A DNA stretch of 64,000 bases. Source: Eggerthella sp. YY7918 (lineage in GTDB: Bacteria; Actinomycetota; Coriobacteriia; Coriobacteriales; Eggerthellaceae). Of the stretch, positions 1-64,000 are shown piece by piece. The first letter of the stretch is position 1. Every line of letters begins with the position of its first letter. Location: contig NC_015738.1 in assembly GCF_000270285.1 (NCBI RefSeq), positions 620,001 through 684,000 of the forward strand, read 5' to 3'. The notes beneath the pieces were generated by a model. The model saw only the letters and a program-made list of their open reading frames with translations, was not told the origin of the DNA and did not search any database. A program made the translations under genes and the position numbers.

Positions 1-37
1 GTTTACGTGTAGGACGGGATGGGGGATAGCTTTGCAT
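1..37 (-). CDS. N-terminus of a divergent gene, cut by the window edge
   Basis: An ATG on the minus strand at 37-35 follows a purine-rich GAGGAGAG ribosome site, and the frame stays open to the window edge, giving about 12 residues beginning MQSYPPSRPTRK. It is divergent from the TetR gene at 238, with two palindromic operator-like sites between them. Divergent transport or efflux genes are common TetR targets, but nothing in these residues identifies the product. Confidence 0.35.
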   Translation of the reverse strand, partial: MQSYPPSRPTRK

Positions 38-143
38 GGTCTCTCTCCTCAAACAGGTACTGATAATAATAGCTCGTTTCGTCATCCTTAACCGTAGGTT
101 TAAGTTGCAAAACCGTATTTTTCCGAGTACAATAGCCATGTTT

Positions 144-158
144 TGAACACGGTGTTCA
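144..158. promoter_or_regulatory. Palindromic operator, probably for the adjacent TetR regulator
   Basis: TGAACACGGTGTTCA is a perfect 7-1-7 inverted repeat in the divergent interval between the gene leaving the left edge and the TetR gene at 238. TetR dimers bind such sites and usually repress themselves and a divergent neighbour. That this TetR protein binds here is inferred from position. Confidence 0.6.
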
Positions 159-161
159 TTT

Positions 162-178
162 TTGACCGAGGTGTTCAA
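162..178. promoter_or_regulatory. Second, imperfect operator-like repeat
   Basis: TTGACCGAGGTGTTCAA shares the right half GGTGTTCA with the perfect palindrome at 144-158, while its left half is degenerate. The centres are about 19 bp apart, roughly two helical turns, so two TetR dimers could sit side by side. It lies 60 bp before the chosen TetR start. Confidence 0.45.
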
Positions 179-237
179 AAGTCGATGTCGGTGCTTTGGA
201 GAGAGTATGCGACACGACGTATGGTGAGGATGGTCGA

Positions 238-831
238 ATGGATCGACGGATTACCAAATCAAAAAAAGCGCTGCGCGACGCGCTCATAGCGCTCATGGAA
301 GAGCGCGGCTTCGATGGGTTTACGGTTAACGACCTATGCGAGCGGGCCGACCTCAATCGGGGTACGTTCTATAACCACTTCCGTGATAAAGAGTGCCTGC
401 TGGCCGCTCTTGAAGATGAAGTTATGGACGATCTGGAGCGCTTTCAAACGCAGATGCAGGAGCTCACCGTACGGAGTCTCATGACCTATCGTGCGCGTAA
501 AAAACCGCTCCCGTTTCTGGTGGAGCTGTTCGACTACCTGCGTGAGCAAGGCAATTTTCTACATGCGGTACTCGGCCCCGGGGGCGACGTGCGATTTGGT
601 CCTCGCCTACGCGATTCCATCTGTACGAATCTTGTCCAATCCATTTTGCATGAACGCTACCGCAACGATCCCTCGTCATTCGTCGGATACTACGTGGCGT
701 TTTTTGCGTCCGCATACCTTGGCGTCATTGAGCGCTGGATAGAAACGGGTATGCATGAAACTTCAGAAGAGATGGCTCTTATTGCGATGCGTCTGTTCTT
801 TATCAAACCAGGCGAATCCATCAAGCTGTAA
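238..831 (+). CDS. TetR/AcrR family transcriptional regulator
   Basis: A 197-residue one-domain-plus-sensor regulator. Residues 1-50 form a TetR helix-turn-helix with the typical GFDGFTVNDLCERADLNRGTFYNHFRDKE pattern (positions about 23-51); the remainder is a helical ligand-binding domain of the type found in many Gram-positive TetR proteins. I chose the ATG at 238 because GAGGA sits 7 bases upstream; an in-frame TTG at 196 would add 14 unlikely residues. The gene ends 15 bases before the giant activase gene, so the two are probably cotranscribed, and it is divergent from the gene at the left edge. Two palindromes at 144-178 are its probable operators. The inducer cannot be read from the sequence. 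Confidence 0.88.
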   Translation: MDRRITKSKKALRDALIALMEERGFDGFTVNDLCERADLNRGTFYNHFRDKECLLAALEDEVMDDLERFQTQMQELTVRSLMTYRARKKPLPFLVELFDYLREQGNFLHAVLGPGGDVRFGPRLRDSICTNLVQSILHERYRNDPSSFVGYYVAFFASAYLGVIERWIETGMHETSEEMALIAMRLFFIKPGESIKL

Positions 832-846
832 GGCAACGGAGAGAGT

Positions 847-3800
847 ATGAACGACACAACAACTGATCAGCAACCTTCAAAGGAGGACGTCATGGCGAAG
901 GAACCCCAGACGGATATCCCCTCCATTCCTTCTACCTTGCACATCGGTATCGATGTGGGGTCGACCACCGTGAAGCTGGCTATCCTTGACGAAGCTCACA
1001 ACGTGAAGTTTTCCGTGTATCGCCGTCATCACGCTGACGTACGCGCCACGATTGTCGAGGTGCTGGAGGAGGCTGCGGCTGACTTTGGTAACGAGCGTAT
1101 GACCATCGCCATCACGGGTTCGGGTGGCTTGCTGCTCGCTCAGTGGTTGGGTGTGGAATTCGTACAGGAGGTTATCGCTTCCAAATCGGCGGTGGAAACG
1201 TTTATTCCCGCCACCGATGTGGCCATTGAATTGGGTGGCGAGGATGCGAAGATCATCTACTTCGACCAGGGCATCGAGCAGCGCATGAACGGCACGTGCG
1301 CCGGTGGTACCGGTGCGTTCATCGACCAGATGGCGGCGCTCTTGAACACCGACGCAGGCGGTTTGAACGAGCTCGCTCAGGGTGCGACTACCATCTATCC
1401 CATTGCCAGCCGCTGCGGCGTGTTTGCCAAAACCGACGTGCAGCCGCTGCTTAACGAGGGTGCGCGCAAAGAAGATATCGCTGCGTCTATCTTCCAGTCG
1501 GTCGTAACGCAAACCATTTCCGGTCTTGCATGCGGTCGCCCCATTCGCGGTCACGTGGCATTTCTCGGTGGCCCGTTGCAATATCTTCCCGAACTGAGAA
1601 AGCGCTTCTACGAAACGCTTGATCTGGATGACGAGCATATCATCGTACCCGATAACGCTCACCTGTTTGTGGCCTGCGGGTGCGCCATGGCAGGTGCGAC
1701 CAGCGAAACGGTGAAGTCCGAGCGCTTGGTCGACGTGCTTGACCGCTTGAAGAATCTTGGCGATATCCAGGGTTCCGAAGTGGTGCGTTTAGCCCCCTTG
1801 TTCGAGACTTCTGCCGACTATGAGGCATTTAAAGCTCGCCATGATGCCGAGTGTGTACGACGCGGTAGCCTCATGGACTACACAGGCACGGCCTACCTGG
1901 GCATCGATGCGGGTTCCACCACGTTCAAGGCCGCGCTCATCGGCGAGGACGGTGCGCTTTTGTGGTCGCACTATGCCAGCAATAAGGGTGACGTACTGGG
2001 ATGTGCGAAGGCCGCGCTGTCCAACCTGTACAACGCCATGCCGGTGGATGCCAACACCGGCGAGCCGCTCGTGACCATCGGTCATGCCACGGTGACAGGC
2101 TACGGCGAGCACCTGCTGTTAGAAGCGTTGCGCGTGGATTCCGGCGAAATTGAAACGGTCGCCCACCTGCGCGGCGCCCAGGAGATGCTGCCGGGTGTGG
2201 AGTTCATCTTGGACATTGGCGGCCAAGATATGAAATGTTTGCGCGTGAAGGACGGCGTGATCGACCATATCATGCTGAACGAAGCGTGTTCATCGGGCTG
2301 CGGCAGCTTTATCGAGAGTTTCGCCACGGGTTTGAACCTGGACGTGGCTGAGTTCGCCAAGACCGCTATTGAGGCCGAACGCCCCGTCGATCTGGGCAGT
2401 CGCTGCACGGTGTTCATGAACTCTCGCGTGAAGCAGGCGCAGAAGGAAGGCGCCACCGTGGGCGATATCGCTGCGGGCTTGGCCATTTCTGTCATCAAGA
2501 ATGCGCTGTTCAAAGTTATCAAGATTCGCGACCCGCATGACGTGGGCACGAAGGTAATCGTGCAGGGTGGCACGTTCTTAAACGATGCCGTGTTGCGAGC
2601 GTTCGAGCAGTTGTCTGAAGTTAACGCCGTGCGTCCCGATATCGCCGGCAACATGGGTGCGTTCGGCGCAGCCCTGCTGGCCCGCGATCGCTATCACGAA
2701 GCCGTTCGCAGGTCGGCCTCTCTCTCCAGGCAAAACGTACAAGATGAATCAGCAACGAACCAGGGCGATGCCCTGCGAGACGGAGCGCCCCATGCTGTCA
2801 TCCTGAGCGAAGCGACCGAAGGGAGCGCAGTCGAAGGATCTTCCGCCAAAAATCCAGCCGACAACAAGATTATCTCAAACCTGCTCTCCCTCGAGCAGCT
2901 GGCAGCGCTTGCCCCCACGCACAAAACAGTACGCTGCAAGGCCTGTTCCAATCATTGTCTGCTCACCGTCAACGATTTTGGTGTGGATGACGTAACCGGC
3001 AAGCATCGTCGTTTTATCACGGGCAATCGCTGCGAGAAAGGTGCCGGTACGCTTGACGAGCACAACGACGTGCCGAACCTGTTCGAGTACAAGAGCCAGC
3101 GTTTGTTCGACGTGTATGAGCCGCTCGCGCCTGAAGATGCCCCGCGCGGCACCGTGGGCATTCCGCGTGCGCTCAATATGTATGAGAACTACCCGTTCTG
3201 GTTCACGTTCTTCACGAAGCTCGGTTGGCGCGTGGTGCTGTCCGATCCATCCACGAAGAAGACCTACGAGGCGGGCATCGAATCTATGCCGTCCGAGAGC
3301 GTGTGCTATCCCGCTAAGCTTTCCCACGGCCACATCATGAACCTGCTGGACAAGAATCCCGACTTCATCTGGTTCCCTTGCAGCAAATGGGAGCGTCAGG
3401 AAGACGAAGGCGCGGGCAATCATTTCAATTGCCCCATCGTGGCCAGCTACCCCGAGGCGTTGCGTCTGAACATCGACGAGTTGCGCGAATCGCCGACGCA
3501 GTTCCTGAACCCCTGGCTGCCCTACGACCAGAAGGAACACCTGAAGAAGCGCCTGTACGTGGAACTGATCGAGGCACATCCCGAGCTCATGGGCACCGCC
3601 GGCGCACCGACGCAGGCTGAGGTGGACGCCGCCGTGGATGCCGCTTGGGATGAGGACGAAGCCTTTAAGCGCGACATCCGCGCGAAGGGCGAGGAAACGC
3701 TCGCCTGGATGGAAGCTACCGGTACCCACGGCATCGTGCTGGCGGGCCGTCCGTACCACAACGACCCCGAGATCAACCACGCCATCCCCGAGCTGCTGAC

Positions 3801-5751
3801 CAGCTTCGGTCTGGCCGTGCTCACTGAGGATTCCATCGCGCATCTTGGCACACTCGAGCGCCCCATTCGCCTGGTGGATCAGTGGATGTATCACACGCGC
3901 CTGTATGCGGCCGCCAAGGTGGCTACCGAGCGGCGCGACCTCGACCTCATCCAGCTGAACAGCTTCGGCTGCGGCCTGGACGCGCTCACTACCGACCAGG
4001 TGCAGGAGATTCTGGAGGCGGCGGGTAAGGTGTACACCGTTCTCAAGATCGACGAGGTGTCGAACCTCGGTGCCGCGCGCATTCGCGTGCGTAGTCTTTT
4101 GGCCGCGCTCAAGGACCAGGAGGACGAACGCGCCGAGGCTGCCCGTGTGCCGCGCGGCTGCCCTGCCATGGATTTCGACCCGGCCAAGTTTATCTCTTCG
4201 CCCGACGTGGCGGTGGCCGAGCACACCGGGCGTACCGAAGGTGTCATTGCCGAAGAACTGGCGGGTATGGAAACCCCCGCCGACCTGCCCGAGATGAGCG
4301 ATTTGCCTGCGGTGCCCGCCCCGCCTGAAACCTTTACGCAAAAGGCTGACCCTGCGGTGGCCGAGCGTTTCCGCCAGCGGGAAGGCTCAACGACCAAGTT
4401 CCCACGTGCTGTGTTTACGCAAGAGATGAAGGATGCGGGCTACACTATTCTCGCTCCTCAGATGGCACCTATTCACTTCGACCTGCTGTTCGACATCTTC
4501 CATCGCTTCGGCTACAACTTGGAGCTTTTGCCATCGGTTGACCATGGCGCGGTGGACGCTGGTTTGAAATACGTGAACAACGATATCTGCTATCCGTCGA
4601 TCCTGGTCACCGGTCAAATTATGGAAGCGGTCATGAGCGGTCGCTACGACACCGACAAACTAGCTGTGGTCATCACGCAGACGGGCGGCGGTTGTCGTGC
4701 CACCAATTACATCTCGCTCATTCGCAAGGCGCTCGCTTCGGTGGGTCTTGCGCACGTGCCGGTCATTGCGTTGTCGTTCAAAGATCTCGGCGAAGACAAT
4801 CCCGGTTTCAAAATCACGCCGAAAATGCTTCTGCAGGCGGTGTATGCGCTGGCCTACGGTGACTTGCTTATGATGGCGCTCTATCGCACGCGTCCCTACG
4901 AGGTGGAACCGGGCAGCGCGAATCATCTGTTCGACCACTGGATGGCCACCTGCAAGGGTCAGCTGCGCAAAGGGCTCAAGCGCCGCGAGTTCAAGGAAAC
5001 GGTGCGCCATATCGTGGAAGATTTCGATACGCTGCCTTTGCGCGGCGAGGGCACAAAGCCGCGTGTCGGTGTGGTGGGTGAGATCCTCGTGAAGTTCCAC
5101 CCCACGGCGAACAATCAGATTGTGGAAGTCATCGAACGCGAAGGCTGCGAAGTGGTCGTGCCGGGTCTCATCGAGTTCTTCCTGTTCGGCATTGCGGGCG
5201 GTATCTTCCAGAAAGATCCGCTGGGGCGTTCCGCCAAGGGCGCAATCGGCGGTCGCATTGCGCTTAAGGTTATCGAGCAGTTCCGCGCTCCGGTAACGAA
5301 GGCGCTTGCCGCTTCGAGCCGCTTCGAGCCGCCGGCGAACATCTACGAATTGGCCGAGTATGCGAGCGAGATCCTGTCGTTGTGCAATTCGATGGGAGAG
5401 GGTTGGCTGCTCACAGCCGAGATGGTGGAGCTCATCAAGACGGGTGCGCCCAACGTCGTGTGCACGCAGCCGTTTGCATGCTTGCCGAATCACGTGGTGG
5501 GCAAAGCGGTCATCAAGGAGCTGCGCCGTCGTTATCCGGAAAGCAATATTGTGGCCGTGGACTACGACCCCGGTGCGTCTGAGGTCAACCAGCTCAACCG
5601 CATCAAGCTTATGATTTCGGTGGCGAAAGCGAACTTGGCCGACAAAGAGGCCGAAGCTAAAGCCGCGCGCGATAAGTTTGTCGATGCGGGAAAACCTCAT
5701 GCCACTCAAGAAGATGCTGGCGAACTGCAAATAGAGACCGAGATCGCATAA
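847..5751 (+). CDS. Giant acyl-CoA dehydratase activase: two ASKHA domains plus DUF2229/HgdB-like region
   Basis: A 1634-residue protein of the BadF/BadG/HgdC activase group. An ASKHA ATPase domain starts near residue 33 ([10 protein letters not shown]) and carries the cluster cysteine in [11 protein letters not shown] near 147. A second ASKHA domain starts near 350 ([10 protein letters not shown]) with [11 protein letters not shown] near 477. After a linker come CKACSNHC (about 696) and a DUF2229 region with [12 protein letters not shown] and [12 protein letters not shown], then an HgdB-like part with NNDICYPS and [12 protein letters not shown]. In the family, ATP hydrolysis drives low-potential electrons through an Fe-S cluster to dehydratases or double-cubane proteins; the substrate here is unknown. 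The linker at residues 650-666 encodes a repeat element. ATG 892 has a stronger AAAGGAGG site and may be the true start, 15 codons in. Confidence 0.85.
2796..2842. repeat. Widespread intergenic-type repeat read in frame inside the activase gene
   Basis: The stretch begins TGTCATCCTGAGCGAAGCG and ends TCGAAGGATCTT. I recognise it as a short repeat that occurs dispersed, usually between genes, in many unrelated bacteria. Here it is read in frame (translation [18 protein letters not shown]) and lies exactly in the linker between the second ASKHA domain and the cysteine-rich DUF2229 region, so it seems tolerated as spacer. Confidence 0.75.
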
Positions 5752-5792
5752 GCGAACGTGGTGCTGCACAGCGCCTCCTCTTTCGCATCATA

Positions 5793-5826
5793 ATGGCCCC
5801 TTGTTTCGCATGGAATAAGGGGCCAT
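5793..5826. terminator. Hairpin between convergent genes
   Basis: ATGGCCCCTT (5793-5802) pairs perfectly with AAGGGGCCAT (5817-5826) across a 14-base loop. It sits between the activase stop and the convergent LuxR gene. No long T run follows on either side, so efficiency is uncertain. Confidence 0.6.
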
Positions 5827-5855
5827 CGTTCAATTCATTGGTCTTGCTCGGCAGC

Positions 5856-7388
5856 TTAATCCTCTTCTGCGAGGTCGATGAGCTCTTGCTGGGAGTGGAT
5901 ATCAAGCTTCTCATAAATATGGCGGATGTGTGTCGCGACGGTGTTTTTCGACAACACAAGAGTGTCTCGGATATAGGGGCGGCTGCGTCCTTGTGCCAAC
6001 AACAGAAATATTTCGGTTTCACGTTTTGACAACCCATACGAACGCGCAATCTTGGTGCGATGTTCAGCTATTGTCTCGGCGGGATTGGTTTCGTGCGCCG
6101 ACGCCTTCATTGTTGCTGTCATGTTTTGTGTTAAAACTTCGCTCATTGGAGCAGCGAGTGTCACATCATAACGGGGTACAAGAAGTGTTAAAGCCGTAAA
6201 AGCACCCACAAGAAAAAGGCAAAAAGCCTCGGGGCTTATGCTTTGCGTAACAAGGCCATCCACATGGCCTTGCAGCATGTATCCCAGAAACAGCCCTGTA
6301 TAAGCTGCGCATTCGCCAAGGCTGACGAAAAAAGTTGAGGTACGACTGGTTTTTTGTGCAAGACGGATGAAATAGAGCACCATAATAATTTCGATGCCGG
6401 TAAATACGACATGAAGCAATATGCGTGAGGTGACTGCCGCTCCAAGATTGTGAAGAGGGGCGCAGATAATAGCAAAAACAAAAGGCACCGAAATCCAGCG
6501 AAAAAGCGCTTCGAGATCAATGCGGCGGGAGAACAAAACAATGGCTGCCGAAAGAATCACAGCAAGTATCATGCCGACAAGGGTTGTGCCCATATCGGTC
6601 GCTGGAGGTATTGGCATGACCAGGGCGACCGGAAGCAAACAGCCGATGCCATATACGGCGAAAATGAGAAGAAACATACGCGCGATATTGATCCCCTTCA
6701 CCTTGCTGCCTGTTGAAGTGCTGCTCAGTTCTTCGGTGGGAACAGAGCCTTGATCAACGGCGCGTTCCGAAAGCAACAGTAAAGCTCCGGAGGCGAGTGG
6801 CAGCAGGGCGATAACGGCAATGGCCACTTCTCCCTGTAGGTTGGGGATGATGAGTGCGCATGCCAAGGTAACAACAAACGAGGCTGGAATGATTGTTTCC
6901 ACGATGCCTGTTTCTGTGCGCGCGAAAAGGCATGTCCAAAGTAGAATAATCACAACGGGTCCAAGGCCTGTGCCGAGGCTTGCAACAACCAGCGCAATAT
7001 AATAGAACAAGCCTGTGACGTGAGCGCAGACAAAGGTAGCCAAGGTGCCGACCGCAGCGAGCGTCGGACCCAAAACATACAGTGATCGAAAATCTGTCAG
7101 TTCATGGGATCGTCCAATCATGATTCCTGCAATGCACGCGAGTGGTGTGACCGCTGCTGAGTAAAACCAGGGGCTCGTGCCCTGCAATGCAGAAGTTCCC
7201 TCGGATAACATGGGGAGGGGGATTTCCCAAAGGCAGGTGCTCCAAGCATACACCAGTCCAAAACCGAGCATGCGTAAGGGGAAGGCGGGTTCTAGTAAAG
7301 CTGCTATACGGTCGATTCCGGTTGGTTTTGCGAGTGTGGGTGCCAATGGTGCTCCTCTCGGGAGAATCGACAATACTTGATCGCGCAT
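5856..7388 (-). CDS. Membrane-embedded LuxR-type regulator, module 1
   Basis: 510 residues. The first ~400 form about 12 hydrophobic segments resembling a transporter fold; the last ~65 are a LuxR/GerE helix-turn-helix (LSKRETEIFLLLAQGRSR, recognition segment SKNTVATHIRHIYEKLDIHS). There is no receiver domain, so signal sensing is probably by the membrane part. Proteins of this design are abundant in Eggerthellaceae beside reductase genes. It is divergent from the flavoprotein at 7588 across a 199-bp interval holding ATCAC/GTGAT palindromes. Expected role: inducer-dependent control of that reductase. Start is ATG 7388; the ribosome site is weak (GGTGA). Confidence 0.88.
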   Translation of the reverse strand: MRDQVLSILPRGAPLAPTLAKPTGIDRIAALLEPAFPLRMLGFGLVYAWSTCLWEIPLPMLSEGTSALQGTSPWFYSAAVTPLACIAGIMIGRSHELTDFRSLYVLGPTLAAVGTLATFVCAHVTGLFYYIALVVASLGTGLGPVVIILLWTCLFARTETGIVETIIPASFVVTLACALIIPNLQGEVAIAVIALLPLASGALLLLSERAVDQGSVPTEELSSTSTGSKVKGINIARMFLLIFAVYGIGCLLPVALVMPIPPATDMGTTLVGMILAVILSAAIVLFSRRIDLEALFRWISVPFVFAIICAPLHNLGAAVTSRILLHVVFTGIEIIMVLYFIRLAQKTSRTSTFFVSLGECAAYTGLFLGYMLQGHVDGLVTQSISPEAFCLFLVGAFTALTLLVPRYDVTLAAPMSEVLTQNMTATMKASAHETNPAETIAEHRTKIARSYGLSKRETEIFLLLAQGRSRPYIRDTLVLSKNTVATHIRHIYEKLDIHSQQELIDLAEED

Positions 7389-7396
7389 CTGTCACC

Positions 7397-7415
7397 ATCA
7401 CCTCATCGCAGTGAT
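7397..7415. promoter_or_regulatory. Operator-like palindrome ATCAC-N9-GTGAT, module 1 proximal to luxR
   Basis: ATCACCTCATCGCAGTGAT is an inverted repeat with 5-bp arms 9 bp from the LuxR start codon. The same core, with CACCTC and GCAGTGAT in the same order, returns at 7443-7465, so the two also form a direct repeat. A related palindrome, TCACCTATTATAGGTGA, lies in module 2. Confidence 0.55.
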
Positions 7416-7421
7416 TTTACC

Positions 7422-7443
7422 GCTGTTTTCCCAGAAAAACAGC
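7422..7443. promoter_or_regulatory. Inverted repeat between the two module 1 operators
   Basis: GCTGTTTT (7422-7429) pairs with AAAACAGC (7436-7443) across six bases. It fills the space between the two ATCAC/GTGAT palindromes. It could be a second kind of binding site or just part of an extended operator; no transcript hairpin role is evident. Confidence 0.35.
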
Positions 7444-7465
7444 ATCACCTCTGTTTGCAGTGATG
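7443..7465. promoter_or_regulatory. Operator-like palindrome CATCAC-N11-GTGATG, module 1 distal to luxR
   Basis: CATCAC and GTGATG form 6-bp arms. With 7397-7415 it gives two related sites whose left arms are 47 bp apart, in the divergent interval between the LuxR gene and the flavoprotein gene. Likely target of the adjacent LuxR protein, by position and similarity to the site at 10845. Confidence 0.5.
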
Positions 7466-7587
7466 TTTTACGGCACGCAATGCTCCTAGAATGCGCCACG
7501 CAGATAAACATAGCCTGTCACAAGAGATAGGTCTTGCCTTCGAGTGGCATTCGCCGCCCTAGGCTTCCAACTCAGGGAGGAGATCGT

Positions 7588-9216
7588 ATGGGTACTTCAA
7601 TGGATCGTCGTGCGTTTCTCGGTTTGAGCGCCATGGGCGCACTTGCCGCGGGGGCGGGCTTGGCTGGTTGTGCGCCACAAAACGGCGCTACGACCGCTCC
7701 GACTGCGGATGCAGAAGGCGCGACAGACCAAACCGCAAAAACAGGCATTCCTCGTAAAGAAGGGTCCGATAAGAAGGAATGCGACGTTGCGATTGTCGGC
7801 GCAGGCGCTGCAGGTCTTATTGCTGCGCTCAAGCTTGCTGAAGCTGGCATGAAGGTTGTCATTGTAGAGAAAGCCCCTTCAGCTGCTATGTCGAACTTCA
7901 GCATGTGTGGCGGTCCTGCTGCATGCGAAACAAAGCTGCAGGAGCAAGAGGGCGAAACGGTTACACTCGACACGCTCTTTACCTACATGTACGATTTCTC
8001 ACGTACGAGTGTAAACGGTGCGCTTCTGCGCAACTGCCTTGCAGGTACAACCTATGCTCTCAATACGATGATTGATCTGGGTGTGCCGATGTCACTGTGG
8101 CCCGACGTATACGGCAATGGTTTTCGTGCACGTCATTTCCTTGAGAGTGAGGGGGAAGAGCGTGTTGCTCCTCTCGTGCAAGCTATTGAAGCCGCCGGTG
8201 GCGAATTCTTGTACAGCACGGGCGGCGAGAAGATCATCATGGAAGATGGTGTAGTGAAGGGCTTGCAAACTGACAAGGGCATCGACGTGATGGCTCCAAA
8301 CGTCGTAGTGTGCACAGGCGGTTTCTTGGGTGGCGAAGAGATGCAGATGCAGGTGTTTAACACACCCGTATTTCCGCTCGGTAATACACTATCTGATGGT
8401 GTCGGCATCAATATGGTGTTAGACGCAGGTGGTGCGCTCGACCGTAATTTTGCCGTGCTGGGCAACGAATGTGGTGCCGTGGCAGCGACTACGAGTGGTA
8501 GCCCTTTCACTGAAGACTGGCACAACGTGAACGAGCACTATGGCTACTGGCTTTTTGGCGGCTTATATACCGATACTGCAGGTGAGCGGTTCATCGACGA
8601 GGGTCGCATTGCCCAGTTTCCGCTTGCCATCGGCGGCGAGGCGTTGCTTCGTGCGGGTAAGGCCTACATTGTTATGGACTCAGACTATTATGAAGGCGTG
8701 AAGGGCGATGGTATCTATGCCTTTCTAGGTGAGCCTGAAAGCTGGGTATCTGGCCTCGAAGCCGACTACTACAAGACGACGCCCGAGAATGCCGAAGAAC
8801 ACTTACAACAGGCCATTGACGAAGGCTGGGCTCTTAAGGCTGATACGATTGCCGAACTGGCAGAAAAATTCTCACTCGACGGACTTGAGGCGACAGTCGA
8901 GCGCTACAACTCTTTCTGCGAAGCTGGTAAAGATACTGACTTCGGAAAGGATCCGGCGTTCCTGAAACCGGTCAAGACTGCTCCCTTTTACATTTTTGAA
9001 TACGTGCCGAGCGGCTGGAGTACGAATGGCGGCGCGAAGGTGGACAGTCATTTGCGCGCTATGGATGCAAACAACAATCCCATTCCTGGTCTGTACGTAG
9101 CTGGCGTTGATCAGGGTAGCGTATACAGCGTGCCTTACTACACCAATCCGGGTGCGTCTGTTGGCTTGGCTCTGGGTTCTGGCTCGTTCGTAGCCGACCA
9201 GATCATCGGTGCGTAA
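7588..9216 (+). CDS. Exported FAD-dependent reductase (fumarate reductase flavoprotein-like), module 1
   Basis: 542 residues. Twin arginines at 7-8 in MDRRAFLG and a lipobox LAGC with Cys 28 suggest Tat export and lipid anchoring outside the membrane. A Rossmann FAD motif (VAIVGAGAAGLIAALKLAEAG) starts near residue 68 and the FAD_binding_2 fold runs to the C-terminus (GLYVAGVDQGSVY). There is no CxxCH haem motif and no FMN-binding domain, so electrons must come from another protein, not encoded nearby. The usual Arg position after RFxNE differs (RFIDEGRIAQ), so the substrate is probably not fumarate. ATG 7588 has GGGAGGAG upstream; a longer ORF from 7534 would hide the Tat signal. Substrate unknown. 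Confidence 0.88.
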   Translation: MGTSMDRRAFLGLSAMGALAAGAGLAGCAPQNGATTAPTADAEGATDQTAKTGIPRKEGSDKKECDVAIVGAGAAGLIAALKLAEAGMKVVIVEKAPSAAMSNFSMCGGPAACETKLQEQEGETVTLDTLFTYMYDFSRTSVNGALLRNCLAGTTYALNTMIDLGVPMSLWPDVYGNGFRARHFLESEGEERVAPLVQAIEAAGGEFLYSTGGEKIIMEDGVVKGLQTDKGIDVMAPNVVVCTGGFLGGEEMQMQVFNTPVFPLGNTLSDGVGINMVLDAGGALDRNFAVLGNECGAVAATTSGSPFTEDWHNVNEHYGYWLFGGLYTDTAGERFIDEGRIAQFPLAIGGEALLRAGKAYIVMDSDYYEGVKGDGIYAFLGEPESWVSGLEADYYKTTPENAEEHLQQAIDEGWALKADTIAELAEKFSLDGLEATVERYNSFCEAGKDTDFGKDPAFLKPVKTAPFYIFEYVPSGWSTNGGAKVDSHLRAMDANNNPIPGLYVAGVDQGSVYSVPYYTNPGASVGLALGSGSFVADQIIGA

Positions 9217-9260
9217 GCAAGCATAAAGTTCCGCTTCCTAAAGATATTCCCTCCCTCCCA

Positions 9261-9294
9261 AATCCCCTTCGCACAGCGTTGCGCGAAGGGGATT
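9261..9294. terminator. Bidirectional terminator
   Basis: AATCCCCTTCGC (9261-9272) pairs perfectly with GCGAAGGGGATT (9283-9294), loop of 10 bases. It lies between the convergent flavoprotein (stop 9216) and LuxR gene (stop 9297) and can serve both. Confidence 0.8.
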
Positions 9295-9296
9295 CT

Positions 9297-10769
9297 CTAT
9301 TGCTCAAACAGGTCAAGTAATTCTTGGCGGGAATGGACGTTGAGCTTCTGGTAGATGTGCTTTACGTGTGTAGCCACCGTATTTTTAGAGAGAATGAGTT
9401 CCTCGCGAATGTACGGCTGCGAACGGCCGCGGGCAAGGTATTCCAAAATTTCGGTTTCACGCGTCGATAGCCCGTGATTGATTGAAAGCTCGCGGCACAA
9501 AAGCCCAATGTGCGAAGTTTCCGTCTCTTCCGGCATTGGAGCTTCTAATATGCCTGCAGGCTTTGTGCTGCGCTGAGGAATAAGTAGCGATGTAAAGGAA
9601 ACCAAGCAGATAAGGCTCAAAACCAGTACAAACACGTTCAGTGTTCCGTTTGCAACGAGGTCGGAAACAGTAACGCCGGTAACGTTTCCCATGAGAACGC
9701 CCAGTTGTATGAACCCTTGGGTGATGCCGATACCTAAGGCCACCGACACACCGCCCTGCTTCGCAAGGCTGATGATATAGAGGTAGACAATAATTTGCAT
9801 GGATGTATCGGCTATGGCAAAAATGGTGGTGGATACAAAATTGGGCAGCACCTCCTGCCAGGGGCAGAGTGCCAGTGCCAGTATCAGTAGGGGAGTGAGC
9901 CAGCGAAACAGCGAGGTGAAATCGATGTGTATGGTATATAAGATGAAGAACAACGCCATTGCAATGCCAAACGATGACCCGATGAAGGTGGCTACGTCAA
10001 ACCCCCAAAGCGTTTGCAGCAAATCCGTTGAGGTGCGCAGTGCGCCCATGCATCCAATGGCAAAATAGGTCGCACATAGCATGATAGATGCGCGCATGAT
10101 CGTGGTTAAGGCGTGCTGGCGGGGACGCTGTGAATGGGGTGATGTGGCGCCAACCGCAGAAGGAGTCGTGCCCTTTTTTACGCCTCGATAAGACAGGAAT
10201 AGAAGCGCTCCGGAAGCCAGTGGAAGCGACGCAACAGCAAGTACCCCGGGGATGCCTTGGATGTAGGGAAATACGAGTGTACAAAGCAGAGTGACCAACG
10301 AAGCGGCGGGTACAACCACTTCGATTTGTTCGATTTCTAGGTGAGACAGTGCATCCGCCCATAAAATGCAAAGCCAGCCCGATCCGATGCCGCTTAAAAT
10401 ACCGCTTATATATTGTAAGACCTCAAAAGATTCCATGAGCGCGGCGACGGCAGAAAGTACCGTTCCTGCTGCAACAAGTATCGGAGCCGCCCAGCGCACT
10501 GCTCGCATGCAGGAAAGATCGCGTGAGCGCCAAGCAAGGCCGCTTGCCAGGAGCACCACCACGACTGTTGCAGCTGAAGCCATCCAGGAGGGGTCGGCAT
10601 TGATGCTGATGCCTTGTCGTTCGGGGAAAAGCGCCGATGTCTCAAACGAACAATAAATCCACGCCCAGACAAAACCTATTCCCAGATAACGCAGCTTGAG
10701 GGTTTTCTCTATAGTAGCGCATGCGGCCGTGAGCCTTGTTAATAAGGTAGGGCGCGCTGTTTGTCCCAC
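9297..10769 (-). CDS. Membrane-embedded LuxR-type regulator, module 2
   Basis: 490 residues with the same plan as the regulator at 5856: about 12 membrane segments, then LuxR HTH (LSTRETEILEYLARGRSQ, recognition segment SKNTVATHVKHIYQKLNVHS) close to the C-terminus. The recognition segment is almost the same as in module 1, matching the related TCACCT-type palindromes of both modules. GTG start at 10769 follows AAGGAGACCCC. It is divergent from the flavoprotein at 10966. The ligand is unknown; a role as one-component inducer sensor is inferred from family and context. Confidence 0.88.
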   Translation of the reverse strand: MGQTARPTLLTRLTAACATIEKTLKLRYLGIGFVWAWIYCSFETSALFPERQGISINADPSWMASAATVVVVLLASGLAWRSRDLSCMRAVRWAAPILVAAGTVLSAVAALMESFEVLQYISGILSGIGSGWLCILWADALSHLEIEQIEVVVPAASLVTLLCTLVFPYIQGIPGVLAVASLPLASGALLFLSYRGVKKGTTPSAVGATSPHSQRPRQHALTTIMRASIMLCATYFAIGCMGALRTSTDLLQTLWGFDVATFIGSSFGIAMALFFILYTIHIDFTSLFRWLTPLLILALALCPWQEVLPNFVSTTIFAIADTSMQIIVYLYIISLAKQGGVSVALGIGITQGFIQLGVLMGNVTGVTVSDLVANGTLNVFVLVLSLICLVSFTSLLIPQRSTKPAGILEAPMPEETETSHIGLLCRELSINHGLSTRETEILEYLARGRSQPYIREELILSKNTVATHVKHIYQKLNVHSRQELLDLFEQ

Positions 10770-10844
10770 GGGGTCTCCTTCAGTGGCTGTTCAGCCGGTA
10801 CGTATCAGCTTCAAATATCGTATGGTCGCAGCGGTTTTGTAACC

Positions 10845-10861
10845 TCACCTATTATAGGTGA
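10845..10861. promoter_or_regulatory. Perfect operator palindrome, module 2
   Basis: TCACCTATTATAGGTGA is an exact 8-1-8 palindrome in the 196-bp interval between the divergent LuxR gene (start 10769) and flavoprotein (start 10966). Its TCACCT half-site resembles the ATCACCTC half-sites of module 1. Best read as the binding site of the adjacent regulator. Confidence 0.65.
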
Positions 10862-10965
10862 AAACCATTTGGCCCCGCTTTCAGGCGATGTTCTTGTCGT
10901 TTGCGTTGACCATACTTAGTCCTGTCTTCGGACGTGTTTGCAAGGAACTATGAAGGAGGGACTGT

Positions 10966-12711
10966 ATGACAAAGGAAAACAAAATGCAGATCAGCAGGCG
11001 TTCGTTTCTTACAGGAGCGGCTGCAACAGGGATGATCGCAGCAGCTGGCGCACTGGCAGGATGCGCGCCTCAGGCAAAGAGCGAGGCACCTAAGGGCGAT
11101 TCCGCTTCTGAGGCTGGAGAGGGGTCGGCGCAGGGAGCTGACTGGCTGGGCGAGGCACCGCAGATCAGCGATAGCGACTGCGTGGAAACAGTGGACTGTG
11201 AGATTCTTGTTGTAGGTGCGGGCACGTCGGGTTACTTCGCTGCGGCTTCGGCTGCTGAGAGCGGTGCTAAAACACTGCTTATCGAAAAGTCTACGGCGGG
11301 TAACTCGGTGCGCTCTTCGGCGCTTGGTGCGGTCAACTCACGTTTGCAGCAAGAACAGGGTGAGAAGGCTCACATCGACCCTATGGCCATTGTGAACGAC
11401 ATGGATCGTTATGCGCTTGGGCAAATTAATTCTAGTCTGGTGCGCCAGTGGGCACTTAACTCTGGCGAAACGCTTGACTGGTACACTGATCTCATGGCCG
11501 AAAACGGTATTGAGGTGCAGCTTGAATGGAATATGCCTGAAGGCACGTTCTATACTGAATGGCCTACCGGTCATGGCACCAATGGAGAGTATCCCAGCCG
11601 CGAACAGGACGTTGCGAAAGCTATCGATGCATATATCGCATCGTTCGACGGCTGCGAAGTGCGTTTCGAGTGCCCCATGAAGAGTCTTATCTCGCAGGAT
11701 GGTCGTGTGGTGGGCGCTTATGCTGAAAGTTCGGATGGTGTAATTCGCATCAATGCAAGCAAGGGCGTCATCGTGGCGACGGGTGGTTATGCGTACAACA
11801 AGGATATGTACCCGGCGTTGCAACCGACGCGCTTTAGCTGTCTGGGAACCTTTGATGCGTTTCCCACCTGTACGGGCGACGGTATCAAGGCCCTCATGTG
11901 GTTGGGTGCGAAGATGGATGACGTGCATACCTCCCTCACCTTCAATCGCTGTCTGCTTACGGCCGAACAAGAGGTAGGAGACCCATACAATGTTGGTGCT
12001 GATGCATACGGTTATCATTTTTATGCTTCTCAGCCTTTCCTACGTGTGGACAGCTCCGGTCGTCGTTTCCACAACGAGAGCGCTCCCTACGATTTCGTGA
12101 TGAGCGCTTCTGCCAAGCGTCCTGAGGGCGACCGCCATTGGCACCAGGTATGGGATAGCAACTGGAAGGAATGCGTCGAGCGTTTCCATACCGTGGGCTG
12201 TTCTACCATCTGTTTCCGCGAAGGTGCCGATCACGACGCTTATCCGGGTCAGCTAGACGACTGGATTGAACCCGAGATGGAAGGCTTTGTGGAGGCTGGC
12301 TACCTTGTTAAGGCCGATACGCTTGAAGAGTTGGCCGACAAGCTGGGTTTCGATGCGGAAGCGAAGGAGACTTTTCTGGCCACATGCGAGCGTCAAAACG
12401 AGAACTTCGACGCACAGATGGACCCCGACTTCGGCAAGGAATCGTTCCGCTTGAGCGAACTGCGTACGCCTCCGTTCTACGCGAGCGTGAAGTCGTGCGG
12501 TCTTACACTATGCACGCTTGACGGCATACAGGTGAATGACGATCTGCAGCCCTTTGGCGAAGACGGTGCGCCCATTGAAGGCGTGTACGTTATCGGGAAT
12601 GATCAGGGCAGCTTCTATGCTGGCAGCTATCCGAACCTCGCAGCGGGTCTGAACGCTGGTCGTTGCGCCACGCTTGGTCGTATGGTCGGTAAAAAGCTCG
12701 CCGAAAAGTAA
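10966..12711 (+). CDS. Exported FAD-dependent reductase (FAD_binding_2), module 2
   Basis: 581 residues. Twin arginines at 11-12 (ISRRSFLTG) and lipobox LAGC with Cys 33 indicate Tat export and a lipid anchor. The FAD motif VDCEILVVGAGTSGYFAAASA begins near residue 77. At the place where fumarate reductases have NExxxRD, this protein reads HNESAPYDF, that is, Tyr instead of the catalytic Arg. No haem motif or FMN domain is present. ATG 10966 follows AAGGAGGG; a second ATG six codons later is possible. Regulated probably by the divergent LuxR protein through 10845-10861. A respiratory reductase for an unknown, possibly non-carboxylate, acceptor is the likeliest role. Confidence 0.88.
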   Translation: MTKENKMQISRRSFLTGAAATGMIAAAGALAGCAPQAKSEAPKGDSASEAGEGSAQGADWLGEAPQISDSDCVETVDCEILVVGAGTSGYFAAASAAESGAKTLLIEKSTAGNSVRSSALGAVNSRLQQEQGEKAHIDPMAIVNDMDRYALGQINSSLVRQWALNSGETLDWYTDLMAENGIEVQLEWNMPEGTFYTEWPTGHGTNGEYPSREQDVAKAIDAYIASFDGCEVRFECPMKSLISQDGRVVGAYAESSDGVIRINASKGVIVATGGYAYNKDMYPALQPTRFSCLGTFDAFPTCTGDGIKALMWLGAKMDDVHTSLTFNRCLLTAEQEVGDPYNVGADAYGYHFYASQPFLRVDSSGRRFHNESAPYDFVMSASAKRPEGDRHWHQVWDSNWKECVERFHTVGCSTICFREGADHDAYPGQLDDWIEPEMEGFVEAGYLVKADTLEELADKLGFDAEAKETFLATCERQNENFDAQMDPDFGKESFRLSELRTPPFYASVKSCGLTLCTLDGIQVNDDLQPFGEDGAPIEGVYVIGNDQGSFYAGSYPNLAAGLNAGRCATLGRMVGKKLAEK

Positions 12712-12731
12712 TTTCTTTCGATGCCCCTCCC

Positions 12732-12759
12732 GGAAAACCCGCCGTCGTGCGGGTTTTCC
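12732..12759 (+). terminator. Rho-independent terminator after module 2 reductase
   Basis: GGAAAACCCGC (12732-12742) pairs perfectly with GCGGGTTTTCC (12749-12759) around a six-base loop, 20 bases after the stop codon, followed by a T-rich stretch. Confidence 0.8.
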
Positions 12760-12869
12760 TGTTTCGCTTGCAAACCAAACGCGACAAAGCGAGAAAAACA
12801 TGTCACCATTGGTTGGTGGAGTAGCAAAGGTGGGGAGCGTACTATACATGAGCAAGGAGTATGAAAAAT

Positions 12870-13292
12870 ATGATCGGTGCGAACATTCAGAGTAGACGCA
12901 AGGTACTCGGCCTCACGCAAGAGCAGTTGGCAGAGCGTTTGGGTGTGTCGCGACAGACAGTGACGAAGTGGGAGACAGGCGAGACGTCGCCCGACCTGGC
13001 AAATGCGGGTGCACTGGCTGAGGCGCTCGACGTGTCGCTTGATGCGCTTGTGGCTTACGAGGCTCGCGGTATGGGGCTGCCTATGCCACCGCGTGGAAAG
13101 CACTTGTTCGGCACGGTGACGGTGGGCGAGCGAGGGCAGATCGTCATACCGAAGCAGGCACGCGAGCTGTTCGGCATTACGCCAGGAGACGCGCTGCTGG
13201 TGCTGGGCGACGAGGACCAAGGCCTTGCCCTTATGAAGTCTGACGACTTCATGGAGCGTATACAGGCGATGCGTGCGCACTTAGATCGCTGA
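12870..13292 (+). CDS. XRE HTH fused to an AbrB/SpoVT DNA-binding domain
   Basis: 140 residues. Positions 1-60 are a classical XRE helix-turn-helix (RKVLGLTQEQLAERLGVSRQ, then WETGETSPDL). Positions about 80-125 read as an AbrB swapped-hairpin domain (TVTVGERGQIVIPKQARELF followed by PGDALLVLGDED). Two DNA-binding domains in one small protein are found in some Firmicutes and Actinobacteria regulators. AGGAG at 12855-12859 favours ATG 12870 over ATG 12861, which would leave only one base of spacing. It lies 34 bases before an alpha/beta hydrolase gene in the same direction, likely one transcription unit that the regulator controls. Confidence 0.85.
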   Translation: MIGANIQSRRKVLGLTQEQLAERLGVSRQTVTKWETGETSPDLANAGALAEALDVSLDALVAYEARGMGLPMPPRGKHLFGTVTVGERGQIVIPKQARELFGITPGDALLVLGDEDQGLALMKSDDFMERIQAMRAHLDR

Positions 13293-13326
13293 TCCCGTCT
13301 GACCGGCGGGCGGAGGGGAGCCCGTA

Positions 13327-14424
13327 ATGGGAAAAGAAACGGGAAGAAGGATCGTTATGGTTGTAGGCATCGTGATCGTAGCAGTGCTTGCCGCAGTTGG
13401 CATCGCGCTTGCTCTCTACGTGGATGGCAACCGGCATGGTGAGGAACGCGACCTTGCGAAGGCGATGGCCGCCGGATTCACCGAGCATCAGGTTGTGGTG
13501 GATGGCGCGACGGTGAACTACGCCGAAGGGCCCGACAATGGACCAGCCGTGTTGCTTGTGCATGGCCAGGGTATGCAGTGGGAAGACTATGCACGTGCGC
13601 TGCCGGACCTTGCGTCTCGCTATCATGTGTTTGCCATCGACTGCTTCGGACACGGCGAATCCGCGCACGATCCAGCGCTCTATTCACTCAATGCCCAAGG
13701 CGAGGCGCTCAAGGCGTTTGCGGCACAAACAATTGGCGATTCCTATGCGGTATCGGGACATTCGTCGGGAGGGCTGATAGCCGCCTGGCTCGCCGCGAAC
13801 GATGCAGAGCACGTCACCGCATGTTTGCTCGAGGATCCGCCGCTGTTCCATGTGACTCCCGACGAAATGCAGGCTCCTCCCGGTTGCTTCGTGTGGAAGG
13901 ACGGCTTTGAGGTGACCCATGCGTTTCTCAATCAGGATGAAGTAGACGATTACGCTGTGTACTATGCACAGCACAGCTATCTCTTCGGATTATTCGGAGG
14001 CTTGCAGCCAAAGATTGCTGAATGGACGGAGGCCGAGCGAGCTGCGAATCCCGCTGGTCACGTGACGCTATCCTGGGTACCACGCGATTGGGTGCGAGGC
14101 ATGTACTTCTTCGATACGTTTGATCCGCTCTTCAGCGAGGCGTTTTACACGGGTTCGTTTTTTGAAGGAGTTGATCAGGCAGATATCCTCACCCGTATCA
14201 AATGCCCGACAATCTATCTGAAAGCCGAGACAAACTATGGCGAAGACGGCCTGCTCTATGCCGCGAACAGCGACGAGGACGCCTCCCGCGTGCAAGAATT
14301 GGTGTCAGACTGTGAGACCGTGCTCATCAAAAGTGGCCATGACATCCACTTCGAGCATCCGACCGACTTCGCTGCGGCTCTTGACCGGGCAATGAAGCTT
14401 GTTCCTTCTACCTCAAGCGACTAG
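13327..14424 (+). CDS. Membrane-anchored alpha/beta hydrolase
   Basis: 365 residues. A single N-terminal membrane segment (about residues 9-33, IVMVVGIVIVAVLAAVGIAL) is followed by an alpha/beta hydrolase domain: oxyanion region LLVHGQGMQW, nucleophile elbow GHSSGG with Ser 146, and a C-terminal SGHDIHFEHP that supplies the likely catalytic His. The segment between the elbow and the C-terminus is a cap region rich in aromatic residues. ATG 13327 has GGAGGGG upstream. Probably faces the outside of the cell. It follows the XRE-AbrB gene closely. Substrate unknown; lipase or esterase, haloperoxidase-like or ester hydrolase roles are all possible. Confidence 0.82.
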   Translation: MGKETGRRIVMVVGIVIVAVLAAVGIALALYVDGNRHGEERDLAKAMAAGFTEHQVVVDGATVNYAEGPDNGPAVLLVHGQGMQWEDYARALPDLASRYHVFAIDCFGHGESAHDPALYSLNAQGEALKAFAAQTIGDSYAVSGHSSGGLIAAWLAANDAEHVTACLLEDPPLFHVTPDEMQAPPGCFVWKDGFEVTHAFLNQDEVDDYAVYYAQHSYLFGLFGGLQPKIAEWTEAERAANPAGHVTLSWVPRDWVRGMYFFDTFDPLFSEAFYTGSFFEGVDQADILTRIKCPTIYLKAETNYGEDGLLYAANSDEDASRVQELVSDCETVLIKSGHDIHFEHPTDFAAALDRAMKLVPSTSSD

Positions 14425-14550
14425 GCACGATCAAAGGGTACGTCCTGCGAACTGCCGGTACTTACGGGATGGTTTGCTTTGGCGCCACACAGAAAGCTGC
14501 CGGTCGAGATGGCAGGCTGATACCGTCATAAGAGTATTTCGATACCTTGC

Positions 14551-14586
14551 AATCCCGGATACACACCACGTCGTGTATCCGGGATT
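14551..14586. terminator. Bidirectional terminator between hydrolase and module 3 reductase
   Basis: AATCCCGGATACAC (14551-14564) pairs with GTGTATCCGGGATT (14573-14586), an exact 14-bp stem with an eight-base loop, between the hydrolase stop (14424) and the convergent flavoprotein stop (14595). The interval 14425-14550 shows nothing else convincing. Confidence 0.8.
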
Positions 14587-14594
14587 TTCCTTAT

Positions 14595-16265
14595 TTATTC
14601 ATGGATGAGTTTGCCTTGCGCAAGTGCTTCGCCAACGAGGTTGCCAAAGGTCAAGGCGCGACCATGACTGATGCCAGGGCAGGTGACAGGATAGGAGAAT
14701 CCGAAGAAATCCCCCTGAACGTTTCCTACGGCAAATAGGCCGGGAATAGGCTGATCGTCGTCTGTGCAAACCTGCGAGTTCTTGTCAACGTGCAAGCCAA
14801 AGGGCACGGTGAGCGTAACGGCGGGCACGGGCTGTGCGTAAAACGGTGGCGTTTCGACACTTGCAAGGAAGCGGGCAGGTACGCCGAAGTCGACATCGTT
14901 TTCGGTAGCACACATCTCGTTATACCGCTTAACCGTGGCGAGGAATGTTTCGCGCGGCACCCCGATGGCATCTGCCAGCTCTTCAAGGGTGTCAGCTGAC
15001 CACATTTCACCATTTGCGATGCCGGCTTCCAGACGTTCAGCAGCACCAGCTAATAAACTGTCTGCCGTCTCGGGTTCCTGCGCGCGTGTCTTTTCTTCGT
15101 ATGCGCCATCAAAGATGGTAAAGGCGACATTGCCTGGTTGGTTCATGCGCGCATTCGTTACATAGGGCTCATAAGGCACCTCGCAGCTGTAGCGTTCGCC
15201 AAGACTATTTACGGCAAGCCATGACATGGAAAGCGCCGAGAGCGGCAATGTTGCTGCGATGGGATGCACCATAGGTGCTGCTGCAGATTTTGAGTGTGCT
15301 GCACCAGCCCACATTCCCATAAGAATGCCTTCACCCAGATTGCCATTTGGGGGGAAATACTGACATACGTCTGCACGTAGAGCGATAGGAGCCCAGCAAG
15401 CAAGCATCTCGTCGTTTCCGGAAATGTCGCCAGTTGCGAGAATGACGCCTTTTGCAGCGTTAAACTGAATATGTTTCCCATCTTCGGCTGTGGCCACAAC
15501 GCCGCTTACCGTATCGCCCTCTTTTACAAGCTGCTCTGCATGGGTGTTAAAGAATGTTTCGGCTCCGTTTGCAACGGCGGCTTCAAGCAGAGTTTCCACA
15601 AGGTGAGATTCGATGAAGGTAAAGTTCTCTGTGTCGATAACAACACCTTCATCAGCTCGACCAAACGTGATACCAGTTCGGAACTCTTTGAACTGGTCGG
15701 GGAGGGTATTCCAGTCGGTCTTTGAGGTTTCAGAAATGGCAAGGATTGAGGGGATGTCTCGTGCGGCGCACAGTTCAGAGAAATGATCAAAAACTGCGCC
15801 TGAGCGAGAAGCCCATGTGTAGACCAGATCGCGGTTGACGCTACCTTGAGAGAAGTTGAACAAGATTCGGGTGGCTTCTTCGGGGCTGATTTCGATTCCT
15901 GCATCACGATGCACCTGAGTGTTGATGGCTCCATTGTCGGCACCGTGCGCTGTAAAACTAGCGGCTTGTTCGATAATGGCCACACGGGCTCCTTGTGCGG
16001 ATGCGGCTTCAGCGGCAGCGCAGCCCGAAGGGCCCGCACCAACGATAACGATGTCATAGTCTTTGGTTTCGGCGATATCAGAGATTGGCTCTGGTGCAAC
16101 TTCCCAAGAATGCTGTCCAGATGACAAGCCTTCGCTTGCTCCTTGGGGCGCTGCTTGATTTGCGTCGTTGCCAGCGGGGCTACATCCGGCAAGACCGACG
16201 GTCCCACCTGCAACAAGAGCACTTGCAGCCATCCCTTTTAAAAAGTCCCTACGATTCATTTCCAT
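14595..16265 (-). CDS. Exported FAD-dependent reductase (FAD_binding_2), module 3
   Basis: 556 residues. MEMNRRDFLKG has the twin arginines at 5-6 and the lipobox LAGC puts Cys at 28. The FAD motif YDIVIVGAGPSGCAAAEAAS starts near residue 72, and the C-terminus has the usual GLFAVGNVQGDFFGFSYPV. Where fumarate reductases have NExxxRD it reads CEVPYEPYV, without the Arg. ATG 16265 is chosen because AAGGAGG precedes it; the open frame from 16286 includes that ribosome site. The gene lies downstream of, and in the same direction as, the broken LuxR gene 16439-17876; two C/G-rich palindromes at 16343-16392 precede it. Substrate unknown. Confidence 0.87.
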   Translation of the reverse strand: MEMNRRDFLKGMAASALVAGGTVGLAGCSPAGNDANQAAPQGASEGLSSGQHSWEVAPEPISDIAETKDYDIVIVGAGPSGCAAAEAASAQGARVAIIEQAASFTAHGADNGAINTQVHRDAGIEISPEEATRILFNFSQGSVNRDLVYTWASRSGAVFDHFSELCAARDIPSILAISETSKTDWNTLPDQFKEFRTGITFGRADEGVVIDTENFTFIESHLVETLLEAAVANGAETFFNTHAEQLVKEGDTVSGVVATAEDGKHIQFNAAKGVILATGDISGNDEMLACWAPIALRADVCQYFPPNGNLGEGILMGMWAGAAHSKSAAAPMVHPIAATLPLSALSMSWLAVNSLGERYSCEVPYEPYVTNARMNQPGNVAFTIFDGAYEEKTRAQEPETADSLLAGAAERLEAGIANGEMWSADTLEELADAIGVPRETFLATVKRYNEMCATENDVDFGVPARFLASVETPPFYAQPVPAVTLTVPFGLHVDKNSQVCTDDDQPIPGLFAVGNVQGDFFGFSYPVTCPGISHGRALTFGNLVGEALAQGKLIHE

Positions 16266-16342
16266 TGTCTTTCCCTCCTTGATCAAACATTCGGACGTAT
16301 TGTCCTTGCCTGACCATAGGGCGTGTTGGCGGCGCTAAACAA

Positions 16343-16358
16343 TCCCTGATCCGGGGGA
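16343..16358. promoter_or_regulatory. C/G operator-like element, module 3 proximal
   Basis: TCCCTGATCCGGGGGA, followed by ATTTC, is about 80 bp upstream of the flavoprotein start. It aligns well with CCTGAGCGGGGTATT in module 4, at a similar distance from its flavoprotein. Confidence 0.5.
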
Positions 16359-16376
16359 ATTTCTGGAAACATATAG

Positions 16377-16392
16377 TCCCCCACTTGGGGGA
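16377..16392. promoter_or_regulatory. C/G palindrome, module 3 distal
   Basis: TCCCCCACTTGGGGGA has 6-bp arms TCCCCC/GGGGGA around ACTT. It is the second of two C/G-rich elements between the LuxR stop (16439) and the flavoprotein start (16265), and corresponds to ACCCACCGTGGGGT in module 4. Confidence 0.6.
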
Positions 16393-16438
16393 GAAAGGCG
16401 TAAGGCCAGATGAGAAGATCGTTAGAAAGGGGAATCGC

Positions 16439-17876
16439 TCAGAGCGAAAAAGTGTGCTCAATCTCATGGAGCAAGAGCTTTACAAGTTCGTCGCGAGAGT
16501 GAATGTCGAGCTTCTGATAGAGGTGCTTTATATGGGTTTTTACGGTCTCCTGGGAGACGGTCAGGGCTTCCGCTATAGATGATCGGCTGTTTCCTTCCGC
16601 AATGAGTAAAGCGATTTCCGTTTCGCGAGGTGTGAGATCGTAGTGTGAGCTTAAGGTATCGAGCGCAAGCTGCAGATCGGATGGAGCAAGTTGAGACAGA
16701 TTGCTTCGTTTTGCTCGGTTCATGTTTGCAAAGAAAATCAATGCGACAACAAAAAGCGCATAGACCACACCAAGAGAAATGTAAAGCGAAAGGGAATCGG
16801 TCGATCCGAATAATATGACCGCACCAAAATATCCCAAACTACCCAAAGCCTGTCCTGCTTGGTTTGCCAGAAGGCCCACCGAAAAACCCCGAGAACCGCT
16901 CGCATTTTTATGTGCGAAGTATGTGCAGAAGAACCATACAAGCGCGACGAAACAAAGGAAGGCGGCCGTATGGAGTACAAATGCGATAACAGGAACCTCT
17001 CGTGCTAAAAGAGCGAGCGCTATGAAAGCACCCGCTATAGCGATAATAACTATTTGCAAAAGAAGCGTTGGTTGTAATTTGCCTATAGAGGAAGAGAGCG
17101 CCAGCAAAACAAGGCCTGTCGCCAAGACGGCCAAAGTGAACACATGATCACCGACCATTGCGGTCGAGGATGCATGGCTTGTGAAGCGCATAATACCTGC
17201 TGTCACGCCAATTACGGCAACAAGAAAGCAAGAAGGAGCTTGGCGACAAGGTGTCTTTTGTGGTTTGGCGCGTCGGGATTGATTCAGGGGTTTTCCGCGT
17301 TTCGAGAAGTGCGCGGCGATAGAAAAAAGCAACAGCCAAAGGAAGAAGAGTCGTCACGATCCATACAGCGATAGGCACAAAAATGACGGTTACTATGAGG
17401 CTCAAGAGAGATCCGCCAACAAATCCTGCAGCCATGCCCATAAAAGTTGTTTGAGGCTGCATGGTGCAGAAAAGTTCGCCAAGACATGCCATAAAGAAGC
17501 CGGTGCCTATTCCGAGGAGTGCGATACCGATCAGATAGGAGATATCCCATGCAAAACCAACGTATGCAAGGCGAGTGGTGATAAGCGCGATTCCGATCGC
17601 GGTTGTGATGCATGACATACGTGAAAAGCGAAGATAATTCAGGTTGCGAAGTTTGCTTATGAAGCCCGAGAATACAGCGAGGGCAAACGCGTTGCATGAA
17701 ACGGCAATGATCCATATAAGATCGCTGCTTAAATCGAGATTGGAAGTGGAATTTTCGGGTATGAATGAACTGCTCCACAATACGATGTAATGAAATGCCC
17801 AAAAGCACGTCAGGCATGCAAGAAGGTTTTTGTACGTTTGAAAGTTTTGTTTGAAGATGTTGATAGTCTGAGTCAA
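16439..17876 (-). pseudogene. Membrane-embedded LuxR-type regulator, module 3, split by a frameshift
   Basis: Two overlapping frames together make one regulator of about 478 residues. The N-terminal frame (17876 down to about 17256) gives six or so membrane segments and ends ETRKTPESIPTRQTTKD; the other frame picks up at KTPCRQAPSCFLVAVIG and ends in a LuxR HTH (LTPRETEIALLIAEGNSR, recognition SQETVKTHIKHLYQKLDIHS). Removing one A from the four-base run (TTTT on the plus strand, 17256-17259) restores a single frame; the true site could be up to about 75 bases away. Start is TTG 17876. The gene is either disrupted, a sequencing error in a homopolymer, or frameshifted in translation. It precedes reductase 14595-16265. 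Confidence 0.8.
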
Positions 17877-17932
17877 AACGCCCCGTCCTGTCAGGGTTTC
17901 TTTTGAAAAAGCTTAGTTCAATTCTGGTCCCG

Positions 17933-18421
17933 TTACCTATCGAGAAACTTAGGCGGTAGGGGTGCACTGCCTAAGGTGGCGGTGGCGGCGCTGATGGGTT
18001 GTAGGGTGGGGCCTACAAGTTGTTTGGAGATGCAGTGGGCCATGAGCCGACCCTGCTCGTCGTGGATGTCGGCCTCGCACAAGCAGATGCTACGGCCTCG
18101 TTTGATCACGCGTCCTTCGGCAACAAGTGTGCCCGTTTCTATAGCGCGCAAGTTATTCGACGTTAAATCAAGGGTGGTAAAGCCGTCGGCCTCTTCAAGG
18201 TCGGCGTACAAGGCCCAATACGCGGCAGTGTCCATTAGCGAGGCATACGCGCCACCGTGAATGCCGCCAAAAGCGTTGAGGTGCTTGCGTTCCAACTGCA
18301 TCTCAACCTTGCAATACCCCTCGTCAACCTCCTGCAAGCTCATATTGAGCAACTGGAAATAGGGGGACTGGTTGATAAGTTCGATCAGCTTCTCGGTATG
18401 TTCAGGGTTGAGGCGGGGCAT
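17933..18421 (-). CDS. PaaI-like hotdog thioesterase
   Basis: 162 residues with the hotdog fold pattern: a short N-terminal helix (SPYFQLLNMSL), then the signature LNAFGGIHGGAYASLMDTAA, where the HGG segment and the following Asp are the usual active-site elements of PaaI-type acyl-CoA thioesterases, then the strands TLDLTSNNLRAIETGTLVAEG. Such enzymes hydrolyse phenylacetyl- or other acyl-CoA esters in the cytoplasm. ATG 18421 follows AAGGAG at a good distance; the TTG at 18439 is inside that site. It stands just upstream of the broken LuxR gene, without a clear functional link. Confidence 0.85.
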   Translation of the reverse strand: MPRLNPEHTEKLIELINQSPYFQLLNMSLQEVDEGYCKVEMQLERKHLNAFGGIHGGAYASLMDTAAYWALYADLEEADGFTTLDLTSNNLRAIETGTLVAEGRVIKRGRSICLCEADIHDEQGRLMAHCISKQLVGPTLQPISAATATLGSAPLPPKFLDR

Positions 18422-18548
18422 AGCGCTCTCCTTGTGCAATATCGCATGACTAGTCCGGATTCTAGCAGATTCGTCGTATGCAAGCGCTTATTTAAGCGGG
18501 CGAATTCCCACTCGGTATGCACCCCATAATCCAGCACGTTCCAAATGT

Positions 18549-18588
18549 ATTGATTATCATAGTTAATTATGATAACATGATAATCAAT
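18549..18588. promoter_or_regulatory. Nested A+T-rich palindrome upstream of the molybdoenzyme operon
   Basis: ATTGATTATCAT (18549-18560) pairs exactly with ATGATAATCAAT (18577-18588), and inside it TTATCATA pairs with TATGATAA. The site is about 110 bp before the catalytic subunit start. The GATAAT repeats recall Fur-type boxes and the wide spacing recalls NikR-type operators, but neither matches fully. Probably the control site of the operon. Confidence 0.5.
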
Positions 18589-18696
18589 TTGGGAGTCCCA
18601 AAGCACTTGATCGATAGAGCTTGTGGAAGGGGGAAGCCTGCCGGGAGGTTTATAGAGATTGTTCCGTTCATTAAGACGAGTGAGAGGAATACCTAT

Positions 18697-21411
18697 ATGG
18701 GTGGGGAATCGATAACAATTAGTAGGCGTAATTTCTTAGCCGCGGCAAGTGTTTCAGCGGCGGCTTTGGCGTTCGGTGGAGGATCGTTGGTGGGATGTGC
18801 GCCCAACGGGGGATCATCCAAAGAGGACACGACTAAAGCCGAAGAAAAATGGGTTCCGACAACGTGCAACATGTGCTTTAACAACTGTTCCATTCTTGCC
18901 CATGTTGTTGATGGGGTTGTCGTTGGCATCAAGGGCGACGATCGTAGTCCTGTTGGTTGGGGGCACGTGTGCGCAAAAGGCGCGGCGGGCATCATGCAGC
19001 TTTATGATGAGAATCGCATCAAGAAGCCGCTCAAAAGAACCAATCCGCAAAAGGGGATTGGAATAGATCCTGAATGGGAAGAAATTACGTGGGATGAAGC
19101 ATACGCGCTTGCTGCTGAAAAAATTAAGGAAGCAGGCGATAAGAAGCAGCTTGTAAACTACTTTTCGCTGATTACCGACATCTCGCTGGGCTATGCCATT
19201 CGTCCGCTCATTCCTGCGGTGGGCGCGGATCTTTTGCCCCTAGCGGCAGATATTTGCGGCGCAGGTATTCATACCGCCTATGACGCATACGTTGCAACGG
19301 GAAATGGGCAGCCGGATTATAAGTACTGCAAGTATATTCTCCAGTTTGGTACACAAGCCGGAACACATACGCGTCATGGTACAAACATCACGGCGAAGCA
19401 GCTTGCAGAAGCGCGAGTGGACGGTGCGCGACTTGTCAACTTCGATCCGCATATGGGTGGCAGCGCCGCGAAAGCCGACCTCTGGGTGCCCATTCGTCCT
19501 GGATCCGACGCAGCGGCTGCGCTTGCTATTGCGAACGTGCTCGTGAATGAGCTTGGTACCATCGATACGGAGTTCCTGACGAAACGGACAAATGGTCCCG
19601 CTTTGGTCAATGTTGAAACGGGACGAGTGATCCGAAAGGACGGAACCAGCAAGCCTATTGGCAAAGCGCTCTACATGGATTCCGACGGCACGGCAAAACC
19701 CTACGATGAAGCAAAAGAACCTTTCCTCGAGGGAACCTTTACCGTAGATGGCGTGACGGTGAGTACGGGATTTACGTTGTACAAAGAACACCTCAAGAAA
19801 TATACGCCCGAATATCAAGAGTCAATTACAACAGTTCCTGCCGCAACAATCCGCCAGATTGCAAAAGAGCTCGGCGAGGCGGCATGCTTTGGCGAGACAA
19901 AAGAAATTGATGGTGTCACCTTGCCCTATCGACCCGTTTGCGTCGATGCGTTTTCAGGAATCTCCCGACATAAGCATGCGTTCTTAACCCAATGGAGTGT
20001 GTTTTCGCTCAACGTGCTTCTGGGCTCTCCTCAGGCGGTAGGGGGATTCATCGGGTTTGGATCAACGTGCCAAGGTTTCGAAGAGACCGGCTACATACAG
20101 TATGCGCCAGAAGTCTGGGAGCCTGACGGCCTGATGGAAGCCCTTGGCATTTCAGGAGCGCCTTTGCCGAATACTTCGATATATAAGAAAATTTACGAAA
20201 AGGACTTCACGCCGAAATCCGGCGCAATGCTGGAAATGCAGCCGCTTGCAATCGATAGGCACTTCGGGTTTATAGCCCAAGTTAACCCTGATCTTTATGG
20301 GACAAAGCCTGCTGAAATGGCTATCTCTGCGGGATCGACGCCCTTGACTAATTGGGGTAATCATGAAGAGATGGCCGAACTTCTGAAAACGTACAACTTC
20401 ATTCTGGGCATCAATATTTATCTTGATGACTCAGCCGCGTTCTATGATCTTGTCATTCCTGAGGCGTCGTATCTTGAGCGCTGGGATGTTTTGCCTCACA
20501 TGTATCTTAATCACCGAACTCCTGGAGGACTGGATGTTCCCTGGACGGTGTGCCTAAGGCAGCCTGCTATTCCATCGCTCGAGGGTACTCCCAGCTCCAT
20601 TGAGATCGGTGCAGAGATTGCCGACAGGCTTGGTATCACCGATAAATATGTCGCATCGCTTAACGGCGCCTATAGCGTGAAAGAGGAGTATTCTGTTCCG
20701 ACCGACAAAAAAGTTGATATCGTCGAATTTGTCAACTCGGTTTACAAGTCACACCTTGGCGAAGAATACACGAGTGAGTGGTTCCTCGAGAACGGCGTTC
20801 ACACCTATCCGCGAAAGGTCGAAGAGGTCTATATCTGGGCCAACGATAAGCCGGGTCGTGTGCCGGTGTACTGGGATTTCTTGCTTGAAGCAAAGGATAA
20901 AGCCGATGCAAAGGCAAGCGAGCTCGGTATTCCGTGGGAGACCGATGATTACCAGCCTGTTCCCGACTGGAAACCGGGTCCTGATTTTGAAGCGACCGAC
21001 CCCGATTTCGATCTGTTCCCGGTGTATTACACCAATGCGGTGAATACCGATTCGTGGCAGATGGAAAATGCCTGGCTCAACGAAATCAATGAAGCTGATC
21101 CCTACGGCTACACCATCGAAATTAATTCTGCGACAGCAGCAGCAAAGGGTCTTGCAAGCGGGGATGATGTCAAGCTTACTGGAATGAATGGGGCTTCGGT
21201 CAAGGGAAGAATCGTCGTTTCGGAGACGGTGCATCCCGAGTGCATCTCGGTGCTTGGCGGACACTGGAATTTGCAGTCAGAGAAAGTCCCCATTGCAAAG
21301 GGCAAGGGTCTTGCCATTAACGAACTTATGCCGGGATTGGATCCCGCTCGATTTGACCATCTTTGCGCAGCCTTTGATCAGTGCGTGCGTGTAAAAATAG
21401 AAAAGGCTTAG
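18697..21411 (+). CDS. Exported molybdopterin oxidoreductase, catalytic subunit
   Basis: 904 residues of the DMSO reductase superfamily. Tat signal ISRRNFLAAASV (Arg 10-11), lipobox-like LVGC (Cys 34). A [4Fe-4S] motif follows (CNMCFNNC, with a later Cys in GHVCAKG), then the molybdopterin domains (GWGHVCAKGAAG, PLAADICGAGIHTAYDAY, whose Cys may ligate the metal) and a C-terminal dinucleotide-binding domain. It most resembles the PsrA/PhsA branch of polysulfide/thiosulfate-type reductases. ATG 18697 has GAGAGGAA upstream; a longer frame from 18517 would bury the Tat signal. It heads an operon with ferredoxin, chaperone and NrfD anchor. A periplasmic-side reductase of unknown acceptor. Confidence 0.88.
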   Translation: MGGESITISRRNFLAAASVSAAALAFGGGSLVGCAPNGGSSKEDTTKAEEKWVPTTCNMCFNNCSILAHVVDGVVVGIKGDDRSPVGWGHVCAKGAAGIMQLYDENRIKKPLKRTNPQKGIGIDPEWEEITWDEAYALAAEKIKEAGDKKQLVNYFSLITDISLGYAIRPLIPAVGADLLPLAADICGAGIHTAYDAYVATGNGQPDYKYCKYILQFGTQAGTHTRHGTNITAKQLAEARVDGARLVNFDPHMGGSAAKADLWVPIRPGSDAAAALAIANVLVNELGTIDTEFLTKRTNGPALVNVETGRVIRKDGTSKPIGKALYMDSDGTAKPYDEAKEPFLEGTFTVDGVTVSTGFTLYKEHLKKYTPEYQESITTVPAATIRQIAKELGEAACFGETKEIDGVTLPYRPVCVDAFSGISRHKHAFLTQWSVFSLNVLLGSPQAVGGFIGFGSTCQGFEETGYIQYAPEVWEPDGLMEALGISGAPLPNTSIYKKIYEKDFTPKSGAMLEMQPLAIDRHFGFIAQVNPDLYGTKPAEMAISAGSTPLTNWGNHEEMAELLKTYNFILGINIYLDDSAAFYDLVIPEASYLERWDVLPHMYLNHRTPGGLDVPWTVCLRQPAIPSLEGTPSSIEIGAEIADRLGITDKYVASLNGAYSVKEEYSVPTDKKVDIVEFVNSVYKSHLGEEYTSEWFLENGVHTYPRKVEEVYIWANDKPGRVPVYWDFLLEAKDKADAKASELGIPWETDDYQPVPDWKPGPDFEATDPDFDLFPVYYTNAVNTDSWQMENAWLNEINEADPYGYTIEINSATAAAKGLASGDDVKLTGMNGASVKGRIVVSETVHPECISVLGGHWNLQSEKVPIAKGKGLAINELMPGLDPARFDHLCAAFDQCVRVKIEKA

Positions 21412-21424
21412 GGGGTCAGCAGAT

Positions 21425-22024
21425 ATGACATACGGAATGGTGATTGATCTCAAAAAGTGCGTTGGATGCCACGCCTGTCACGTGCGCTGCAAGGCCGAGA
21501 ACGGAACGCCCCCCGGTGTGACACGAGCAAAAGTTTTGAGTGAGAATGTCGGGGCGTATCCCGATGTGAAAAGGTCGATCGTCCCCATGCTTTGCATGCA
21601 GTGCAACATGCCGGCGTGCGTGGCGCAGTGTCCTACTGGCGCTACAAAAAAAGATGACGATGGCATCGTATCGATTAACCTTGAGGAGTGCATTGGCTGC
21701 AAAGCGTGCATTGCGGCGTGTCCCTACGAGGCCCGCTATTTCATCGAAGGAGAAGAGGGCTATTTCGGCGCCGAGCTTAATCCTTACGAAACATCGGCCT
21801 ACGTTGAAGCGCGCGTAGGGGCGGTTGATAAATGCGATTTTTGCAAGGGCAATGGAAGGCTTGAGCGTGGCGAAGTGCCAGCTTGCGTCGATACCTGCGT
21901 GGTAGGTGCAAGAACGTTTGGCGAAATCGACGACCTTATGGAGCTCGTCGAATCGCGAGGCGGATACCAGCTCTTTCCTGAAAAGGGGACAGATCCTTCT
22001 GTCTGGTATCTTCCGGCCGAATAG
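21425..22024 (+). CDS. Four-cluster ferredoxin subunit (DmsB/PhsB type)
   Basis: 199 residues with four cysteine groups typical of electron-transfer subunits: CVGCHACHVRC near residue 13, CMQCNMPACVAQC near 58, CIGCKACIAAC near 90, and CDFCKGNG with a later CVDTC near 138-160. It carries electrons between the NrfD-like membrane protein and the molybdenum subunit. It has no signal of its own and would be exported with the Tat-bearing subunit. It starts 13 bases after the catalytic subunit gene. Confidence 0.92.
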   Translation: MTYGMVIDLKKCVGCHACHVRCKAENGTPPGVTRAKVLSENVGAYPDVKRSIVPMLCMQCNMPACVAQCPTGATKKDDDGIVSINLEECIGCKACIAACPYEARYFIEGEEGYFGAELNPYETSAYVEARVGAVDKCDFCKGNGRLERGEVPACVDTCVVGARTFGEIDDLMELVESRGGYQLFPEKGTDPSVWYLPAE

Positions 22025-22064
22025 TCAGACAACATCCAGTCGTTACATATTCTCCCTCCCTTCG

Positions 22065-22097
22065 GCCCCTGCTTATCAGCGTGTGATAAGCAGGGGC
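22065..22097 (+). terminator. Strong intra-operon hairpin
   Basis: GCCCCTGCTTATCA (22065-22078) pairs exactly with TGATAAGCAGGGGC (22084-22097), a 14-bp stem with a five-base loop, between the ferredoxin and the chaperone gene. No T run follows, so it may act as a partial terminator, mRNA stabiliser or processing site that lowers chaperone expression. Confidence 0.55.
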
Positions 22098-22126
22098 TCT
22101 TGAAGGACTACGAAAGGGGTTAAACA

Positions 22127-22807
22127 ATGGGGTCCCATAAACAACCTGAATGGTATTTTGCGTCTTCCGACATGTATCAAATACTCGGCTACTTTGTGAC
22201 GCAAACTTCGCGCGATCTGGCCCAAGCACTTTTTTCGGGGGCTCTTTTGGAAGATATCAAAAGCATAGGTAAAGAGTTAGGAATCGCTCAAGAGCGCATA
22301 GGCACTTCACTTGAGGCGCTTGAAAAGGTGCCGCATGAGTTTGAAAGCGAAGAAGACCTTTTCCATGCCGTACGCAAAGACTATACCCATCTGTTTTCTA
22401 ACCCGACGTTTAGCGCTATGACGCTCTACGAAAGCCGCATGTCGGGCCCGGATAAAGACGCGCGGGGCAATCAGATATTTTTCGGCAGAACAATTCCCAG
22501 CATTCGCGAACTCTATAAACGTATTGGCTTTACCTCGTCGATCGAACCTCAACTACGTGAGGACCATGCAGCAGTGGAATTCGAAGCAATGCAAGTTCTT
22601 CGAAGAAATCAAGGAATAACCTTGCATGCGGGCAATATCGAAGCGTTTGAAGAAATCTCCTCATCGGTCAACGAGTTCGCCACCCATCACGTGGGCACCT
22701 GGGCTGTTTCGTTTTTTAAAGATGTTGAAAAACACGCGAACGAGGATGTGTATCGAGCAATGGGGCGCATCGGAGCCGTCTTTATGCAAGAAGATCTCAT
22801 GGCATAA
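22127..22807 (+). CDS. TorD/DmsD-family chaperone for the molybdoenzyme
   Basis: 226 residues, largely helical, beginning MGSHKQPEWYFASSDMYQIL. The TorD family pattern is supported by FHAVRKDYTHLFSNP and by LHAGNIEAFEEISSSVNEFATHHVGTW-type sequence near residues 165-195. Such cytoplasmic chaperones hold the Tat signal and assist cofactor insertion before export. Position between the ferredoxin and the membrane subunit agrees with that role. ATG 22127 is preceded by GAAAGGGG. Confidence 0.8.
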   Translation: MGSHKQPEWYFASSDMYQILGYFVTQTSRDLAQALFSGALLEDIKSIGKELGIAQERIGTSLEALEKVPHEFESEEDLFHAVRKDYTHLFSNPTFSAMTLYESRMSGPDKDARGNQIFFGRTIPSIRELYKRIGFTSSIEPQLREDHAAVEFEAMQVLRRNQGITLHAGNIEAFEEISSSVNEFATHHVGTWAVSFFKDVEKHANEDVYRAMGRIGAVFMQEDLMA

Positions 22808-22862
22808 CGTTACGAAGCCTGACATAATCTACGCATGGCGTGTAATGCGGGTGGAGGGGTGC

Positions 22863-23744
22863 ATGATGTTCAGCACGTATGTCGTGTGGTATCTGTTTTT
22901 GGCAGGGGCAGGGGCGGGGTGCTATGTCATCATGTCCGGCTTGACGATTGCCCAACTGCGCGGCGCGTCTGCCATCCCTCCGGACTGGCCGGGCTTTCGT
23001 TTTGGCAGCATGGCGACTCCCGCGCTCCTAGTGTTTGCCTCTCTGTTTCTTTTCGCCGATTTGGGAGCGCCCGAGAAGGTCTGGGCTGTGTTTCTGCACC
23101 CCTTTCAATCCGCCATTTCTGCGGGGGCCTGCTTAGTCGTTTGCCTTATTGTGTTATCGGCGGTCGTTTCGCTCAATGGCATACTTGGGAGCTTTCTTTC
23201 AAGATGCCAGATGGTTTTGTGCTGTATAGGCGGCTCGCTTCTCGCGTTTGGGGTTATGGCGTATACCGGAATCCTGTTTTCAAGTATGGTTTCCGTTGAT
23301 TTTTGGGCGACTCCCTTGTTGACAGTGCTTTTCATCCTGTCGTCTCTCACGACGGGGCTCGGAGTGCTGATATGCCTTGAAGTGCTTATTGATGGCAAAT
23401 CGTCGGGACTCTACCCGTTTTATCATTCAGCCGCCATAGTAGGTGGCTTATTGGAGGCGATTGCGTTAGCTGCATTTTTGTTTGATCGGTATTGTTTCTC
23501 CGAGGTGTCGCGTCTGTCTTGTGACATGCTCTTTACGGGTGACCTTGCGTTTCCGTTTTGGCTGGGCCTTGTGTGTATGGGGTTTTTGCTGCCGGCATTC
23601 CTGCAGATACTCTATGCGAAGGTGCCCGTTCTGGGACTTATGTGGGTTTCGTCGTTGGGGGTGTTGGTTGCTGGATTCAGCCTGCGCTATTGCATAGTAA
23701 ATGCATCGTTGCTGCCAACGGTATTAATCGGAGGTTTTCTTTAG
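22863..23744 (+). CDS. NrfD/PsrC-like membrane anchor subunit
   Basis: 293 residues with about eight hydrophobic segments. The start MMFSTYVVWYLFLAGAGAG is typical of NrfD proteins, which take electrons from menaquinol and pass them to the ferredoxin subunit. FLFADLGAPEKVW and HPFQSAISAGACL follow the family pattern. I chose ATG 22863 because GGAGGGG is just upstream; an open frame from 22626 overlaps the chaperone gene in another frame and is not real. It completes the four-gene complex. Confidence 0.87.
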   Translation: MMFSTYVVWYLFLAGAGAGCYVIMSGLTIAQLRGASAIPPDWPGFRFGSMATPALLVFASLFLFADLGAPEKVWAVFLHPFQSAISAGACLVVCLIVLSAVVSLNGILGSFLSRCQMVLCCIGGSLLAFGVMAYTGILFSSMVSVDFWATPLLTVLFILSSLTTGLGVLICLEVLIDGKSSGLYPFYHSAAIVGGLLEAIALAAFLFDRYCFSEVSRLSCDMLFTGDLAFPFWLGLVCMGFLLPAFLQILYAKVPVLGLMWVSSLGVLVAGFSLRYCIVNASLLPTVLIGGFL

Positions 23745-23825
23745 CCGAGCAAAAACGTTTGGCAGATAGGTAAAGGAATCGTTATCATTTAATAGAAGAG
23801 TAGGGCAAAGTGATCGTGGGTCGTT

Positions 23826-24227
23826 TTGGACGAAAACAATCGGAATATACAAATTACCATCGATGAGGACAGCGGGATTCCAATCTGGTTGCAGCTGCGT
23901 AATCGCCTCATCTATTTGATTACTTCCAATCAGTTTTCTGTCGGAGAAAGATTGCCCACCATGCGAGAACTTGCCGTTGACATAGGCATCAACTACAACA
24001 CGGTTAGCAAGGTTTACCAGGATATCGAAAGAGACGGCTATATCGTTTCGTATCGAGGAAAGGGCACGTTTGTTTCGGACGAATATCTTAAGAATGCAAA
24101 CGCTGCAAGTAATGAAACGGATTCTTTGATCGACGATTTCATTCGGCAATGCCGAGAGTTGGGCATCCCGCGAAGGGATATTGTCAGCCTTGTTGAAAGG
24201 CGATTAAAAAACTTAGACGACGCATAG
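23826..24227 (+). CDS. GntR-family regulator, YtrA type
   Basis: 133 residues. Residues about 18-80 form a GntR winged helix (PIWLQLRNRLIYLI, LPTMRELAVDIGINYNTVSK, DGYIVSYRGKGTFV). Only a short helical tail of about 45 residues follows, as in the YtrA subfamily, so no large ligand domain exists. No ATG is available before the domain, so TTG 23826 is the likely start; its ribosome site is poor. YtrA regulators usually sit with ABC transporters; here the next gene is a stomatin-like protein, 25 bases away. Confidence 0.85.
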   Translation: MDENNRNIQITIDEDSGIPIWLQLRNRLIYLITSNQFSVGERLPTMRELAVDIGINYNTVSKVYQDIERDGYIVSYRGKGTFVSDEYLKNANAASNETDSLIDDFIRQCRELGIPRRDIVSLVERRLKNLDDA

Positions 24228-24252
24228 TTTTATACGCGGTGAAGAAGGGTCG

Positions 24253-25191
24253 GTGGGCGGTATGAAGCGCATGTTTGGGGGCAAAACGCAAAAAACTCCG
24301 GCAGATAGCCGTGCGAAGCAGATGGAAACGACCGAAGTTAAGCCAAACGATGCAACGCGGGCAGGGGTGTACTCCTTTGCCATCGTTATGTTCATTCTTG
24401 GGTTTGCGCTGGTATGCGCGATAACGTTTATGTGGCTTTCACCTTGGACAATAGTTGCCTCTATCGCAGCAGGTGTGCTGCTTGCATGCATTGTTCGTAT
24501 TGCCCCGCAATGGGAGCGTGTCGTTATCTTGCGATTCGGTCGATTTAACCGAGCGGCTGGCCCGGGTCTGTATGTCTTAATCCCCTTTGTCGAATATGCG
24601 GCCATTCATGTAGATCAGCGCGTTGTGACGTCCTCGTTTTCAGCGGAAGCTGCTTTGACGGCCGATCTTGTTCCGGTTGACGTTGATGCGATTCTTTTCT
24701 GGATGGTGTGGGATGCGAAACGAGCTTGTCTTGAAGTGGAGAACTACCCTCGCGCCGTCCTGCGTTCCGCACAAACTGCGATGCGCGATGCGATAGGACA
24801 GGTTAACCTCGCCGACTTGTCAATGCGACGCAAGCAAATCGATCGTGAATTGGAAGTCGTGATGGGCAAAAAGTGCGAGCAATGGGGCATCACGGTACTT
24901 TCCGTCGAAATTCGCGATATCACTATTCCGAATGAACTGCAGGATGCCTTATCAAAAGAGGCCCAGGCAGAGCGCGAAAAGAATGCTCGTATCATTCTCG
25001 CCGAAGTTGAGAAAGATATATCCGAAGTGTTTGTTGAAGCTGCCGACATATATGATCGCAATCCCAACGCTATGCAACTGCGAGCCATGAACCTCGCATA
25101 CGAGGGCGCCAAGGATGGAAATGGAATGCTTCTTATGCCCAGTTCTTTGTCGGATGGCTTTGACGTCTCTAAGCTGTTTAAAGAGTCGTGA
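24253..25191 (+). CDS. SPFH/band 7 protein, slipin (stomatin-like)
   Basis: 312 residues. Two close hydrophobic segments (about residues 38-80) are followed by a band 7 domain starting at QWERVVILRFGRFNRAAGPG and continuing with PFVEYAAIHVDQRV. The later WGITVLSVEIRDITIP and the coiled EAQAEREKNARIILAEVEKD are typical of slipins. They form membrane-bound oligomers that organise membrane domains and are often paired with NfeD, which is missing here. GTG 24253 is used; ATG 24262 is an alternative. Confidence 0.88.
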   Translation: MGGMKRMFGGKTQKTPADSRAKQMETTEVKPNDATRAGVYSFAIVMFILGFALVCAITFMWLSPWTIVASIAAGVLLACIVRIAPQWERVVILRFGRFNRAAGPGLYVLIPFVEYAAIHVDQRVVTSSFSAEAALTADLVPVDVDAILFWMVWDAKRACLEVENYPRAVLRSAQTAMRDAIGQVNLADLSMRRKQIDRELEVVMGKKCEQWGITVLSVEIRDITIPNELQDALSKEAQAEREKNARIILAEVEKDISEVFVEAADIYDRNPNAMQLRAMNLAYEGAKDGNGMLLMPSSLSDGFDVSKLFKES

Positions 25192-25336
25192 TCCGTCAAA
25201 AACGCGGCAAAGCAATCCCTGCCTTGTGCTTGTTCTTCGGAATAGTCTGACCGCTCCGTGCGCCCTCTTGCGCCTTTCCGTGTGTTGCTTGTCGATGAAA
25301 TTCGCACAAAGACGCATACCGGTGACCGAGTTCATC

Positions 25337-25342
25337 TATAAT
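25337..25342 (+). promoter_or_regulatory. Probable -10 element of the carboxylase-dxs operon
   Basis: TATAAT lies 48 bp upstream of the first gene of the operon. No good -35 hexamer is visible at 16-18 bp spacing, so this is only a candidate. The rest of the 198-bp interval 25192-25389 shows no clear structure. Confidence 0.4.
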
Positions 25343-25389
25343 ACTTGTTTCGATCTTTGACTATCTAAAACCGAAGGGGGTGTGAGTTC

Positions 25390-27282
25390 ATGCCAAGGCT
25401 CCAGATCATGGATACCACCATCCGTGACGGCCAGCAAAGCCTTTGGGCTACGCGCATGCAAATTGGCGATATGCTGCCAATCCTGCCGAAAATGGACCGC
25501 GTTGGATACTGGGCTATCGAGGCCTGGGGTGGTGCCACGTTTGACACCTGCCTGCGCTTTCTTGATGAGAACCCGTGGGAGCGACTGCGCTCCATCAAGG
25601 CGAACACGCCGAATACACCGCTTGCTATGCTGTCCCGCGGTCAGAACCTCGTGGGCTACAAGCACTACTCGCACGAGATTTGCAATCGTTTCATCAAGGC
25701 GGCCAAGCGTAACGGCATTCACGTGTTCCGCGTGTTCGACGCGCTGAACGACATCCGCAACATTGTGGACAACGCCGAAGCCATCAAAGAATGCGGCGGA
25801 CACTTCGAAGGCGCCATTTCCTACACCATGTCGCCGGTGCACACACTTGACAGCTACCTGGACTATGGCCAGCAGCTCAAGGATCTGGGCGCCGACTCCA
25901 TCGCCATCAAAGACATGGCTGGCATGCTCACGCCGTATCGCACCGAGCGCATGGTCAAGGCCTTCAACGCCGAGATCGGCCTGCCGCTGCACATCCACTG
26001 CCACTACGTGGGCGGCATGGCTCCTGCCAACATCATCAAGGCCGCCGAAGCGGGTGCCGCTATTGCGGACACGGCTTCTGCGCCGCTTGCGTTCGGTAAC
26101 TCGCATCCGGCTGTTGAAATGATTGTCGCGGCGCTTCAGGAAAGCCGCTACGATACGGGCCTCGACCTTGATCTGCTGTTCGAGATTGCCGAGTACTGGG
26201 AAGAGGTGCGCAAGCGCGGCCACTACAAGCGCGGCGTGTCGTCCCTCATCCACATGCAGGTGTACTCGCATCAGGTGCCCGGCGGTATGATGTCGAACCT
26301 CATTTCGCAGCTCGAGGTGCAAAATGCGGTCGATCGTCTGCCCGAGGTTATGAAGGAAATCCCGAAAGTACGCGCCGAAGTGGGCTATCCGCCGCTTGTA
26401 ACGCCCATGTCGCAAATCGTGGGCACCCAGGCGGTGTTCAACGTGCTGACCGGCAAACGCTGGGGCGTCGTGTCCAAAGAGATGAAGGACTACATTTGCG
26501 GTTACTACGGCAAGGCGCCGGGCCGCATGGACAAGGATATTGTTGCAAAGGTGGTGGGCACTTCCGAGATGCTGCCGCCTGACGTGGCGCCAGGTTCGCT
26601 GGTTACAACAACCTACTCCCAGGTGGAGGATGAAATTGGCGATCTCGCAAAGAGCGAAGAGGACGTGCTTATGTATGCGCTCTTCCCCAATGAGGCGCGC
26701 ACGTTCCTGAGCAAGCATCGCACATCGGAGAAGGTCGACTTCCTCATGGAGGAAGAATCGAGCCATACCAAGGAGGACGATTACGTGGACATCAATCAGA
26801 TTCGCGAGCTGGTTCGCGTTGCCGAAGAGAGCGGCGTCGGCGAGATTGTGGTTGAGGAAGAAGGAACGCGCATTGCGGTGCGCATGCCGGGCACCGTATC
26901 GGGAGAAGTTGCCGCTCCCGTTGCAGCCCCGCCGGTTGCCGCAGTAGCGGCGGCCCCTGCGGCGACGGCTGCTGCTGCTCCCGCTCCCGCCGAGTCTGAG
27001 CATCCGTCGAATTGGTATGCCGTCACGGCGCCGATGGTGGGTACGTTCTACTCGTCGCCCGCTCCCGGAGAACCGCCGTTTGTGCAGGTGGGTGATGAGG
27101 TTGCGGCAAACCAGACGCTCTGCATCGTGGAAGCCATGAAGCTCATGAACGAGATCACGGCCGAGGAAATGGGTACCGTGCGCGAGGTGTGCCTTGAGGA
27201 TGCGACTCCTGTCGAGTTCGGCACCGTGCTGTTCTATATCGAACCGCATGGCGCACCGGCACCGGCTCCGGAGACGGCGTAA
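25390..27282 (+). CDS. Carboxyltransferase (PycB/OadA type) fused to an AccB-type biotin carrier
   Basis: 630 residues. Residues 1 to about 455 form a DRE-TIM carboxyltransferase domain with metal-binding DTTIRDGQQSLWATRM, biotin-linked Lys in SIAIKDMAGMLTPY, and LHIHCHYVGGMAP. From about 460, VDINQIRELVRVAEESGVGE matches the start of AccB, followed by an Ala/Pro linker and a biotinyl domain with the attachment Lys in CIVEAMKLMNEI. Such proteins act as pyruvate carboxylase subunit B or oxaloacetate decarboxylase alpha. Here the carrier half looks like genuine AccB and the next gene is accC, so it may serve as pyruvate carboxylase and possibly fatty acid synthesis. It overlaps accC by one base (TAATG). 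Confidence 0.88.
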   Translation: MPRLQIMDTTIRDGQQSLWATRMQIGDMLPILPKMDRVGYWAIEAWGGATFDTCLRFLDENPWERLRSIKANTPNTPLAMLSRGQNLVGYKHYSHEICNRFIKAAKRNGIHVFRVFDALNDIRNIVDNAEAIKECGGHFEGAISYTMSPVHTLDSYLDYGQQLKDLGADSIAIKDMAGMLTPYRTERMVKAFNAEIGLPLHIHCHYVGGMAPANIIKAAEAGAAIADTASAPLAFGNSHPAVEMIVAALQESRYDTGLDLDLLFEIAEYWEEVRKRGHYKRGVSSLIHMQVYSHQVPGGMMSNLISQLEVQNAVDRLPEVMKEIPKVRAEVGYPPLVTPMSQIVGTQAVFNVLTGKRWGVVSKEMKDYICGYYGKAPGRMDKDIVAKVVGTSEMLPPDVAPGSLVTTTYSQVEDEIGDLAKSEEDVLMYALFPNEARTFLSKHRTSEKVDFLMEEESSHTKEDDYVDINQIRELVRVAEESGVGEIVVEEEGTRIAVRMPGTVSGEVAAPVAAPPVAAVAAAPAATAAAAPAPAESEHPSNWYAVTAPMVGTFYSSPAPGEPPFVQVGDEVAANQTLCIVEAMKLMNEITAEEMGTVREVCLEDATPVEFGTVLFYIEPHGAPAPAPETA

Positions 27283-28634
27283 TGTTTAGCAAAGTTTTGG
27301 TCGCCAACCGTGGCGAAGTGGCGTTGCGCATTATGCGCGCCTGCAAAGAGCTGGGAGTGAAAACGGTTGCGGTCTATTCGACCGAGGACGCGGACACCTA
27401 TCCCGTGCATTATGCAGACGAAGCGGTGTGCATTGGGCCCGCTCAGGCAAATAAGAGCTATCTCATCATGTCCAGTATTATCGCTGCCGCGAAAAACACC
27501 GGTGCCGAGGCAATACATCCCGGCTATGGCTTTTTGGCTGAGAACGCCGATTTCGCGCGGGCATGTGTGGACAACGACCTTGTGTTTATCGGGCCTGCGG
27601 CAGACTGCATCGAGCGCATGGGTGACAAGAGCATGGCACGCGAGACCATGAAAGCGTGCGGCGTGCCCACCGTCCCGGGATCCGACGGTTGCATCGACAC
27701 CGCAGCCGAAGCGAAGGCATTTGCCGATTCCGTAGGATATCCCGTGCTTATCAAGGCGACGGCTGGTGGTGGCGGTAAGGGCATGCGCGAAGTGCACGAT
27801 CCGGCCGATCTTGAAGCTCAGTATGCCGCCGCGCGCAACGAAGCGGGTGCTGCCTTCGGAAACGACGGCGTCTATCTGGAGAAGCTCGTATTGCGTCCGC
27901 GTCATGTGGAGATTCAAGTACTCGCCGACGACTTCGGCAACAGTATCGCGCTGTGCGAGCGCGACTGCTCGGTGCAGCGTCGTCACCAGAAGCTCATCGA
28001 GGAGGCGCCCTCGCCGGCTCTCAATGAGGAATTGCGTCGCGCCATGGGCGTAGCCGCTATCAAAGCGGTGCGTGCCGTTGACTACAAGAATGCTGGCACG
28101 ATTGAGTTTCTTCTCGACGAGCGCGGTCATTTCTACTTCATGGAAATGAATACGCGCGTGCAGGTGGAACATCCAGTAACCGAGCAGATTACGGGAACCG
28201 ACATCATTAAAGAACAGCTACGCATCGCGTCCGGTGAGCCTATGAGCTGTGCCGATCGTGCACCGTTTACGCCTTTTGGCCACGCGATGGAATTTCGCAT
28301 CAACGCTGAAGACCCGGCGCATGGCTTCCGTCCGTGTCCGGGTACTATTACGAAGTTCGAGCCGCCTGCGGGTCCCGGCGTGCGCGTGGAGAGCTACGTG
28401 CGTACCGGTTCGCGCATCTCGCCCTATTATGATTCGCTTGTGGCAAAGCTCATCGTGTACGGACAGGATCGCGAAGAGGTCATCGCACGCGGTCGACGTG
28501 CCCTTGACGAGTTTGTGATCGAAGGTATCGAGACGACCATTTCATTTCATCGTCGCGTGTTGGACAACGCGGTGTTCTGTGCCGGTGACGTAACCACCGA
28601 CTTTATCGAAACCCAGATGGGAGATGTGCTATGA
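27282..28634 (+). CDS. accC: Biotin carboxylase
   Basis: 450 residues, the usual AccC length. N-terminal MFSKVLVANRGEVALRIMRA, ATP-grasp glycine loop KATAGGGGKGMR near residue 160, catalytic MNTRVQVEHPVTE near 287 and ISPYYDSLVAKLIV near 382. It uses ATP and bicarbonate to carboxylate biotin on the carrier domain encoded by the gene before it. Its ATG overlaps the previous stop. No accA/accD transferase genes are in the window. Four bases overlap the following Asp23-like gene. Confidence 0.95.
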   Translation: MFSKVLVANRGEVALRIMRACKELGVKTVAVYSTEDADTYPVHYADEAVCIGPAQANKSYLIMSSIIAAAKNTGAEAIHPGYGFLAENADFARACVDNDLVFIGPAADCIERMGDKSMARETMKACGVPTVPGSDGCIDTAAEAKAFADSVGYPVLIKATAGGGGKGMREVHDPADLEAQYAAARNEAGAAFGNDGVYLEKLVLRPRHVEIQVLADDFGNSIALCERDCSVQRRHQKLIEEAPSPALNEELRRAMGVAAIKAVRAVDYKNAGTIEFLLDERGHFYFMEMNTRVQVEHPVTEQITGTDIIKEQLRIASGEPMSCADRAPFTPFGHAMEFRINAEDPAHGFRPCPGTITKFEPPAGPGVRVESYVRTGSRISPYYDSLVAKLIVYGQDREEVIARGRRALDEFVIEGIETTISFHRRVLDNAVFCAGDVTTDFIETQMGDVL

Positions 28635-28978
28635 CAGATTTGAACGTTGACGGCATGGCGCTTGCGCCGGGTGTTGTCGAGACAATCGTTTCCATTGCCG
28701 TGGGTGATGTGGAGGGCGTCGCTTCTATCGGATCATCTTCCGCGAGCGGCTTGCGCTCCATGTTTACGAGCAAGTCCACCACGCAAGGCATCGACATCTC
28801 GGTGGACGATGACGATAAGCTGAATATCGCGGTACGTGTGGATGTGTATTACGGCTATGTGCTGCCCGATCTGGCCGCCAAGGTGCGTCAAGCTGTGGTT
28901 GATTCCGTGGCCAGCCAAGTGGGCATCGGGGTTAGTTCTGTTGACGTGTACATCGATGGCATTCAGTTCGCCCGCTAA
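28631..28978 (+). CDS. Asp23/Gls24-family protein (YqhY-like)
   Basis: 115 residues of the DUF322 family: ALAPGVVETIVSIAVGDVEG at the start and VDVYYGYVLPDLAAKVRQAV in the middle. YqhY is found directly after accB-accC in Bacillus and is linked to control of acetyl-CoA carboxylase and lipid synthesis; the same neighbourhood here supports a similar role. Start overlaps the accC stop (ATGA). Confidence 0.9.
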   Translation: MTDLNVDGMALAPGVVETIVSIAVGDVEGVASIGSSSASGLRSMFTSKSTTQGIDISVDDDDKLNIAVRVDVYYGYVLPDLAAKVRQAVVDSVASQVGIGVSSVDVYIDGIQFAR

Positions 28979-28992
28979 ATCGAGAGTGACCT

Positions 28993-29520
28993 ATGGCGGC
29001 TAAACGACACGAACGAACGCGCGCACGCCGTGCGGCAATTCAAATACTCTACATGGGTGAGATAACAGAGAAGTCGCCCACGGCTCTTGCCGAATCCGGT
29101 GAAGGGCAGCTGGCCGAGGATGGTCCGCTCTCTGCTTACACGCTTGAGTTGGTGCGTGGCGTTGAGTCGCACCAGGTTGCCATTGATGGACATTTGACGG
29201 CAACGTCCGAAAACTGGTCGCTTGCCCGTATGCCTGTCGTCGATCGGTGTATTCTGCGTTTGGCGACGTATGAAATGACGTATGTTGATGATGTGCCGGT
29301 TTCGGTTTCCATCAATGAGGCGGTTGAGCTGGCGAAAGACTTCGGTGGAGAGGACGATTCTCCCCGCTTTGTCAACGGGGTGCTCGGTCGCATTGCAAAG
29401 CGTCTGGAAGAGCAGGGGAGCGAAGACGGCGCCCCTGTTTCCCATGAATCCAATCCGGTCGAGGAGTCAATGGTCGCTGCGGCGTTGAATGCAGATGAGA
29501 AGGCAGGGCAACAGGCATGA
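28993..29520 (+). CDS. nusB: Transcription antitermination factor NusB
   Basis: 175 residues. ERTRARRAAIQILYMGEI at the start and SLARMPVVDRCILRLATYEM in the middle are diagnostic, as are VSVSINEAVELAKDFGGED and RFVNGVLGRIAK. NusB with NusE binds boxA RNA to support rRNA transcription. About 30 extra residues at the C-terminus are acidic and not conserved. It overlaps xseB by four bases (ATGA). Confidence 0.95.
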   Translation: MAAKRHERTRARRAAIQILYMGEITEKSPTALAESGEGQLAEDGPLSAYTLELVRGVESHQVAIDGHLTATSENWSLARMPVVDRCILRLATYEMTYVDDVPVSVSINEAVELAKDFGGEDDSPRFVNGVLGRIAKRLEEQGSEDGAPVSHESNPVEESMVAAALNADEKAGQQA

Positions 29521-29828
29521 GCTTTGAGTCATACGATACGTTTGAGGCGGTCAAGACCCGCCTCGATGAGATTGTCGAGGCGGTAAGCGATGACGAGTTG
29601 TCGCTTGACGATGCGCTCGTTTTGTATGAAGAGGCTGTCGGGCTGGGCTTGCGTGCAAGTGATTTGCTTGAGGAGCATATTGAAGCAGATCGCGAGGCGG
29701 TTGACGAATTGGGAGACGAAAGTGATGAGGGGCTGGTAATCCAGCCGGTATCCGATGAGGTTGCCTCAACGCCGCTGACGGCTGAAGACGACACTGCGGA
29801 TGAGACGGGCGAGCCGGTTTCGGCATAA
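29517..29828 (+). CDS. xseB: Exodeoxyribonuclease VII small subunit
   Basis: 103 residues. TFEAVKTRLDEIVEAVSDDE and LSLDDALVLYEEAVGLGL match XseB; the acidic tail after residue 60 is extra. The enzyme degrades single-stranded DNA with XseA. In Bacillus-type gene order xseA stands between nusB and xseB, but here the two genes overlap directly and no xseA is present in the window. Confidence 0.88.
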   Translation: MSFESYDTFEAVKTRLDEIVEAVSDDELSLDDALVLYEEAVGLGLRASDLLEEHIEADREAVDELGDESDEGLVIQPVSDEVASTPLTAEDDTADETGEPVSA

Positions 29829-29849
29829 CCCCTGGGGTTAGGACGTTTC

Positions 29850-31739
29850 ATGAGCGATTCACGCATTCTTGATATCGTATCGTCGCCAGCCGACCTAAAG
29901 CTGCTCAACGACGAAGAACTTTCCATCCTTGCGCAGGAGGTACGCGAGGAGATTATCACCGTCACCTCGCAGACGGGTGGTCACGTGGCCTCCTCGCTGG
30001 GGGCGGTGGAAATTATTCTGGCCACCCACAGCGTGCTTGACTGTCCTCACGACAAATTTGTGTTTGACGTGGGGCATCAGGCGTATGCGCACAAACTGGT
30101 GACCGGTCGGCTCGACGAGTTTCGAACGCTGCGTTCATATGGCGGTCTGTCCGGTTTCCCCAAGCCGGGCGAAAGCCCCTATGACGTGCACCCTTCGGGT
30201 CACGCGTCGGACTCCCTTTCCGTCGCGCTGGGATTGGCAAAGGCGCGTGATTTGGCGGGCACCGACGAACGCATTGTGGCGCTCATCGGGGATGCGGCGC
30301 TCTCGGGCGGCATGGCGTTTGAAGCGCTCAACCATATCGGTCAGGCGCAAACGCCTCTAGTGGTTATTCTCAACGACAACGAGATGTCCATCTCGCGTAA
30401 CGTTGGCGCCCTTATGAAGCATCTCGGCTATATGCGCACGTCAACTCAGTATCGCGAAACGCGTGATTCGCTGCAGGAGGCGTTGGAGAGCCGCGGTGTG
30501 CTCGGTAACGCCCTGGCGAATTTCGGGCGCAACGTGAAAGAGTCGATGAAGCAATTTGTCATTCCGCGTTCTATGATCTTCGAGCAGCTTGGCATCTTAT
30601 GCACCGCGCCCATCGATGGACACGATATCGGTTTGCTGAAAGAAACCCTGCACGTTGCTCTGCAAACAAACGGTCCCGTTCTCATGCATGTGGTTACGCG
30701 CAAGGGTGCCGGTTACGGGCCAGCAGTTCAAAACCCCGAGAAGTTCCACGGCATTGCTCCGTACTGCATCGAAACGGGCGAAGTGAAGAAAAAGTCCGGC
30801 GCTGCACCTACGTACACGAGCGTGTTTGGCGAAGCTTTGGTGAAAGAGGCTCGTCGCGACGAGCGCATTGTGGCTATTACGGCCGCCATGAAAGGCGGCA
30901 CGGGACTCGATGCATTTGCCGAGGAGTTCCCGGAGCGGTTTATCGACGCAGGTATCGCCGAAGAACATGCGGTGGGCCTGGCCAGCGGTTTGGCGACGGG
31001 CGGCAGAAAGCCCATCGTGGCCATCTACTCGACCTTCCTTCAGCGAGCCGTCGATCAGGTGATCATCAACAATGCCCTTCCGAACTTGGATGTGGTATTC
31101 GCCATTGACCGTGCTGGCGTGGTGGGAGAGGACGGCCCCACCCATCACGGCATGTTCGATCTCGTGTACACGCGCATGGTTCCCCATATGCGCGTGATTG
31201 CGCCGTCAAACGAAGCCGAATTGGTGAACGCCCTGCATACGGCGCTTGCGCTGGGCGGTCCGTTCGCTATTCGCTATCCGCGCGGTTCAGCAGAAGGGGT
31301 GGCGCTGCCCGAGGAGCCGCAGGTCTTCGAAGAGGGTAAGGCGAAGGTGGTACGCGAGGGTGATGACGTGGCGCTACTCGCTTTCGGGCGCATGGTGCCG
31401 CGCGCGCTGGGCGCAGCCGATGCGCTGGCCAAGCAGGGTATCGAGGCGCGCGTTGTGGATATGCGCTGGGTGAAGCCGCTCGATGTCGCCGAGATCGCGC
31501 GCGCTGCACAAACGAAACTCGTGGTGACTGTCGAAGGCGGTGTGATCGCCGGCGGCGCAGGCGAGGGCGTGTTGGGCGAGATGACGCGCCAAGGACTTTC
31601 TGCTCCCGCGTTTACGCTGGGTATTCCCGATCGCTACATTCCGCAGGGTAAGGCAGATGCCTTACTGAGCGACTTGGGCCTTGATGCCGAGGGCATCGCC
31701 ACCTCGGTGCAAGAACGGCTTGCGGCTTTGAAGCAGTAA
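29850..31739 (+). CDS. dxs: 1-deoxy-D-xylulose-5-phosphate synthase
   Basis: 629 residues, full length. FDVGHQAYAHKLVTGR near residue 72, thiamine pyrophosphate site GDAALSGGMAFEALNHIG near 150, DAGIAEEHAVGLASGLATGG near 365 and AIDRAGVVGEDGPTHHGMFD near 425. It condenses pyruvate and glyceraldehyde 3-phosphate as the first step of the methylerythritol phosphate isoprenoid pathway. Last gene of the operon beginning at 25390; it ends 15 bases before a convergent acetyltransferase gene. Confidence 0.95.
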   Translation: MSDSRILDIVSSPADLKLLNDEELSILAQEVREEIITVTSQTGGHVASSLGAVEIILATHSVLDCPHDKFVFDVGHQAYAHKLVTGRLDEFRTLRSYGGLSGFPKPGESPYDVHPSGHASDSLSVALGLAKARDLAGTDERIVALIGDAALSGGMAFEALNHIGQAQTPLVVILNDNEMSISRNVGALMKHLGYMRTSTQYRETRDSLQEALESRGVLGNALANFGRNVKESMKQFVIPRSMIFEQLGILCTAPIDGHDIGLLKETLHVALQTNGPVLMHVVTRKGAGYGPAVQNPEKFHGIAPYCIETGEVKKKSGAAPTYTSVFGEALVKEARRDERIVAITAAMKGGTGLDAFAEEFPERFIDAGIAEEHAVGLASGLATGGRKPIVAIYSTFLQRAVDQVIINNALPNLDVVFAIDRAGVVGEDGPTHHGMFDLVYTRMVPHMRVIAPSNEAELVNALHTALALGGPFAIRYPRGSAEGVALPEEPQVFEEGKAKVVREGDDVALLAFGRMVPRALGAADALAKQGIEARVVDMRWVKPLDVAEIARAAQTKLVVTVEGGVIAGGAGEGVLGEMTRQGLSAPAFTLGIPDRYIPQGKADALLSDLGLDAEGIATSVQERLAALKQ

Positions 31740-31754
31740 GGGGAGTGCTGCCCG

Positions 31755-32267
31755 TTATACGAGGCGTTTTTCCATGATGTAGTCATCCATGATGAATCCG
31801 TTGCCGATGTCGGTTTCAACGGCATCGATGGTTTTAAAGCCTGTGCCCACGTACGCGCGTATGCCTAAATCGTTGTGCTTGTTGACCGTGAGATACATCG
31901 CGTCAAGTTCGCGCTCATGGCAGAGGTTTTCGTAAAAATCGATCGTCTGGCGCGCAAACCCCTTGCCGCGTTCATTGGCAAGCAGATAAATTTTTGAAAT
32001 AAAGAAGCGGTTGGTGTCTGGCTCGACGCGGCCCCCTGTGTATCCCACCACTCTTCCGTCGTCGGCGGCATGCAGCATCCAGTATTCATATGCGTGTTCG
32101 CGCATATCACGTTCGATGGCCGCAAGACTTTGGAACTGTTCAACCATGTAATCGGTCTGCGCTTCGCCAATAAGCTCGGGCCAGTATTCATGCCAGATTG
32201 TATCGGCAAGTTCTGCGAGCTGTTTTTGGTCCTCGCCGGTTGCGACGGGTGCGAACGAAATAGCCAT
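31755..32267 (-). CDS. GNAT family N-acetyltransferase
   Basis: 170 residues. The GNAT core is visible: VVGYTGGRVEPDTNRFFISK (strands beta 4), the acetyl-CoA loop IYLLANERGKGFARQTIDFY near residue 105, and the C-terminal LTVNKHNDLGIRAYVGTGFK. ATG 32267 is chosen, with GGAAGGAA upstream; TTG 32282 would place the ribosome site inside the gene. Substrate unknown. Convergent with dxs. Confidence 0.88.
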   Translation of the reverse strand: MAISFAPVATGEDQKQLAELADTIWHEYWPELIGEAQTDYMVEQFQSLAAIERDMREHAYEYWMLHAADDGRVVGYTGGRVEPDTNRFFISKIYLLANERGKGFARQTIDFYENLCHERELDAMYLTVNKHNDLGIRAYVGTGFKTIDAVETDIGNGFIMDDYIMEKRLV

Positions 32268-32482
32268 AGGGATTCCTTCCAACGCATGAGCCTCTTTATT
32301 GTAGCTGTGCGATGGCCTTCGTGAATACAGACAGCTAAGCGTATCGACAAAATGGGTAGAAAGTTGTCACGCTGTGCTTTGCGCAGGTTACGTATGGGGG
32401 GCCGGTGCAGAGGTGCGGTTATGGACGTTCATTGCTTTCGCGGGTCTTTTGCGGTTTGTGCCCGCATCCCAATCTTAATGAT

Positions 32483-32499
32483 ATATAATCCTATTAGAT
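32483..32499. promoter_or_regulatory. Per/Fur-box-like palindrome overlapping the -10 of the Fur-family gene
   Basis: ATATAAT-CCT-ATTAGAT is a near-perfect inverted repeat (six of seven positions) that includes TATAAT at 32484-32489, about 34 bp before the Fur-family start codon. Members of this family often repress themselves through such sites. The interval 32268-32482 shows nothing else convincing. Confidence 0.5.
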
Positions 32500-32532
32500 T
32501 TTAGATACGGTTAAAGAAGAGAGAGGTGCGCC

Positions 32533-32958
32533 ATGACGACAACAGTCAATCAAGAACGTGCAGCGACGCGCAATACCATTCAGCGGGCGCTCGTCCTTGA
32601 GGCTGTGCGTTCATTGCATAATCATCCCACGTCGGCCGACGTGTACGAGGTTGTTCGCGAGAAACATCCCAACATCTCCCGTGCTACGGTATATCGCAAT
32701 CTGGGCGTTCTTGCCAACAAGGGCGAGGTGCTGCGCGTCGAGGTCCCCAACGGCGCCGACCGCTACGATTTCTTCAATAAGCCCCATTATCACGCGAAGT
32801 GTCGCGTGTGTGGCGGTATTGTCGATGTGGACATGCCCTATGAAGCCGATATTGTCTCGCGCGTTTCTGATGCGCATGGCTTCGCTATCGAGGGTCATGA
32901 AATCATCTTTGACGGCGTATGCGAGAGCTGCCAAGCAAAGCGCGATGAGGCCAAATAG
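32533..32958 (+). CDS. Fur-family metalloregulator, PerR-like
   Basis: 141 residues. Winged helix with HPTSADVYEVVREKHPNISR and ATVYRNLGVLANKGEVLRVE, then a metal-binding dimer domain with KPHYHAKCRVCGGIVDVD and a structural zinc pair completed by CESCQAKRDE. The short length and these motifs fit PerR, a peroxide sensor, better than Fur, but the two cannot be separated surely. ATG 32533 follows GAGAGAGG. The Per/Fur-box-like site at 32483 suggests autoregulation. Confidence 0.85.
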   Translation: MTTTVNQERAATRNTIQRALVLEAVRSLHNHPTSADVYEVVREKHPNISRATVYRNLGVLANKGEVLRVEVPNGADRYDFFNKPHYHAKCRVCGGIVDVDMPYEADIVSRVSDAHGFAIEGHEIIFDGVCESCQAKRDEAK

Positions 32959-33050
32959 CCCCTCCTGGGCGCTTGGTGCATCTTTGTCGTACTCCCTCGC
33001 AGATATCGTGAGCGTTAGTAAAATCCACAGAGAGCGTGATGTGCCTGTGC

Positions 33051-33087
33051 TATACTACTGTGGCTTTTAGGGAGAAACCCTTAAAGC
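33051..33087 (+). promoter_or_regulatory. Candidate -10 element and leader hairpin of rpsA
   Basis: TATACT at 33051-33056 is a possible -10 box. Shortly after it GCTTTTAGGG (33063-33072) pairs, with one mismatch, with CCCTTAAAGC (33078-33087). This would lie at the 5' end of a leader of about 150 bases before the S1 start and may take part in S1 self-control, which is known for other bacteria. No -35 match is clear. Confidence 0.35.
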
Positions 33088-33220
33088 GCACTGTAATGTA
33101 GGCCCCCGAGACATGTTTTGTTGCACAGCTGAGCGAGCAAGCTTTTGCATTAGCGAACATGGTGTTAGCAATCAATCATGACGAAGGGTCCCCGGATTTT
33201 AGGTTTGAAAGGGGTCCGTT

Positions 33221-34495
33221 TTGACCGAGATCAAAAACACGTCCGTCATCGACTTTGAGGACATCTCCGATGAGCAGATGAACGAGATGATCGACGGCAC
33301 GCTGACCGAGTTCGACGAGGGCGACCTGGTCGACGGTACGGTCGTCAAGATCGAGCACGACGAGGTGCTCGTGGACATCGGCTTCAAGAGCGAAGGTGTT
33401 ATTCCTTCTCGCGAGCTGTCCATCCGTAAGGATGCCGATCCGTCCGACATCGTGAACCTGGGCGACAAGATTGAAGCCCTCGTTCTTCAGAAGGAAGACA
33501 AGGACGGTCGTCTGATCCTGTCCAAGAAGCGTGCTGAGTACGAGCGTGCGTGGATTCGCGTCGAAGAGAAGTTCAAGGCTGGCGAAGTGGTTACCGGCGA
33601 GGTCATCGAAGTGGTCAAGGGTGGTCTTATCCTCGACATCGGCCTGCGCGGCTTCTTGCCGGCGTCTTTGGTCGACCTTCGCCGCGTCAAGGATCTCGAT
33701 ATGTACCTGAACACCGAGATCGAAGCGCGCGTCATCGAGATGGATCGCAACCGCAACAACGTGGTGCTGTCCCGCCGCGTGCTGCTGGAGGAAGGCCGCA
33801 AGAACGAGCGTGCCGAAATTCTTTCGAAGCTCACGAAGGGCATGCGCCTCAAGGGTACGGTTTCCTCGATCGTCGACTTCGGCGCGTTTGTCGACCTTGG
33901 CGGTATCGACGGTCTGGTGCACATCTCCGAACTGTCTTGGAACCACGTCAATCATCCTTCCGAGGTCGTTAAGGTGGGCGACGAGGTTGAGGTTGAGGTG
34001 CTCGACGTCGACCTGCAGCGCGAGCGCATTTCGCTCGGCCTCAAGCAGACGACGGAAGATCCGTGGATCAAGCTTGTCGAAAGCTATCCGGTCGGCTCCA
34101 TCGTTGACGGCAAGGTGACCAAGATCGTGCCGTTCGGCGCATTCATCGAGCTTGGCCAGTCCATCGAGGGTCTGGTGCATATTTCCGAGATGGCCATGAA
34201 GCACATCGACACCCCGGCCCAGGTCGTGAAGGCTGGCGACGAGGTGAAGGTGAAGGTCATGGAGATCAACCCCGAGCGTCGTCGTATCTCTCTGTCCATG
34301 AAGGCTGCTGCGTCTGAGCTGGGCTTCGAAATTGAGGTGGACGAGTCCATTCAGGTTGAGGAGAAGCCGGCAAAGAAGAAGGCTGAGAAGAAGTCCGAGT
34401 CTGAGACTGAGGCTCCGGCTGAAGAGGCTGCTGCCGAGGCTCCCGCCGAGGAACCTGCTGCTGAGGAAGCCGCTGCTCCCGAGGCTGCTGAATAA
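33221..34495 (+). CDS. rpsA: 30S ribosomal protein S1
   Basis: 424 residues with four S1 RNA-binding domains starting near residues 35, 120, 205 and 290 ([80 protein letters not shown]). Four domains rather than six is usual in actinobacteria. The C-terminal 60 residues are a low-complexity Lys/Glu/Ala tail. The start is TTG 33221, with AAAGGGG placed correctly upstream. It helps mRNAs bind the 30S subunit. A strong terminator follows. Confidence 0.95.
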
Positions 34496-34519
34496 GCGAT
34501 TCGCTTTAAAGCGTGAACG

Positions 34520-34550
34520 ACGAGGCCGATGCAATGTGCATCGGCCTCGT
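34520..34550 (+). terminator. Rho-independent terminator of rpsA
   Basis: ACGAGGCCGATGCA (34520-34533) pairs exactly with TGCATCGGCCTCGT (34537-34550) with a three-base loop, followed by TTCTAT, 25 bases after the rpsA stop. Confidence 0.88.
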
Positions 34551-34664
34551 TTCTATAATCGCTCGCTTATGGGCTGTAGCGGGCTTAGAGCGTATAGGAC
34601 GGTTTAGAGGCCTGTAGAACAAAACGCGCTTCCGATCAGAGGACGCGGGACGCAGCATGCTCGC

Positions 34665-36632
34665 TTATTGCTGAGCGTTGTCCGGATGAGGTTGCAGGCC
34701 TTTTGTGAGAGAGTAGACGATTGAGCTGACCGCCTTCTTAATCGTTTCCTGAGAACCCTCCTGCGCAAGCTCGAGGGGCGTTTTCACCACGGCTTGTTCG
34801 TCGCCTTCGGCATGAGTGGGAAGCAGGCCGCCAATGGCATCGTTGATCATGCCGATATAAACCTGGGCGCCTTCCTCGGTGAGGTGGGTTCCGTCGCCGT
34901 CGAACAGGTCGTCGCGCCCGTCGCTGAGGCCGTACCAGTCAATAATATGCACATTATTGTAGCGCTCAGGAACACGGCCCAGTGTATCGTTGACGGCTTC
35001 CACCCAGTCTTGGGGGCTGCGTGTGTTGATGAAGAATACCTGCTTGTCTGCTCCGACGGCGGCCATGAGGCTGTCAATGTCTTCGTCGGTGACGACGCCA
35101 TTGGTGCCGAGCGCGAACACCACCACATTGCCGACAATATCCTGATCGGCATACGTGGCGTACACTTCGTTCGCCGCAAAAAGCTGGCGGTTTACAGCCG
35201 CATCAATTGCTCCATAGGGGAAGGTTTCTTCGAAATAGGGAATGGTGCGCACCGCTACGGAGTCGCCAATCATAAGCACGTCAAGCTTCGGCTTTTCGGC
35301 CTTGTCGTTAAGATCGGACGAAAGAAGCGGGTTTGAAACGTGCGCACCTTCTTCTTTAAGTAGATCGGCACCTTCAATCGCGGAAGTGGGTGGTACAAAG
35401 ATGAGTCCTCCAACAGCCACAAGCGTCAATGCTGTTCCAGCCAGCAATTGTATAGTGTGACATTTGAGCCAATCGACTACATCGAGGTGCTTTTCGCGCA
35501 CCTTCTTCACGAAAGCGCCGAGGGCACCCTTGCGGATGGGATTTTCCACGAATCGATATGAGAAGGCAGCGCAGGCAAACACCACCGCAAGCTGTACGAG
35601 ATACATCCACCAGGGTGTTTCGCCCATAGCGTTGCGTGGGTTCATAAGCAGCAGCAAGGGATAGTGCCACAGATAGATTCCGTACGAGCGCAGACCAATC
35701 CAAACCAGCGGTTTGGCACTTGCGATACTTCCCAGCAGACTTGCGGGATGCACCATAACGGCAATGACGATGGCGGTGAAAATAGAGGCGAGCAGAATAC
35801 CGCCGCGATAGAGGAAGGGCGAGAAGCCGCTGACAAATACTATGATGCCCAGTAACGCCACCAGGGCAAGGATGCCAACCCCGTCGAGCACTTGTCGGGT
35901 GCGTTTTGTCAGCCGCACGCTGCCTTTGGCGCCCAGCAAATGAGAAGGCCAGACAAAGGCGAGCCATGCGCCGATAAGCAGGGAAAACGCCCGCGTGTCA
36001 GTACCGTAATACACGCGGCTGGGATCGGCCTGCGGATCGAAAAGAAGTGCCATTTCCAGTGCTGACAACAGCGCAAGCACAAGCGTGGTGTTGCGCATGG
36101 TCGTGCGCTTCACATGGGCTTTGTGGGCTATGAACAGCACCACAGGCCAGATGAGGTAAAACTGCTCTTCGATGGCGAGCGACCAGAAGTGGGTGAGGGG
36201 CGACGGCGCGCCGAGCGCGTCGAAATACGACATATCGCGGAAGATGTACCACCAGTTTGTGAACCAGAGCAGCGCTGCCACCACGTCGTCACGCATCTTT
36301 GTCAGAAGGGCGTGGTCGAATACCGTGCAAAGTGCGGCGGTGCACAGGATAACGAAGACGATAGCGGGGAACAGACGACGGACACGGCGCAACCAGAATT
36401 GAGGAAGGTCGATTTTCTTGGTGTTGTCCCACTCAATAAGCAAAAGGCTTGTGATGAGGTATCCCGACAAAACGAAGAATACTGTGACGCCAAGCAGTCC
36501 GCTGGGAGCCCACGGCATACCCATGTGGTAGGCAATAACTGCCAGCACGGCAAACGCGCGCAGGCCATCAAGCGCGGGTATGTAGCGAGATTTAGAAGCT
36601 GGCATCGCCAGCGCCCCCCGTTCTGCATTCAT
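34665..36632 (-). CDS. OatA-like acyltransferase: membrane acyltransferase 3 plus SGNH domain
   Basis: 655 residues. The N-terminal ~380 residues hold about ten membrane segments of the acyltransferase 3 family, beginning YIPALDGLRAFAVLAVIAYH with the catalytic His. After a further membrane segment, a C-terminal SGNH hydrolase-like domain has MIGDSVAVRT (block I), FALGTNGV (block III) and DGTHLTEEGAQVY (block V with Asp and His). This layout is that of OatA, which O-acetylates peptidoglycan and gives lysozyme resistance; modification of another cell-surface glycan is possible. Start ATG 36632 with a weak ribosome site. Convergent with rpsA. Confidence 0.9.
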   Translation of the reverse strand: MNAERGALAMPASKSRYIPALDGLRAFAVLAVIAYHMGMPWAPSGLLGVTVFFVLSGYLITSLLLIEWDNTKKIDLPQFWLRRVRRLFPAIVFVILCTAALCTVFDHALLTKMRDDVVAALLWFTNWWYIFRDMSYFDALGAPSPLTHFWSLAIEEQFYLIWPVVLFIAHKAHVKRTTMRNTTLVLALLSALEMALLFDPQADPSRVYYGTDTRAFSLLIGAWLAFVWPSHLLGAKGSVRLTKRTRQVLDGVGILALVALLGIIVFVSGFSPFLYRGGILLASIFTAIVIAVMVHPASLLGSIASAKPLVWIGLRSYGIYLWHYPLLLLMNPRNAMGETPWWMYLVQLAVVFACAAFSYRFVENPIRKGALGAFVKKVREKHLDVVDWLKCHTIQLLAGTALTLVAVGGLIFVPPTSAIEGADLLKEEGAHVSNPLLSSDLNDKAEKPKLDVLMIGDSVAVRTIPYFEETFPYGAIDAAVNRQLFAANEVYATYADQDIVGNVVVFALGTNGVVTDEDIDSLMAAVGADKQVFFINTRSPQDWVEAVNDTLGRVPERYNNVHIIDWYGLSDGRDDLFDGDGTHLTEEGAQVYIGMINDAIGGLLPTHAEGDEQAVVKTPLELAQEGSQETIKKAVSSIVYSLTKGLQPHPDNAQQ

Positions 36633-36846
36633 TTTCTTGAGGAAAAATCCACTCAGGATACTATTTTCAAGACCGTATAATAGCGCTTTCGTGCTGTTCA
36701 GGGTACTTTGTTACCTAAAAAGTTTGAAAGGTCGTCCGAATACAAATCTGCACACACGAAGCGCTGCTCGCTCCCGTATACTTGTCATGAACATTTGAGG
36801 GATTTGTGTAGAAGCTCAACGAGATAAGGATAAAGGGAGGACGGCT

Positions 36847-37914
36847 GTGCCGGATAAGCGAAGCGCGGGACGCATCGCCCTTGGCATGAGCGGGGGCGTG
36901 GACAGCGCGGTTTCGGCGGCGCTGCTTATGCGCGCAGGCTACGAAGTGATAGGTGTGACGTGTCGCTTCCAAGATGACGCGTCTTTTGCGAAAGCGCTCG
37001 ACGATGCGGCTGCGGTTTGTGCTCGTCTTGGTATCCAGCATGTTGAGCATTCGTGCGAAAACGCGTTCGAAACGTGTGTGATTGAGCCGTTTGTTTCTGG
37101 GTATGCGCAGGGGCTGACGCCAAGTCCGTGCGTGGGGTGTAACGCTCGCTGCAAGATACCGGCATTGCTTGAGGTGGCTGATGAGCAGGGATGCGATCGC
37201 ATAGCCACGGGGCACTATGCGCGTATTGTTTATCTGAAAGAATGCGGACGCTTTTCGGTGAAGACGGCGCTCGACGCGCGCAAGGATCAAAGCTACATGC
37301 TTGCGTTACTTTCGCAGGAGCAGCTGGCGCGCTTGGTGCTTCCCCTGGGTGCTGTGACGAAGGCGGAGGTACGTGTTCTGGCGGCCGATCTGGAATTGCC
37401 GGTGGCCGAGAAGCCGGAGAGCCAAGACAACTGTTTTGTGGAAGGCGACTATCGCGATTTTCTGCGTGCGCGGGGCGTGGTAGATGCGCCGGGAAACATT
37501 GTGGATGGCGCGGGTCGAGTGCTTGGTCGCCATACGGGGTTGGCTAACTATACCGTAGGCCAGCGCAAGGGTATTGGCATTGCAGCCGAAGAGCCCTATT
37601 ACGTGGTGGAGAAGCGTGTCGCGACTGGCGAGCTTGTGGTGGGGTTCGCGCACGAGGCGCTCGCGAGCGCCGTTCGTGTGAAGCGCATGAACTGGCTTGC
37701 AGGGGGGTCACTTGACGATCCGCGTGACGCGCTGGTGAAACTGCGCTACCGGAGCCGCGCGGTTCCGTGTATTATTGAACCTGAAGGATCTGATGTGGTG
37801 CGCATTGCGCTTCGAAGCCCGCAGCCAACGACGGCGCCGGGTCAATACGCTGTTCTGTACGAGGGCGACACCGTGCTCGGCGGCGGCATGATCGAGGAGG
37901 TAGAGCAAGCATGA
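36847..37914 (+). CDS. mnmA: tRNA-specific 2-thiouridylase
   Basis: 355 residues. The PP-loop ALGMSGGVDSAVSAALLM near residue 13, catalytic CVGCNARCK near 98, ATGHYARIVY near 120, DARKDQSYMLALL near 144 and the second cysteine in PESQDNCFVEGDYRDF near 198 define MnmA. It makes 2-thiouridine at position 34 of Lys, Glu and Gln tRNAs. GTG 36847 follows GGGAGGA. A TATACT -10-like element lies at 36777-36782. It overlaps coaE by four bases. Confidence 0.95.
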   Translation: MPDKRSAGRIALGMSGGVDSAVSAALLMRAGYEVIGVTCRFQDDASFAKALDDAAAVCARLGIQHVEHSCENAFETCVIEPFVSGYAQGLTPSPCVGCNARCKIPALLEVADEQGCDRIATGHYARIVYLKECGRFSVKTALDARKDQSYMLALLSQEQLARLVLPLGAVTKAEVRVLAADLELPVAEKPESQDNCFVEGDYRDFLRARGVVDAPGNIVDGAGRVLGRHTGLANYTVGQRKGIGIAAEEPYYVVEKRVATGELVVGFAHEALASAVRVKRMNWLAGGSLDDPRDALVKLRYRSRAVPCIIEPEGSDVVRIALRSPQPTTAPGQYAVLYEGDTVLGGGMIEEVEQA

Positions 37915-38510
37915 AGAAGCTGTTTGTCATAGGCGGCATGGGAGCTGGCAAATCTACGGCGCGTCAGGCGCTTGTTGATCAGGGCTTGCCCAATATCGAC
38001 CTCGACCAAGTGGGTCACGACGTGCTCACGTGGGACACGGTGAAGGAAGAGCTGGTGGCTGCCTTCGGCGAGGATATTCTCGACGAGAACAGCGAGATCA
38101 ACCGTCGTGCGCTGGCGGCGAAGGCGTTTGTAAGCCCCGCCGAGACACGCAAGCTTAATCGCATCACGATGCCCCGTATCGAAGAGGCGTTTACCGATCG
38201 CGTTTCCGAGCTGGAGCGCGAGGGACATGCGGCTGTTGTGGTGGAGCATTCCGTCTTCAAGAACCGCGCCTCGTCGCTTGCCTATGATGCCGACGTCGTC
38301 ATTGCGGTGCTTGCTCCGCTTGATATGCGCATCGAGCGCGCCGTGAAATCTGGCTGGGAAGAAACCGATGTGCGTCGCCGCATCGCTCAGCAGATTACCG
38401 ATGCCGATCGCATCGAAGCCGCCGATGTGGTGTTCAACAACGACAGCACCCCCGACGAACTGCGCAATCAGGTGCTTGCCTGGTGGGGAGAATACAGCAA
38501 GGACTTGTAG
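37911..38510 (+). CDS. coaE: Dephospho-CoA kinase
   Basis: 199 residues. P-loop VIGGMGAGKSTARQALVDQG at the start, then NIDLDQVGHDVL, and RRIAQQITDADRIEAADVVFNN near the C-terminus, all diagnostic for CoaE, which performs the last step of coenzyme A synthesis. It is translationally coupled to mnmA by an ATGA overlap and ends 15 bases before a convergent transporter gene. Confidence 0.93.
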   Translation: MKKLFVIGGMGAGKSTARQALVDQGLPNIDLDQVGHDVLTWDTVKEELVAAFGEDILDENSEINRRALAAKAFVSPAETRKLNRITMPRIEEAFTDRVSELEREGHAAVVVEHSVFKNRASSLAYDADVVIAVLAPLDMRIERAVKSGWEETDVRRRIAQQITDADRIEAADVVFNNDSTPDELRNQVLAWWGEYSKDL

Positions 38511-38525
38511 GTTCTTTCAGAAGAT

Positions 38526-39599
38526 TTACCACAATCCTAGCAGGTGCTGCATGCCGAGGCTGACGCCGGTGATGGCGGCCCAGCATACAAGACCCATGAG
38601 GATGGGTTTGCCGCCGCTTTTCACCAGGTGAACGATGTCGGTGTTGAGGCCGATGGCAGCCATAGCCATCACGATGAAGAACTTCGAGAGCGTTTTGAGG
38701 GGCTCGAAGAGGGCGACATCGGCTCCGGCCGCTACGGCGGCGGTGGTTATGACAGAAGCCAGCAAGAATAGTACGATGAATGCGGGCAGCGCGCGTTTCA
38801 GACTGAAGCCGCCGAAGCGACCGGTGGACTTGACCACGCTGTGAGCCTGAGCCTCTTGGGCGGTGGCGTCGTGGCTTTCGCGTCGTGCCATCCAAATACC
38901 CAGTACGAGCGTGATGGGGATGATGGCGAGCGTTCGTGTGAGTTTGACGATGGTGGCTTGGTCAAGCGCGTTTGAGCCGGGATGCATGCCATCCCAAGCG
39001 GCCGCGGCGGCCGTCACCGACGATGTGTCGTTTACGGCGGTACCGGCGAACAGACCGAACCCCTCGTTGCTCATGCCAAGCGCGTTGCCAAGCGAGGGGA
39101 AGATAAGCGCGGCTAGCACGTTGAACAGGAAGATAACCGAGATGGCTTGAGCGACATCTTTGTCGTCGGCTTTGATGGCAGGTGCCGTGGCGGCGATGGC
39201 GCTTCCGCCGCAGATGGACGATCCGACACCGATGAGCGTCGAGATACCCGACGGCATGTGCAGCAGTTTGCTCATGATGAAGGCGACAACAAGCGCCGTT
39301 GCGATGGTTGAGGCGATGATGGGAAGCGATAAGGCACCCACCTGCGCTATCTGCACAAGGTTGAGGCCAAATCCCAGCAACACAACGGCGGCCTGAAGCA
39401 CCTTCTTTCCGGTGAAAGCAATGCCGGTTTGTGTGATGCCGCGTGTGGGTTGCTTCCAAAAGATAGCGATGGCCATGCCCGCCAAAATGGCAAATACCGG
39501 CCCGCCGATGAGAGGAAAGGCCTGGCCGATGAACCAGCACGGCAAGGCGATGGCTAGGCACACCACCAAGCCCGGTATGGTCTTTCCTATGTTCGCCAT
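38526..39599 (-). CDS. YeiH/UPF0324 family putative sulfate exporter
   Basis: 357 residues with about ten membrane segments. The family signature appears in [20 protein letters not shown] and, in the middle, [40 protein letters not shown] is also typical. Proteins of this family are annotated as sulfate exporters, but substrates are poorly tested. ATG 39599 follows AAAGGA; the open frame from 39665 adds an unlikely segment. Divergent from uvrB. Confidence 0.87.
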
Positions 39600-39682
39600 G
39601 CTGGTTCCTTTCCCGGTTGCAGTAAGCGCAAGAGTATAGCACGGTTGTATTCTGTTGGGTGTCATTTATAACCATTTTTAAA

Positions 39683-39696
39683 CGAACATCTGTTCA
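39683..39696. promoter_or_regulatory. LexA (SOS) box upstream of uvrB
   Basis: CGAACATCTGTTCA matches the Gram-positive LexA consensus arms CGAAC-N4-GTTCG at all positions but the last. It overlaps the -35 region of the uvrB promoter, the right place for LexA repression. Confidence 0.8.
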
Positions 39697-39719
39697 TATT
39701 ACGAGTGCTGTGGTACACT
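39691..39719 (+). promoter_or_regulatory. uvrB promoter
   Basis: TGTTCA (39691-39696) and TACACT (39714-39719) are spaced by 17 bp and lie about 74 bp before the uvrB ATG. The -35 is inside the LexA box. Confidence 0.5.
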
Positions 39720-39792
39720 CACTTTCTTATGGACTATTCCGCTGTGCGACCGATCTGTGCCAGCGTTTGCTTTTGCAAAGGGAAGGAACATC

Positions 39793-41943
39793 ATGGCTCA
39801 TCTTTCGAATATCGATGGCATTGAGATGGAGGGCAAGTTGCCCGACGTGCGGCTCGCAAACACCCCGTTCAAGGTAGTGTCGCCCTATGAGCCTTCGGGT
39901 GATCAGCCGCAGGCTATCAAGCAGCTGGCGCATGGCGTGGATGAGGGTTTGCGCTATCAGACGCTTCTGGGCGTGACGGGTTCGGGAAAGACCTTCACTA
40001 TGGCTAAGACTATCGAGGCCGTGCAAAAGCCCACGTTGGTCATGGCACCGAACAAGACACTGGCTGCTCAGCTGGCAAGCGAGCTCAAGGAATTCTTCCC
40101 GGACAACTCCGTGGTGTACTTTGTCTCCTACTACGACTACTACCAGCCGGAAGCCTACGTGCCCTCGTCGGACACCTTCATCGAGAAAGACGCCTCCATC
40201 AACGAGGAGGTGGAGAAGCTGCGTCACGCGGCCACGTCTGCGCTGCTCTCGCGACGTGACTGTATCGTGGTGGCATCGGTGAGCTGCATCTATGGTATCG
40301 GCAGCCCGATGGACTATGCGGGTATGGCCGTGTTTGTGGATAAGCAGAAGGAGATGGATCGCGACGACGTCATCCATGAACTTATCGACATTCAGTACGA
40401 CCGCAACGACTACGAGCTGAAGCGCGGTACGTTTCGTGTGCGTGGCGACTCGCTTGACGTATTCCCGCCGTATGCGGATAACCCGGTGCGTATTGACTTC
40501 TGGGGCGATGAGATTGAGGGCATCACCGAGATCGACCACGTGACAGGCGAAGTGATCAACGAATTTGAAGCGCTGCCCATCTGGCCGGCATCGCACTACG
40601 TGACGGCACGTCCCAAAATGGATCGTGCGCTCGGCACCATTCGCGATGAACTGCGCGAACGTTTGCAGCAGTTCAAGGAGGAGGGAAAGCTGCTGGAGGC
40701 GCAACGCTTGGAGATGCGCGTGAACTACGATTTGGAAATGCTTGAGACGATGGGCTTCTGTTCCGGAATCGAGAACTACTCGCGGCATATGGACGGACGT
40801 GAGCCCGGCGAGCCGCCCTATACGCTTATCGACTACTTCCCGAAGGACTTCCTTTGCATCATTGACGAGAGCCATGTGACGGTACCACAGATTCGCGGCA
40901 TGCACGAGGGTGACCGCTCTCGCAAGATTACGCTTGCCGAGCACGGCTTTCGCTTGCCGTCGTGCCTGGACAACCGTCCGCTGCGTTTCGACGAATTTGA
41001 AAGTCGCGTACCTCAGTTTATCTATGTGTCGGCCACGCCGGGCGACTACGAACAGAAGGTTTCGCAGCAGCAAGTGGAGCAGATTATTCGCCCGACGGGC
41101 CTGTTGGATCCTGAGATTATCGTGCGGGGGAGCGCTTCGCAGATCGACGACATCATCGACGAGGCGAAGGAGCGCGCCGCTCGTGACGAGCGCGTGCTGA
41201 TCACGACGCTCACCAAGAAAATGGCTGAGGATCTGACTGACCATCTGTTGGACCAGGGAGTGAAGGCGCGCTACATGCATTCGGACATCGCGACGCTCGA
41301 GCGCGTGGAAATCCTGCGCGAACTGCGTCAGGGCAAGTTCGATGTGCTTGTGGGTATCAACCTGTTGCGCGAGGGCTTGGACCTGCCCGAGGTGTCGTTG
41401 GTGGCCATCCTCGACGCAGACAAAGAGGGCTTTTTGCGCAACCATCGTTCGCTCATTCAGACCATCGGCCGTGCGGCGCGAAACGTGTCGGGCCAGGTGA
41501 TCATGTATGCCGACAAGACAACCGATTCCATGGACCTTGCCATCAACGAGACTCGACGTCGCCGCGCTATCCAAATGCAGTACAACGAAGAGCATGGCAT
41601 CGAGCCGCAGACTATTCGTAAAGCCATCAACGACATCATGAGTTATGTGACCGATGAGATGGGCAACACCACGGCTGAACAGGTAAACAAGGAGCTGGCC
41701 GAGCTTTCACGCGAGGAGGTGCTGCGCATCATTCAGTCTATGGAAGACGATATGGCCGACGCATCTCGCAACATGGACTTCGAGGAAGCAGCTCGCTTGC
41801 GCGACCAGGTGGTCAAGTTGCGTGTCCAGGTGGAAGGCGGCAGCGAAGAAGACGTGCTGAAGGACCTCAAAAAAGGCGCCCGCAAAGGCAGCGCCTTCGG
41901 CAACCGCAAAAACTCCGCCTACGGCAGCAGCCGACGGTCATAA
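39793..41943 (+). CDS. uvrB: Excinuclease ABC subunit B
   Basis: 716 residues, full length. Walker [17 protein letters not shown] near residue 47, DNA-inserting beta-hairpin region [21 protein letters not shown]-like near 105, helicase motifs ending in [20 protein letters not shown], and a C-terminal UVR domain ([20 protein letters not shown]) that binds UvrC. It verifies damage in nucleotide excision repair. ATG 39793 follows GGAAGGAA; the frame from 39757 starts earlier without support. A LexA box lies upstream. Confidence 0.95.
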
Positions 41944-42000
41944 GAACTTATCTACGAATCGGGTTGGCAGAGACGTGAAACTTGCAGTGAACCAGTAGAT

Positions 42001-42040
42001 TGCAAGGTCCAATGCTTCACGTGAAGCATTGGACCTTGCA
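42001..42040. repeat. 40-bp perfect palindrome with parS-like core; possible uvrB terminator
   Basis: Positions 42001-42020 are the exact reverse complement of 42021-42040. The central 16 bases are TGCTTCACGTGAAGCA, which keeps the parS core CACGTG and flanking symmetry. A run of five T follows at 42046-42050, so the transcript could also form a terminator hairpin for uvrB, whose stop is at 41943. Both uses may apply. Confidence 0.75.
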
Positions 42041-42076
42041 GCATATTTTTGCTCGCATCTTTGTTCCTTTGGAAAA

Positions 42077-42092
42077 TGTTTCACGTGAAACG
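42077..42092. promoter_or_regulatory. parS-like site
   Basis: TGTTTCACGTGAAACG matches the broadly conserved ParB/Spo0J target TGTTTCACGTGAAACA at 15 of 16 positions. It lies 37 bp beyond the 40-bp palindrome, in intergenic DNA. A chance match of this quality in 64 kb is unlikely. Confidence 0.65.
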
Positions 42093-42136
42093 CAGGCGTG
42101 TATTTCGCAATTTCTGCACCTCTCGAATGCAAGTGT

Positions 42137-42171
42137 TTAAAGTTTTTCTAGTACAGAAGTAAAAACTTTAA
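42137..42171. promoter_or_regulatory. Inverted repeat, first operator of the AAA ATPase gene
   Basis: TTAAAGTTTTT (42137-42147) pairs exactly with AAAAACTTTAA (42161-42171) around 13 bases. A second palindrome with the same AAGTTTTT arm follows at 42180-42208, so the two look like repeated binding sites. Confidence 0.5.
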
Positions 42172-42179
42172 AAAAAGTT

Positions 42180-42208
42180 AAGTTTTTCTGTTTATAATGG
42201 AAAAACTT
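42180..42208. promoter_or_regulatory. Inverted repeat with -10 element, second operator of the AAA ATPase gene
   Basis: AAGTTTTT (42180-42187) pairs with AAAAACTT (42201-42208), and TATAAT (42193-42198) lies in the middle, so a bound protein would cover the promoter. Start codon GTG 42225 follows. Confidence 0.55.
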
Positions 42209-42224
42209 TTAGAAGGGAAAAGAC

Positions 42225-43439
42225 GTGATTGATAGACCTCAGTATCGAGCAGCAATAGAACCATATATTGATATGCCGCTTGTGAAGGTGCTTGCGGGAG
42301 TGCGTCGCTCCGGTAAATCGACTATTCTTCGTATGATTATGAACGAATTAAGTAACCGCGGGACCGCTTCAGATTGCCTTATTCATTATAGTTTTGATTC
42401 GCTTGCCTTCGCTGATATGAAAACGAGTTCCGAGTTCTATCGCATGATAAGCAAGCGACTTTCCTCCCGACGTTCCTATCTGTTTCTCGACGAGGTTCAG
42501 GAAATTCCTGAATGGGAGCGCGTCGTCAATAGCCTTATGACTGACTTTAATGTTGATATATACGTAACGGGATCGAATTCTCGGTTGCTTGCGTCTGAAA
42601 TATCAACGTATTTAACTGGACGTTATGTCACCATACCGGTTTATCCGCTGTCTTTTTCTGAATATCTTGACTTCAGACGGTTTCAGGGGCATGAAGCATC
42701 AAGGCCCCGCGATGAATTGGCTGCGTATCTTCGCAGGGGAGGTTTTCCTGTTGTAAATACTGGAGATATGGCCGATGATCAGGCATATCGTATTGTCAAC
42801 GACATCTATTCTTCGGTGGTGTTGCGGGATATAGTTCAAAAGAACGACATTAGAAGACCAGAGCTGTTGGAGCGTATTGTTCGCTTTGTATTTGACAATG
42901 CGGGGAAAACATTTTCTGCCAAAAGTATTTCGGATTATTTAAAAAGTCAGCAGCGCGCTTTAAGTGTCGAGACAGTATACAATTACCTCCTTTTTCTGGA
43001 GAAGGCGTTTCTTGTATATCGTTGTTCCCGTTTTGATATTCGTGGAAAAGAAGCTCTCAAAACCCAGGAAAAATTCTACCTTGTCGATACGTCCTTACGG
43101 CATGCTCTTTTGGGATATGATCCGACAGCAACAGCATCTTTGTTGGAAAATGCTGTCTATCTTGAAATAAGACGCCGCGGATTCAGCGTGTTTGTTGGTA
43201 AGTTGGGCGAGAAAGAAATCGATTTTGTCGCTGAACGTCAGGGCGCCCGCTTGTATGTACAAGTTTCACGTGAAATTGTAGACGAGCAAACGGAACACCG
43301 AGAGTATGGCAATCTTCTTGCGATAAGAGATGGCTATCCAAAGTATGTGTTACGAACTGATTCGTTTGCGGAGGGTCAATACGAAGGTATTCGTACTATG
43401 CATGTAGCTGATTTTCTTCTTTCAAATGAATGGGGATAG
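42225..43439 (+). CDS. AAA ATPase with DUF4143 domain
   Basis: 404 residues. Walker A VLAGVRRSGKSTILRMIMNE near residue 20, Walker B SYLFLDEVQEI near 85, then VYVTGSNSRLLASEISTYLTGRY-type sensor region, and a C-terminal DUF4143 domain ending in a nuclease-like fold segment (VGKLGEKEIDFVAERQGARL). This is a common, mobile family of unknown role that often occurs as scattered orphan genes. The gene is richer in A+T and in AGA codons than its neighbours, which suggests transfer. GTG 42225 follows GAAGGGAAA. A parS-like sequence lies inside it at 43262. Confidence 0.87.
   Translation: MIDRPQYRAAIEPYIDMPLVKVLAGVRRSGKSTILRMIMNELSNRGTASDCLIHYSFDSLAFADMKTSSEFYRMISKRLSSRRSYLFLDEVQEIPEWERVVNSLMTDFNVDIYVTGSNSRLLASEISTYLTGRYVTIPVYPLSFSEYLDFRRFQGHEASRPRDELAAYLRRGGFPVVNTGDMADDQAYRIVNDIYSSVVLRDIVQKNDIRRPELLERIVRFVFDNAGKTFSAKSISDYLKSQQRALSVETVYNYLLFLEKAFLVYRCSRFDIRGKEALKTQEKFYLVDTSLRHALLGYDPTATASLLENAVYLEIRRRGFSVFVGKLGEKEIDFVAERQGARLYVQVSREIVDEQTEHREYGNLLAIRDGYPKYVLRTDSFAEGQYEGIRTMHVADFLLSNEWG
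43262..43277. promoter_or_regulatory. Third parS-like palindrome, inside the AAA ATPase gene
   Basis: AGTTTCACGTGAAATT contains the perfect 12-bp core TTTCACGTGAAA and matches the parS consensus at 13 of 16 positions. It encodes part of VQVSREIV, so it could also be chance within coding DNA. Confidence 0.4.
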
Positions 43440-43560
43440 GCGTTTTTCGCAACATCTGCATCGCAGCATTTGTGTCTACGATCGTTGTCGTTACTACATG
43501 GATAAGCGCCCTGCATTCGGTTGCGGCTAGCAGTGAAGCATCGGCGCATTTTATCCAGGG
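43440..43560 (-). pseudogene. Decayed fragment of an FtsX-type ABC permease
   Basis: On the minus strand this stretch encodes LLAATECRALIHVVTTTIVD, closely like LLAAAGCETLIHVTTATLVG of the intact permease at 44993-46327; the DNA is similar too, for example a shared ACATGGAT and GCTAGCAG in the same order. It lacks a start and the rest of the gene. It sits directly after the AAA ATPase stop, so it probably marks the edge of an inserted segment or an old duplication. The remaining interval to 43717 holds only the promoter region of the next gene. Confidence 0.65.
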
Positions 43561-43717
43561 TGCCGATACTTCTATTTGCATAATCGATCAAATAGCCGTA
43601 AAAGAATGAAAATTTAAATAACGAAGGGGGGCATATGCGCCCTATACTAAACCTTGTCGATGAACTCTTTTGGACCCCGGGGATAGATGCAAAAACCAGA
43701 GCGAGCAGGGGACAAAC

Positions 43718-44893
43718 ATGATGAAATCACTTGGTGTAGCCGTAATCGGATGCGGTTTTGCGGGAAATTTCCACTCAAATGCCTGGACAAAGGTTAATTA
43801 TCTGGATATCAAGCTGAAAGCAGCGGTTGATAACCAAATCGAGCGCGCAGAAGCATTGAAGGAAAAGTGGGGTTATGAATACGCCACGGCGGATTATGAG
43901 AAGGTGCTCTCCGATCCGGAAGTGGATATTATCGATATTACGCTCCCTCCGCTGCTTCACCTGCCTTTTGCCTATAAGGCGATGGAAGCGGGCAAGCATG
44001 TTGTTTGCGACAAACCTCTGACCGGATATTTCGGAGAAGAGGGTGACGAAAAACCGGTGGGAGACAAAGTTCCCAAGGCGAAAATGTATGAAAGAATCCT
44101 CAAAGATCTCGAAGAGGCAAAAGAGAAGATTGGGAACAGCGACAAGCTCTTTATGTATGCAGAGAACTATATTTACTCACCTGCCATCGTAAAGGCTGCT
44201 GAAATCCTGAGGAAGAAAAGAAGTCGCATCATCTATATGAACGCGGAATGCAGCGTACACGGTTCTACCTCGCCGCTCTCCAAAGACTGGAGTCTTGTAG
44301 GTGGCGGCAGCATCATGCGCCTTGGTTCCCACCCAATTGCTGGAGTGCTGTATCTGAAGCAAGTAGAATCTGAGGTGCGCGGCTATGAGATCAAGCCGGT
44401 GAGTGTCGTTGCTGACACGGGAAGAATCGTTGAGAGTTTCCCGGAAGAGGACAAGAAGCATATTCTCAGTAAGTTTGATGACGTGGAAGATTTCGGGCAT
44501 ATCACGCTTACCTTCTCTGACGGAACCAAAGCGGTTATTCTGAGCTCCGAACACTATATGGGTGGAATCCAGAACCATATCAACCTTATTACGAACGATG
44601 GTGTTCTCGAATGCCTCATGACGCCGCCGAACAATATGAGAAGCTTTTTCATGGACGACGAGGGGCTGGAAGACGTCTATATCTCTGAAAACTTGCAGTG
44701 TAAAACCGGCTGGAATAGCGTATTTGTTGCAGAGGAAACGCTAAGAGGCTACACGGCAGAACTGCAGGCGTTTGCCGAGGATGTGGCCTATAACAGAGAG
44801 CCGGAAGCGGGAATCGATATCGCGCTGGAGACGACAAAGATCATGTACGCAGCATATCTTTCCGCCGAGGAAGGTAGAAGGATCGAACTGTAA
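43718..44893 (+). CDS. Gfo/Idh/MocA family oxidoreductase
   Basis: 391 residues. N-terminal Rossmann fold with VAVIGCGFAGNFHSNAW, the family motif DIIDITLPPLLHLPFAYKAM and AGKHVVCDKPLTGYF, whose Lys is part of the catalytic site. The C-terminal domain contains GGGSIMRLGSHPIAGVLYL with a conserved His. These enzymes oxidise or reduce sugars and inositols with NAD(P). ATG 43718 follows AGGGG. The gene uses AGA/AGG arginine codons often, unlike most genes in the window, so it was probably acquired. The substrate cannot be told; no sugar transporter is nearby. Confidence 0.86.
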   Translation: MMKSLGVAVIGCGFAGNFHSNAWTKVNYLDIKLKAAVDNQIERAEALKEKWGYEYATADYEKVLSDPEVDIIDITLPPLLHLPFAYKAMEAGKHVVCDKPLTGYFGEEGDEKPVGDKVPKAKMYERILKDLEEAKEKIGNSDKLFMYAENYIYSPAIVKAAEILRKKRSRIIYMNAECSVHGSTSPLSKDWSLVGGGSIMRLGSHPIAGVLYLKQVESEVRGYEIKPVSVVADTGRIVESFPEEDKKHILSKFDDVEDFGHITLTFSDGTKAVILSSEHYMGGIQNHINLITNDGVLECLMTPPNNMRSFFMDDEGLEDVYISENLQCKTGWNSVFVAEETLRGYTAELQAFAEDVAYNREPEAGIDIALETTKIMYAAYLSAEEGRRIEL

Positions 44894-45009
44894 TGAAACA
44901 CGTGGCCGATGCGCCCTCGCAAATAGGTGCGCGGGCGCTGAAGCTGCTTGAAATGATGCGAGAGCGCGTGAGTCCGAAAGAGGCTCCGAAGGTCATTCCT
45001 GCACGGTAA
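44893..45009 (+). CDS. 38-residue open frame overlapping the dehydrogenase stop, probable gene remnant
   Basis: ATG 44893 overlaps the preceding stop (TAATG). The product starts MKHVADAPSQIGARALKLL and ends in APKVIPAR. Its codon use looks native rather than like the preceding gene. The end pattern recalls the C-terminus of LacI-type regulators, but this is only a loose impression. It overlaps the end of the convergent permease gene. Either a remnant joined to the island edge or chance. Confidence 0.3.
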   Translation: MKHVADAPSQIGARALKLLEMMRERVSPKEAPKVIPAR

Positions 45010-46327
45010 GGACCGCAGCAGTTTCCTTGTTGAGGGCGGATAGGGTAGGGATAAGGGTTGCGACCAGCACCAGGATGAAACCTGCGAGCGAGACTATGAG
45101 GCCTTCTCCGAACGTTAGTCCTTCAAACAGGGGTAGCCCCACGGCAGAGGCCACGAGTGCGTTCGATGCTGTTACAACGCCCATGCCTACGAGTGTCGCC
45201 GTCGTCACATGGATGAGTGTTTCACACCCGGCCGCCGCTAGCAGAGTCTGTGGTTGGGCCCCGCCTACGGTCAGAAGAGCAACGTCGCGGGTGCGCGACC
45301 GTGATGACATTACCACACTGACCGCTGCGCCGACGGCACTCAGAAGTATGGGGCCGCCCAGTAACAGTACGGCAGATGTGAAATCGAGGGAGGTGCTGTA
45401 GTCGGTTAAACCTTGTTGCCGCACATAAACTTCCAGCAAGTTACCGAGCGAGAAAATGCCAGCTACCAGGCTAAACCCCACTACGATAGGGGTTTCGACC
45501 GAGGTTGAGATACCGAGTCCGTGTCGGGCGGTGTGCCGTGCCAAATACCAGGCATTCCAACGATTTTGTGGCACAAGCAACGTCCAGCCGCTCAGTAGCA
45601 GAGAAAACGCGACAGGAGCCACAGGTATGAGCGTTGCCACCATAAGCAGGGGAAGGAACATCGAATATTGCAGGGAGTCTAAATTCTCCCCGGAGAACGA
45701 GGAGGCAAGCTGCCAAGTGCCTATCGCCAAGACGGCAAACAACAGCGCACGTATCCAGGTGATTCCCTTGCGCACGGGTTCTGGCTCGCGTAGCGCGGTC
45801 ATAGGTGATGTTTTGCCTGCGCTAAGGGCGCCGCGCATGCCCCCAATCAGAAATACTGCCGCCACTATCAACCATACTGCGGGCATTAACATCATGCCTG
45901 CGTCGGGAACCACCTGGTCGATCGGTTGATAGTAGGGCGAGCTGAACACCCAGGGGAACAGTGACTCGAAGGTGGCCGCTTCCAACAGTGTGCCACAGAT
46001 CGCGCCCAGCACCGCCACCACGGCCAGTTGAACCAGTACGACAGTGCATACCAATCGGGGACTTACGTTCGCCAGCTGCCACAGGGCATAGGAGCGTCGC
46101 TGGGCTGATACGGTCAGGTTCGCCGCCGATGTGAGTACCGCCACTGCCGCAACCGACGAGAACAGAAGTACCGCAAACGCGAGGGTCTCGATGTTGGGGT
46201 ATGTAGCTGAGGTTGCTACGATTGATGCTGCCCAGCCACCAATGTAGCCACAGGTCATCGCGATAGCGAAGGCGCCGATCCAGGTGGTAGCGTGGTCGCG
46301 CAAATCGGAAAAGATCAGGCGAATCAT
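44993..46327 (-). CDS. FtsX-type ABC transporter permease
   Basis: 444 residues. Membrane segments at the N-terminus (AIAMTCGYIGGWAASIVATS, then AVLLFSSVAAVAVLTSAANL), several in the middle, and three at the end (LEGLTFGEGLIVSLAGFIL-type). The layout, with a split extracellular part, fits the FtsX/MacB-like permease group that works with LolD-like ATPases in export of peptides, lipids or antibiotics. It overlaps the ATPase gene by four bases. A decayed relative of its 3' half lies at 43440. Confidence 0.87.
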   Translation of the reverse strand: MIRLIFSDLRDHATTWIGAFAIAMTCGYIGGWAASIVATSATYPNIETLAFAVLLFSSVAAVAVLTSAANLTVSAQRRSYALWQLANVSPRLVCTVVLVQLAVVAVLGAICGTLLEAATFESLFPWVFSSPYYQPIDQVVPDAGMMLMPAVWLIVAAVFLIGGMRGALSAGKTSPMTALREPEPVRKGITWIRALLFAVLAIGTWQLASSFSGENLDSLQYSMFLPLLMVATLIPVAPVAFSLLLSGWTLLVPQNRWNAWYLARHTARHGLGISTSVETPIVVGFSLVAGIFSLGNLLEVYVRQQGLTDYSTSLDFTSAVLLLGGPILLSAVGAAVSVVMSSRSRTRDVALLTVGGAQPQTLLAAAGCETLIHVTTATLVGMGVVTASNALVASAVGLPLFEGLTFGEGLIVSLAGFILVLVATLIPTLSALNKETAAVLTVQE

Positions 46328-47058
46328 TTTTCCACCTCCAACGCCGCGAGTATCTGAGCTGCGGTCGAGTGGCCCATTTCGCGCACGATCTGTCCGTCGC
46401 GCAGCACAAGGATGCGATCAGCTAACGAGGCGGCTTCCAAATCGTGAGTAACCAGCACCACGGAACGCCCAGGATCGTTGCCGATGCTTCGCAACATGCG
46501 CAACACCTCGCGTCCATTTTGAGAATCAAGCGCGCCGGTGGGTTCGTCGGCGAACACTACGTCAGCGCCGCCGGCAAGCGCTCGCGCGATAGCCACGCGC
46601 TGTTGCTCGCCGCCCGACATATCGGCGGGGCGGCTCTTCTCGCGTCCGCCTAGGCCGACGCTTTCCAGCACCGCATGTGTCTGATCGGCGTTGAGGGGAT
46701 GGCCTGCTAGTCGGGCGGGAAGCGTTACGTTATCGCCAGCGGAGAGTGAGGGAATGAGGTTGTACGACTGAAAGATGAAGCCCACATGGTCGCGGCGGAT
46801 GTTTGCGACAGCTGCTCGCTTCACATGCACCACCTGTTTTCCCATCACCTCGATGGAGCCTGCGTCAGCCGCCTCCAATCCAGACAGACAGTACAAGAGT
46901 GTTGACTTGCCCGAACCGCTTGGGCCCACAATGCTTACCATCTCCCCGGATGCGATATTCAAGCTCACGCCTTTCAGAACGTCGACTGTTCGGCGCTTTC
47001 GTCCTCGTTCGGTGCTGAATGTCTTTCTGATTTCGCGCGCAACTATCGTAGAGCTCAT
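46324..47058 (-). CDS. ABC transporter ATP-binding protein (LolD/MacB type)
   Basis: 244 residues. Walker [21 protein letters not shown] near residue 43, Q-loop [19 protein letters not shown], signature [15 protein letters not shown] near 147, and Walker [17 protein letters not shown]. It powers the permease encoded next. ATG 47058. The XRE membrane regulator upstream, 65 bases away, may control the pair. Confidence 0.94.
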
Positions 47059-47123
47059 ACGCCCTCCTCAAACGAAGTACTTATAGAGTTGTGGTGCTTA
47101 CCTGCGTGGGAATATCAGCGGAA

Positions 47124-48095
47124 CTACCCGCTTTTTCGCATGGAACGAAAGGCACGAATGGCTACGCAGATGAGGCCGCCGGCTGGCCATGCGAGCCAAA
47201 ACATGCGCTGAGCCGCTGTTATCGGTATGAACAACAGCACCAGGCCGACCACCGTCGCTACGCTCATGACCAGGACGTATACTCCGCGTTCGCTCTTGAT
47301 TCGCCGGGCGTGCGTTTGTAGCGCTTCATCATCTAGGGCATCGATGTCGGCATCGTCCATGCGGTAAAGCGAGCCGCGGTTGTAACGATCGAGGTTGCAG
47401 CGCCGTCCCATAAGCCATCCCCGTATGATGAAAAACGCCCCTAAAGCGGCACAGGTCAAAAATGCTGCGCTTGCGAACCACACGTTGGTCTGAAGCACGA
47501 TGGTTGAGGCAAGGCCAATCATGATCAGGCTTGCCCCCGCAACAAGGCTTGTCGAAAGGGTGGTGCACGCCTGGGCTTTTTGGTCGGTCGTGTAGAAATC
47601 GTCCACGAAGGGATGCGCCGCGCGAAACGTCCGATGCTCAAGTACCGCAGGTACGACGAGGGCAAGCCCCACGGCCGCTCCAACGAACACGAGCGCCATT
47701 GTGTAGCTGGCCACGTTGATGCCGACCGCAAGCAGTGCGCCTGACAGAAATAGCGCGACGGCACATCCCGCTATCATCACAGCTGCGCCCAGCGAGAGCT
47801 TCCATGCGAAGGTACGTATCTCCTGGTCGTATCCCGTTACATCCTGTAGCACTTTCATGCTGGGCATGCTGGCGGCTTCGTCGACGGGGCGCGCGGTCAG
47901 GTCGCCCGATACGAGTTCGTCGAGCGTACATCCGAAGAGGCTACACAGCTTCAGCAGCTTGTCCATTTCCGGATACGCGCGTTCGGCTTCCCATTTGGAA
48001 ACGGACTGACGGCTCACGCCCAGCAGCATGGCAAGCTGTTCTTGTGTCATGTTGCGTGTTGCACGCAGGTGCTGCAGGTTGTCGCGAAAGCTCAT
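47124..48095 (-). CDS. XRE-family regulator with membrane segments
   Basis: 323 residues. An N-terminal XRE helix-turn-helix (LRATRNMTQEQLAMLLGVSR, then WEAERAYPEMDKLLKL) is followed by about six hydrophobic segments in pairs. Similar proteins sit by ABC transporters for antimicrobial peptides or cell-envelope stress in Firmicutes and Actinobacteria. ATG 48095 begins MSFRDNLQHL and has GGAAGG upstream; the open frame reaching 48239 adds 48 residues without similarity. Same strand as the ABC genes. The interval 48096-48336 has no clear terminator. Confidence 0.85.
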   Translation of the reverse strand: MSFRDNLQHLRATRNMTQEQLAMLLGVSRQSVSKWEAERAYPEMDKLLKLCSLFGCTLDELVSGDLTARPVDEAASMPSMKVLQDVTGYDQEIRTFAWKLSLGAAVMIAGCAVALFLSGALLAVGINVASYTMALVFVGAAVGLALVVPAVLEHRTFRAAHPFVDDFYTTDQKAQACTTLSTSLVAGASLIMIGLASTIVLQTNVWFASAAFLTCAALGAFFIIRGWLMGRRCNLDRYNRGSLYRMDDADIDALDDEALQTHARRIKSERGVYVLVMSVATVVGLVLLFIPITAAQRMFWLAWPAGGLICVAIRAFRSMRKSG

Positions 48096-48336
48096 GAGGT
48101 GCCCTTCCGTTGGAACTGCTGGCGCTTGGTTAGCCAGTGATTCTATAGTGCCAGGGCTGATCGTCTCGCTCAACCAACTTGCGGCTTCTTTTTGGGAAAA
48201 GCATTCGACAACCGTTGGTATCCCTTCGCAGGTCAGCACCTACGCAACTGCGGTTGCTTTCCTTTCCCGCCGTCACGGATGAATTTGGGATGTGTCGCGC
48301 GCGGGTACCTGCACGGACACACGGGGGCGGGCAGAT

Positions 48337-49044
48337 TCACTCCACGCGAAGCATACGATAGCCTACGCCGACGTGAGTTTGGATGTAGACGGGGTTCGAC
48401 GGATCGGGTTCGATCTTCTTGCGCAGGGTGGCCATGAACACACGCAGAGACGAGCGGTCGGAGGCCAGCGCGCTACCCCACACCTCTTTGAGCAGGTAGT
48501 TGTGCGTGAGCACTTTGCCGGTGTTGCGGGCGAGCAGGCAGAGCAGTTTGTACTCCGAGGGTGTGAGGTGTACCTCTTCGTCGTCACGCGTCACGCAGGC
48601 GGACGCGTAGTCGATGCGCAGCGCGCCGTTTTCGTAGACGACCTCCTCGGGACCGCCCTGCAGCGCACGTTCGCGTTCGAGGCGACGCAGGGCAACGCGC
48701 AGGCGTGCGAGCAGCTCTTCCACGGAGAACGGTTTCACCAGGTAGTCGTCGGCGCCAGCATCGAGCGCAGCCACTTTGTCGGCGTCTTCCAGGCGCGCCG
48801 AGAGCACGATAACGGGCAGCGAGGACCACTCGCGCAGCGTGCGGATAACGTCCACGCCGTCGCCATCGGGCAGCCCGAGGTCCAAAATGGCCAGGTCGGG
48901 CGGCTGCGACGACAGTTCGAGCAGTGCCTGGGCGACCGTTTTGGCCTCGCGCACCGCGTAGCCGTGCACATCGAGCGTGGTGACAACCAGACGGCGCACG
49001 GCCGTGTCGTCCTCCACCACAAGTATCCGGTATCCGTCAGCCAC
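48337..49044 (-). CDS. kdpE: Response regulator KdpE
   Basis: 235 residues. Receiver domain with VVEDDTAVRRLVVTTL, phosphorylated Asp in LAILDLGLPDGDGVDVI near residue 53 and the conserved Lys in DDYLVKPFSVEELLAR; OmpR-type winged helix at the C-terminus (VHLTPSEYKLLCLLARNTGK, VFMATLRKKIEPDPSNPVYI). It activates the kdp genes when phosphorylated by KdpD. GTG 49044 overlaps the kdpD end by eight bases. Last gene of the kdp operon. Confidence 0.93.
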   Translation of the reverse strand: MADGYRILVVEDDTAVRRLVVTTLDVHGYAVREAKTVAQALLELSSQPPDLAILDLGLPDGDGVDVIRTLREWSSLPVIVLSARLEDADKVAALDAGADDYLVKPFSVEELLARLRVALRRLERERALQGGPEEVVYENGALRIDYASACVTRDDEEVHLTPSEYKLLCLLARNTGKVLTHNYLLKEVWGSALASDRSSLRVFMATLRKKIEPDPSNPVYIQTHVGVGYRMLRVE

Positions 49045-51832
49045 GTCGTTCCTCCCGCTGTTGCTCGCTCACCACATCATCTGCGTTCACTGCCGGCAAC
49101 GAGAACGAAAACTCGCAGCCGTGTGGCTGCACGTTGCGTACCTCAAGCGTGCCACCATGCACCTCCACAATGGAGCGGCACAGCGGAAGCCCCAGGCCCA
49201 TGCCGCGCTTGAAGTCACCGCTCTTGCCGCTTGGCCTGCCGGTCGATCCATTGTAGAACAGGTCAAAGAGGTGCGCTCGGTCCTCAGCGGAAATGCCGGG
49301 GCCTTCGTCGGTAACCGCAATACGCACACGCGGCGCATCCTGCTCATTTACGGTGCTTGCCTTCACAACCACGCTCCCTTCGACGGGTGAGTAAGTCAGC
49401 GCGTTGTTCACCAAATTCACGATCACCTGGATGATAAGGCGCGCATCCATGTCGGCCATGAGGAGCTCGTCGGTCACTTCGGCACGCACGCGCCCTTCGC
49501 TCGCGCGGCGGTCGATGTGCCCGAGTGCCTCACGTACCACCTCGCCTACCACCTCGGGTTGGCGGTCGATCTCCATCGTGCCATTTTCGATGCGCGTGAT
49601 GGACAACAGGTTCTCCACGAGCGCGATGAGCCACTGGGCATCGTCGTGGATGTCGCGATAGAGACGCTCACGTTGAGCGCGCTCCATGCCGTCGCCGTCG
49701 AGCAGAAGCATATCTGCGTCGCCGGAGATGCTGGTGAGTGGCGTGCGCAGGTCGTGCGAAATGGTGCGCAGCAGATTTGAGCGCAGCGTTTCCTTCTCCA
49801 CGCGCACCTCCATGGCGCGGCGATCTTCGGTGGACACGAGCTGTTCGGCCGCTTGCCCGCATTCGTTCACAATCATGAGCACGAGATTTTTCTCGAATGC
49901 GCCGAAGTCATCATCGTCGTCCATTTCATCCATCACGATGCCCACGACGCCGTAGACAACATTCTTGGCGCTGACAGGAAGGTAGAGGCAGCGCGCGTCA
50001 GCAAGCGTGTCGGTGGTGGACCCGGCGCGCTCGTTGTTCGCGGCCGCCCACGCCGCCACGGCCGCTTCGGAAGGCGACACGAGCTCTGCCTCCGACGCGT
50101 CTGCGCCCTTTGTGCCGGGCACGTTGCGGATGTCTCCTTCTCCAAGACGTCCGTCGGAGTGTAGACGGTAGGTGACCACAGGACGGTTCAGTAGTTTTAC
50201 TATCTGATCGGCAGCAAGGCGCAAGCAGACATTCAAGTCGTCAGCCGACTGGATGGCACGGCTCGATTCCAGCAGCACCTCCATGCGGTACGCGCGACGA
50301 GCACTGCTCTCGGTCTGACTTTTCATGCGCACGGCGAGCGACGTTGCCAAAAGCGTGCCCAGCAGCAGAAAAACGAACACGAACGAGGAGTTCAAACCGT
50401 ACGCGTGTAGTGTAAAGCGCGGCGCGGTGAAGAAGAAGTTGTAGGCAAGCATGCTGCCGAGCGACGCGAGAACCGCGAAGAAAAACCCGTCGGCGCGCGT
50501 GGCGAACAAGAGCGCCACCAGCAGGTAGAGCATAAGCACGATTGAGCCCGCCATGCCCATTCCGTAGATGGCCAAGCCGAGGAGTGTGGCAATGGCCACT
50601 GATGCTACTGCCTTCCATGCATCCCCCGCCGTAATGCGGAAGCCTCGTTCCTCGCGCAAGCGGCCGAATTGCGCGGGGAGGTCCTGTACCGGCACCACAT
50701 CCACCACGGCAGCGTGTGCGAGCCTGGTGAGGCGGTTGACCAGGCCCTCTCGTGCCAGTATTCCGCCGCGCAGCCCTGTGGTGTTGCCCACAACGATGTG
50801 CGTGACGCCTGCAGCCTGGGCGTAGAGGGCTATCTGACGGGCGATGTCGTCGCCGTGCAGGGTGACAATGCGCGCGCCCAGCTCCTCCGCCACGCCAACA
50901 TTCGTCCGCAGCGCTTCACGACGAGCGGCATCCAGCTTATGGCTGCGCGACGTCTCCATCACGACTGCCGTGAACGTGCCTCGATAGGCCTCGGCCATGT
51001 TGGCCGCCGCACGGATGGCCTTCACGTTTCCGGGGTCTTCGGTCACGTATACGAGCACGTCCTCGCCTGCCTCGACGCGCTGTCCCTCTTGGGCGCGCTC
51101 TGCCTTGCGGGAAAGACGCTCGGCCATGCGGCGCAGGGCTATCTCGCGCAACGCTGTGAGGTTCTTCTGCGAGAAAAAGTTTGCGAGGGCGGTTCCAGCG
51201 CGGTCGGGTGAATAGACTTTTCCGGCCTCGAGGCGCTCTATGAGGTCGTCGGGTTCGATGTCTACCAGCTCCACCGATGCCGCCTCGTCGAACACGCGAT
51301 CGGGGATGCGTTCGCTCACGGTAACATGCGTGATCCCGGCGATCTTGTCGTTAAGGCCCTCGAGATGTTGCACGTTTACGGTGGTGAACACGTTGATGCC
51401 GGCGCGCAGTAACTCCTCGACATCCTGGTAGCGCTTGCGGTGGCGGCAACCCGGTGCATTGGTATGGGCCAGTTCATCTACGAGCACAATTTGCGGATGG
51501 CGCGCGAGTACCGCGTCGAGGTCGAACTCCTTGAGGGTGATGGTGCGATGGCGTACTTCGTGCGGAGGTATTTGTTCGAGCCCCTCCACCAGCGCCATCG
51601 TATCGGCGCGGGTGTGGGGTTCTACGTAGCCCACCACCACGTCGAACCCCTTTGCCAGTACAGCATGCGCCTCTTCAAGCATGGCGTACGTCTTACCCAC
51701 GCCGGCCGCATAACCGAAAAATATTTTGAGCTTGCCGCGTGTGTCGCCTTCCGCCGCCTCCGCCTCGGCGATCTGCCGAAGAATGGCGTCGGGGTCGCGC
51801 CGCAAGGCGTAATCGAATGTCGAATCAGCCAT
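49037..51832 (-). CDS. kdpD: Sensor histidine kinase KdpD
   Basis: 931 residues. N-terminal KdpD domain with Walker-type KIFFGYAAGVGKTYAMLEEA near residue 37, universal stress-like domain about 250-370, four membrane segments near 400-500 (VAIATLLGLAIYGMGMAGSI), a GAF-like domain, and a histidine kinase core with the phosphorylated His in RTISHDLRTPLTSISGDADM and ATP site VNNALTYSP, DEGPGISAEDR, GMGLGLPLCRSIVEVHGG. It senses low potassium or turgor. Starts 20 bases after kdpC. Confidence 0.95.
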   Translation of the reverse strand: MADSTFDYALRRDPDAILRQIAEAEAAEGDTRGKLKIFFGYAAGVGKTYAMLEEAHAVLAKGFDVVVGYVEPHTRADTMALVEGLEQIPPHEVRHRTITLKEFDLDAVLARHPQIVLVDELAHTNAPGCRHRKRYQDVEELLRAGINVFTTVNVQHLEGLNDKIAGITHVTVSERIPDRVFDEAASVELVDIEPDDLIERLEAGKVYSPDRAGTALANFFSQKNLTALREIALRRMAERLSRKAERAQEGQRVEAGEDVLVYVTEDPGNVKAIRAAANMAEAYRGTFTAVVMETSRSHKLDAARREALRTNVGVAEELGARIVTLHGDDIARQIALYAQAAGVTHIVVGNTTGLRGGILAREGLVNRLTRLAHAAVVDVVPVQDLPAQFGRLREERGFRITAGDAWKAVASVAIATLLGLAIYGMGMAGSIVLMLYLLVALLFATRADGFFFAVLASLGSMLAYNFFFTAPRFTLHAYGLNSSFVFVFLLLGTLLATSLAVRMKSQTESSARRAYRMEVLLESSRAIQSADDLNVCLRLAADQIVKLLNRPVVTYRLHSDGRLGEGDIRNVPGTKGADASEAELVSPSEAAVAAWAAANNERAGSTTDTLADARCLYLPVSAKNVVYGVVGIVMDEMDDDDDFGAFEKNLVLMIVNECGQAAEQLVSTEDRRAMEVRVEKETLRSNLLRTISHDLRTPLTSISGDADMLLLDGDGMERAQRERLYRDIHDDAQWLIALVENLLSITRIENGTMEIDRQPEVVGEVVREALGHIDRRASEGRVRAEVTDELLMADMDARLIIQVIVNLVNNALTYSPVEGSVVVKASTVNEQDAPRVRIAVTDEGPGISAEDRAHLFDLFYNGSTGRPSGKSGDFKRGMGLGLPLCRSIVEVHGGTLEVRNVQPHGCEFSFSLPAVNADDVVSEQQREERRG

Positions 51833-51852
51833 GGCTGCCCTTTCCCGTCTCG

Positions 51853-52452
51853 CTACAGGATACCATCGAGCATGAGGTTCACTTTGAGCACGTTTACACG
51901 CGCCTGTCCGAGGACGCCGAACTGCGGCTGTTCGGTGCAGGCTTCGATGATGGCGCGGATGTCGGAAGCACTTCTGCCGGTAGTGCGGGCCAGGCGATCC
52001 ACCTGATACTCGGCGGCGGCCGGCGAGATGTGCGGGTCGAGGCCGCTGCCGGAACAGGTGACGAGATCGCTCGGGATGGGGTGGTCGCCCTGCTCGGGGT
52101 GCGCGGCACGGATTGTTTGGACGCGCTCGGATACGAGCTGGCTGAATTCGTCACTTGCGGGGCTGAGGTTGGAGGGGCCGTACCACATGAGCGGGTTGCC
52201 CGCGGCGTCGGTGAACGCGTGCGTGTTTGCGTTTGCGGGGCGACCCCACAGGTGAGTGTCACTGGAAAACTGCTGGCCAACCAGAGTGCTGCCGTACTTC
52301 GTGCCGTCGACTTCGATGATTGATCCGTTCGTCTGCCAAGGGAACAAGAGCTGTGTGATGCCGGTGACGGCAGCGGTGTAGAGCACGCCACAGAGAAGGG
52401 TAGCAGCGAGGAAAAAGAGCGCCGCAGTAACCCAGGTTTTTGCATTGGTCAT
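51853..52452 (-). CDS. kdpC: Potassium-transporting ATPase subunit KdpC
   Basis: 199 residues. One N-terminal membrane segment (about 7-30), then the KdpC pattern: LVGQQFSSDTHLWGRPA, PSNLSPASDEFSQLVSERV, and SGSGLDPHISPAAAEYQVDR near residue 135. It stabilises and assists ATP binding by KdpB. Gap of 29 bases to kdpB. Confidence 0.94.
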   Translation of the reverse strand: MTNAKTWVTAALFFLAATLLCGVLYTAAVTGITQLLFPWQTNGSIIEVDGTKYGSTLVGQQFSSDTHLWGRPANANTHAFTDAAGNPLMWYGPSNLSPASDEFSQLVSERVQTIRAAHPEQGDHPIPSDLVTCSGSGLDPHISPAAAEYQVDRLARTTGRSASDIRAIIEACTEQPQFGVLGQARVNVLKVNLMLDGIL

Positions 52453-52481
52453 GAGAATTACCCTTTCTTCTTCGGCTGGGA

Positions 52482-54629
52482 CTATGCCACGCCGAGCGCG
52501 GTCAGGCCTAAGTCGAGCAGCTTAATGGCTACGAACGGCAACACCATGCCGCCGATGCCGTACACGGTCAGATTACGTGTGAGCAGGCTTTGTGCGGTGC
52601 CTTCGCGGTATTTCACGCCGCGCAGGGCCAGCGGTATGAGCGCCACAATGATGAGCGCGTTGTAGATGATGGCCGCAAGGATGGCTGACGCAGGGCTGGC
52701 AAGGTGCATGATGTTGAGCGCCTGGAGCTGTGGATACAGCGGCACGAACAGCGCGGGGATGATGGCGAAGTATTTCGCCAGGTCGTTCGCGATGGAAAAC
52801 GTTGTGAGGCTGCCGCGCGTCATGAGCAGTTGCTTGCCAATGCGCACGATGTCAATGAGTTTCGTGGGGCTTGAATCGAGGTCCACCATGTTGCCGGCTT
52901 CCTTCGCCGCTTGGGTGCCGCTGTTCATGGCCACGGCTACGTCGGCCTGCGCGAGGGCGGGCGCGTCGTTCGTGCCGTCGCCAGTCATGGCCACCATGTG
53001 GCCCTCGGCCTGGTACTGGCGGATGGCGGCCAGCTTTGATTCGGGCGTGGCCTCGGCAATGAAGTCGTCCACGCCGGCTTCGGCGGCGATGGCGGCGGCG
53101 GTCATCGGGTTATCGCCGGTAATCATGACGGTTTTGATGCCCATGGTGCGCAGGTCGGAGAAGTTTTCTTTGATGCCCTGCTTCACGATGTCCTTCAGAT
53201 AGATGACGCCGAGCACGCGATGGTCGCGCGCCACCAGTAGGGGCGTGCCGCCTGCGCGCGAGATTTCTTCTACGGTGCGAGCGCACTCGGCGCTGTACGT
53301 ACCGCCGGTTGTCTCTACGTACGCACGCACCGCGTCGGCCGCACCTTTGCGAATCTCGTGTCCCCCGAAGTCCACGCCGCTCATGCGCGTTTGGGCGGTG
53401 AACGGGATGGACGTCATACCAGATCCCTCAAGCGAACGGGCACGGATGTTGAAGCGCTCCTTCGCCAACACGACGATGCTGCGGCCTTCGGGTGTTTCGT
53501 CGGTGAGGCTGGCCAGCTGTGCGGCATCGGCCGCCTCGCGCTCGGTGGCGCCGTCCACTGGGATAAACGCGGCCGCCTGACGGTTACCGAGCGTGATGGT
53601 GCCCGTCTTGTCGAGCAAGAGCACGTCCACATCACCCGCCGCTTCCACGGCGCGCCCGCTCATGGCCAGCACGTTCGCCTGATTGAGGCGGCTCATGCCA
53701 GCGATGCCGATGGCCGACAGCAGGGCACCGATGGTGGTGGGCGCCAGACACACGAACAGTGCGATGAGCGAGGTGAGCGTGGTGGGATTCGGCGTTTCCT
53801 GTTGCTCGGCCGTGAACAGGCTAAACGGAAACAGCGCCACCGCCACCATGAGAAATACTATGGTGAGCGCCACCAGCAGAATCTCAAGCGCCAGTTCGTT
53901 CGGCGTCTTTTTGCGCGCAGCCGACTCCACCATGGCAATCATCTGGTCGAGGAAGCTGTGGCCCGCGTCGGCCGTCACCTCCACCACCAGCCAGTCGGAG
54001 AGCACCGTGGTACCGCCGGTGACAGAGGAGCGGTCGCCGCCCGATTCGCGGATGACCGGGGCCGATTCGCCCGTGATGGCGCTCTCGTCCACCGATGCCG
54101 CACCCATAACAATTTCGCCGTCAGCGGGAATCTGATCACCCGCGGCTACGAAGAACAGATCCTTTTTCTTAAGTGTGGCCGAACCCACCTCCTCGGCGTT
54201 CAGATGGAAGAACTTAGCCGGATCTTCGACGTGCATGCCTTTCGCTACCTGGCCTTGGTTGATCTTATGCGCATCCACGTCGCGCTTGGCGGCGCGCAGC
54301 GCGTCGGCCTGCGCCTTGCCACGACCTTCGGCCAGCGCCTCGGCGAAGTTGGAGAACAACACCGTGAGCCACAGCACTACCGAGATGGCCAGAACAAATG
54401 CCGGTTGCGAGTCCGTCACGCCGAACAGCGCCAGCACAAACAGGATAAGCGTCAGCGTAGCCGACAAGTACACCATGAGCATGACGGGGTTTTTCGCCTG
54501 CTCACGCGGGTGGAGCTTCGTGAATGCGTCGCGTACGGCGCGTTTTGCGAGCGCGCTCATGCCGCGGTCGGCGCGGTTGGGGCGAGAGGCGTGCATGCCG
54601 GCTTCTTCTTCAAGAGTTAATGTTGTCAT
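52482..54629 (-). CDS. kdpB: Potassium-transporting P-type ATPase subunit KdpB
   Basis: 715 residues. P-type ATPase with [18 protein letters not shown], phosphorylated Asp in [20 protein letters not shown] near residue 330, and hinge [20 protein letters not shown] near 540, plus seven or so membrane segments. It hydrolyses ATP to drive potassium uptake through KdpA. ATG 54629 is chosen because AAGGTGA is at a suitable distance; ATG 54641 would be only three bases from it. Confidence 0.95.
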
Positions 54630-54647
54630 AATTTCATTCACCTTGCC

Positions 54648-56426
54648 TTACCCAAGCACCATCTGCAGGTGCTCGGCGACGGGACCAAGCGCGAGCGCGG
54701 GAAACATCGTGAGCGCGCCTACCAGCAGCACGATGACCAGCAGCAAAAATGCGAACATGGCATTGCTTGTAGACAGGGTGCCTGCGCTTGTGGCTACCTT
54801 TGTACGCTTCGCCAGGCTGCCGGCCAGAACGAGTGCAGCCGCCATCGGCATGAAGCGGTTCACCAGCATTTCCAGTCCCAGTACCACGTTAATGAGGGGC
54901 GTGTTTGCGTCGAGGCCCGCGAACGCAGAGCCGTTGTTGCCGCCCGCCGAGATGGCTGCGTATAGCACCTCAGAGAATCCGTGCGCACCCGTATTGGTGA
55001 GGGCATTCGCAGTGGCGGGGTCGAGGCATAGCACGGCCGTACCCACCAGAATGACGAGCGGCGTCGTGATGCACAGGATTACCGCCATGCGCATCTCCCT
55101 GGGGCCGATTTTCTTGCCGAGGTATTCCGGCGTGCGCCCCACCATGAGGCCGGCAATAAACACCGTGAGCAGGACAAATCCGATGAGCGAATACAAACCG
55201 CAGCCCACGCCGCCAAACACCACTTCGCCAAGCGCCATCAGAATCATGGGCACCATGCCGCCGAGCGGGGTGAGGCTGTCATGCATAGCGTTCACCGAGC
55301 CGTTCGACGCTGCCGTAGTGAACGCCGCCCACAGGGCTGAATCGGTCACGCCAAAGCGCGTTTCTTTGCCTTCCATGTTGCCGCCGGACTGGCCGGTCAG
55401 GCCCAGGTACACCGCGCCGTCTTGCGCAAGCTGCGGCGTGCCAGTCTGCTCGAAGTATGCGATGGCCACGAGGCCCACCAGCAGCAGGACGAACAGCGCT
55501 GCGAAGAGGGTACGTCCGTGCCGCCGGTCGTTAACAAAGCGACCGAAGCTGAATACGAGCGCCACGGGAATGAGGAGCAGCGACAGGCATTGGATGAGGT
55601 TGGTGAGCGGCGTAGGGTTCTCAAGCGGGCTTGCGGAGTTTACGCCGTTGTAGCCGCCACCGTTCGTGCCGAGCTGCTTAATGGCCACCTGGCTGGCCTG
55701 TGGGCCGAGCGGGATGATTTCCTGTGTGATGGTTTGCACGGCTGCGGGATCCTCGGCATCCACGATGGCGCCGTCGGCCGTGACGCCTACCGGTTCAAGC
55801 AGCTGCACCGTTTCGTACGGAGCGAGGTTCTGCGGCGAACCCTGTGCAACATCGACGATGGCAACCACCAGCGACAGCGGCAACAGCACAAACAACACCG
55901 CGCGCGTCGCGTCCTTCCAGAAGTTACCAAGGCCCGGCGTGTTTTCGGCCACGATACCGCGAAACAGTGCAAACAGCACCGCCATGCCCACCGCCGGCGT
56001 CACAAAGTTTTGCACCGTCAGGCCAAGAGCCTGCGAGAAGTAGCTGAGTGCGGCCTCGCCGCTGTACGCCTGCCAGTTCGTGTTCGTGACGAAGCTGATG
56101 GCGGTGTTGAGTGCGAGGTCCCAGCTGAGTCCAGGAAGCCCCTCCGGGTTGCCCGGCAGCACGCCCTGCAACATGAGAATAGCGAACAGTCCTGCGAGCG
56201 AAACCGCCGAAAATGCGAGTGCGCTCACGAGATACGTTTTCCATCCCATGTTTTCGTATTTGTCCACACGAATGCTCCGATAAATGAAATTCTCTACCGG
56301 AACGAGCACACGTGAGAGCACGGCAACCCGCTCTCCCGCCATCACGCGGTTGATATACCCCGACAGTGGAATGGCCAATGCCACGAGCAGCGCCAGGTAG
56401 ATGCCGTATTCCAGCACTTCGCCCAT
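54648..56426 (-). CDS. kdpA: Potassium-transporting ATPase subunit KdpA
   Basis: 592 residues with about ten membrane segments. TNTNWQAYSGEAALSYFSQA near residue 130 and IKQLGTNGGGYNGVNSASPL near 240 hold two of the pore-loop filter segments; AISAGGNNGSAFAGLDANTP near 490 holds another. KdpA is the ion-selective channel subunit. ATG 56426 overlaps the kdpF stop by one base (TGATG); a GTG one codon earlier is also in frame. Confidence 0.94.
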   Translation of the reverse strand: MGEVLEYGIYLALLVALAIPLSGYINRVMAGERVAVLSRVLVPVENFIYRSIRVDKYENMGWKTYLVSALAFSAVSLAGLFAILMLQGVLPGNPEGLPGLSWDLALNTAISFVTNTNWQAYSGEAALSYFSQALGLTVQNFVTPAVGMAVLFALFRGIVAENTPGLGNFWKDATRAVLFVLLPLSLVVAIVDVAQGSPQNLAPYETVQLLEPVGVTADGAIVDAEDPAAVQTITQEIIPLGPQASQVAIKQLGTNGGGYNGVNSASPLENPTPLTNLIQCLSLLLIPVALVFSFGRFVNDRRHGRTLFAALFVLLLVGLVAIAYFEQTGTPQLAQDGAVYLGLTGQSGGNMEGKETRFGVTDSALWAAFTTAASNGSVNAMHDSLTPLGGMVPMILMALGEVVFGGVGCGLYSLIGFVLLTVFIAGLMVGRTPEYLGKKIGPREMRMAVILCITTPLVILVGTAVLCLDPATANALTNTGAHGFSEVLYAAISAGGNNGSAFAGLDANTPLINVVLGLEMLVNRFMPMAAALVLAGSLAKRTKVATSAGTLSTSNAMFAFLLLVIVLLVGALTMFPALALGPVAEHLQMVLG

Positions 56427-56518
56427 CACCGCCCATCACCGCCTCGAAGCAACACTGTGAACAGATACAGCGCAACGAGCACGCTCAACCCGCCCACTAT
56501 TGCGGTTACACTCTCCAT
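56426..56518 (-). CDS. kdpF: Small membrane subunit KdpF
   Basis: A 30-residue product, MESVTAIVGGLSVLVALYLF then TVLLRGGDGR, which is one membrane helix with a short charged tail, as known for KdpF. ATG 56518 follows AAGGAAGG at a good distance. Its stop overlaps the kdpA start (TGATG), which fits the usual kdpFABC order. KdpF is a lipid-like stabiliser of the complex. The end of the gene includes the tandem 10-mer GCCCATCACC on the plus strand. Confidence 0.85.
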   Translation of the reverse strand: MESVTAIVGGLSVLVALYLFTVLLRGGDGR

Positions 56519-56666
56519 CGTCCTTCCTTTCCTTGGTCTAAGTGGTACAGCCCAAGAATAGGAAGGCTCGCGTAAAGGCGGTGTTAAGGGGATATGCTGG
56601 ACATTAAGATATGATTAAGAACTCGTGAGTCACTCGTTTCAAATGCCCAAAAGGCGTTCTAAAAAA

Positions 56667-56692
56667 ACGCACCCGCCATTCGACGGGTGCGT
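56667..56692 (-). terminator. Rho-independent terminator of module 4 reductase
   Basis: ACGCACCCG (56667-56675) pairs with CGGGTGCGT (56684-56692). Read on the minus strand, the hairpin is followed by seven T, a classical terminator about 57 bases after the flavoprotein stop at 56749. The rest of 56519-56748 contains the kdp promoter area, without clear boxes. Confidence 0.88.
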
Positions 56693-56748
56693 CAGAGAAT
56701 CCAAGGCCCAGGAGGGGGAGGGAGAGGCCTTGGGGTTAGGAGGAGGCT

Positions 56749-58473
56749 TTAGGCTTCCAGGCCTTCGATGTGCAGGACGGCATGACGACCGAAGGTCATC
56801 TGACGGCCCAGGCAGTTACCTACCAGATATACGGGGTAGTTACCCGAGTAGTAGCTGCCCGAGCACGTGCCCACGGCATACAGACCTTCGATGGGCTGCG
56901 CGTTCTCGTCGAGCACCTGAGTGTCTGCATTGATGTTCAGACCGTCAAGGGTGGTCAAAAGCGAGCCGCCAAACCAGGTGCCATAGAAGGGCGCGGTGCG
57001 AATTGCGGAAAGGCGATAGGGCTCCTTGCCCATGTCTTCGTCCACGCCGGCATCGTACAGCTCGTTGTAGCGCTCGATGCTTGCCAAGAAGGCAGCTTTA
57101 GCGTCGCCCTCGTATCCCAGCTTGTCGGCCAGTTCGTCAAGAGTGTCGGCCTTCATCATAATGCCCTTGCTGATGTACTTCTCGTCGTACGCTTCATCGA
57201 CGGTCTTGTCCTTGAGCTGCATCTTCCAGGTCATGGCCGAGCAACCCTGCGTCTGGAAACGTTGCACGTCTTCGGGTGCATTCGCATCCATGATCTGACA
57301 CCATACGCCGCCCGGATGATTGCTGGCTGCATGGCAGATGCTGTCGTAGTTGCAGCTTTCGTTGGTGATGCGCACGCCGTTGCGGTCAAGCTTCAAAAAC
57401 GGCTGGCTACCAAGGTTGAACTGTCCCGAAGCGGGGAACTGGGCATCTTCACCCTCGCCGACATACCCGGCATCCACGCCGGGCTCAACGGAACCGCGGT
57501 CAAAGATCATCGCAGCAGGGGTCTTGTCCATAGCGGCGCCCGCCCACAGCGCAGCTTTGATGCCCATACCGGTGTTGTTCTGGTTGTAGTTCAGGTTGGT
57601 TACGCAGGCGGGAATAATGGGGTTGAGCGCCTTGACCATGTCGGGGTTCGCCGGATAGCCGCCCGTGGCCAGAATGACGCCCTTCTTGGCGTTGATCTGC
57701 ACATACCCATCTTCCGTCTGGAAGAAGGCGCCGGTGACCGGGCCGTTTTCCTCGCGAATGAGCTTTGCGAGATCGTGGCTGAACAGCACCTCGTGGCCCG
57801 CTTTGCCGATAATGTCGATCATCACTTTGATGTGGTCAATATTCTTGCCGTCGGCACCCTTGAAGGTGTGGCACTCGGGCGGAATGTAGTAAAGTGTGCC
57901 GCCTGCGCGCCCATCGCCGCCGTTTTCCACGGTAACGGTCACGTCGCACGCACCCAAGTTTTCCTCATAAATGCCCTGCAGCCACTCGGTCATCTTTCCG
58001 CTCTCGCGCACCCAAGTCCGCGCCACGTTGGAGTCGTTCTTGAACGAGGCGTAGCGGTTGAGCTCATTGAGGATGCGACCTTCGTCGATGGTCTGGCCGG
58101 TCTGAGCCGTGAACTTCGAGTTGACCGCACCGACGTCGAAGTGCGAAGCGGAAGGCTCCGAACCCTTGTCGGCCACGATGAAGTCGAGACCCAAATCGGA
58201 AGCCGTCAGCGCCGCCGTCATGCCGGACATACCCGCGCCTACGATAAGGATGTCGCACTCTTTCGTTTCTTTGATATCGCCCTCAGCGATTTCCGGTGCA
58301 GAGCCAAGCCAATCCTGCGTGCTTGTTGTCGAGGTGTCGCTCGCGGCTGTATCCTTCTTCTCGGCTGTTGCCTGCGGAGCGCAGCCTGCAAGCCCCATCG
58401 TGGCGAGCGCGCCCGTTGCGGCGGCACCCGTCAGAAAGCTGCGGCGCGAAATCCCCTTGCTTGTTGTAGCCAT
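56749..58473 (-). CDS. Exported FAD-dependent reductase (FAD_binding_2), module 4
   Basis: 574 residues. Twin arginines at 10-11 (ISRRSFLTGAAATG) and lipobox LAGC with Cys 31. The FAD motif KECDILIVGAGMSGMTAALT begins near residue 71; the C-terminus has GLYAVGTCSGSYYSGNYPVY. Where fumarate reductases have NExxxRD it reads TNESCNYDSI, with Tyr for Arg as in module 2. No haem or FMN domain. ATG 58473 follows GGGAGGAAC. Divergent from the LuxR gene at 58680 across an interval with two C/G-rich palindromes. Exported reductase of an unknown acceptor. Confidence 0.88.
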   Translation of the reverse strand: MATTSKGISRRSFLTGAAATGALATMGLAGCAPQATAEKKDTAASDTSTTSTQDWLGSAPEIAEGDIKETKECDILIVGAGMSGMTAALTASDLGLDFIVADKGSEPSASHFDVGAVNSKFTAQTGQTIDEGRILNELNRYASFKNDSNVARTWVRESGKMTEWLQGIYEENLGACDVTVTVENGGDGRAGGTLYYIPPECHTFKGADGKNIDHIKVMIDIIGKAGHEVLFSHDLAKLIREENGPVTGAFFQTEDGYVQINAKKGVILATGGYPANPDMVKALNPIIPACVTNLNYNQNNTGMGIKAALWAGAAMDKTPAAMIFDRGSVEPGVDAGYVGEGEDAQFPASGQFNLGSQPFLKLDRNGVRITNESCNYDSICHAASNHPGGVWCQIMDANAPEDVQRFQTQGCSAMTWKMQLKDKTVDEAYDEKYISKGIMMKADTLDELADKLGYEGDAKAAFLASIERYNELYDAGVDEDMGKEPYRLSAIRTAPFYGTWFGGSLLTTLDGLNINADTQVLDENAQPIEGLYAVGTCSGSYYSGNYPVYLVGNCLGRQMTFGRHAVLHIEGLEA

Positions 58474-58536
58474 ATGTTCCTCCCTTGATCGTGGAAACTA
58501 CGCGTTTCAGCATAGGCTGCGCCTCGTACCCGAGCG

Positions 58537-58552
58537 CCCCCCTGAGCGGGGT
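58537..58552. promoter_or_regulatory. C/G operator-like element, module 4 proximal
   Basis: CCCCCCTGAGCGGGGT, followed by ATT, is about 65 bp upstream of the flavoprotein start. It aligns with TCCCTGATCCGGGGGA of module 3 in sequence, orientation and distance from the gene. Confidence 0.55.
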
Positions 58553-58584
58553 ATTCTTGCGGTCATCCCATGGAAAAATCCATC

Positions 58585-58598
58585 ACCCACCGTGGGGT
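58585..58598. promoter_or_regulatory. C/G palindrome, module 4 distal
   Basis: ACCCACCGTGGGGT, followed by ATTTC, is an imperfect palindrome about 110 bp before the flavoprotein start, on the LuxR side. It is the partner of the module 3 palindrome TCCCCCACTTGGGGGA. Confidence 0.55.
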
Positions 58599-58679
58599 AT
58601 TTCCCGATCAGAGGCATGTTGCGACTACGGAAGAGCTCCGTCTCTTGGTAGAATGATTGCGGGGAGAGGGAGGAAAGCA

Positions 58680-60122
58680 ATGCTGCGTCAATGGTGGGAC
58701 GACGGGGGCCGACTCGTGCTGCGGTGTGCATTGGCCATGTTCTTTATTTCGCTCACGGGGACGGTGCTTAACGCCGAGGTGTATTCGAGCATAGCGCCGT
58801 ATTTTGGCATAGGTCGTGAAATATCTACGCTGTTTACTGCTCTGGTGTTTATCACCATTGGCTTTATAGCGCATAAGAAACCAAGCGTACTTGATGTTCG
58901 CTTGATCAGCATAGTCGTTATAGCCATTCTTTTAATGGCGGGTTTTTTGCTTACGCTTGCACTTGAGCTGAAGAACCCGCTCTTCGTGCTGGTAGGACTG
59001 TTTTGCCGGGCCATTGGAAGCGCATGGGGAATTACGGTGTTCTCTGTCGCACTGGCCGGTTTGCCCTCGGCGCGCTCGGTGCTCGCGGCGGTCGGTGTGG
59101 GCATGATCGCTTCCGATATTGTGTGGCACCTCATGCCAACGCATATGCCGCTTATGGCCGCTTCCTTCCTTGTTATGGTGTGCGCAGCCCTTCCTATTGT
59201 GCTTATGTATCGCCCGAGCGAGGCGGGGTTTCACACCATTCGGCAAAGTGCGACCGCGTCAAGCCTTGGCGTACCAGGCGTTGCCCAGTTTGCGTCGTTG
59301 CGAAGCCTTGTGCTGTGCATGTTGCTGTTCGGCATTGCGGCAGGTTATGCGCTTACCCTCAACGAGCAGGGCGATGCTCCTGTCGAAACGATCGTCGAGA
59401 CCATTTTGTTTGCGGGCATTGTTGTGGTGTTGGTTGCAGGAGATGCGCATACCAAGCGCGAGGGGCGCGAGGATCTGCTGTTTTCTTTGGCGGTGTTGCT
59501 TATTATCGCCGGTTTTCTTATTGCGCCGCTTTCGTTTGAGCCGGATGCCGCTGTGGCAAATGTGCTCTTGCGGTTGGGGCGCTCGTGCTTCGATTTGATT
59601 ATTTGGCTGGTGCTTACCGCCCTTGGACGACGTAATATTTTTCTGCTGCTTCCGGTGCTTGGGTTGGCGCGCTGCATGAACAGTATCGGCGTCGACATTG
59701 GTGCGACGGCGGGGCGCGTTACCGACATGCTTCTTGTACAGGCGCCGGATTCTGCAGGTACCGTGACCGCTCTCTTGGTGTTCGCCTTTATCGCGTTTCT
59801 CTGGTTAGGCTTTCGCGATTTTCGGTTTTCACGCGTTATCAACGACGTGGAAATTGTCAACGAACCTGAGATTTCGCGCATTGGCGACTATCTGGAGCAT
59901 CGCTGTCATACGCTCGGCCAAGAACGGGGGCTGACCGAGCGGGAAGTGGAGATCCTTTCTCTGTTGGCGCAAGGGCGCGACGGCAAATTTATCGCCGAAC
60001 GCTATGTGCTGTCGTACAACACCGTGAAAACGCACATCAAGCATATTTACCAGAAGCTGGATGTCCATTCACGTCAGGAACTCATCGACACCGTAAGCGT
60101 AAGCAAAGGCGAGGAGGGCTAA
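58680..60122 (+). CDS. Membrane-embedded LuxR-type regulator, module 4
   Basis: 480 residues. About 12 membrane segments, then a LuxR HTH (LTEREVEILSLLAQGRDGKF, recognition SYNTVKTHIKHIYQKLDVHS). The TVKTH segment matches module 3 and differs from TVATH in modules 1 and 2. ATG 58680 begins MLRQWWDDGG with GGAGG upstream; the open frame from 58485 covers the operator interval and is not credible. Divergent from the flavoprotein at 58473, which it probably controls. Confidence 0.88.
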   Translation: MLRQWWDDGGRLVLRCALAMFFISLTGTVLNAEVYSSIAPYFGIGREISTLFTALVFITIGFIAHKKPSVLDVRLISIVVIAILLMAGFLLTLALELKNPLFVLVGLFCRAIGSAWGITVFSVALAGLPSARSVLAAVGVGMIASDIVWHLMPTHMPLMAASFLVMVCAALPIVLMYRPSEAGFHTIRQSATASSLGVPGVAQFASLRSLVLCMLLFGIAAGYALTLNEQGDAPVETIVETILFAGIVVVLVAGDAHTKREGREDLLFSLAVLLIIAGFLIAPLSFEPDAAVANVLLRLGRSCFDLIIWLVLTALGRRNIFLLLPVLGLARCMNSIGVDIGATAGRVTDMLLVQAPDSAGTVTALLVFAFIAFLWLGFRDFRFSRVINDVEIVNEPEISRIGDYLEHRCHTLGQERGLTEREVEILSLLAQGRDGKFIAERYVLSYNTVKTHIKHIYQKLDVHSRQELIDTVSVSKGEEG

Positions 60123-60124
60123 TC

Positions 60125-60901
60125 CTACACCGTTCGCACTGAGGCTTCTTCTTTGGGTGCGGTGCGGCGATATGTGACGGCGGGGTAGCCCAGCACCAAG
60201 GTTGCGACAGCCTTTCGTTTGCGATGAAGTCCAAGCAACGCACGCAAGGAGGGCACCCTGTTCGCAGCCATGGTGAAAAACCCGCTGTAGAGAACGCCGA
60301 GGCCACACGCTTCTGCCATGAGCGCCATATTGGAAGCGGCCAAGGCGCCATCGACCGTGTCGGGTGCGATGACTACGATGGCTACCGGTGCCTTCTTGAA
60401 GAAGAAATGATCGTCGATGGTTGTGCGTTTCGCGGTGGTATCGACCAGTTTTACCAAGGGGAGCAAGCGTCTGAAGAGTTGCACCGCTTTCCGTTCGGCA
60501 ACTTCTCGGCCTTCTTGCAGCACCGCGAAGGTAACTTCTTGGGCATTGCCTCCTGTCGGCGTAAGACGCCCTGCTTCGATAATCCGCTCGATTGTTTCAG
60601 GCGGGACGGAGCGCTCTGCAAACTGGCGAATGGTTCTGCGCGTGCGAATAGCCTGCAGCAGTTCGTGGGGATCGAGCCTGGTTGGCGCATCGAATGGTTG
60701 CGGCGCCTCAGCGAAGCCCGTCAGAGAGACCGCTCCCTTTGGGCAGATGGCAACGCAATGCCCGCACATCAGGCAATCGGGCGACACGATGTGCGCTTTA
60801 CCGTTCTCTAGAGAGATATTGCTCGCGCAGCAATCCTTTTGGCAAAGGCCGCATCCTATACAGGCAGACGCGTCAATCAAAACGGTGTGTTCGTGCTTCA
60901 T
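60125..60901 (-). CDS. Ferredoxin-nitroreductase fusion protein
   Basis: 258 residues. N-terminal ferredoxin with two [4Fe-4S] motifs, CIGCGLCQKDC near residue 13 and CLMCGHCVAICP near 43, then a nitroreductase domain: IRTRRTIRQFAERSVPPETI near 85 and the C-terminal GLGVLYSGFFTMAAN region. Such proteins reduce nitro or other compounds with FMN and take electrons from ferredoxins. ATG 60901 overlaps the upstream gene stop (ATGA), which fixes the start. It is coupled to the EFR1-type gene before it. Confidence 0.88.
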   Translation of the reverse strand: MKHEHTVLIDASACIGCGLCQKDCCASNISLENGKAHIVSPDCLMCGHCVAICPKGAVSLTGFAEAPQPFDAPTRLDPHELLQAIRTRRTIRQFAERSVPPETIERIIEAGRLTPTGGNAQEVTFAVLQEGREVAERKAVQLFRRLLPLVKLVDTTAKRTTIDDHFFFKKAPVAIVVIAPDTVDGALAASNMALMAEACGLGVLYSGFFTMAANRVPSLRALLGLHRKRKAVATLVLGYPAVTYRRTAPKEEASVRTV

Positions 60902-61680
60902 TGTTTTTCGTCTCCGTTTTCCCAACAGAGGGCATCGTTCATGATGTAGTGGCGATGTCGTCCCTGCGTGATGGTTTTATATTCGATCGCTTCGACAGGA
61001 CAGCCCGCAATGCACGCCATGCAGTGGGTACACGTCCCTTTCCAAGTGGGTTTGCCGCCTGATAGCTCGATGTTGTTAAGGGGGCACCGCTTTGCGCAGG
61101 CTCCGCACGATAGGCAGGCATCTGATACGGTGAATCCTTTATCGTGTACATACCACGTATAAAACAGGGGATTTACTGGTCCGCTTTTGAGCCAGTCCGC
61201 AAACGAGATCCGTTCTTCTGGGAAGGGAGTGCCGGCGCGAATGATATTCGTGAGCGAAGCGATGCGTGGTTCGGCTGCATCAATGATGGACTGGCATTCG
61301 GGCCCGTTGGGTGTGGGACCCAGCGCAAGATAATTTTCGGGCATAACGACGCCCGCAAGTCCGCAAAAGTTCAAGTGCTCTTTTTCGCAGAGTTCCTTCG
61401 CATATGCTGCGGCGTTGCCGACGCTTCCCCCGCAGGTGAGCACAAAGTAGGCGTCGCGGTTGCCTGTGAAATCGGTTTCCCGTATCCATTTTTCCACCAC
61501 GCGGGGAATTCGCCAGGAGTAGGTAGGCATGACGAAAACGAGGGGCCGTTCGGAATGAAAAGACGGGGTGGACTCTTGCTTCACTAATCGGTTGATCGAA
61601 ACAACGTCGTCTTCAAGAAGTTGCGCCATCTGCAGTGCTACAAACTGGCTGTTACCGGTGCCGCTGAAGTAAAAGATCAT
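60898..61680 (-). CDS. EFR1-type flavodoxin-ferredoxin protein
   Basis: 260 residues. Flavodoxin-like N-terminus with the FMN loop MIFYFSGTGNSQFVALQMAQ and FVMPTYSWRIPRVVEKWIRE; C-terminal ferredoxin domain with CLSCGACAKRCP near residue 193 and CTHCMACIAGCP near 219. It matches the EFR1 family of putative electron carriers, and probably supplies the nitroreductase encoded next. ATG 61680. Divergent from the TetR gene at 61811. Confidence 0.86.
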   Translation of the reverse strand: MIFYFSGTGNSQFVALQMAQLLEDDVVSINRLVKQESTPSFHSERPLVFVMPTYSWRIPRVVEKWIRETDFTGNRDAYFVLTCGGSVGNAAAYAKELCEKEHLNFCGLAGVVMPENYLALGPTPNGPECQSIIDAAEPRIASLTNIIRAGTPFPEERISFADWLKSGPVNPLFYTWYVHDKGFTVSDACLSCGACAKRCPLNNIELSGGKPTWKGTCTHCMACIAGCPVEAIEYKTITQGRHRHYIMNDALCWENGDEKQ

Positions 61681-61737
61681 GGGTTTACCTTCGGTCGAGT
61701 GTTGCTTTATACGAGGGATGCGGTATCCTCTTCAATG

Positions 61738-61754
61738 TGAGACAAAATGTATCA
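61738..61754. promoter_or_regulatory. Operator palindrome upstream of the TetR gene
   Basis: TGAGACA-AAA-TGTATCA is an imperfect inverted repeat (six of seven positions) in the divergent interval between the EFR1-type gene and the TetR gene. The same half-sites return at 61785-61811. Confidence 0.6.
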
Positions 61755-61784
61755 TAATGGTGAGGTAAGCTGAACCCTTCGACC

Positions 61785-61811
61785 TGAGACAAAAAGGGGC
61801 AACCTGTATCA
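61785..61811. promoter_or_regulatory. Expanded copy of the operator spanning the TetR ribosome site
   Basis: TGAGACA (61785-61791) and TGTATCA (61805-61811) repeat the half-sites of 61738-61754 but are separated by 13 rather than 3 bases. The spacer contains the AGGGG ribosome site and the last base is the A of the start codon, so binding here would hide the translation start region of the DNA. Confidence 0.45.
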
Positions 61812-62335
61812 TGGATAAGAGAAAAGTCGCCAATCAACAGGTTAAAGACCGCCTCCTTGCCGCTTTGCTCGAGTTTGCCGGCGAAAAGGACCTGTCGCAG
61901 GTGAAGGTGACCGAGCTCGTTGAGAGATCGGGTGTCGCACGGGCATCGTTCTATCGCAACTTCAATTCTATTGAGGACATCGTCGAGTACGGCATACAGC
62001 GCATGGCAGATCTCTACCACGAGAGCAAGCCGGCTTCGGGCGAGGGTTTTCGCAGTCGCGAAATGGTGTTGTACAAGTTTCGCTTCTACCAGAAGTATGC
62101 CGAAATCGTTTTAGCATTTCACCGAGCACACGTATCGACCTCGCTGCTCGACATCATCACCGACTGCGAGATCGATGAAAGTGGGGACATGCCCGCGCAT
62201 TCCATCGCGCGCTACGAGCTCTATTACTTTGCGGGCGCTTTTTACAACATGCTGATCTATTGGCTTGAAACAGGTATGCGCGAAACGCCCGAAGCTATGA
62301 CCGACGAGTTTCTTCGCATTGCGAAGAGGGGTTGA
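61811..62335 (+). CDS. TetR/AcrR family transcriptional regulator
   Basis: 174 residues. HTH at residues 10-55: DRLLAALLEFAGEKDLSQVK, VTELVERSGVARASFYRNFN. The remainder is an all-helical sensor domain with a C-terminal segment ELYYFAGAFYNMLIYWLETG like the other TetR at 238, both of a group common in low-GC and coriobacterial species. ATG 61811. Operators with TGAGACA half-sites lie upstream. Probable control of itself and the EFR1/nitroreductase pair. It ends back to back with the MFS gene. Confidence 0.87.
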   Translation: MDKRKVANQQVKDRLLAALLEFAGEKDLSQVKVTELVERSGVARASFYRNFNSIEDIVEYGIQRMADLYHESKPASGEGFRSREMVLYKFRFYQKYAEIVLAFHRAHVSTSLLDIITDCEIDESGDMPAHSIARYELYYFAGAFYNMLIYWLETGMRETPEAMTDEFLRIAKRG

Positions 62336-63586
62336 TCAGCGCTCTTCGTCCAGCGCGCGGACGCTTTTGGGTAGATACACCAACAGGCCCAGCGCGATGC
62401 AAATAACGCCGTCAACCACGAAGAACGGTGCGATGCCGATGCTTTCAGCCAGCATGCCGCCCAGCGCGATGCCGATAGGCGATGCGAGGCCCATGGCGGC
62501 GGTGGTGAAGCCGAGCGCTCGTCCGGTTTTCTCGGGCGGAACATTTTTCTGCACGAGCGTGATGAGTGGTCCGTTGAACCAGGCGCAGGCCATAGCCATG
62601 ACGGCGCACAGTACCACGAACACGGGGAACGCCGACGGCGGCAAAAAACCGCAGGCCACCGTGGTTACACCTACGATAAACGCCGCTATTCCGATAAGCA
62701 GGGCCAAGCGCTTGCCGCCGCCCCACGCCATGAGAATAACCGATCCCACAATCATGCCGATACCAAAAGCCGCTTCTGCAATGGCAGCCATGTAGCCGTC
62801 GCCGCCGAAGTGGGAATAGGTCATGAGCGGATAGATGGCCGAGAGTGGGGAGAACGCCATCATGCCGACCGTAATGCCGGCGATGAGGATAACGAGTCCG
62901 CGCGTCTTGGCGAGTGCCTGCCAGCCGTCGCGCATGTTGGCGAAGACGTGCTGATCGTCGGTGGACGCATCGTGTACGGTGGGGATTTTCGCCAACGCAA
63001 GGCCGGCGACGGCTGCCAATGCGCCGAAGAAGTCCAAGAACATGACGGAGTGGAAGCCAAGTGTCGTGTACAAAAAGATGCCGAACGCAGGCGCGCCGAT
63101 GGAGGCAACGGACATGAGCAGTTGGTCAAGCGTGTTGATGCGCAGCAGGTGTTTTTCGGGCACGAGCAGGGGCATGGCCGCCATCATGGCGGGGCCGTGG
63201 AAGGCTTGGCCGATGCTGCGCACAATGACCATCACGAGGATGAGCCCGAACGTGATATGACCTGCGAGGATGACAAAACCCAGCACAAGCGACACCACAC
63301 CGATGCTTAAGTCGGCTACGATCATGACCGTTTTGCGGTTGTACTTATCGGCGATAACACCGCCGAAGGGGGACAGCAGTCCCTGGGGTAGAAATGCGCA
63401 GATGCTTGCAACGGCCAACGCGAGGGCGCTGCCCGTGGTTTCGGTGACGTACCAGACGGCTGCGTATCCTGCGGCGTAACTGGTCACCATGGATACAGCC
63501 TGGCCAGCCCAGATGGTGATAATGATGGCAAGCCAGCGCGTGGGCAGCGGTTGCCCTGCGGCGCTGAGTGTGGTTGATGGGGTCAT
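62336..63586 (-). CDS. MFS transporter, macrolide-efflux (MefA-like) type
   Basis: 416 residues with 12 membrane segments. LPTRWLAIIITIWAGQAVSM at the start, ASICAFLPQGLLSPFGGVIA and the loop DKYNRKTVMIVADLSIGV are typical of the MefA/MdfA-like MFS_3 group, which expels macrolides and other drugs or metabolites. ATG 63586 begins MTPSTTLSAAGQP with AAGGAG upstream. Its stop directly abuts the TetR stop. Confidence 0.88.
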   Translation of the reverse strand: MTPSTTLSAAGQPLPTRWLAIIITIWAGQAVSMVTSYAAGYAAVWYVTETTGSALALAVASICAFLPQGLLSPFGGVIADKYNRKTVMIVADLSIGVVSLVLGFVILAGHITFGLILVMVIVRSIGQAFHGPAMMAAMPLLVPEKHLLRINTLDQLLMSVASIGAPAFGIFLYTTLGFHSVMFLDFFGALAAVAGLALAKIPTVHDASTDDQHVFANMRDGWQALAKTRGLVILIAGITVGMMAFSPLSAIYPLMTYSHFGGDGYMAAIAEAAFGIGMIVGSVILMAWGGGKRLALLIGIAAFIVGVTTVACGFLPPSAFPVFVVLCAVMAMACAWFNGPLITLVQKNVPPEKTGRALGFTTAAMGLASPIGIALGGMLAESIGIAPFFVVDGVICIALGLLVYLPKSVRALDEER

Positions 63587-63742
63587 ATGACGGCTCCTTC
63601 AAGTTGATGCGGTTAACTGCGCGCGAGGCGCTTCGGACGTTTTCAGCGTGGGGTAGCGAACGCGGTTGCACCAGCCATTTTGGTTGGCAGGTAACATGCA
63701 ACGGAAAGTTGCTGGGAAAGATGGCGCGCTCAAGCGTGCCGA

Positions 63743-63760
63743 CTACTGAAAAATACCCAT
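63743..63760 (-). CDS. Possible five-residue leader peptide of the MFS gene
   Basis: ATG 63760 is followed by four codons and a stop (MGIFQ). An AAGGAG ribosome site lies nine bases upstream, and a good promoter is at 63799-63828. Some macrolide resistance genes are controlled by such short leaders. It could also be chance. Confidence 0.35.
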   Translation of the reverse strand: MGIFQ

Positions 63761-63798
63761 GAAACCGATCTCCTTGGAAGGTTGTCAAGTGGCTGTGT

Positions 63799-63828
63799 AT
63801 TCTACCGGTGTAGTCTCGTGTTCGTCAA
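63799..63828 (-). promoter_or_regulatory. Probable promoter of the MFS gene
   Basis: On the minus strand, TTGACG (63828-63823) and TAGAAT (63804-63799) are spaced by 18 bp. Transcription would start near 63792 and give a leader of about 200 bases before the transporter. Confidence 0.6.
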
Positions 63829-63872
63829 GATGAATAAGGCGGGTTGTTGTCGCGACGTGTAGGACGCATCTT

Positions 63873-64000
63873 CTACAGCGCGTCGGTGAAGCGGATATTG
63901 AGATCGACGTTGGTGGTGATGCCGGCGACCGATCCGGCGTTGGTGTATTGCCAGATGGCGAAAGTAAGCTCGGCGGTGGGCGCTGCGACATCGTATTCGG
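63873..64000 (-). CDS. C-terminus of a GH25-like lysozyme, cut by the window edge
   Basis: The last 41 codons of a minus-strand gene end with FAIWQYTNAGSVAGITTNVD and then LNIRFTDAL. IWQY followed by a glycine-rich turn and NVDLN is the usual end of GH25 muramidases, in which the Asp belongs to the fold near the active site. Codons TAG at 63875-63873. Cell-wall turnover or phage lysis are both possible; the rest of the gene is not in the window. Confidence 0.75.
   Translation of the reverse strand, partial: EYDVAAPTAELTFAIWQYTNAGSVAGITTNVDLNIRFTDAL

Follow-up and report, generated by a model that had tools for sequence, protein, structure and literature searches.

Many 10-12-transmembrane (10-12-TM) LuxR regulators of Eggerthellaceae probably use one predicted 17-bp operator frame, in which bases 3 to 6 follow the recognition helix. 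The half-site reads T1 C2 A3 C4 C5 (C/T)6 and seven bases lie between the five-base arms, giving TCACC(C/T)...GGTGA. We computed the frame, its spacing, its conservation and its covariation with the helix; binding, activation, dimer geometry and insulation are what we infer from sequence.

The window, that is, the whole 64-kb stretch that was analysed, holds four modules. In each of them a LuxR gene is adjoined by a gene for a PF00890 protein, and all four regulators carry a C-terminal LuxR-type HTH (PF00196; in LuxR3 it lies in the C-terminal piece). LuxR1 (5856-7388, minus strand; open reading frame with its start at 7346 or 7388; PF00196 E 2.5e-13) and LuxR2 (9297-10769, minus strand; E 1.1e-15) share the helix SKNTVATH, which includes A465 in the LuxR2 alignment. 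Their partners are FAD_binding_2 flavoproteins on the plus strand at 7588-9216 (PF00890 E 4.6e-27) and 10966-12711 (E 1.6e-37). The luxR3 gene (16439-17876, minus strand; helix SQETVKTH; E 4.2e-16 for the C-terminal piece) consists of two overlapping frames (17148-17876 and 16439-17332). This reading frame is broken in this genome, and the ortholog L138 is a single frame of 478 aa. LuxR4 (58680-60122, plus strand; E 2.3e-17) carries SYNTVKTH and also has relatives. The FAD_binding_2 partners of modules 3 and 4, both with a Tat signal, lie on the minus strand at 14595-16265 (E 1.5e-38) and 56749-58473 (E 7.6e-41). Translation confirmed all of these recognition segments as the initial annotation had read them. 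Crude hydropathy windows gave 10 hydrophobic segments for LuxR1, 9 for LuxR2, 5 + 5 in the two frames of LuxR3 and 12 for LuxR4. Relatives in other genomes reach at most 62% for LuxR1; relatives of LuxR2 reach at most 65%. This genome has 74 GerE matches, and 59 of 67 called genes are at least 380 aa long. TVATH occurred only in modules 1 and 2 among the 73 GerE places that were translated, the one left out being the partial match 241473.

The four modules probably belong to the known 10-12-TM LuxR family of Coriobacteriia, which includes DadR, HcdR and CadR (Dong et al. 2022, PMC9734109); the family had been taken as little described, which does not hold after that 2022 description. The same paper reports substrate-specific activation for such regulators. 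The window modules resemble this family in having a PF00196 HTH at the C-terminus after a long hydrophobic N-terminal stretch, in the adjoining flavin- or Mo-enzyme genes, and in the dozens of copies per genome. They differ in that we predict for them an operator frame together with a relation between helix residues and bases. We found no operator for 10-12-TM LuxR regulators in the literature searched, including the accessible portion of PMC9734109. To validate the site on an experimentally induced promoter, we inspected genome G065 by eye for the dadh-type arrangement, in which LuxR and LysR are separate neighbouring genes, and saw none.

In module 1, a predicted operator next to luxR1 (7398-7414, TCACC-N7-AGTGA) ranked 8 in a matrix scan of 572 kb and aligned in 9/9 rows (this genome and 8 orthologs), with TCACyG-N4-GAGGTGA on the minus strand. 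A second predicted operator (7445-7463, TCACC-N9-AGTGA), also aligned in 9/9 rows, lies closer to the partner gene. Both are imperfect dyads in this genome, where a palindrome scan against shuffles ranked another dyad first and the N9 dyad third, and both are full dyads in several of the nine rows. The predicted module 2 operator (10845-10861, TCACCTATTATAGGTGA) is a perfect 17-bp dyad that scored above 15/15 shuffles and ranked 4 in the 572-kb scan. It aligned in the rows of this genome and of all 11 orthologs (12/12), with TAACC in L066. A weaker second element (10872-10888, minus strand TCGCC-N7-GGGGC) lies in a block conserved in most of the 12 rows. Within the window, TCACC-N7-GGTGA with at most one mismatch occurred in three places: module 1, module 2 and 12803. 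The per-group dyad search gave 11.5/12 for the LuxR1 group and 11.58/12 for the LuxR2 group, against at most 10.17 for controls. The ortholog footprints support both module 1 sites and the module 2 site as predicted operators.

The four C/G palindromes proposed for modules 3 and 4 fared unevenly. The palindrome at 16377 (TCCCCCACTTGGGGGA) had a p of 0.13 against shuffles when taken alone. It belongs to a hairpin after luxR3 (16377-16392, minus strand TCCCCCAAGTGGGGGA) that is terminator-like; at the equivalent place L139 has a textbook terminator, a stem with a T-run (TTCTTTTT), whereas the perfect hairpin of L138 lacks such a run. We rejected it as an operator, and it is probably a terminator. 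The conserved operator-like element of module 3 is instead 16342-16358 (minus strand TCCCC-N7-GGGAT), matched by TCCCC-N7-GGGCT at the equivalent place in L138 and L139. In module 4, the predicted operator at 58583-58599 (TCACC-CACCGTG-GGGTA) is at chance level as a bare palindrome (p 0.73, shuffles), and its T(C/A)(A/C)CC-N7-GGG(T/C)A block is kept in 5/5 displayed rows, those of this genome and of 4 orthologs. The first C/G site (58536-58552, GCCCC-N7-GGGGT) is only loosely kept in orthologs. The ortholog footprints, whose alignments for modules 1, 2 and 4 omit rows L093 and L134, support 58583 and, more weakly, 58536 as candidate sites. The pooled LuxR4 group (10.25 versus 10.17 for controls) was not clear in the per-group dyad search, nor were most two-member groups.

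We then counted the frame across the family, using a region set of proteins of at least 330 aa. TCACC-Nk-GGTGA with at most one mismatch was present in 16/133 groups at k=7 and in 0-7 groups at the other k from 0 to 14. The reversed polarity gave one group at k=7 and 0-5 elsewhere. The 133 groups exclude the three large LuxR1/2/4 ortholog groups and retain proteins fetched with a LuxR1, LuxR2 or LuxR4 query that fall outside them (e.g. L086 and L135). In group-wise cross-validation of the matrix, 52 of 180 left-out regions exceeded the 95% shuffle level (9 expected) and 24 exceeded the 99% level (1.8 expected). Thirty-five of the 52 held-out sites lay 50-150 bp before the luxR start, and the gap holding such sites is usually shared with a flavoprotein or Mo-enzyme gene. 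Among later KNTV loci, 9/34 had a site at p<=0.05 (1.7 expected) and k=7 was again the top spacing (5 versus 0-1); 5 of the 39 loci lacked a complete frame, one of the 34 scored (L273) is not a LuxR, and some are related to training regulators. A later scan of named genomes found matrix sites at p<=0.01 for 8/13 LuxRs that were new in the sense that the last 120 residues differ from those of the earlier set, L294 being a LuxR2 relative and L300 and L302 nearly one locus. In the genome of the window, the matrix reached p<=0.01 in 14/66 LuxR upstreams, partly in its own training set, and in 5/232 control upstreams (Fisher 1e-6). The controls themselves showed a mild excess at p<=0.05 (22/232, 11.6 expected). 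LuxR upstreams made up 8 of the 10 best matrix matches in the 572 kb, which were chosen around LuxR genes. Genome-wide in 138 genomes, WTCACCN7GGTGAW outnumbered its reversed control 70 to 30 (hand sum). The shuffles in the cross-validation, column-by-base, KNTV, Mantel, own-genome and named-genome tests keep base content only. The sample from G089 and G052 comprised 80 of 88 stretches planned for 124 of the listed GerE matches (274 in all), the 8 left out belonging to G052. Of the 19 pattern loci, three (L144, L151, L158) hold cut LuxR frames, and eight (L148, L149, L150, L152, L154, L155, L156, L157) are not LuxR.

The frame is confidently placed in part of the family, with a confident site in only 41 of 148 groups and none in the other 107. 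Seven regions with FISKNTVKTHL(N/R)HIY yielded only one weak site. Sequence-blind dyad counts were raised broadly, without a distinct peak at 17 bp, and we rejected the idea that such counts point to one dyad length. On either side, a -10-like hexamer was most frequent at a distance of 28-29 bp from the centre of the site (z 2.4 and 2.1), which would place the site near -41.

The variable bases follow the helix at two positions, counted with one representative per group. With K in TVxTH, half-site base 6 was C in 14.5/20 groups, compared with 2.5/12 for A, S, N, Q, E or W (permutation p 0.0003); A alone makes up three groups in the final set, so that the A-to-K contrast proper draws chiefly on a pool of A and other small or polar residues. 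Base 6 was T in 3.5/20 K groups, A, S and N went with T or other bases, and R was mixed (C in 5.5/9). With N in xNTV, base 4 was C in 22.5/27 groups, compared with 2.5/12 for S, G or A (p 0.00005), which go with T or A; SKNTVRTHMRN (TCATCC) is an exception. The xNTV residue has a larger effect than the TVxTH residue, on base 4. Across groups, with one representative per group and helix (148-group set), the five contact columns gave a Mantel r of 0.51, and 0.48 after removal of the rest of the HTH; that rest gave 0.27, and 0.17 after removal of the contact columns. The column-by-base scan also ranked several non-helix columns high (e.g. column 51 with base 3, z 3.8). Common ancestry links related helices as well as related sites, an effect that the partial Mantel test lowers and does not remove. 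In our own alignment, the contact residues of RcsB and DosR presumably fall on columns 35, 38 and 39. Base contacts are described for K180 and S184 of RcsB (PMC5829831) and for Lys179, Lys182 and Asn183 of DosR (PMC4082495).

The initial annotation had read the four modules as two distinct operator classes set by one residue, TCACCT for TVATH and CCCC/GGGG for TVKTH. We rejected this reading, which we consider improbable. It draws on the association of K with C at base 6, on the C/G-rich sites of LuxR4 relatives, and on the 36 regions whose TVxTH column holds A (mostly LuxR1/LuxR2 relatives), of which 34, all but L147 and L201, carry TCACC-N7-GGTGA within one mismatch and 28 carry it exactly. 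However, the TCACC half-site is kept in 12/20 K groups and a CCCC run occurs in only 6/20, 26 of 113 K regulators have TCACC-N7-GGTGA within one mismatch, and base 4 depends on another residue. The A-to-K change matters, but it shifts one base, not the operator class, and the sites are better described as variants of one 17-bp operator. Motif enrichment by helix group, the refuting check set by the initial annotation, gave a mixed answer, with strong enrichment in the matching group and a core shared by many other groups. A readable relation between protein and operator, also proposed at the outset, is supported by the base 6 and base 4 rules. The earlier observation was thus largely right and is partly confirmed; its interpretation is partly supported and needs recasting.

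Common ancestry, with helix and operator inherited together and no residue reading a base, is unlikely to account for the association. Similarity in the rest of the HTH does correlate with site similarity (r 0.27), but the partial correlation is 0.48 for the contact columns against 0.17 for the rest, and in a pair of Slackia MAG loci, one with SRNTIKTH and the other with SRNTIRTH, one half-site differs at base 6 (TCACCC versus TCACCT). Another reading takes most of the palindromes for terminators, hairpins or dyads that arose by chance in short gaps; this is probable for 16377 in module 3 and would fit the general dyad excess without preferred spacing. As a general account it is very unlikely, given enrichment specific to sequence, polarity and spacing, recovery in held-out and later sets, ortholog conservation and the few sites in control genes. 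That a single global regulator common to these promoters, and not each cognate LuxR, binds the 17-bp dyad is likewise very unlikely. One core, with TC at its outer ends, does recur across groups, but the variable bases change together with the helix of the neighbouring LuxR, the contact columns more so than the rest of the HTH. Moreover, PMC9734109 reports that three family promoters in E. lenta lose induction when the local LuxR is deleted and that HcdR and CadR do not cross-regulate.

The common frame can be set beside better-known GerE systems. The LuxR2 C-terminus matches, and is homologous to, solved GerE domains, among them those of the response regulator 4wt0 (E 2e-7), which we take to be LiaR, and of NarL (1je8, E 3.5e-6). 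NarL recognises a 7-2-7 site of 16 bp with TACYYMT-like halves, whereas the site predicted here has 17 bp and TCACC-like halves. Quorum-sensing LuxR proteins likewise combine a GerE domain with a dyad operator (predicted here), and the lux box lies near -42; the window regulators differ from them in showing no autoinducer-binding domain in Pfam, and their predicted site differs from the lux box. Neither a receiver domain nor an autoinducer-binding domain was found in the four window LuxR proteins (Pfam, E 0.001).

On this common frame, a membrane regulator activated by its ligand would bind the 17-bp dyad through two HTH domains and would recruit RNA polymerase to the promoters of the partner gene and of luxR itself. 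Modules 1, 2 and 4 would carry two such sites each. Paralogues may be kept apart through changes at bases 3-6 that track recognition-helix residues. More tentatively, and with somewhat less than even confidence, we suggest that a compact code, with base 4 read by the residue that precedes TV and base 6 by the one that follows it, keeps dozens of membrane LuxR paralogues per genome apart in gut Eggerthellaceae and allows regulator-target prediction from sequence alone.

According to PMC9734109, family members in E. lenta control catechol-metabolising enzymes, others adjoin enzymes for digoxin and plant lignans, and in 2022 no function could readily be assigned to more than 98% of the clusters in the family. 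With a predicted operator, regulon assignment, reporter design and inducer screens for orphan enzymes would become directly possible. The dozens of paralogues per genome, with helices that can be read, offer a natural experiment in the insulation of paralogous regulators. Sensor-target pairs might then be readable from sequence, as a common 17-letter word whose variable letters follow residues of the sensor.

The initial annotation had proposed two operator classes, TCACCT sites with a TVATH recognition helix and CCCC/GGGG sites with TVKTH. This division was not borne out. The retained sites fit one 17-bp dyad frame, with TCACC-type five-base arms seven bases apart (nine in the second module 1 site). 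Upstream regions from ortholog searches of 138 family genomes were compared, and selected regions were aligned. The module 2 site at window position 10845 (TTCACCTAnAATAGGTGA-type) was present in 12/12 aligned rows, one row having TAACC and one TCACCTGAAAGAGGTGA. Both module 1 sites pointed out earlier (7398 and 7445) were conserved in 9/9 rows, with N7 between the arms of the first and N9 between those of the second. The N9 spacing was seen at 7445-7463 and upstream of the comparison loci L083, L094-L097, L099, L100 and L104. One regulator may therefore accept two arm spacings. In module 4, the proposed element at 58583 was kept in 5/5 aligned rows, and conservation of its companion at 58536 held only loosely. 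Palindrome strength by itself is a poor guide to the sites. Tested against 15 shuffles, the module 2 site was prominent, the module 3 and 4 sites were not, and the top rank in module 1 went to a different dyad.

In module 3, the palindrome at 16377 lies directly after luxR3. At this place the L139 ortholog has TTCTTTTT after a long GC stem, and the L138 ortholog has a perfect hairpin without a T-run. A second block, TTCCCCCGCTATGGGGCT, was found in both orthologs and corresponds to the other site proposed for module 3, here 16342. The luxR3 gene itself is split into two overlapping frames on the minus strand (16439-17876; 17148-17876 and 16439-17332), and the L138 ortholog is one frame of 478 aa. 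Either the gene is a recent pseudogene or the split comes from a sequencing error. The operator-like site of luxR3 is less symmetric here than in the orthologs.

To assess the frame, 247 different LuxR proteins (330 aa or longer, HTH aligned) were taken from this genome, parts of two searched genomes (G089 and G052) and other fetched loci. Grouping at 38% identity gave 138 groups. The three large groups holding LuxR1, LuxR2 and LuxR4 (15, 23 and 27 members) were left out, and 180 regions in 133 groups remained. With at most one mismatch, TCACC-Nk-GGTGA occurred in 16 of the 133 groups at k = 7 and in 0-7 at other gaps; the reversed polarity at k = 7 occurred in one. A clear 17-bp peak was looked for in sequence-blind dyad counts and not found. 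The 180 regions yielded a symmetric matrix of T C A C C C, in which T1 and C2 are the strongest positions. When the groups were divided for five-fold cross-validation, 52/180 left-out regions scored above the 95% shuffle level, where 9 were expected, and 24/180 above the 99% level, where 1.8 were. The cross-validated sites came from 40/133 groups, and 35 of the 52 lay 50-150 bp before the luxR start. We also scanned 572 kb of this genome, in stretches chosen around LuxR genes. Eight of the 10 best matches were LuxR upstreams; the other two, scored as other intergenic, lay less than 2 kb from the GerE matches at 2474017 and 2500188. At p≤0.01 the matrix matched 14/66 LuxR upstreams vs. 5/232 upstreams of other genes, and at p≤0.05 23/66 vs. 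22/232. Some of this genome's LuxR regions had also served for training, and the cross-validation therefore tests the frame more cleanly.

Two later sets were scored. Loci picked by helix pattern (KNTV followed by residues other than A), some of them relatives of training regulators, gave 9/34 at p≤0.05, and k = 7 was again highest. In a scan of named genomes, 8/13 new LuxRs had a site at p≤0.01, including a LuxR2 relative (L294) and one LuxR in a bin labelled Bifidobacteriaceae. This MAG locus (L309) has TCACCTGAAACGGGTGA upstream of its luxR; either the frame is spread more widely or the bin is mislabelled.

We then related helix residues to bases, with sites picked by a score blind to the identity of bases 3-7. 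By this score 37/180 regions exceeded the 95% shuffle level, and 76 sites in 31 groups were used. The top associations among 512 column-base pairs were column 42-base 4, column 34-base 4 and column 34-base 7, all in the recognition helix, and the first 25 also held several columns outside it. Column 35 (in xNTV) with base 4 ranked fifth (z 3.8), and column 38 (in TVxTH) with base 6 reached z 3.1. The final set comprised 278 regions in 148 groups; 41 groups held the 91 confident sites, and 107 groups had none. Half-site similarity between groups was predicted by contact columns 34, 35, 38, 39 and 42 (Mantel r 0.51, p 0.001). Controlling for the remaining HTH columns left r at 0.48 for the contact columns; the remaining columns, controlled for the contacts, had r 0.17. 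Ancestry shared by helices and sites is controlled only partly. With one representative per group and each half of a site counted as one half, base 6 was C in 14.5/20 K groups, 5.5/9 R groups and 2.5/12 A/S/N/Q/E/W groups, A in TVxTH being represented by 3 groups only. Base 4 was C in 22.5/27 N groups, 2.5/12 S/G/A groups and 1.5/2 E groups. Counted by eye, the eight confident loci of the named-genome scan, all with N, had C at base 4 in 16/16 halves, and their six K loci had C at base 6 in 8/12. Between two Slackia MAG loci, one half differs at base 6: L301 (SRNTIKTH) has TCACCCAGGCTAGGTGA and L305 (SRNTIRTH) has TCACCTAGGCTAGGTGA. Seven FISKNTVKTHL loci yielded one weak site among them.

Other palindromes were noted in this genome (G000:C1). 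Upstream of the LuxR with its HTH at 484482 (SENTVKTH) is a perfect 22-bp palindrome, TAAACAGCATATATGCTGTTTA, that the 17-bp frame does not accommodate. The gaps before the K-type LuxRs with HTHs at 365761 and 2986297 hold strong opposite-polarity dyads (GGGTG..CACCC). These dyads could be made up of halves from two adjacent operators.

PF00196 lies at the C-terminus of all four window regulators, in which no further Pfam family passes its cut-off; a PF13796 match in the N-terminal piece of LuxR3 fell below it. A FAD_binding_2 protein (Pfam) adjoins each of them. Among the relatives identified by name are Rubneribacter badeniensis, of the Eggerthellaceae, and Gordonibacter, Raoultibacter, Adlercreutzia and Slackia, also of that family. 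This 3.12-Mb, single-contig genome has 74 GerE (LuxR-type HTH) matches, and 6/73 GerE places lack a called gene. The matches at G000:C1:431828, 636475, 803794, 2366785 and 2500188 are in short frames or in no called gene, and such matches may reflect turnover within the regulator family. In the searched genome G065 (C1:2357845-2359038, minus strand), LysR-type HTH and GerE matches lie 1.0 kb apart on the same strand, each in a 438-aa open frame, possibly as a single regulator with two HTH domains.

The window regulators are assigned to the 10-12-TM LuxR family as presented in the main text of Dong et al. 2022 (PMC9734109). According to that text, DadR, HcdR and CadR switch on neighbouring or nearby enzyme genes upon specific substrates, and DadR autoregulation was suggested from the rise of DadR with dopamine. 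That main text nowhere uses the words palindrom, inverted repeat, consensus, footprint or EMSA, and its 'operator' passages concern CuO and LacO. A literature search, mostly of papers outside subscription and including passages of PMC12771579 and PMC11887054, found among the papers listed none giving an operator for this family, which does not prove absence. The sites described here lie in the gap before luxR, have dyad symmetry, are conserved and covary with the helix. On either side of the site centre, a -10-like hexamer was commonest at a distance of 28-29 bp (z 2.4 and 2.1), a spacing that hints at an operator near -41. The membrane-tethered HTH domains would bind the 17-mer as a dimer when ligand is present, and the bound regulator would activate both its own promoter, as autoregulation, and that of the partner.
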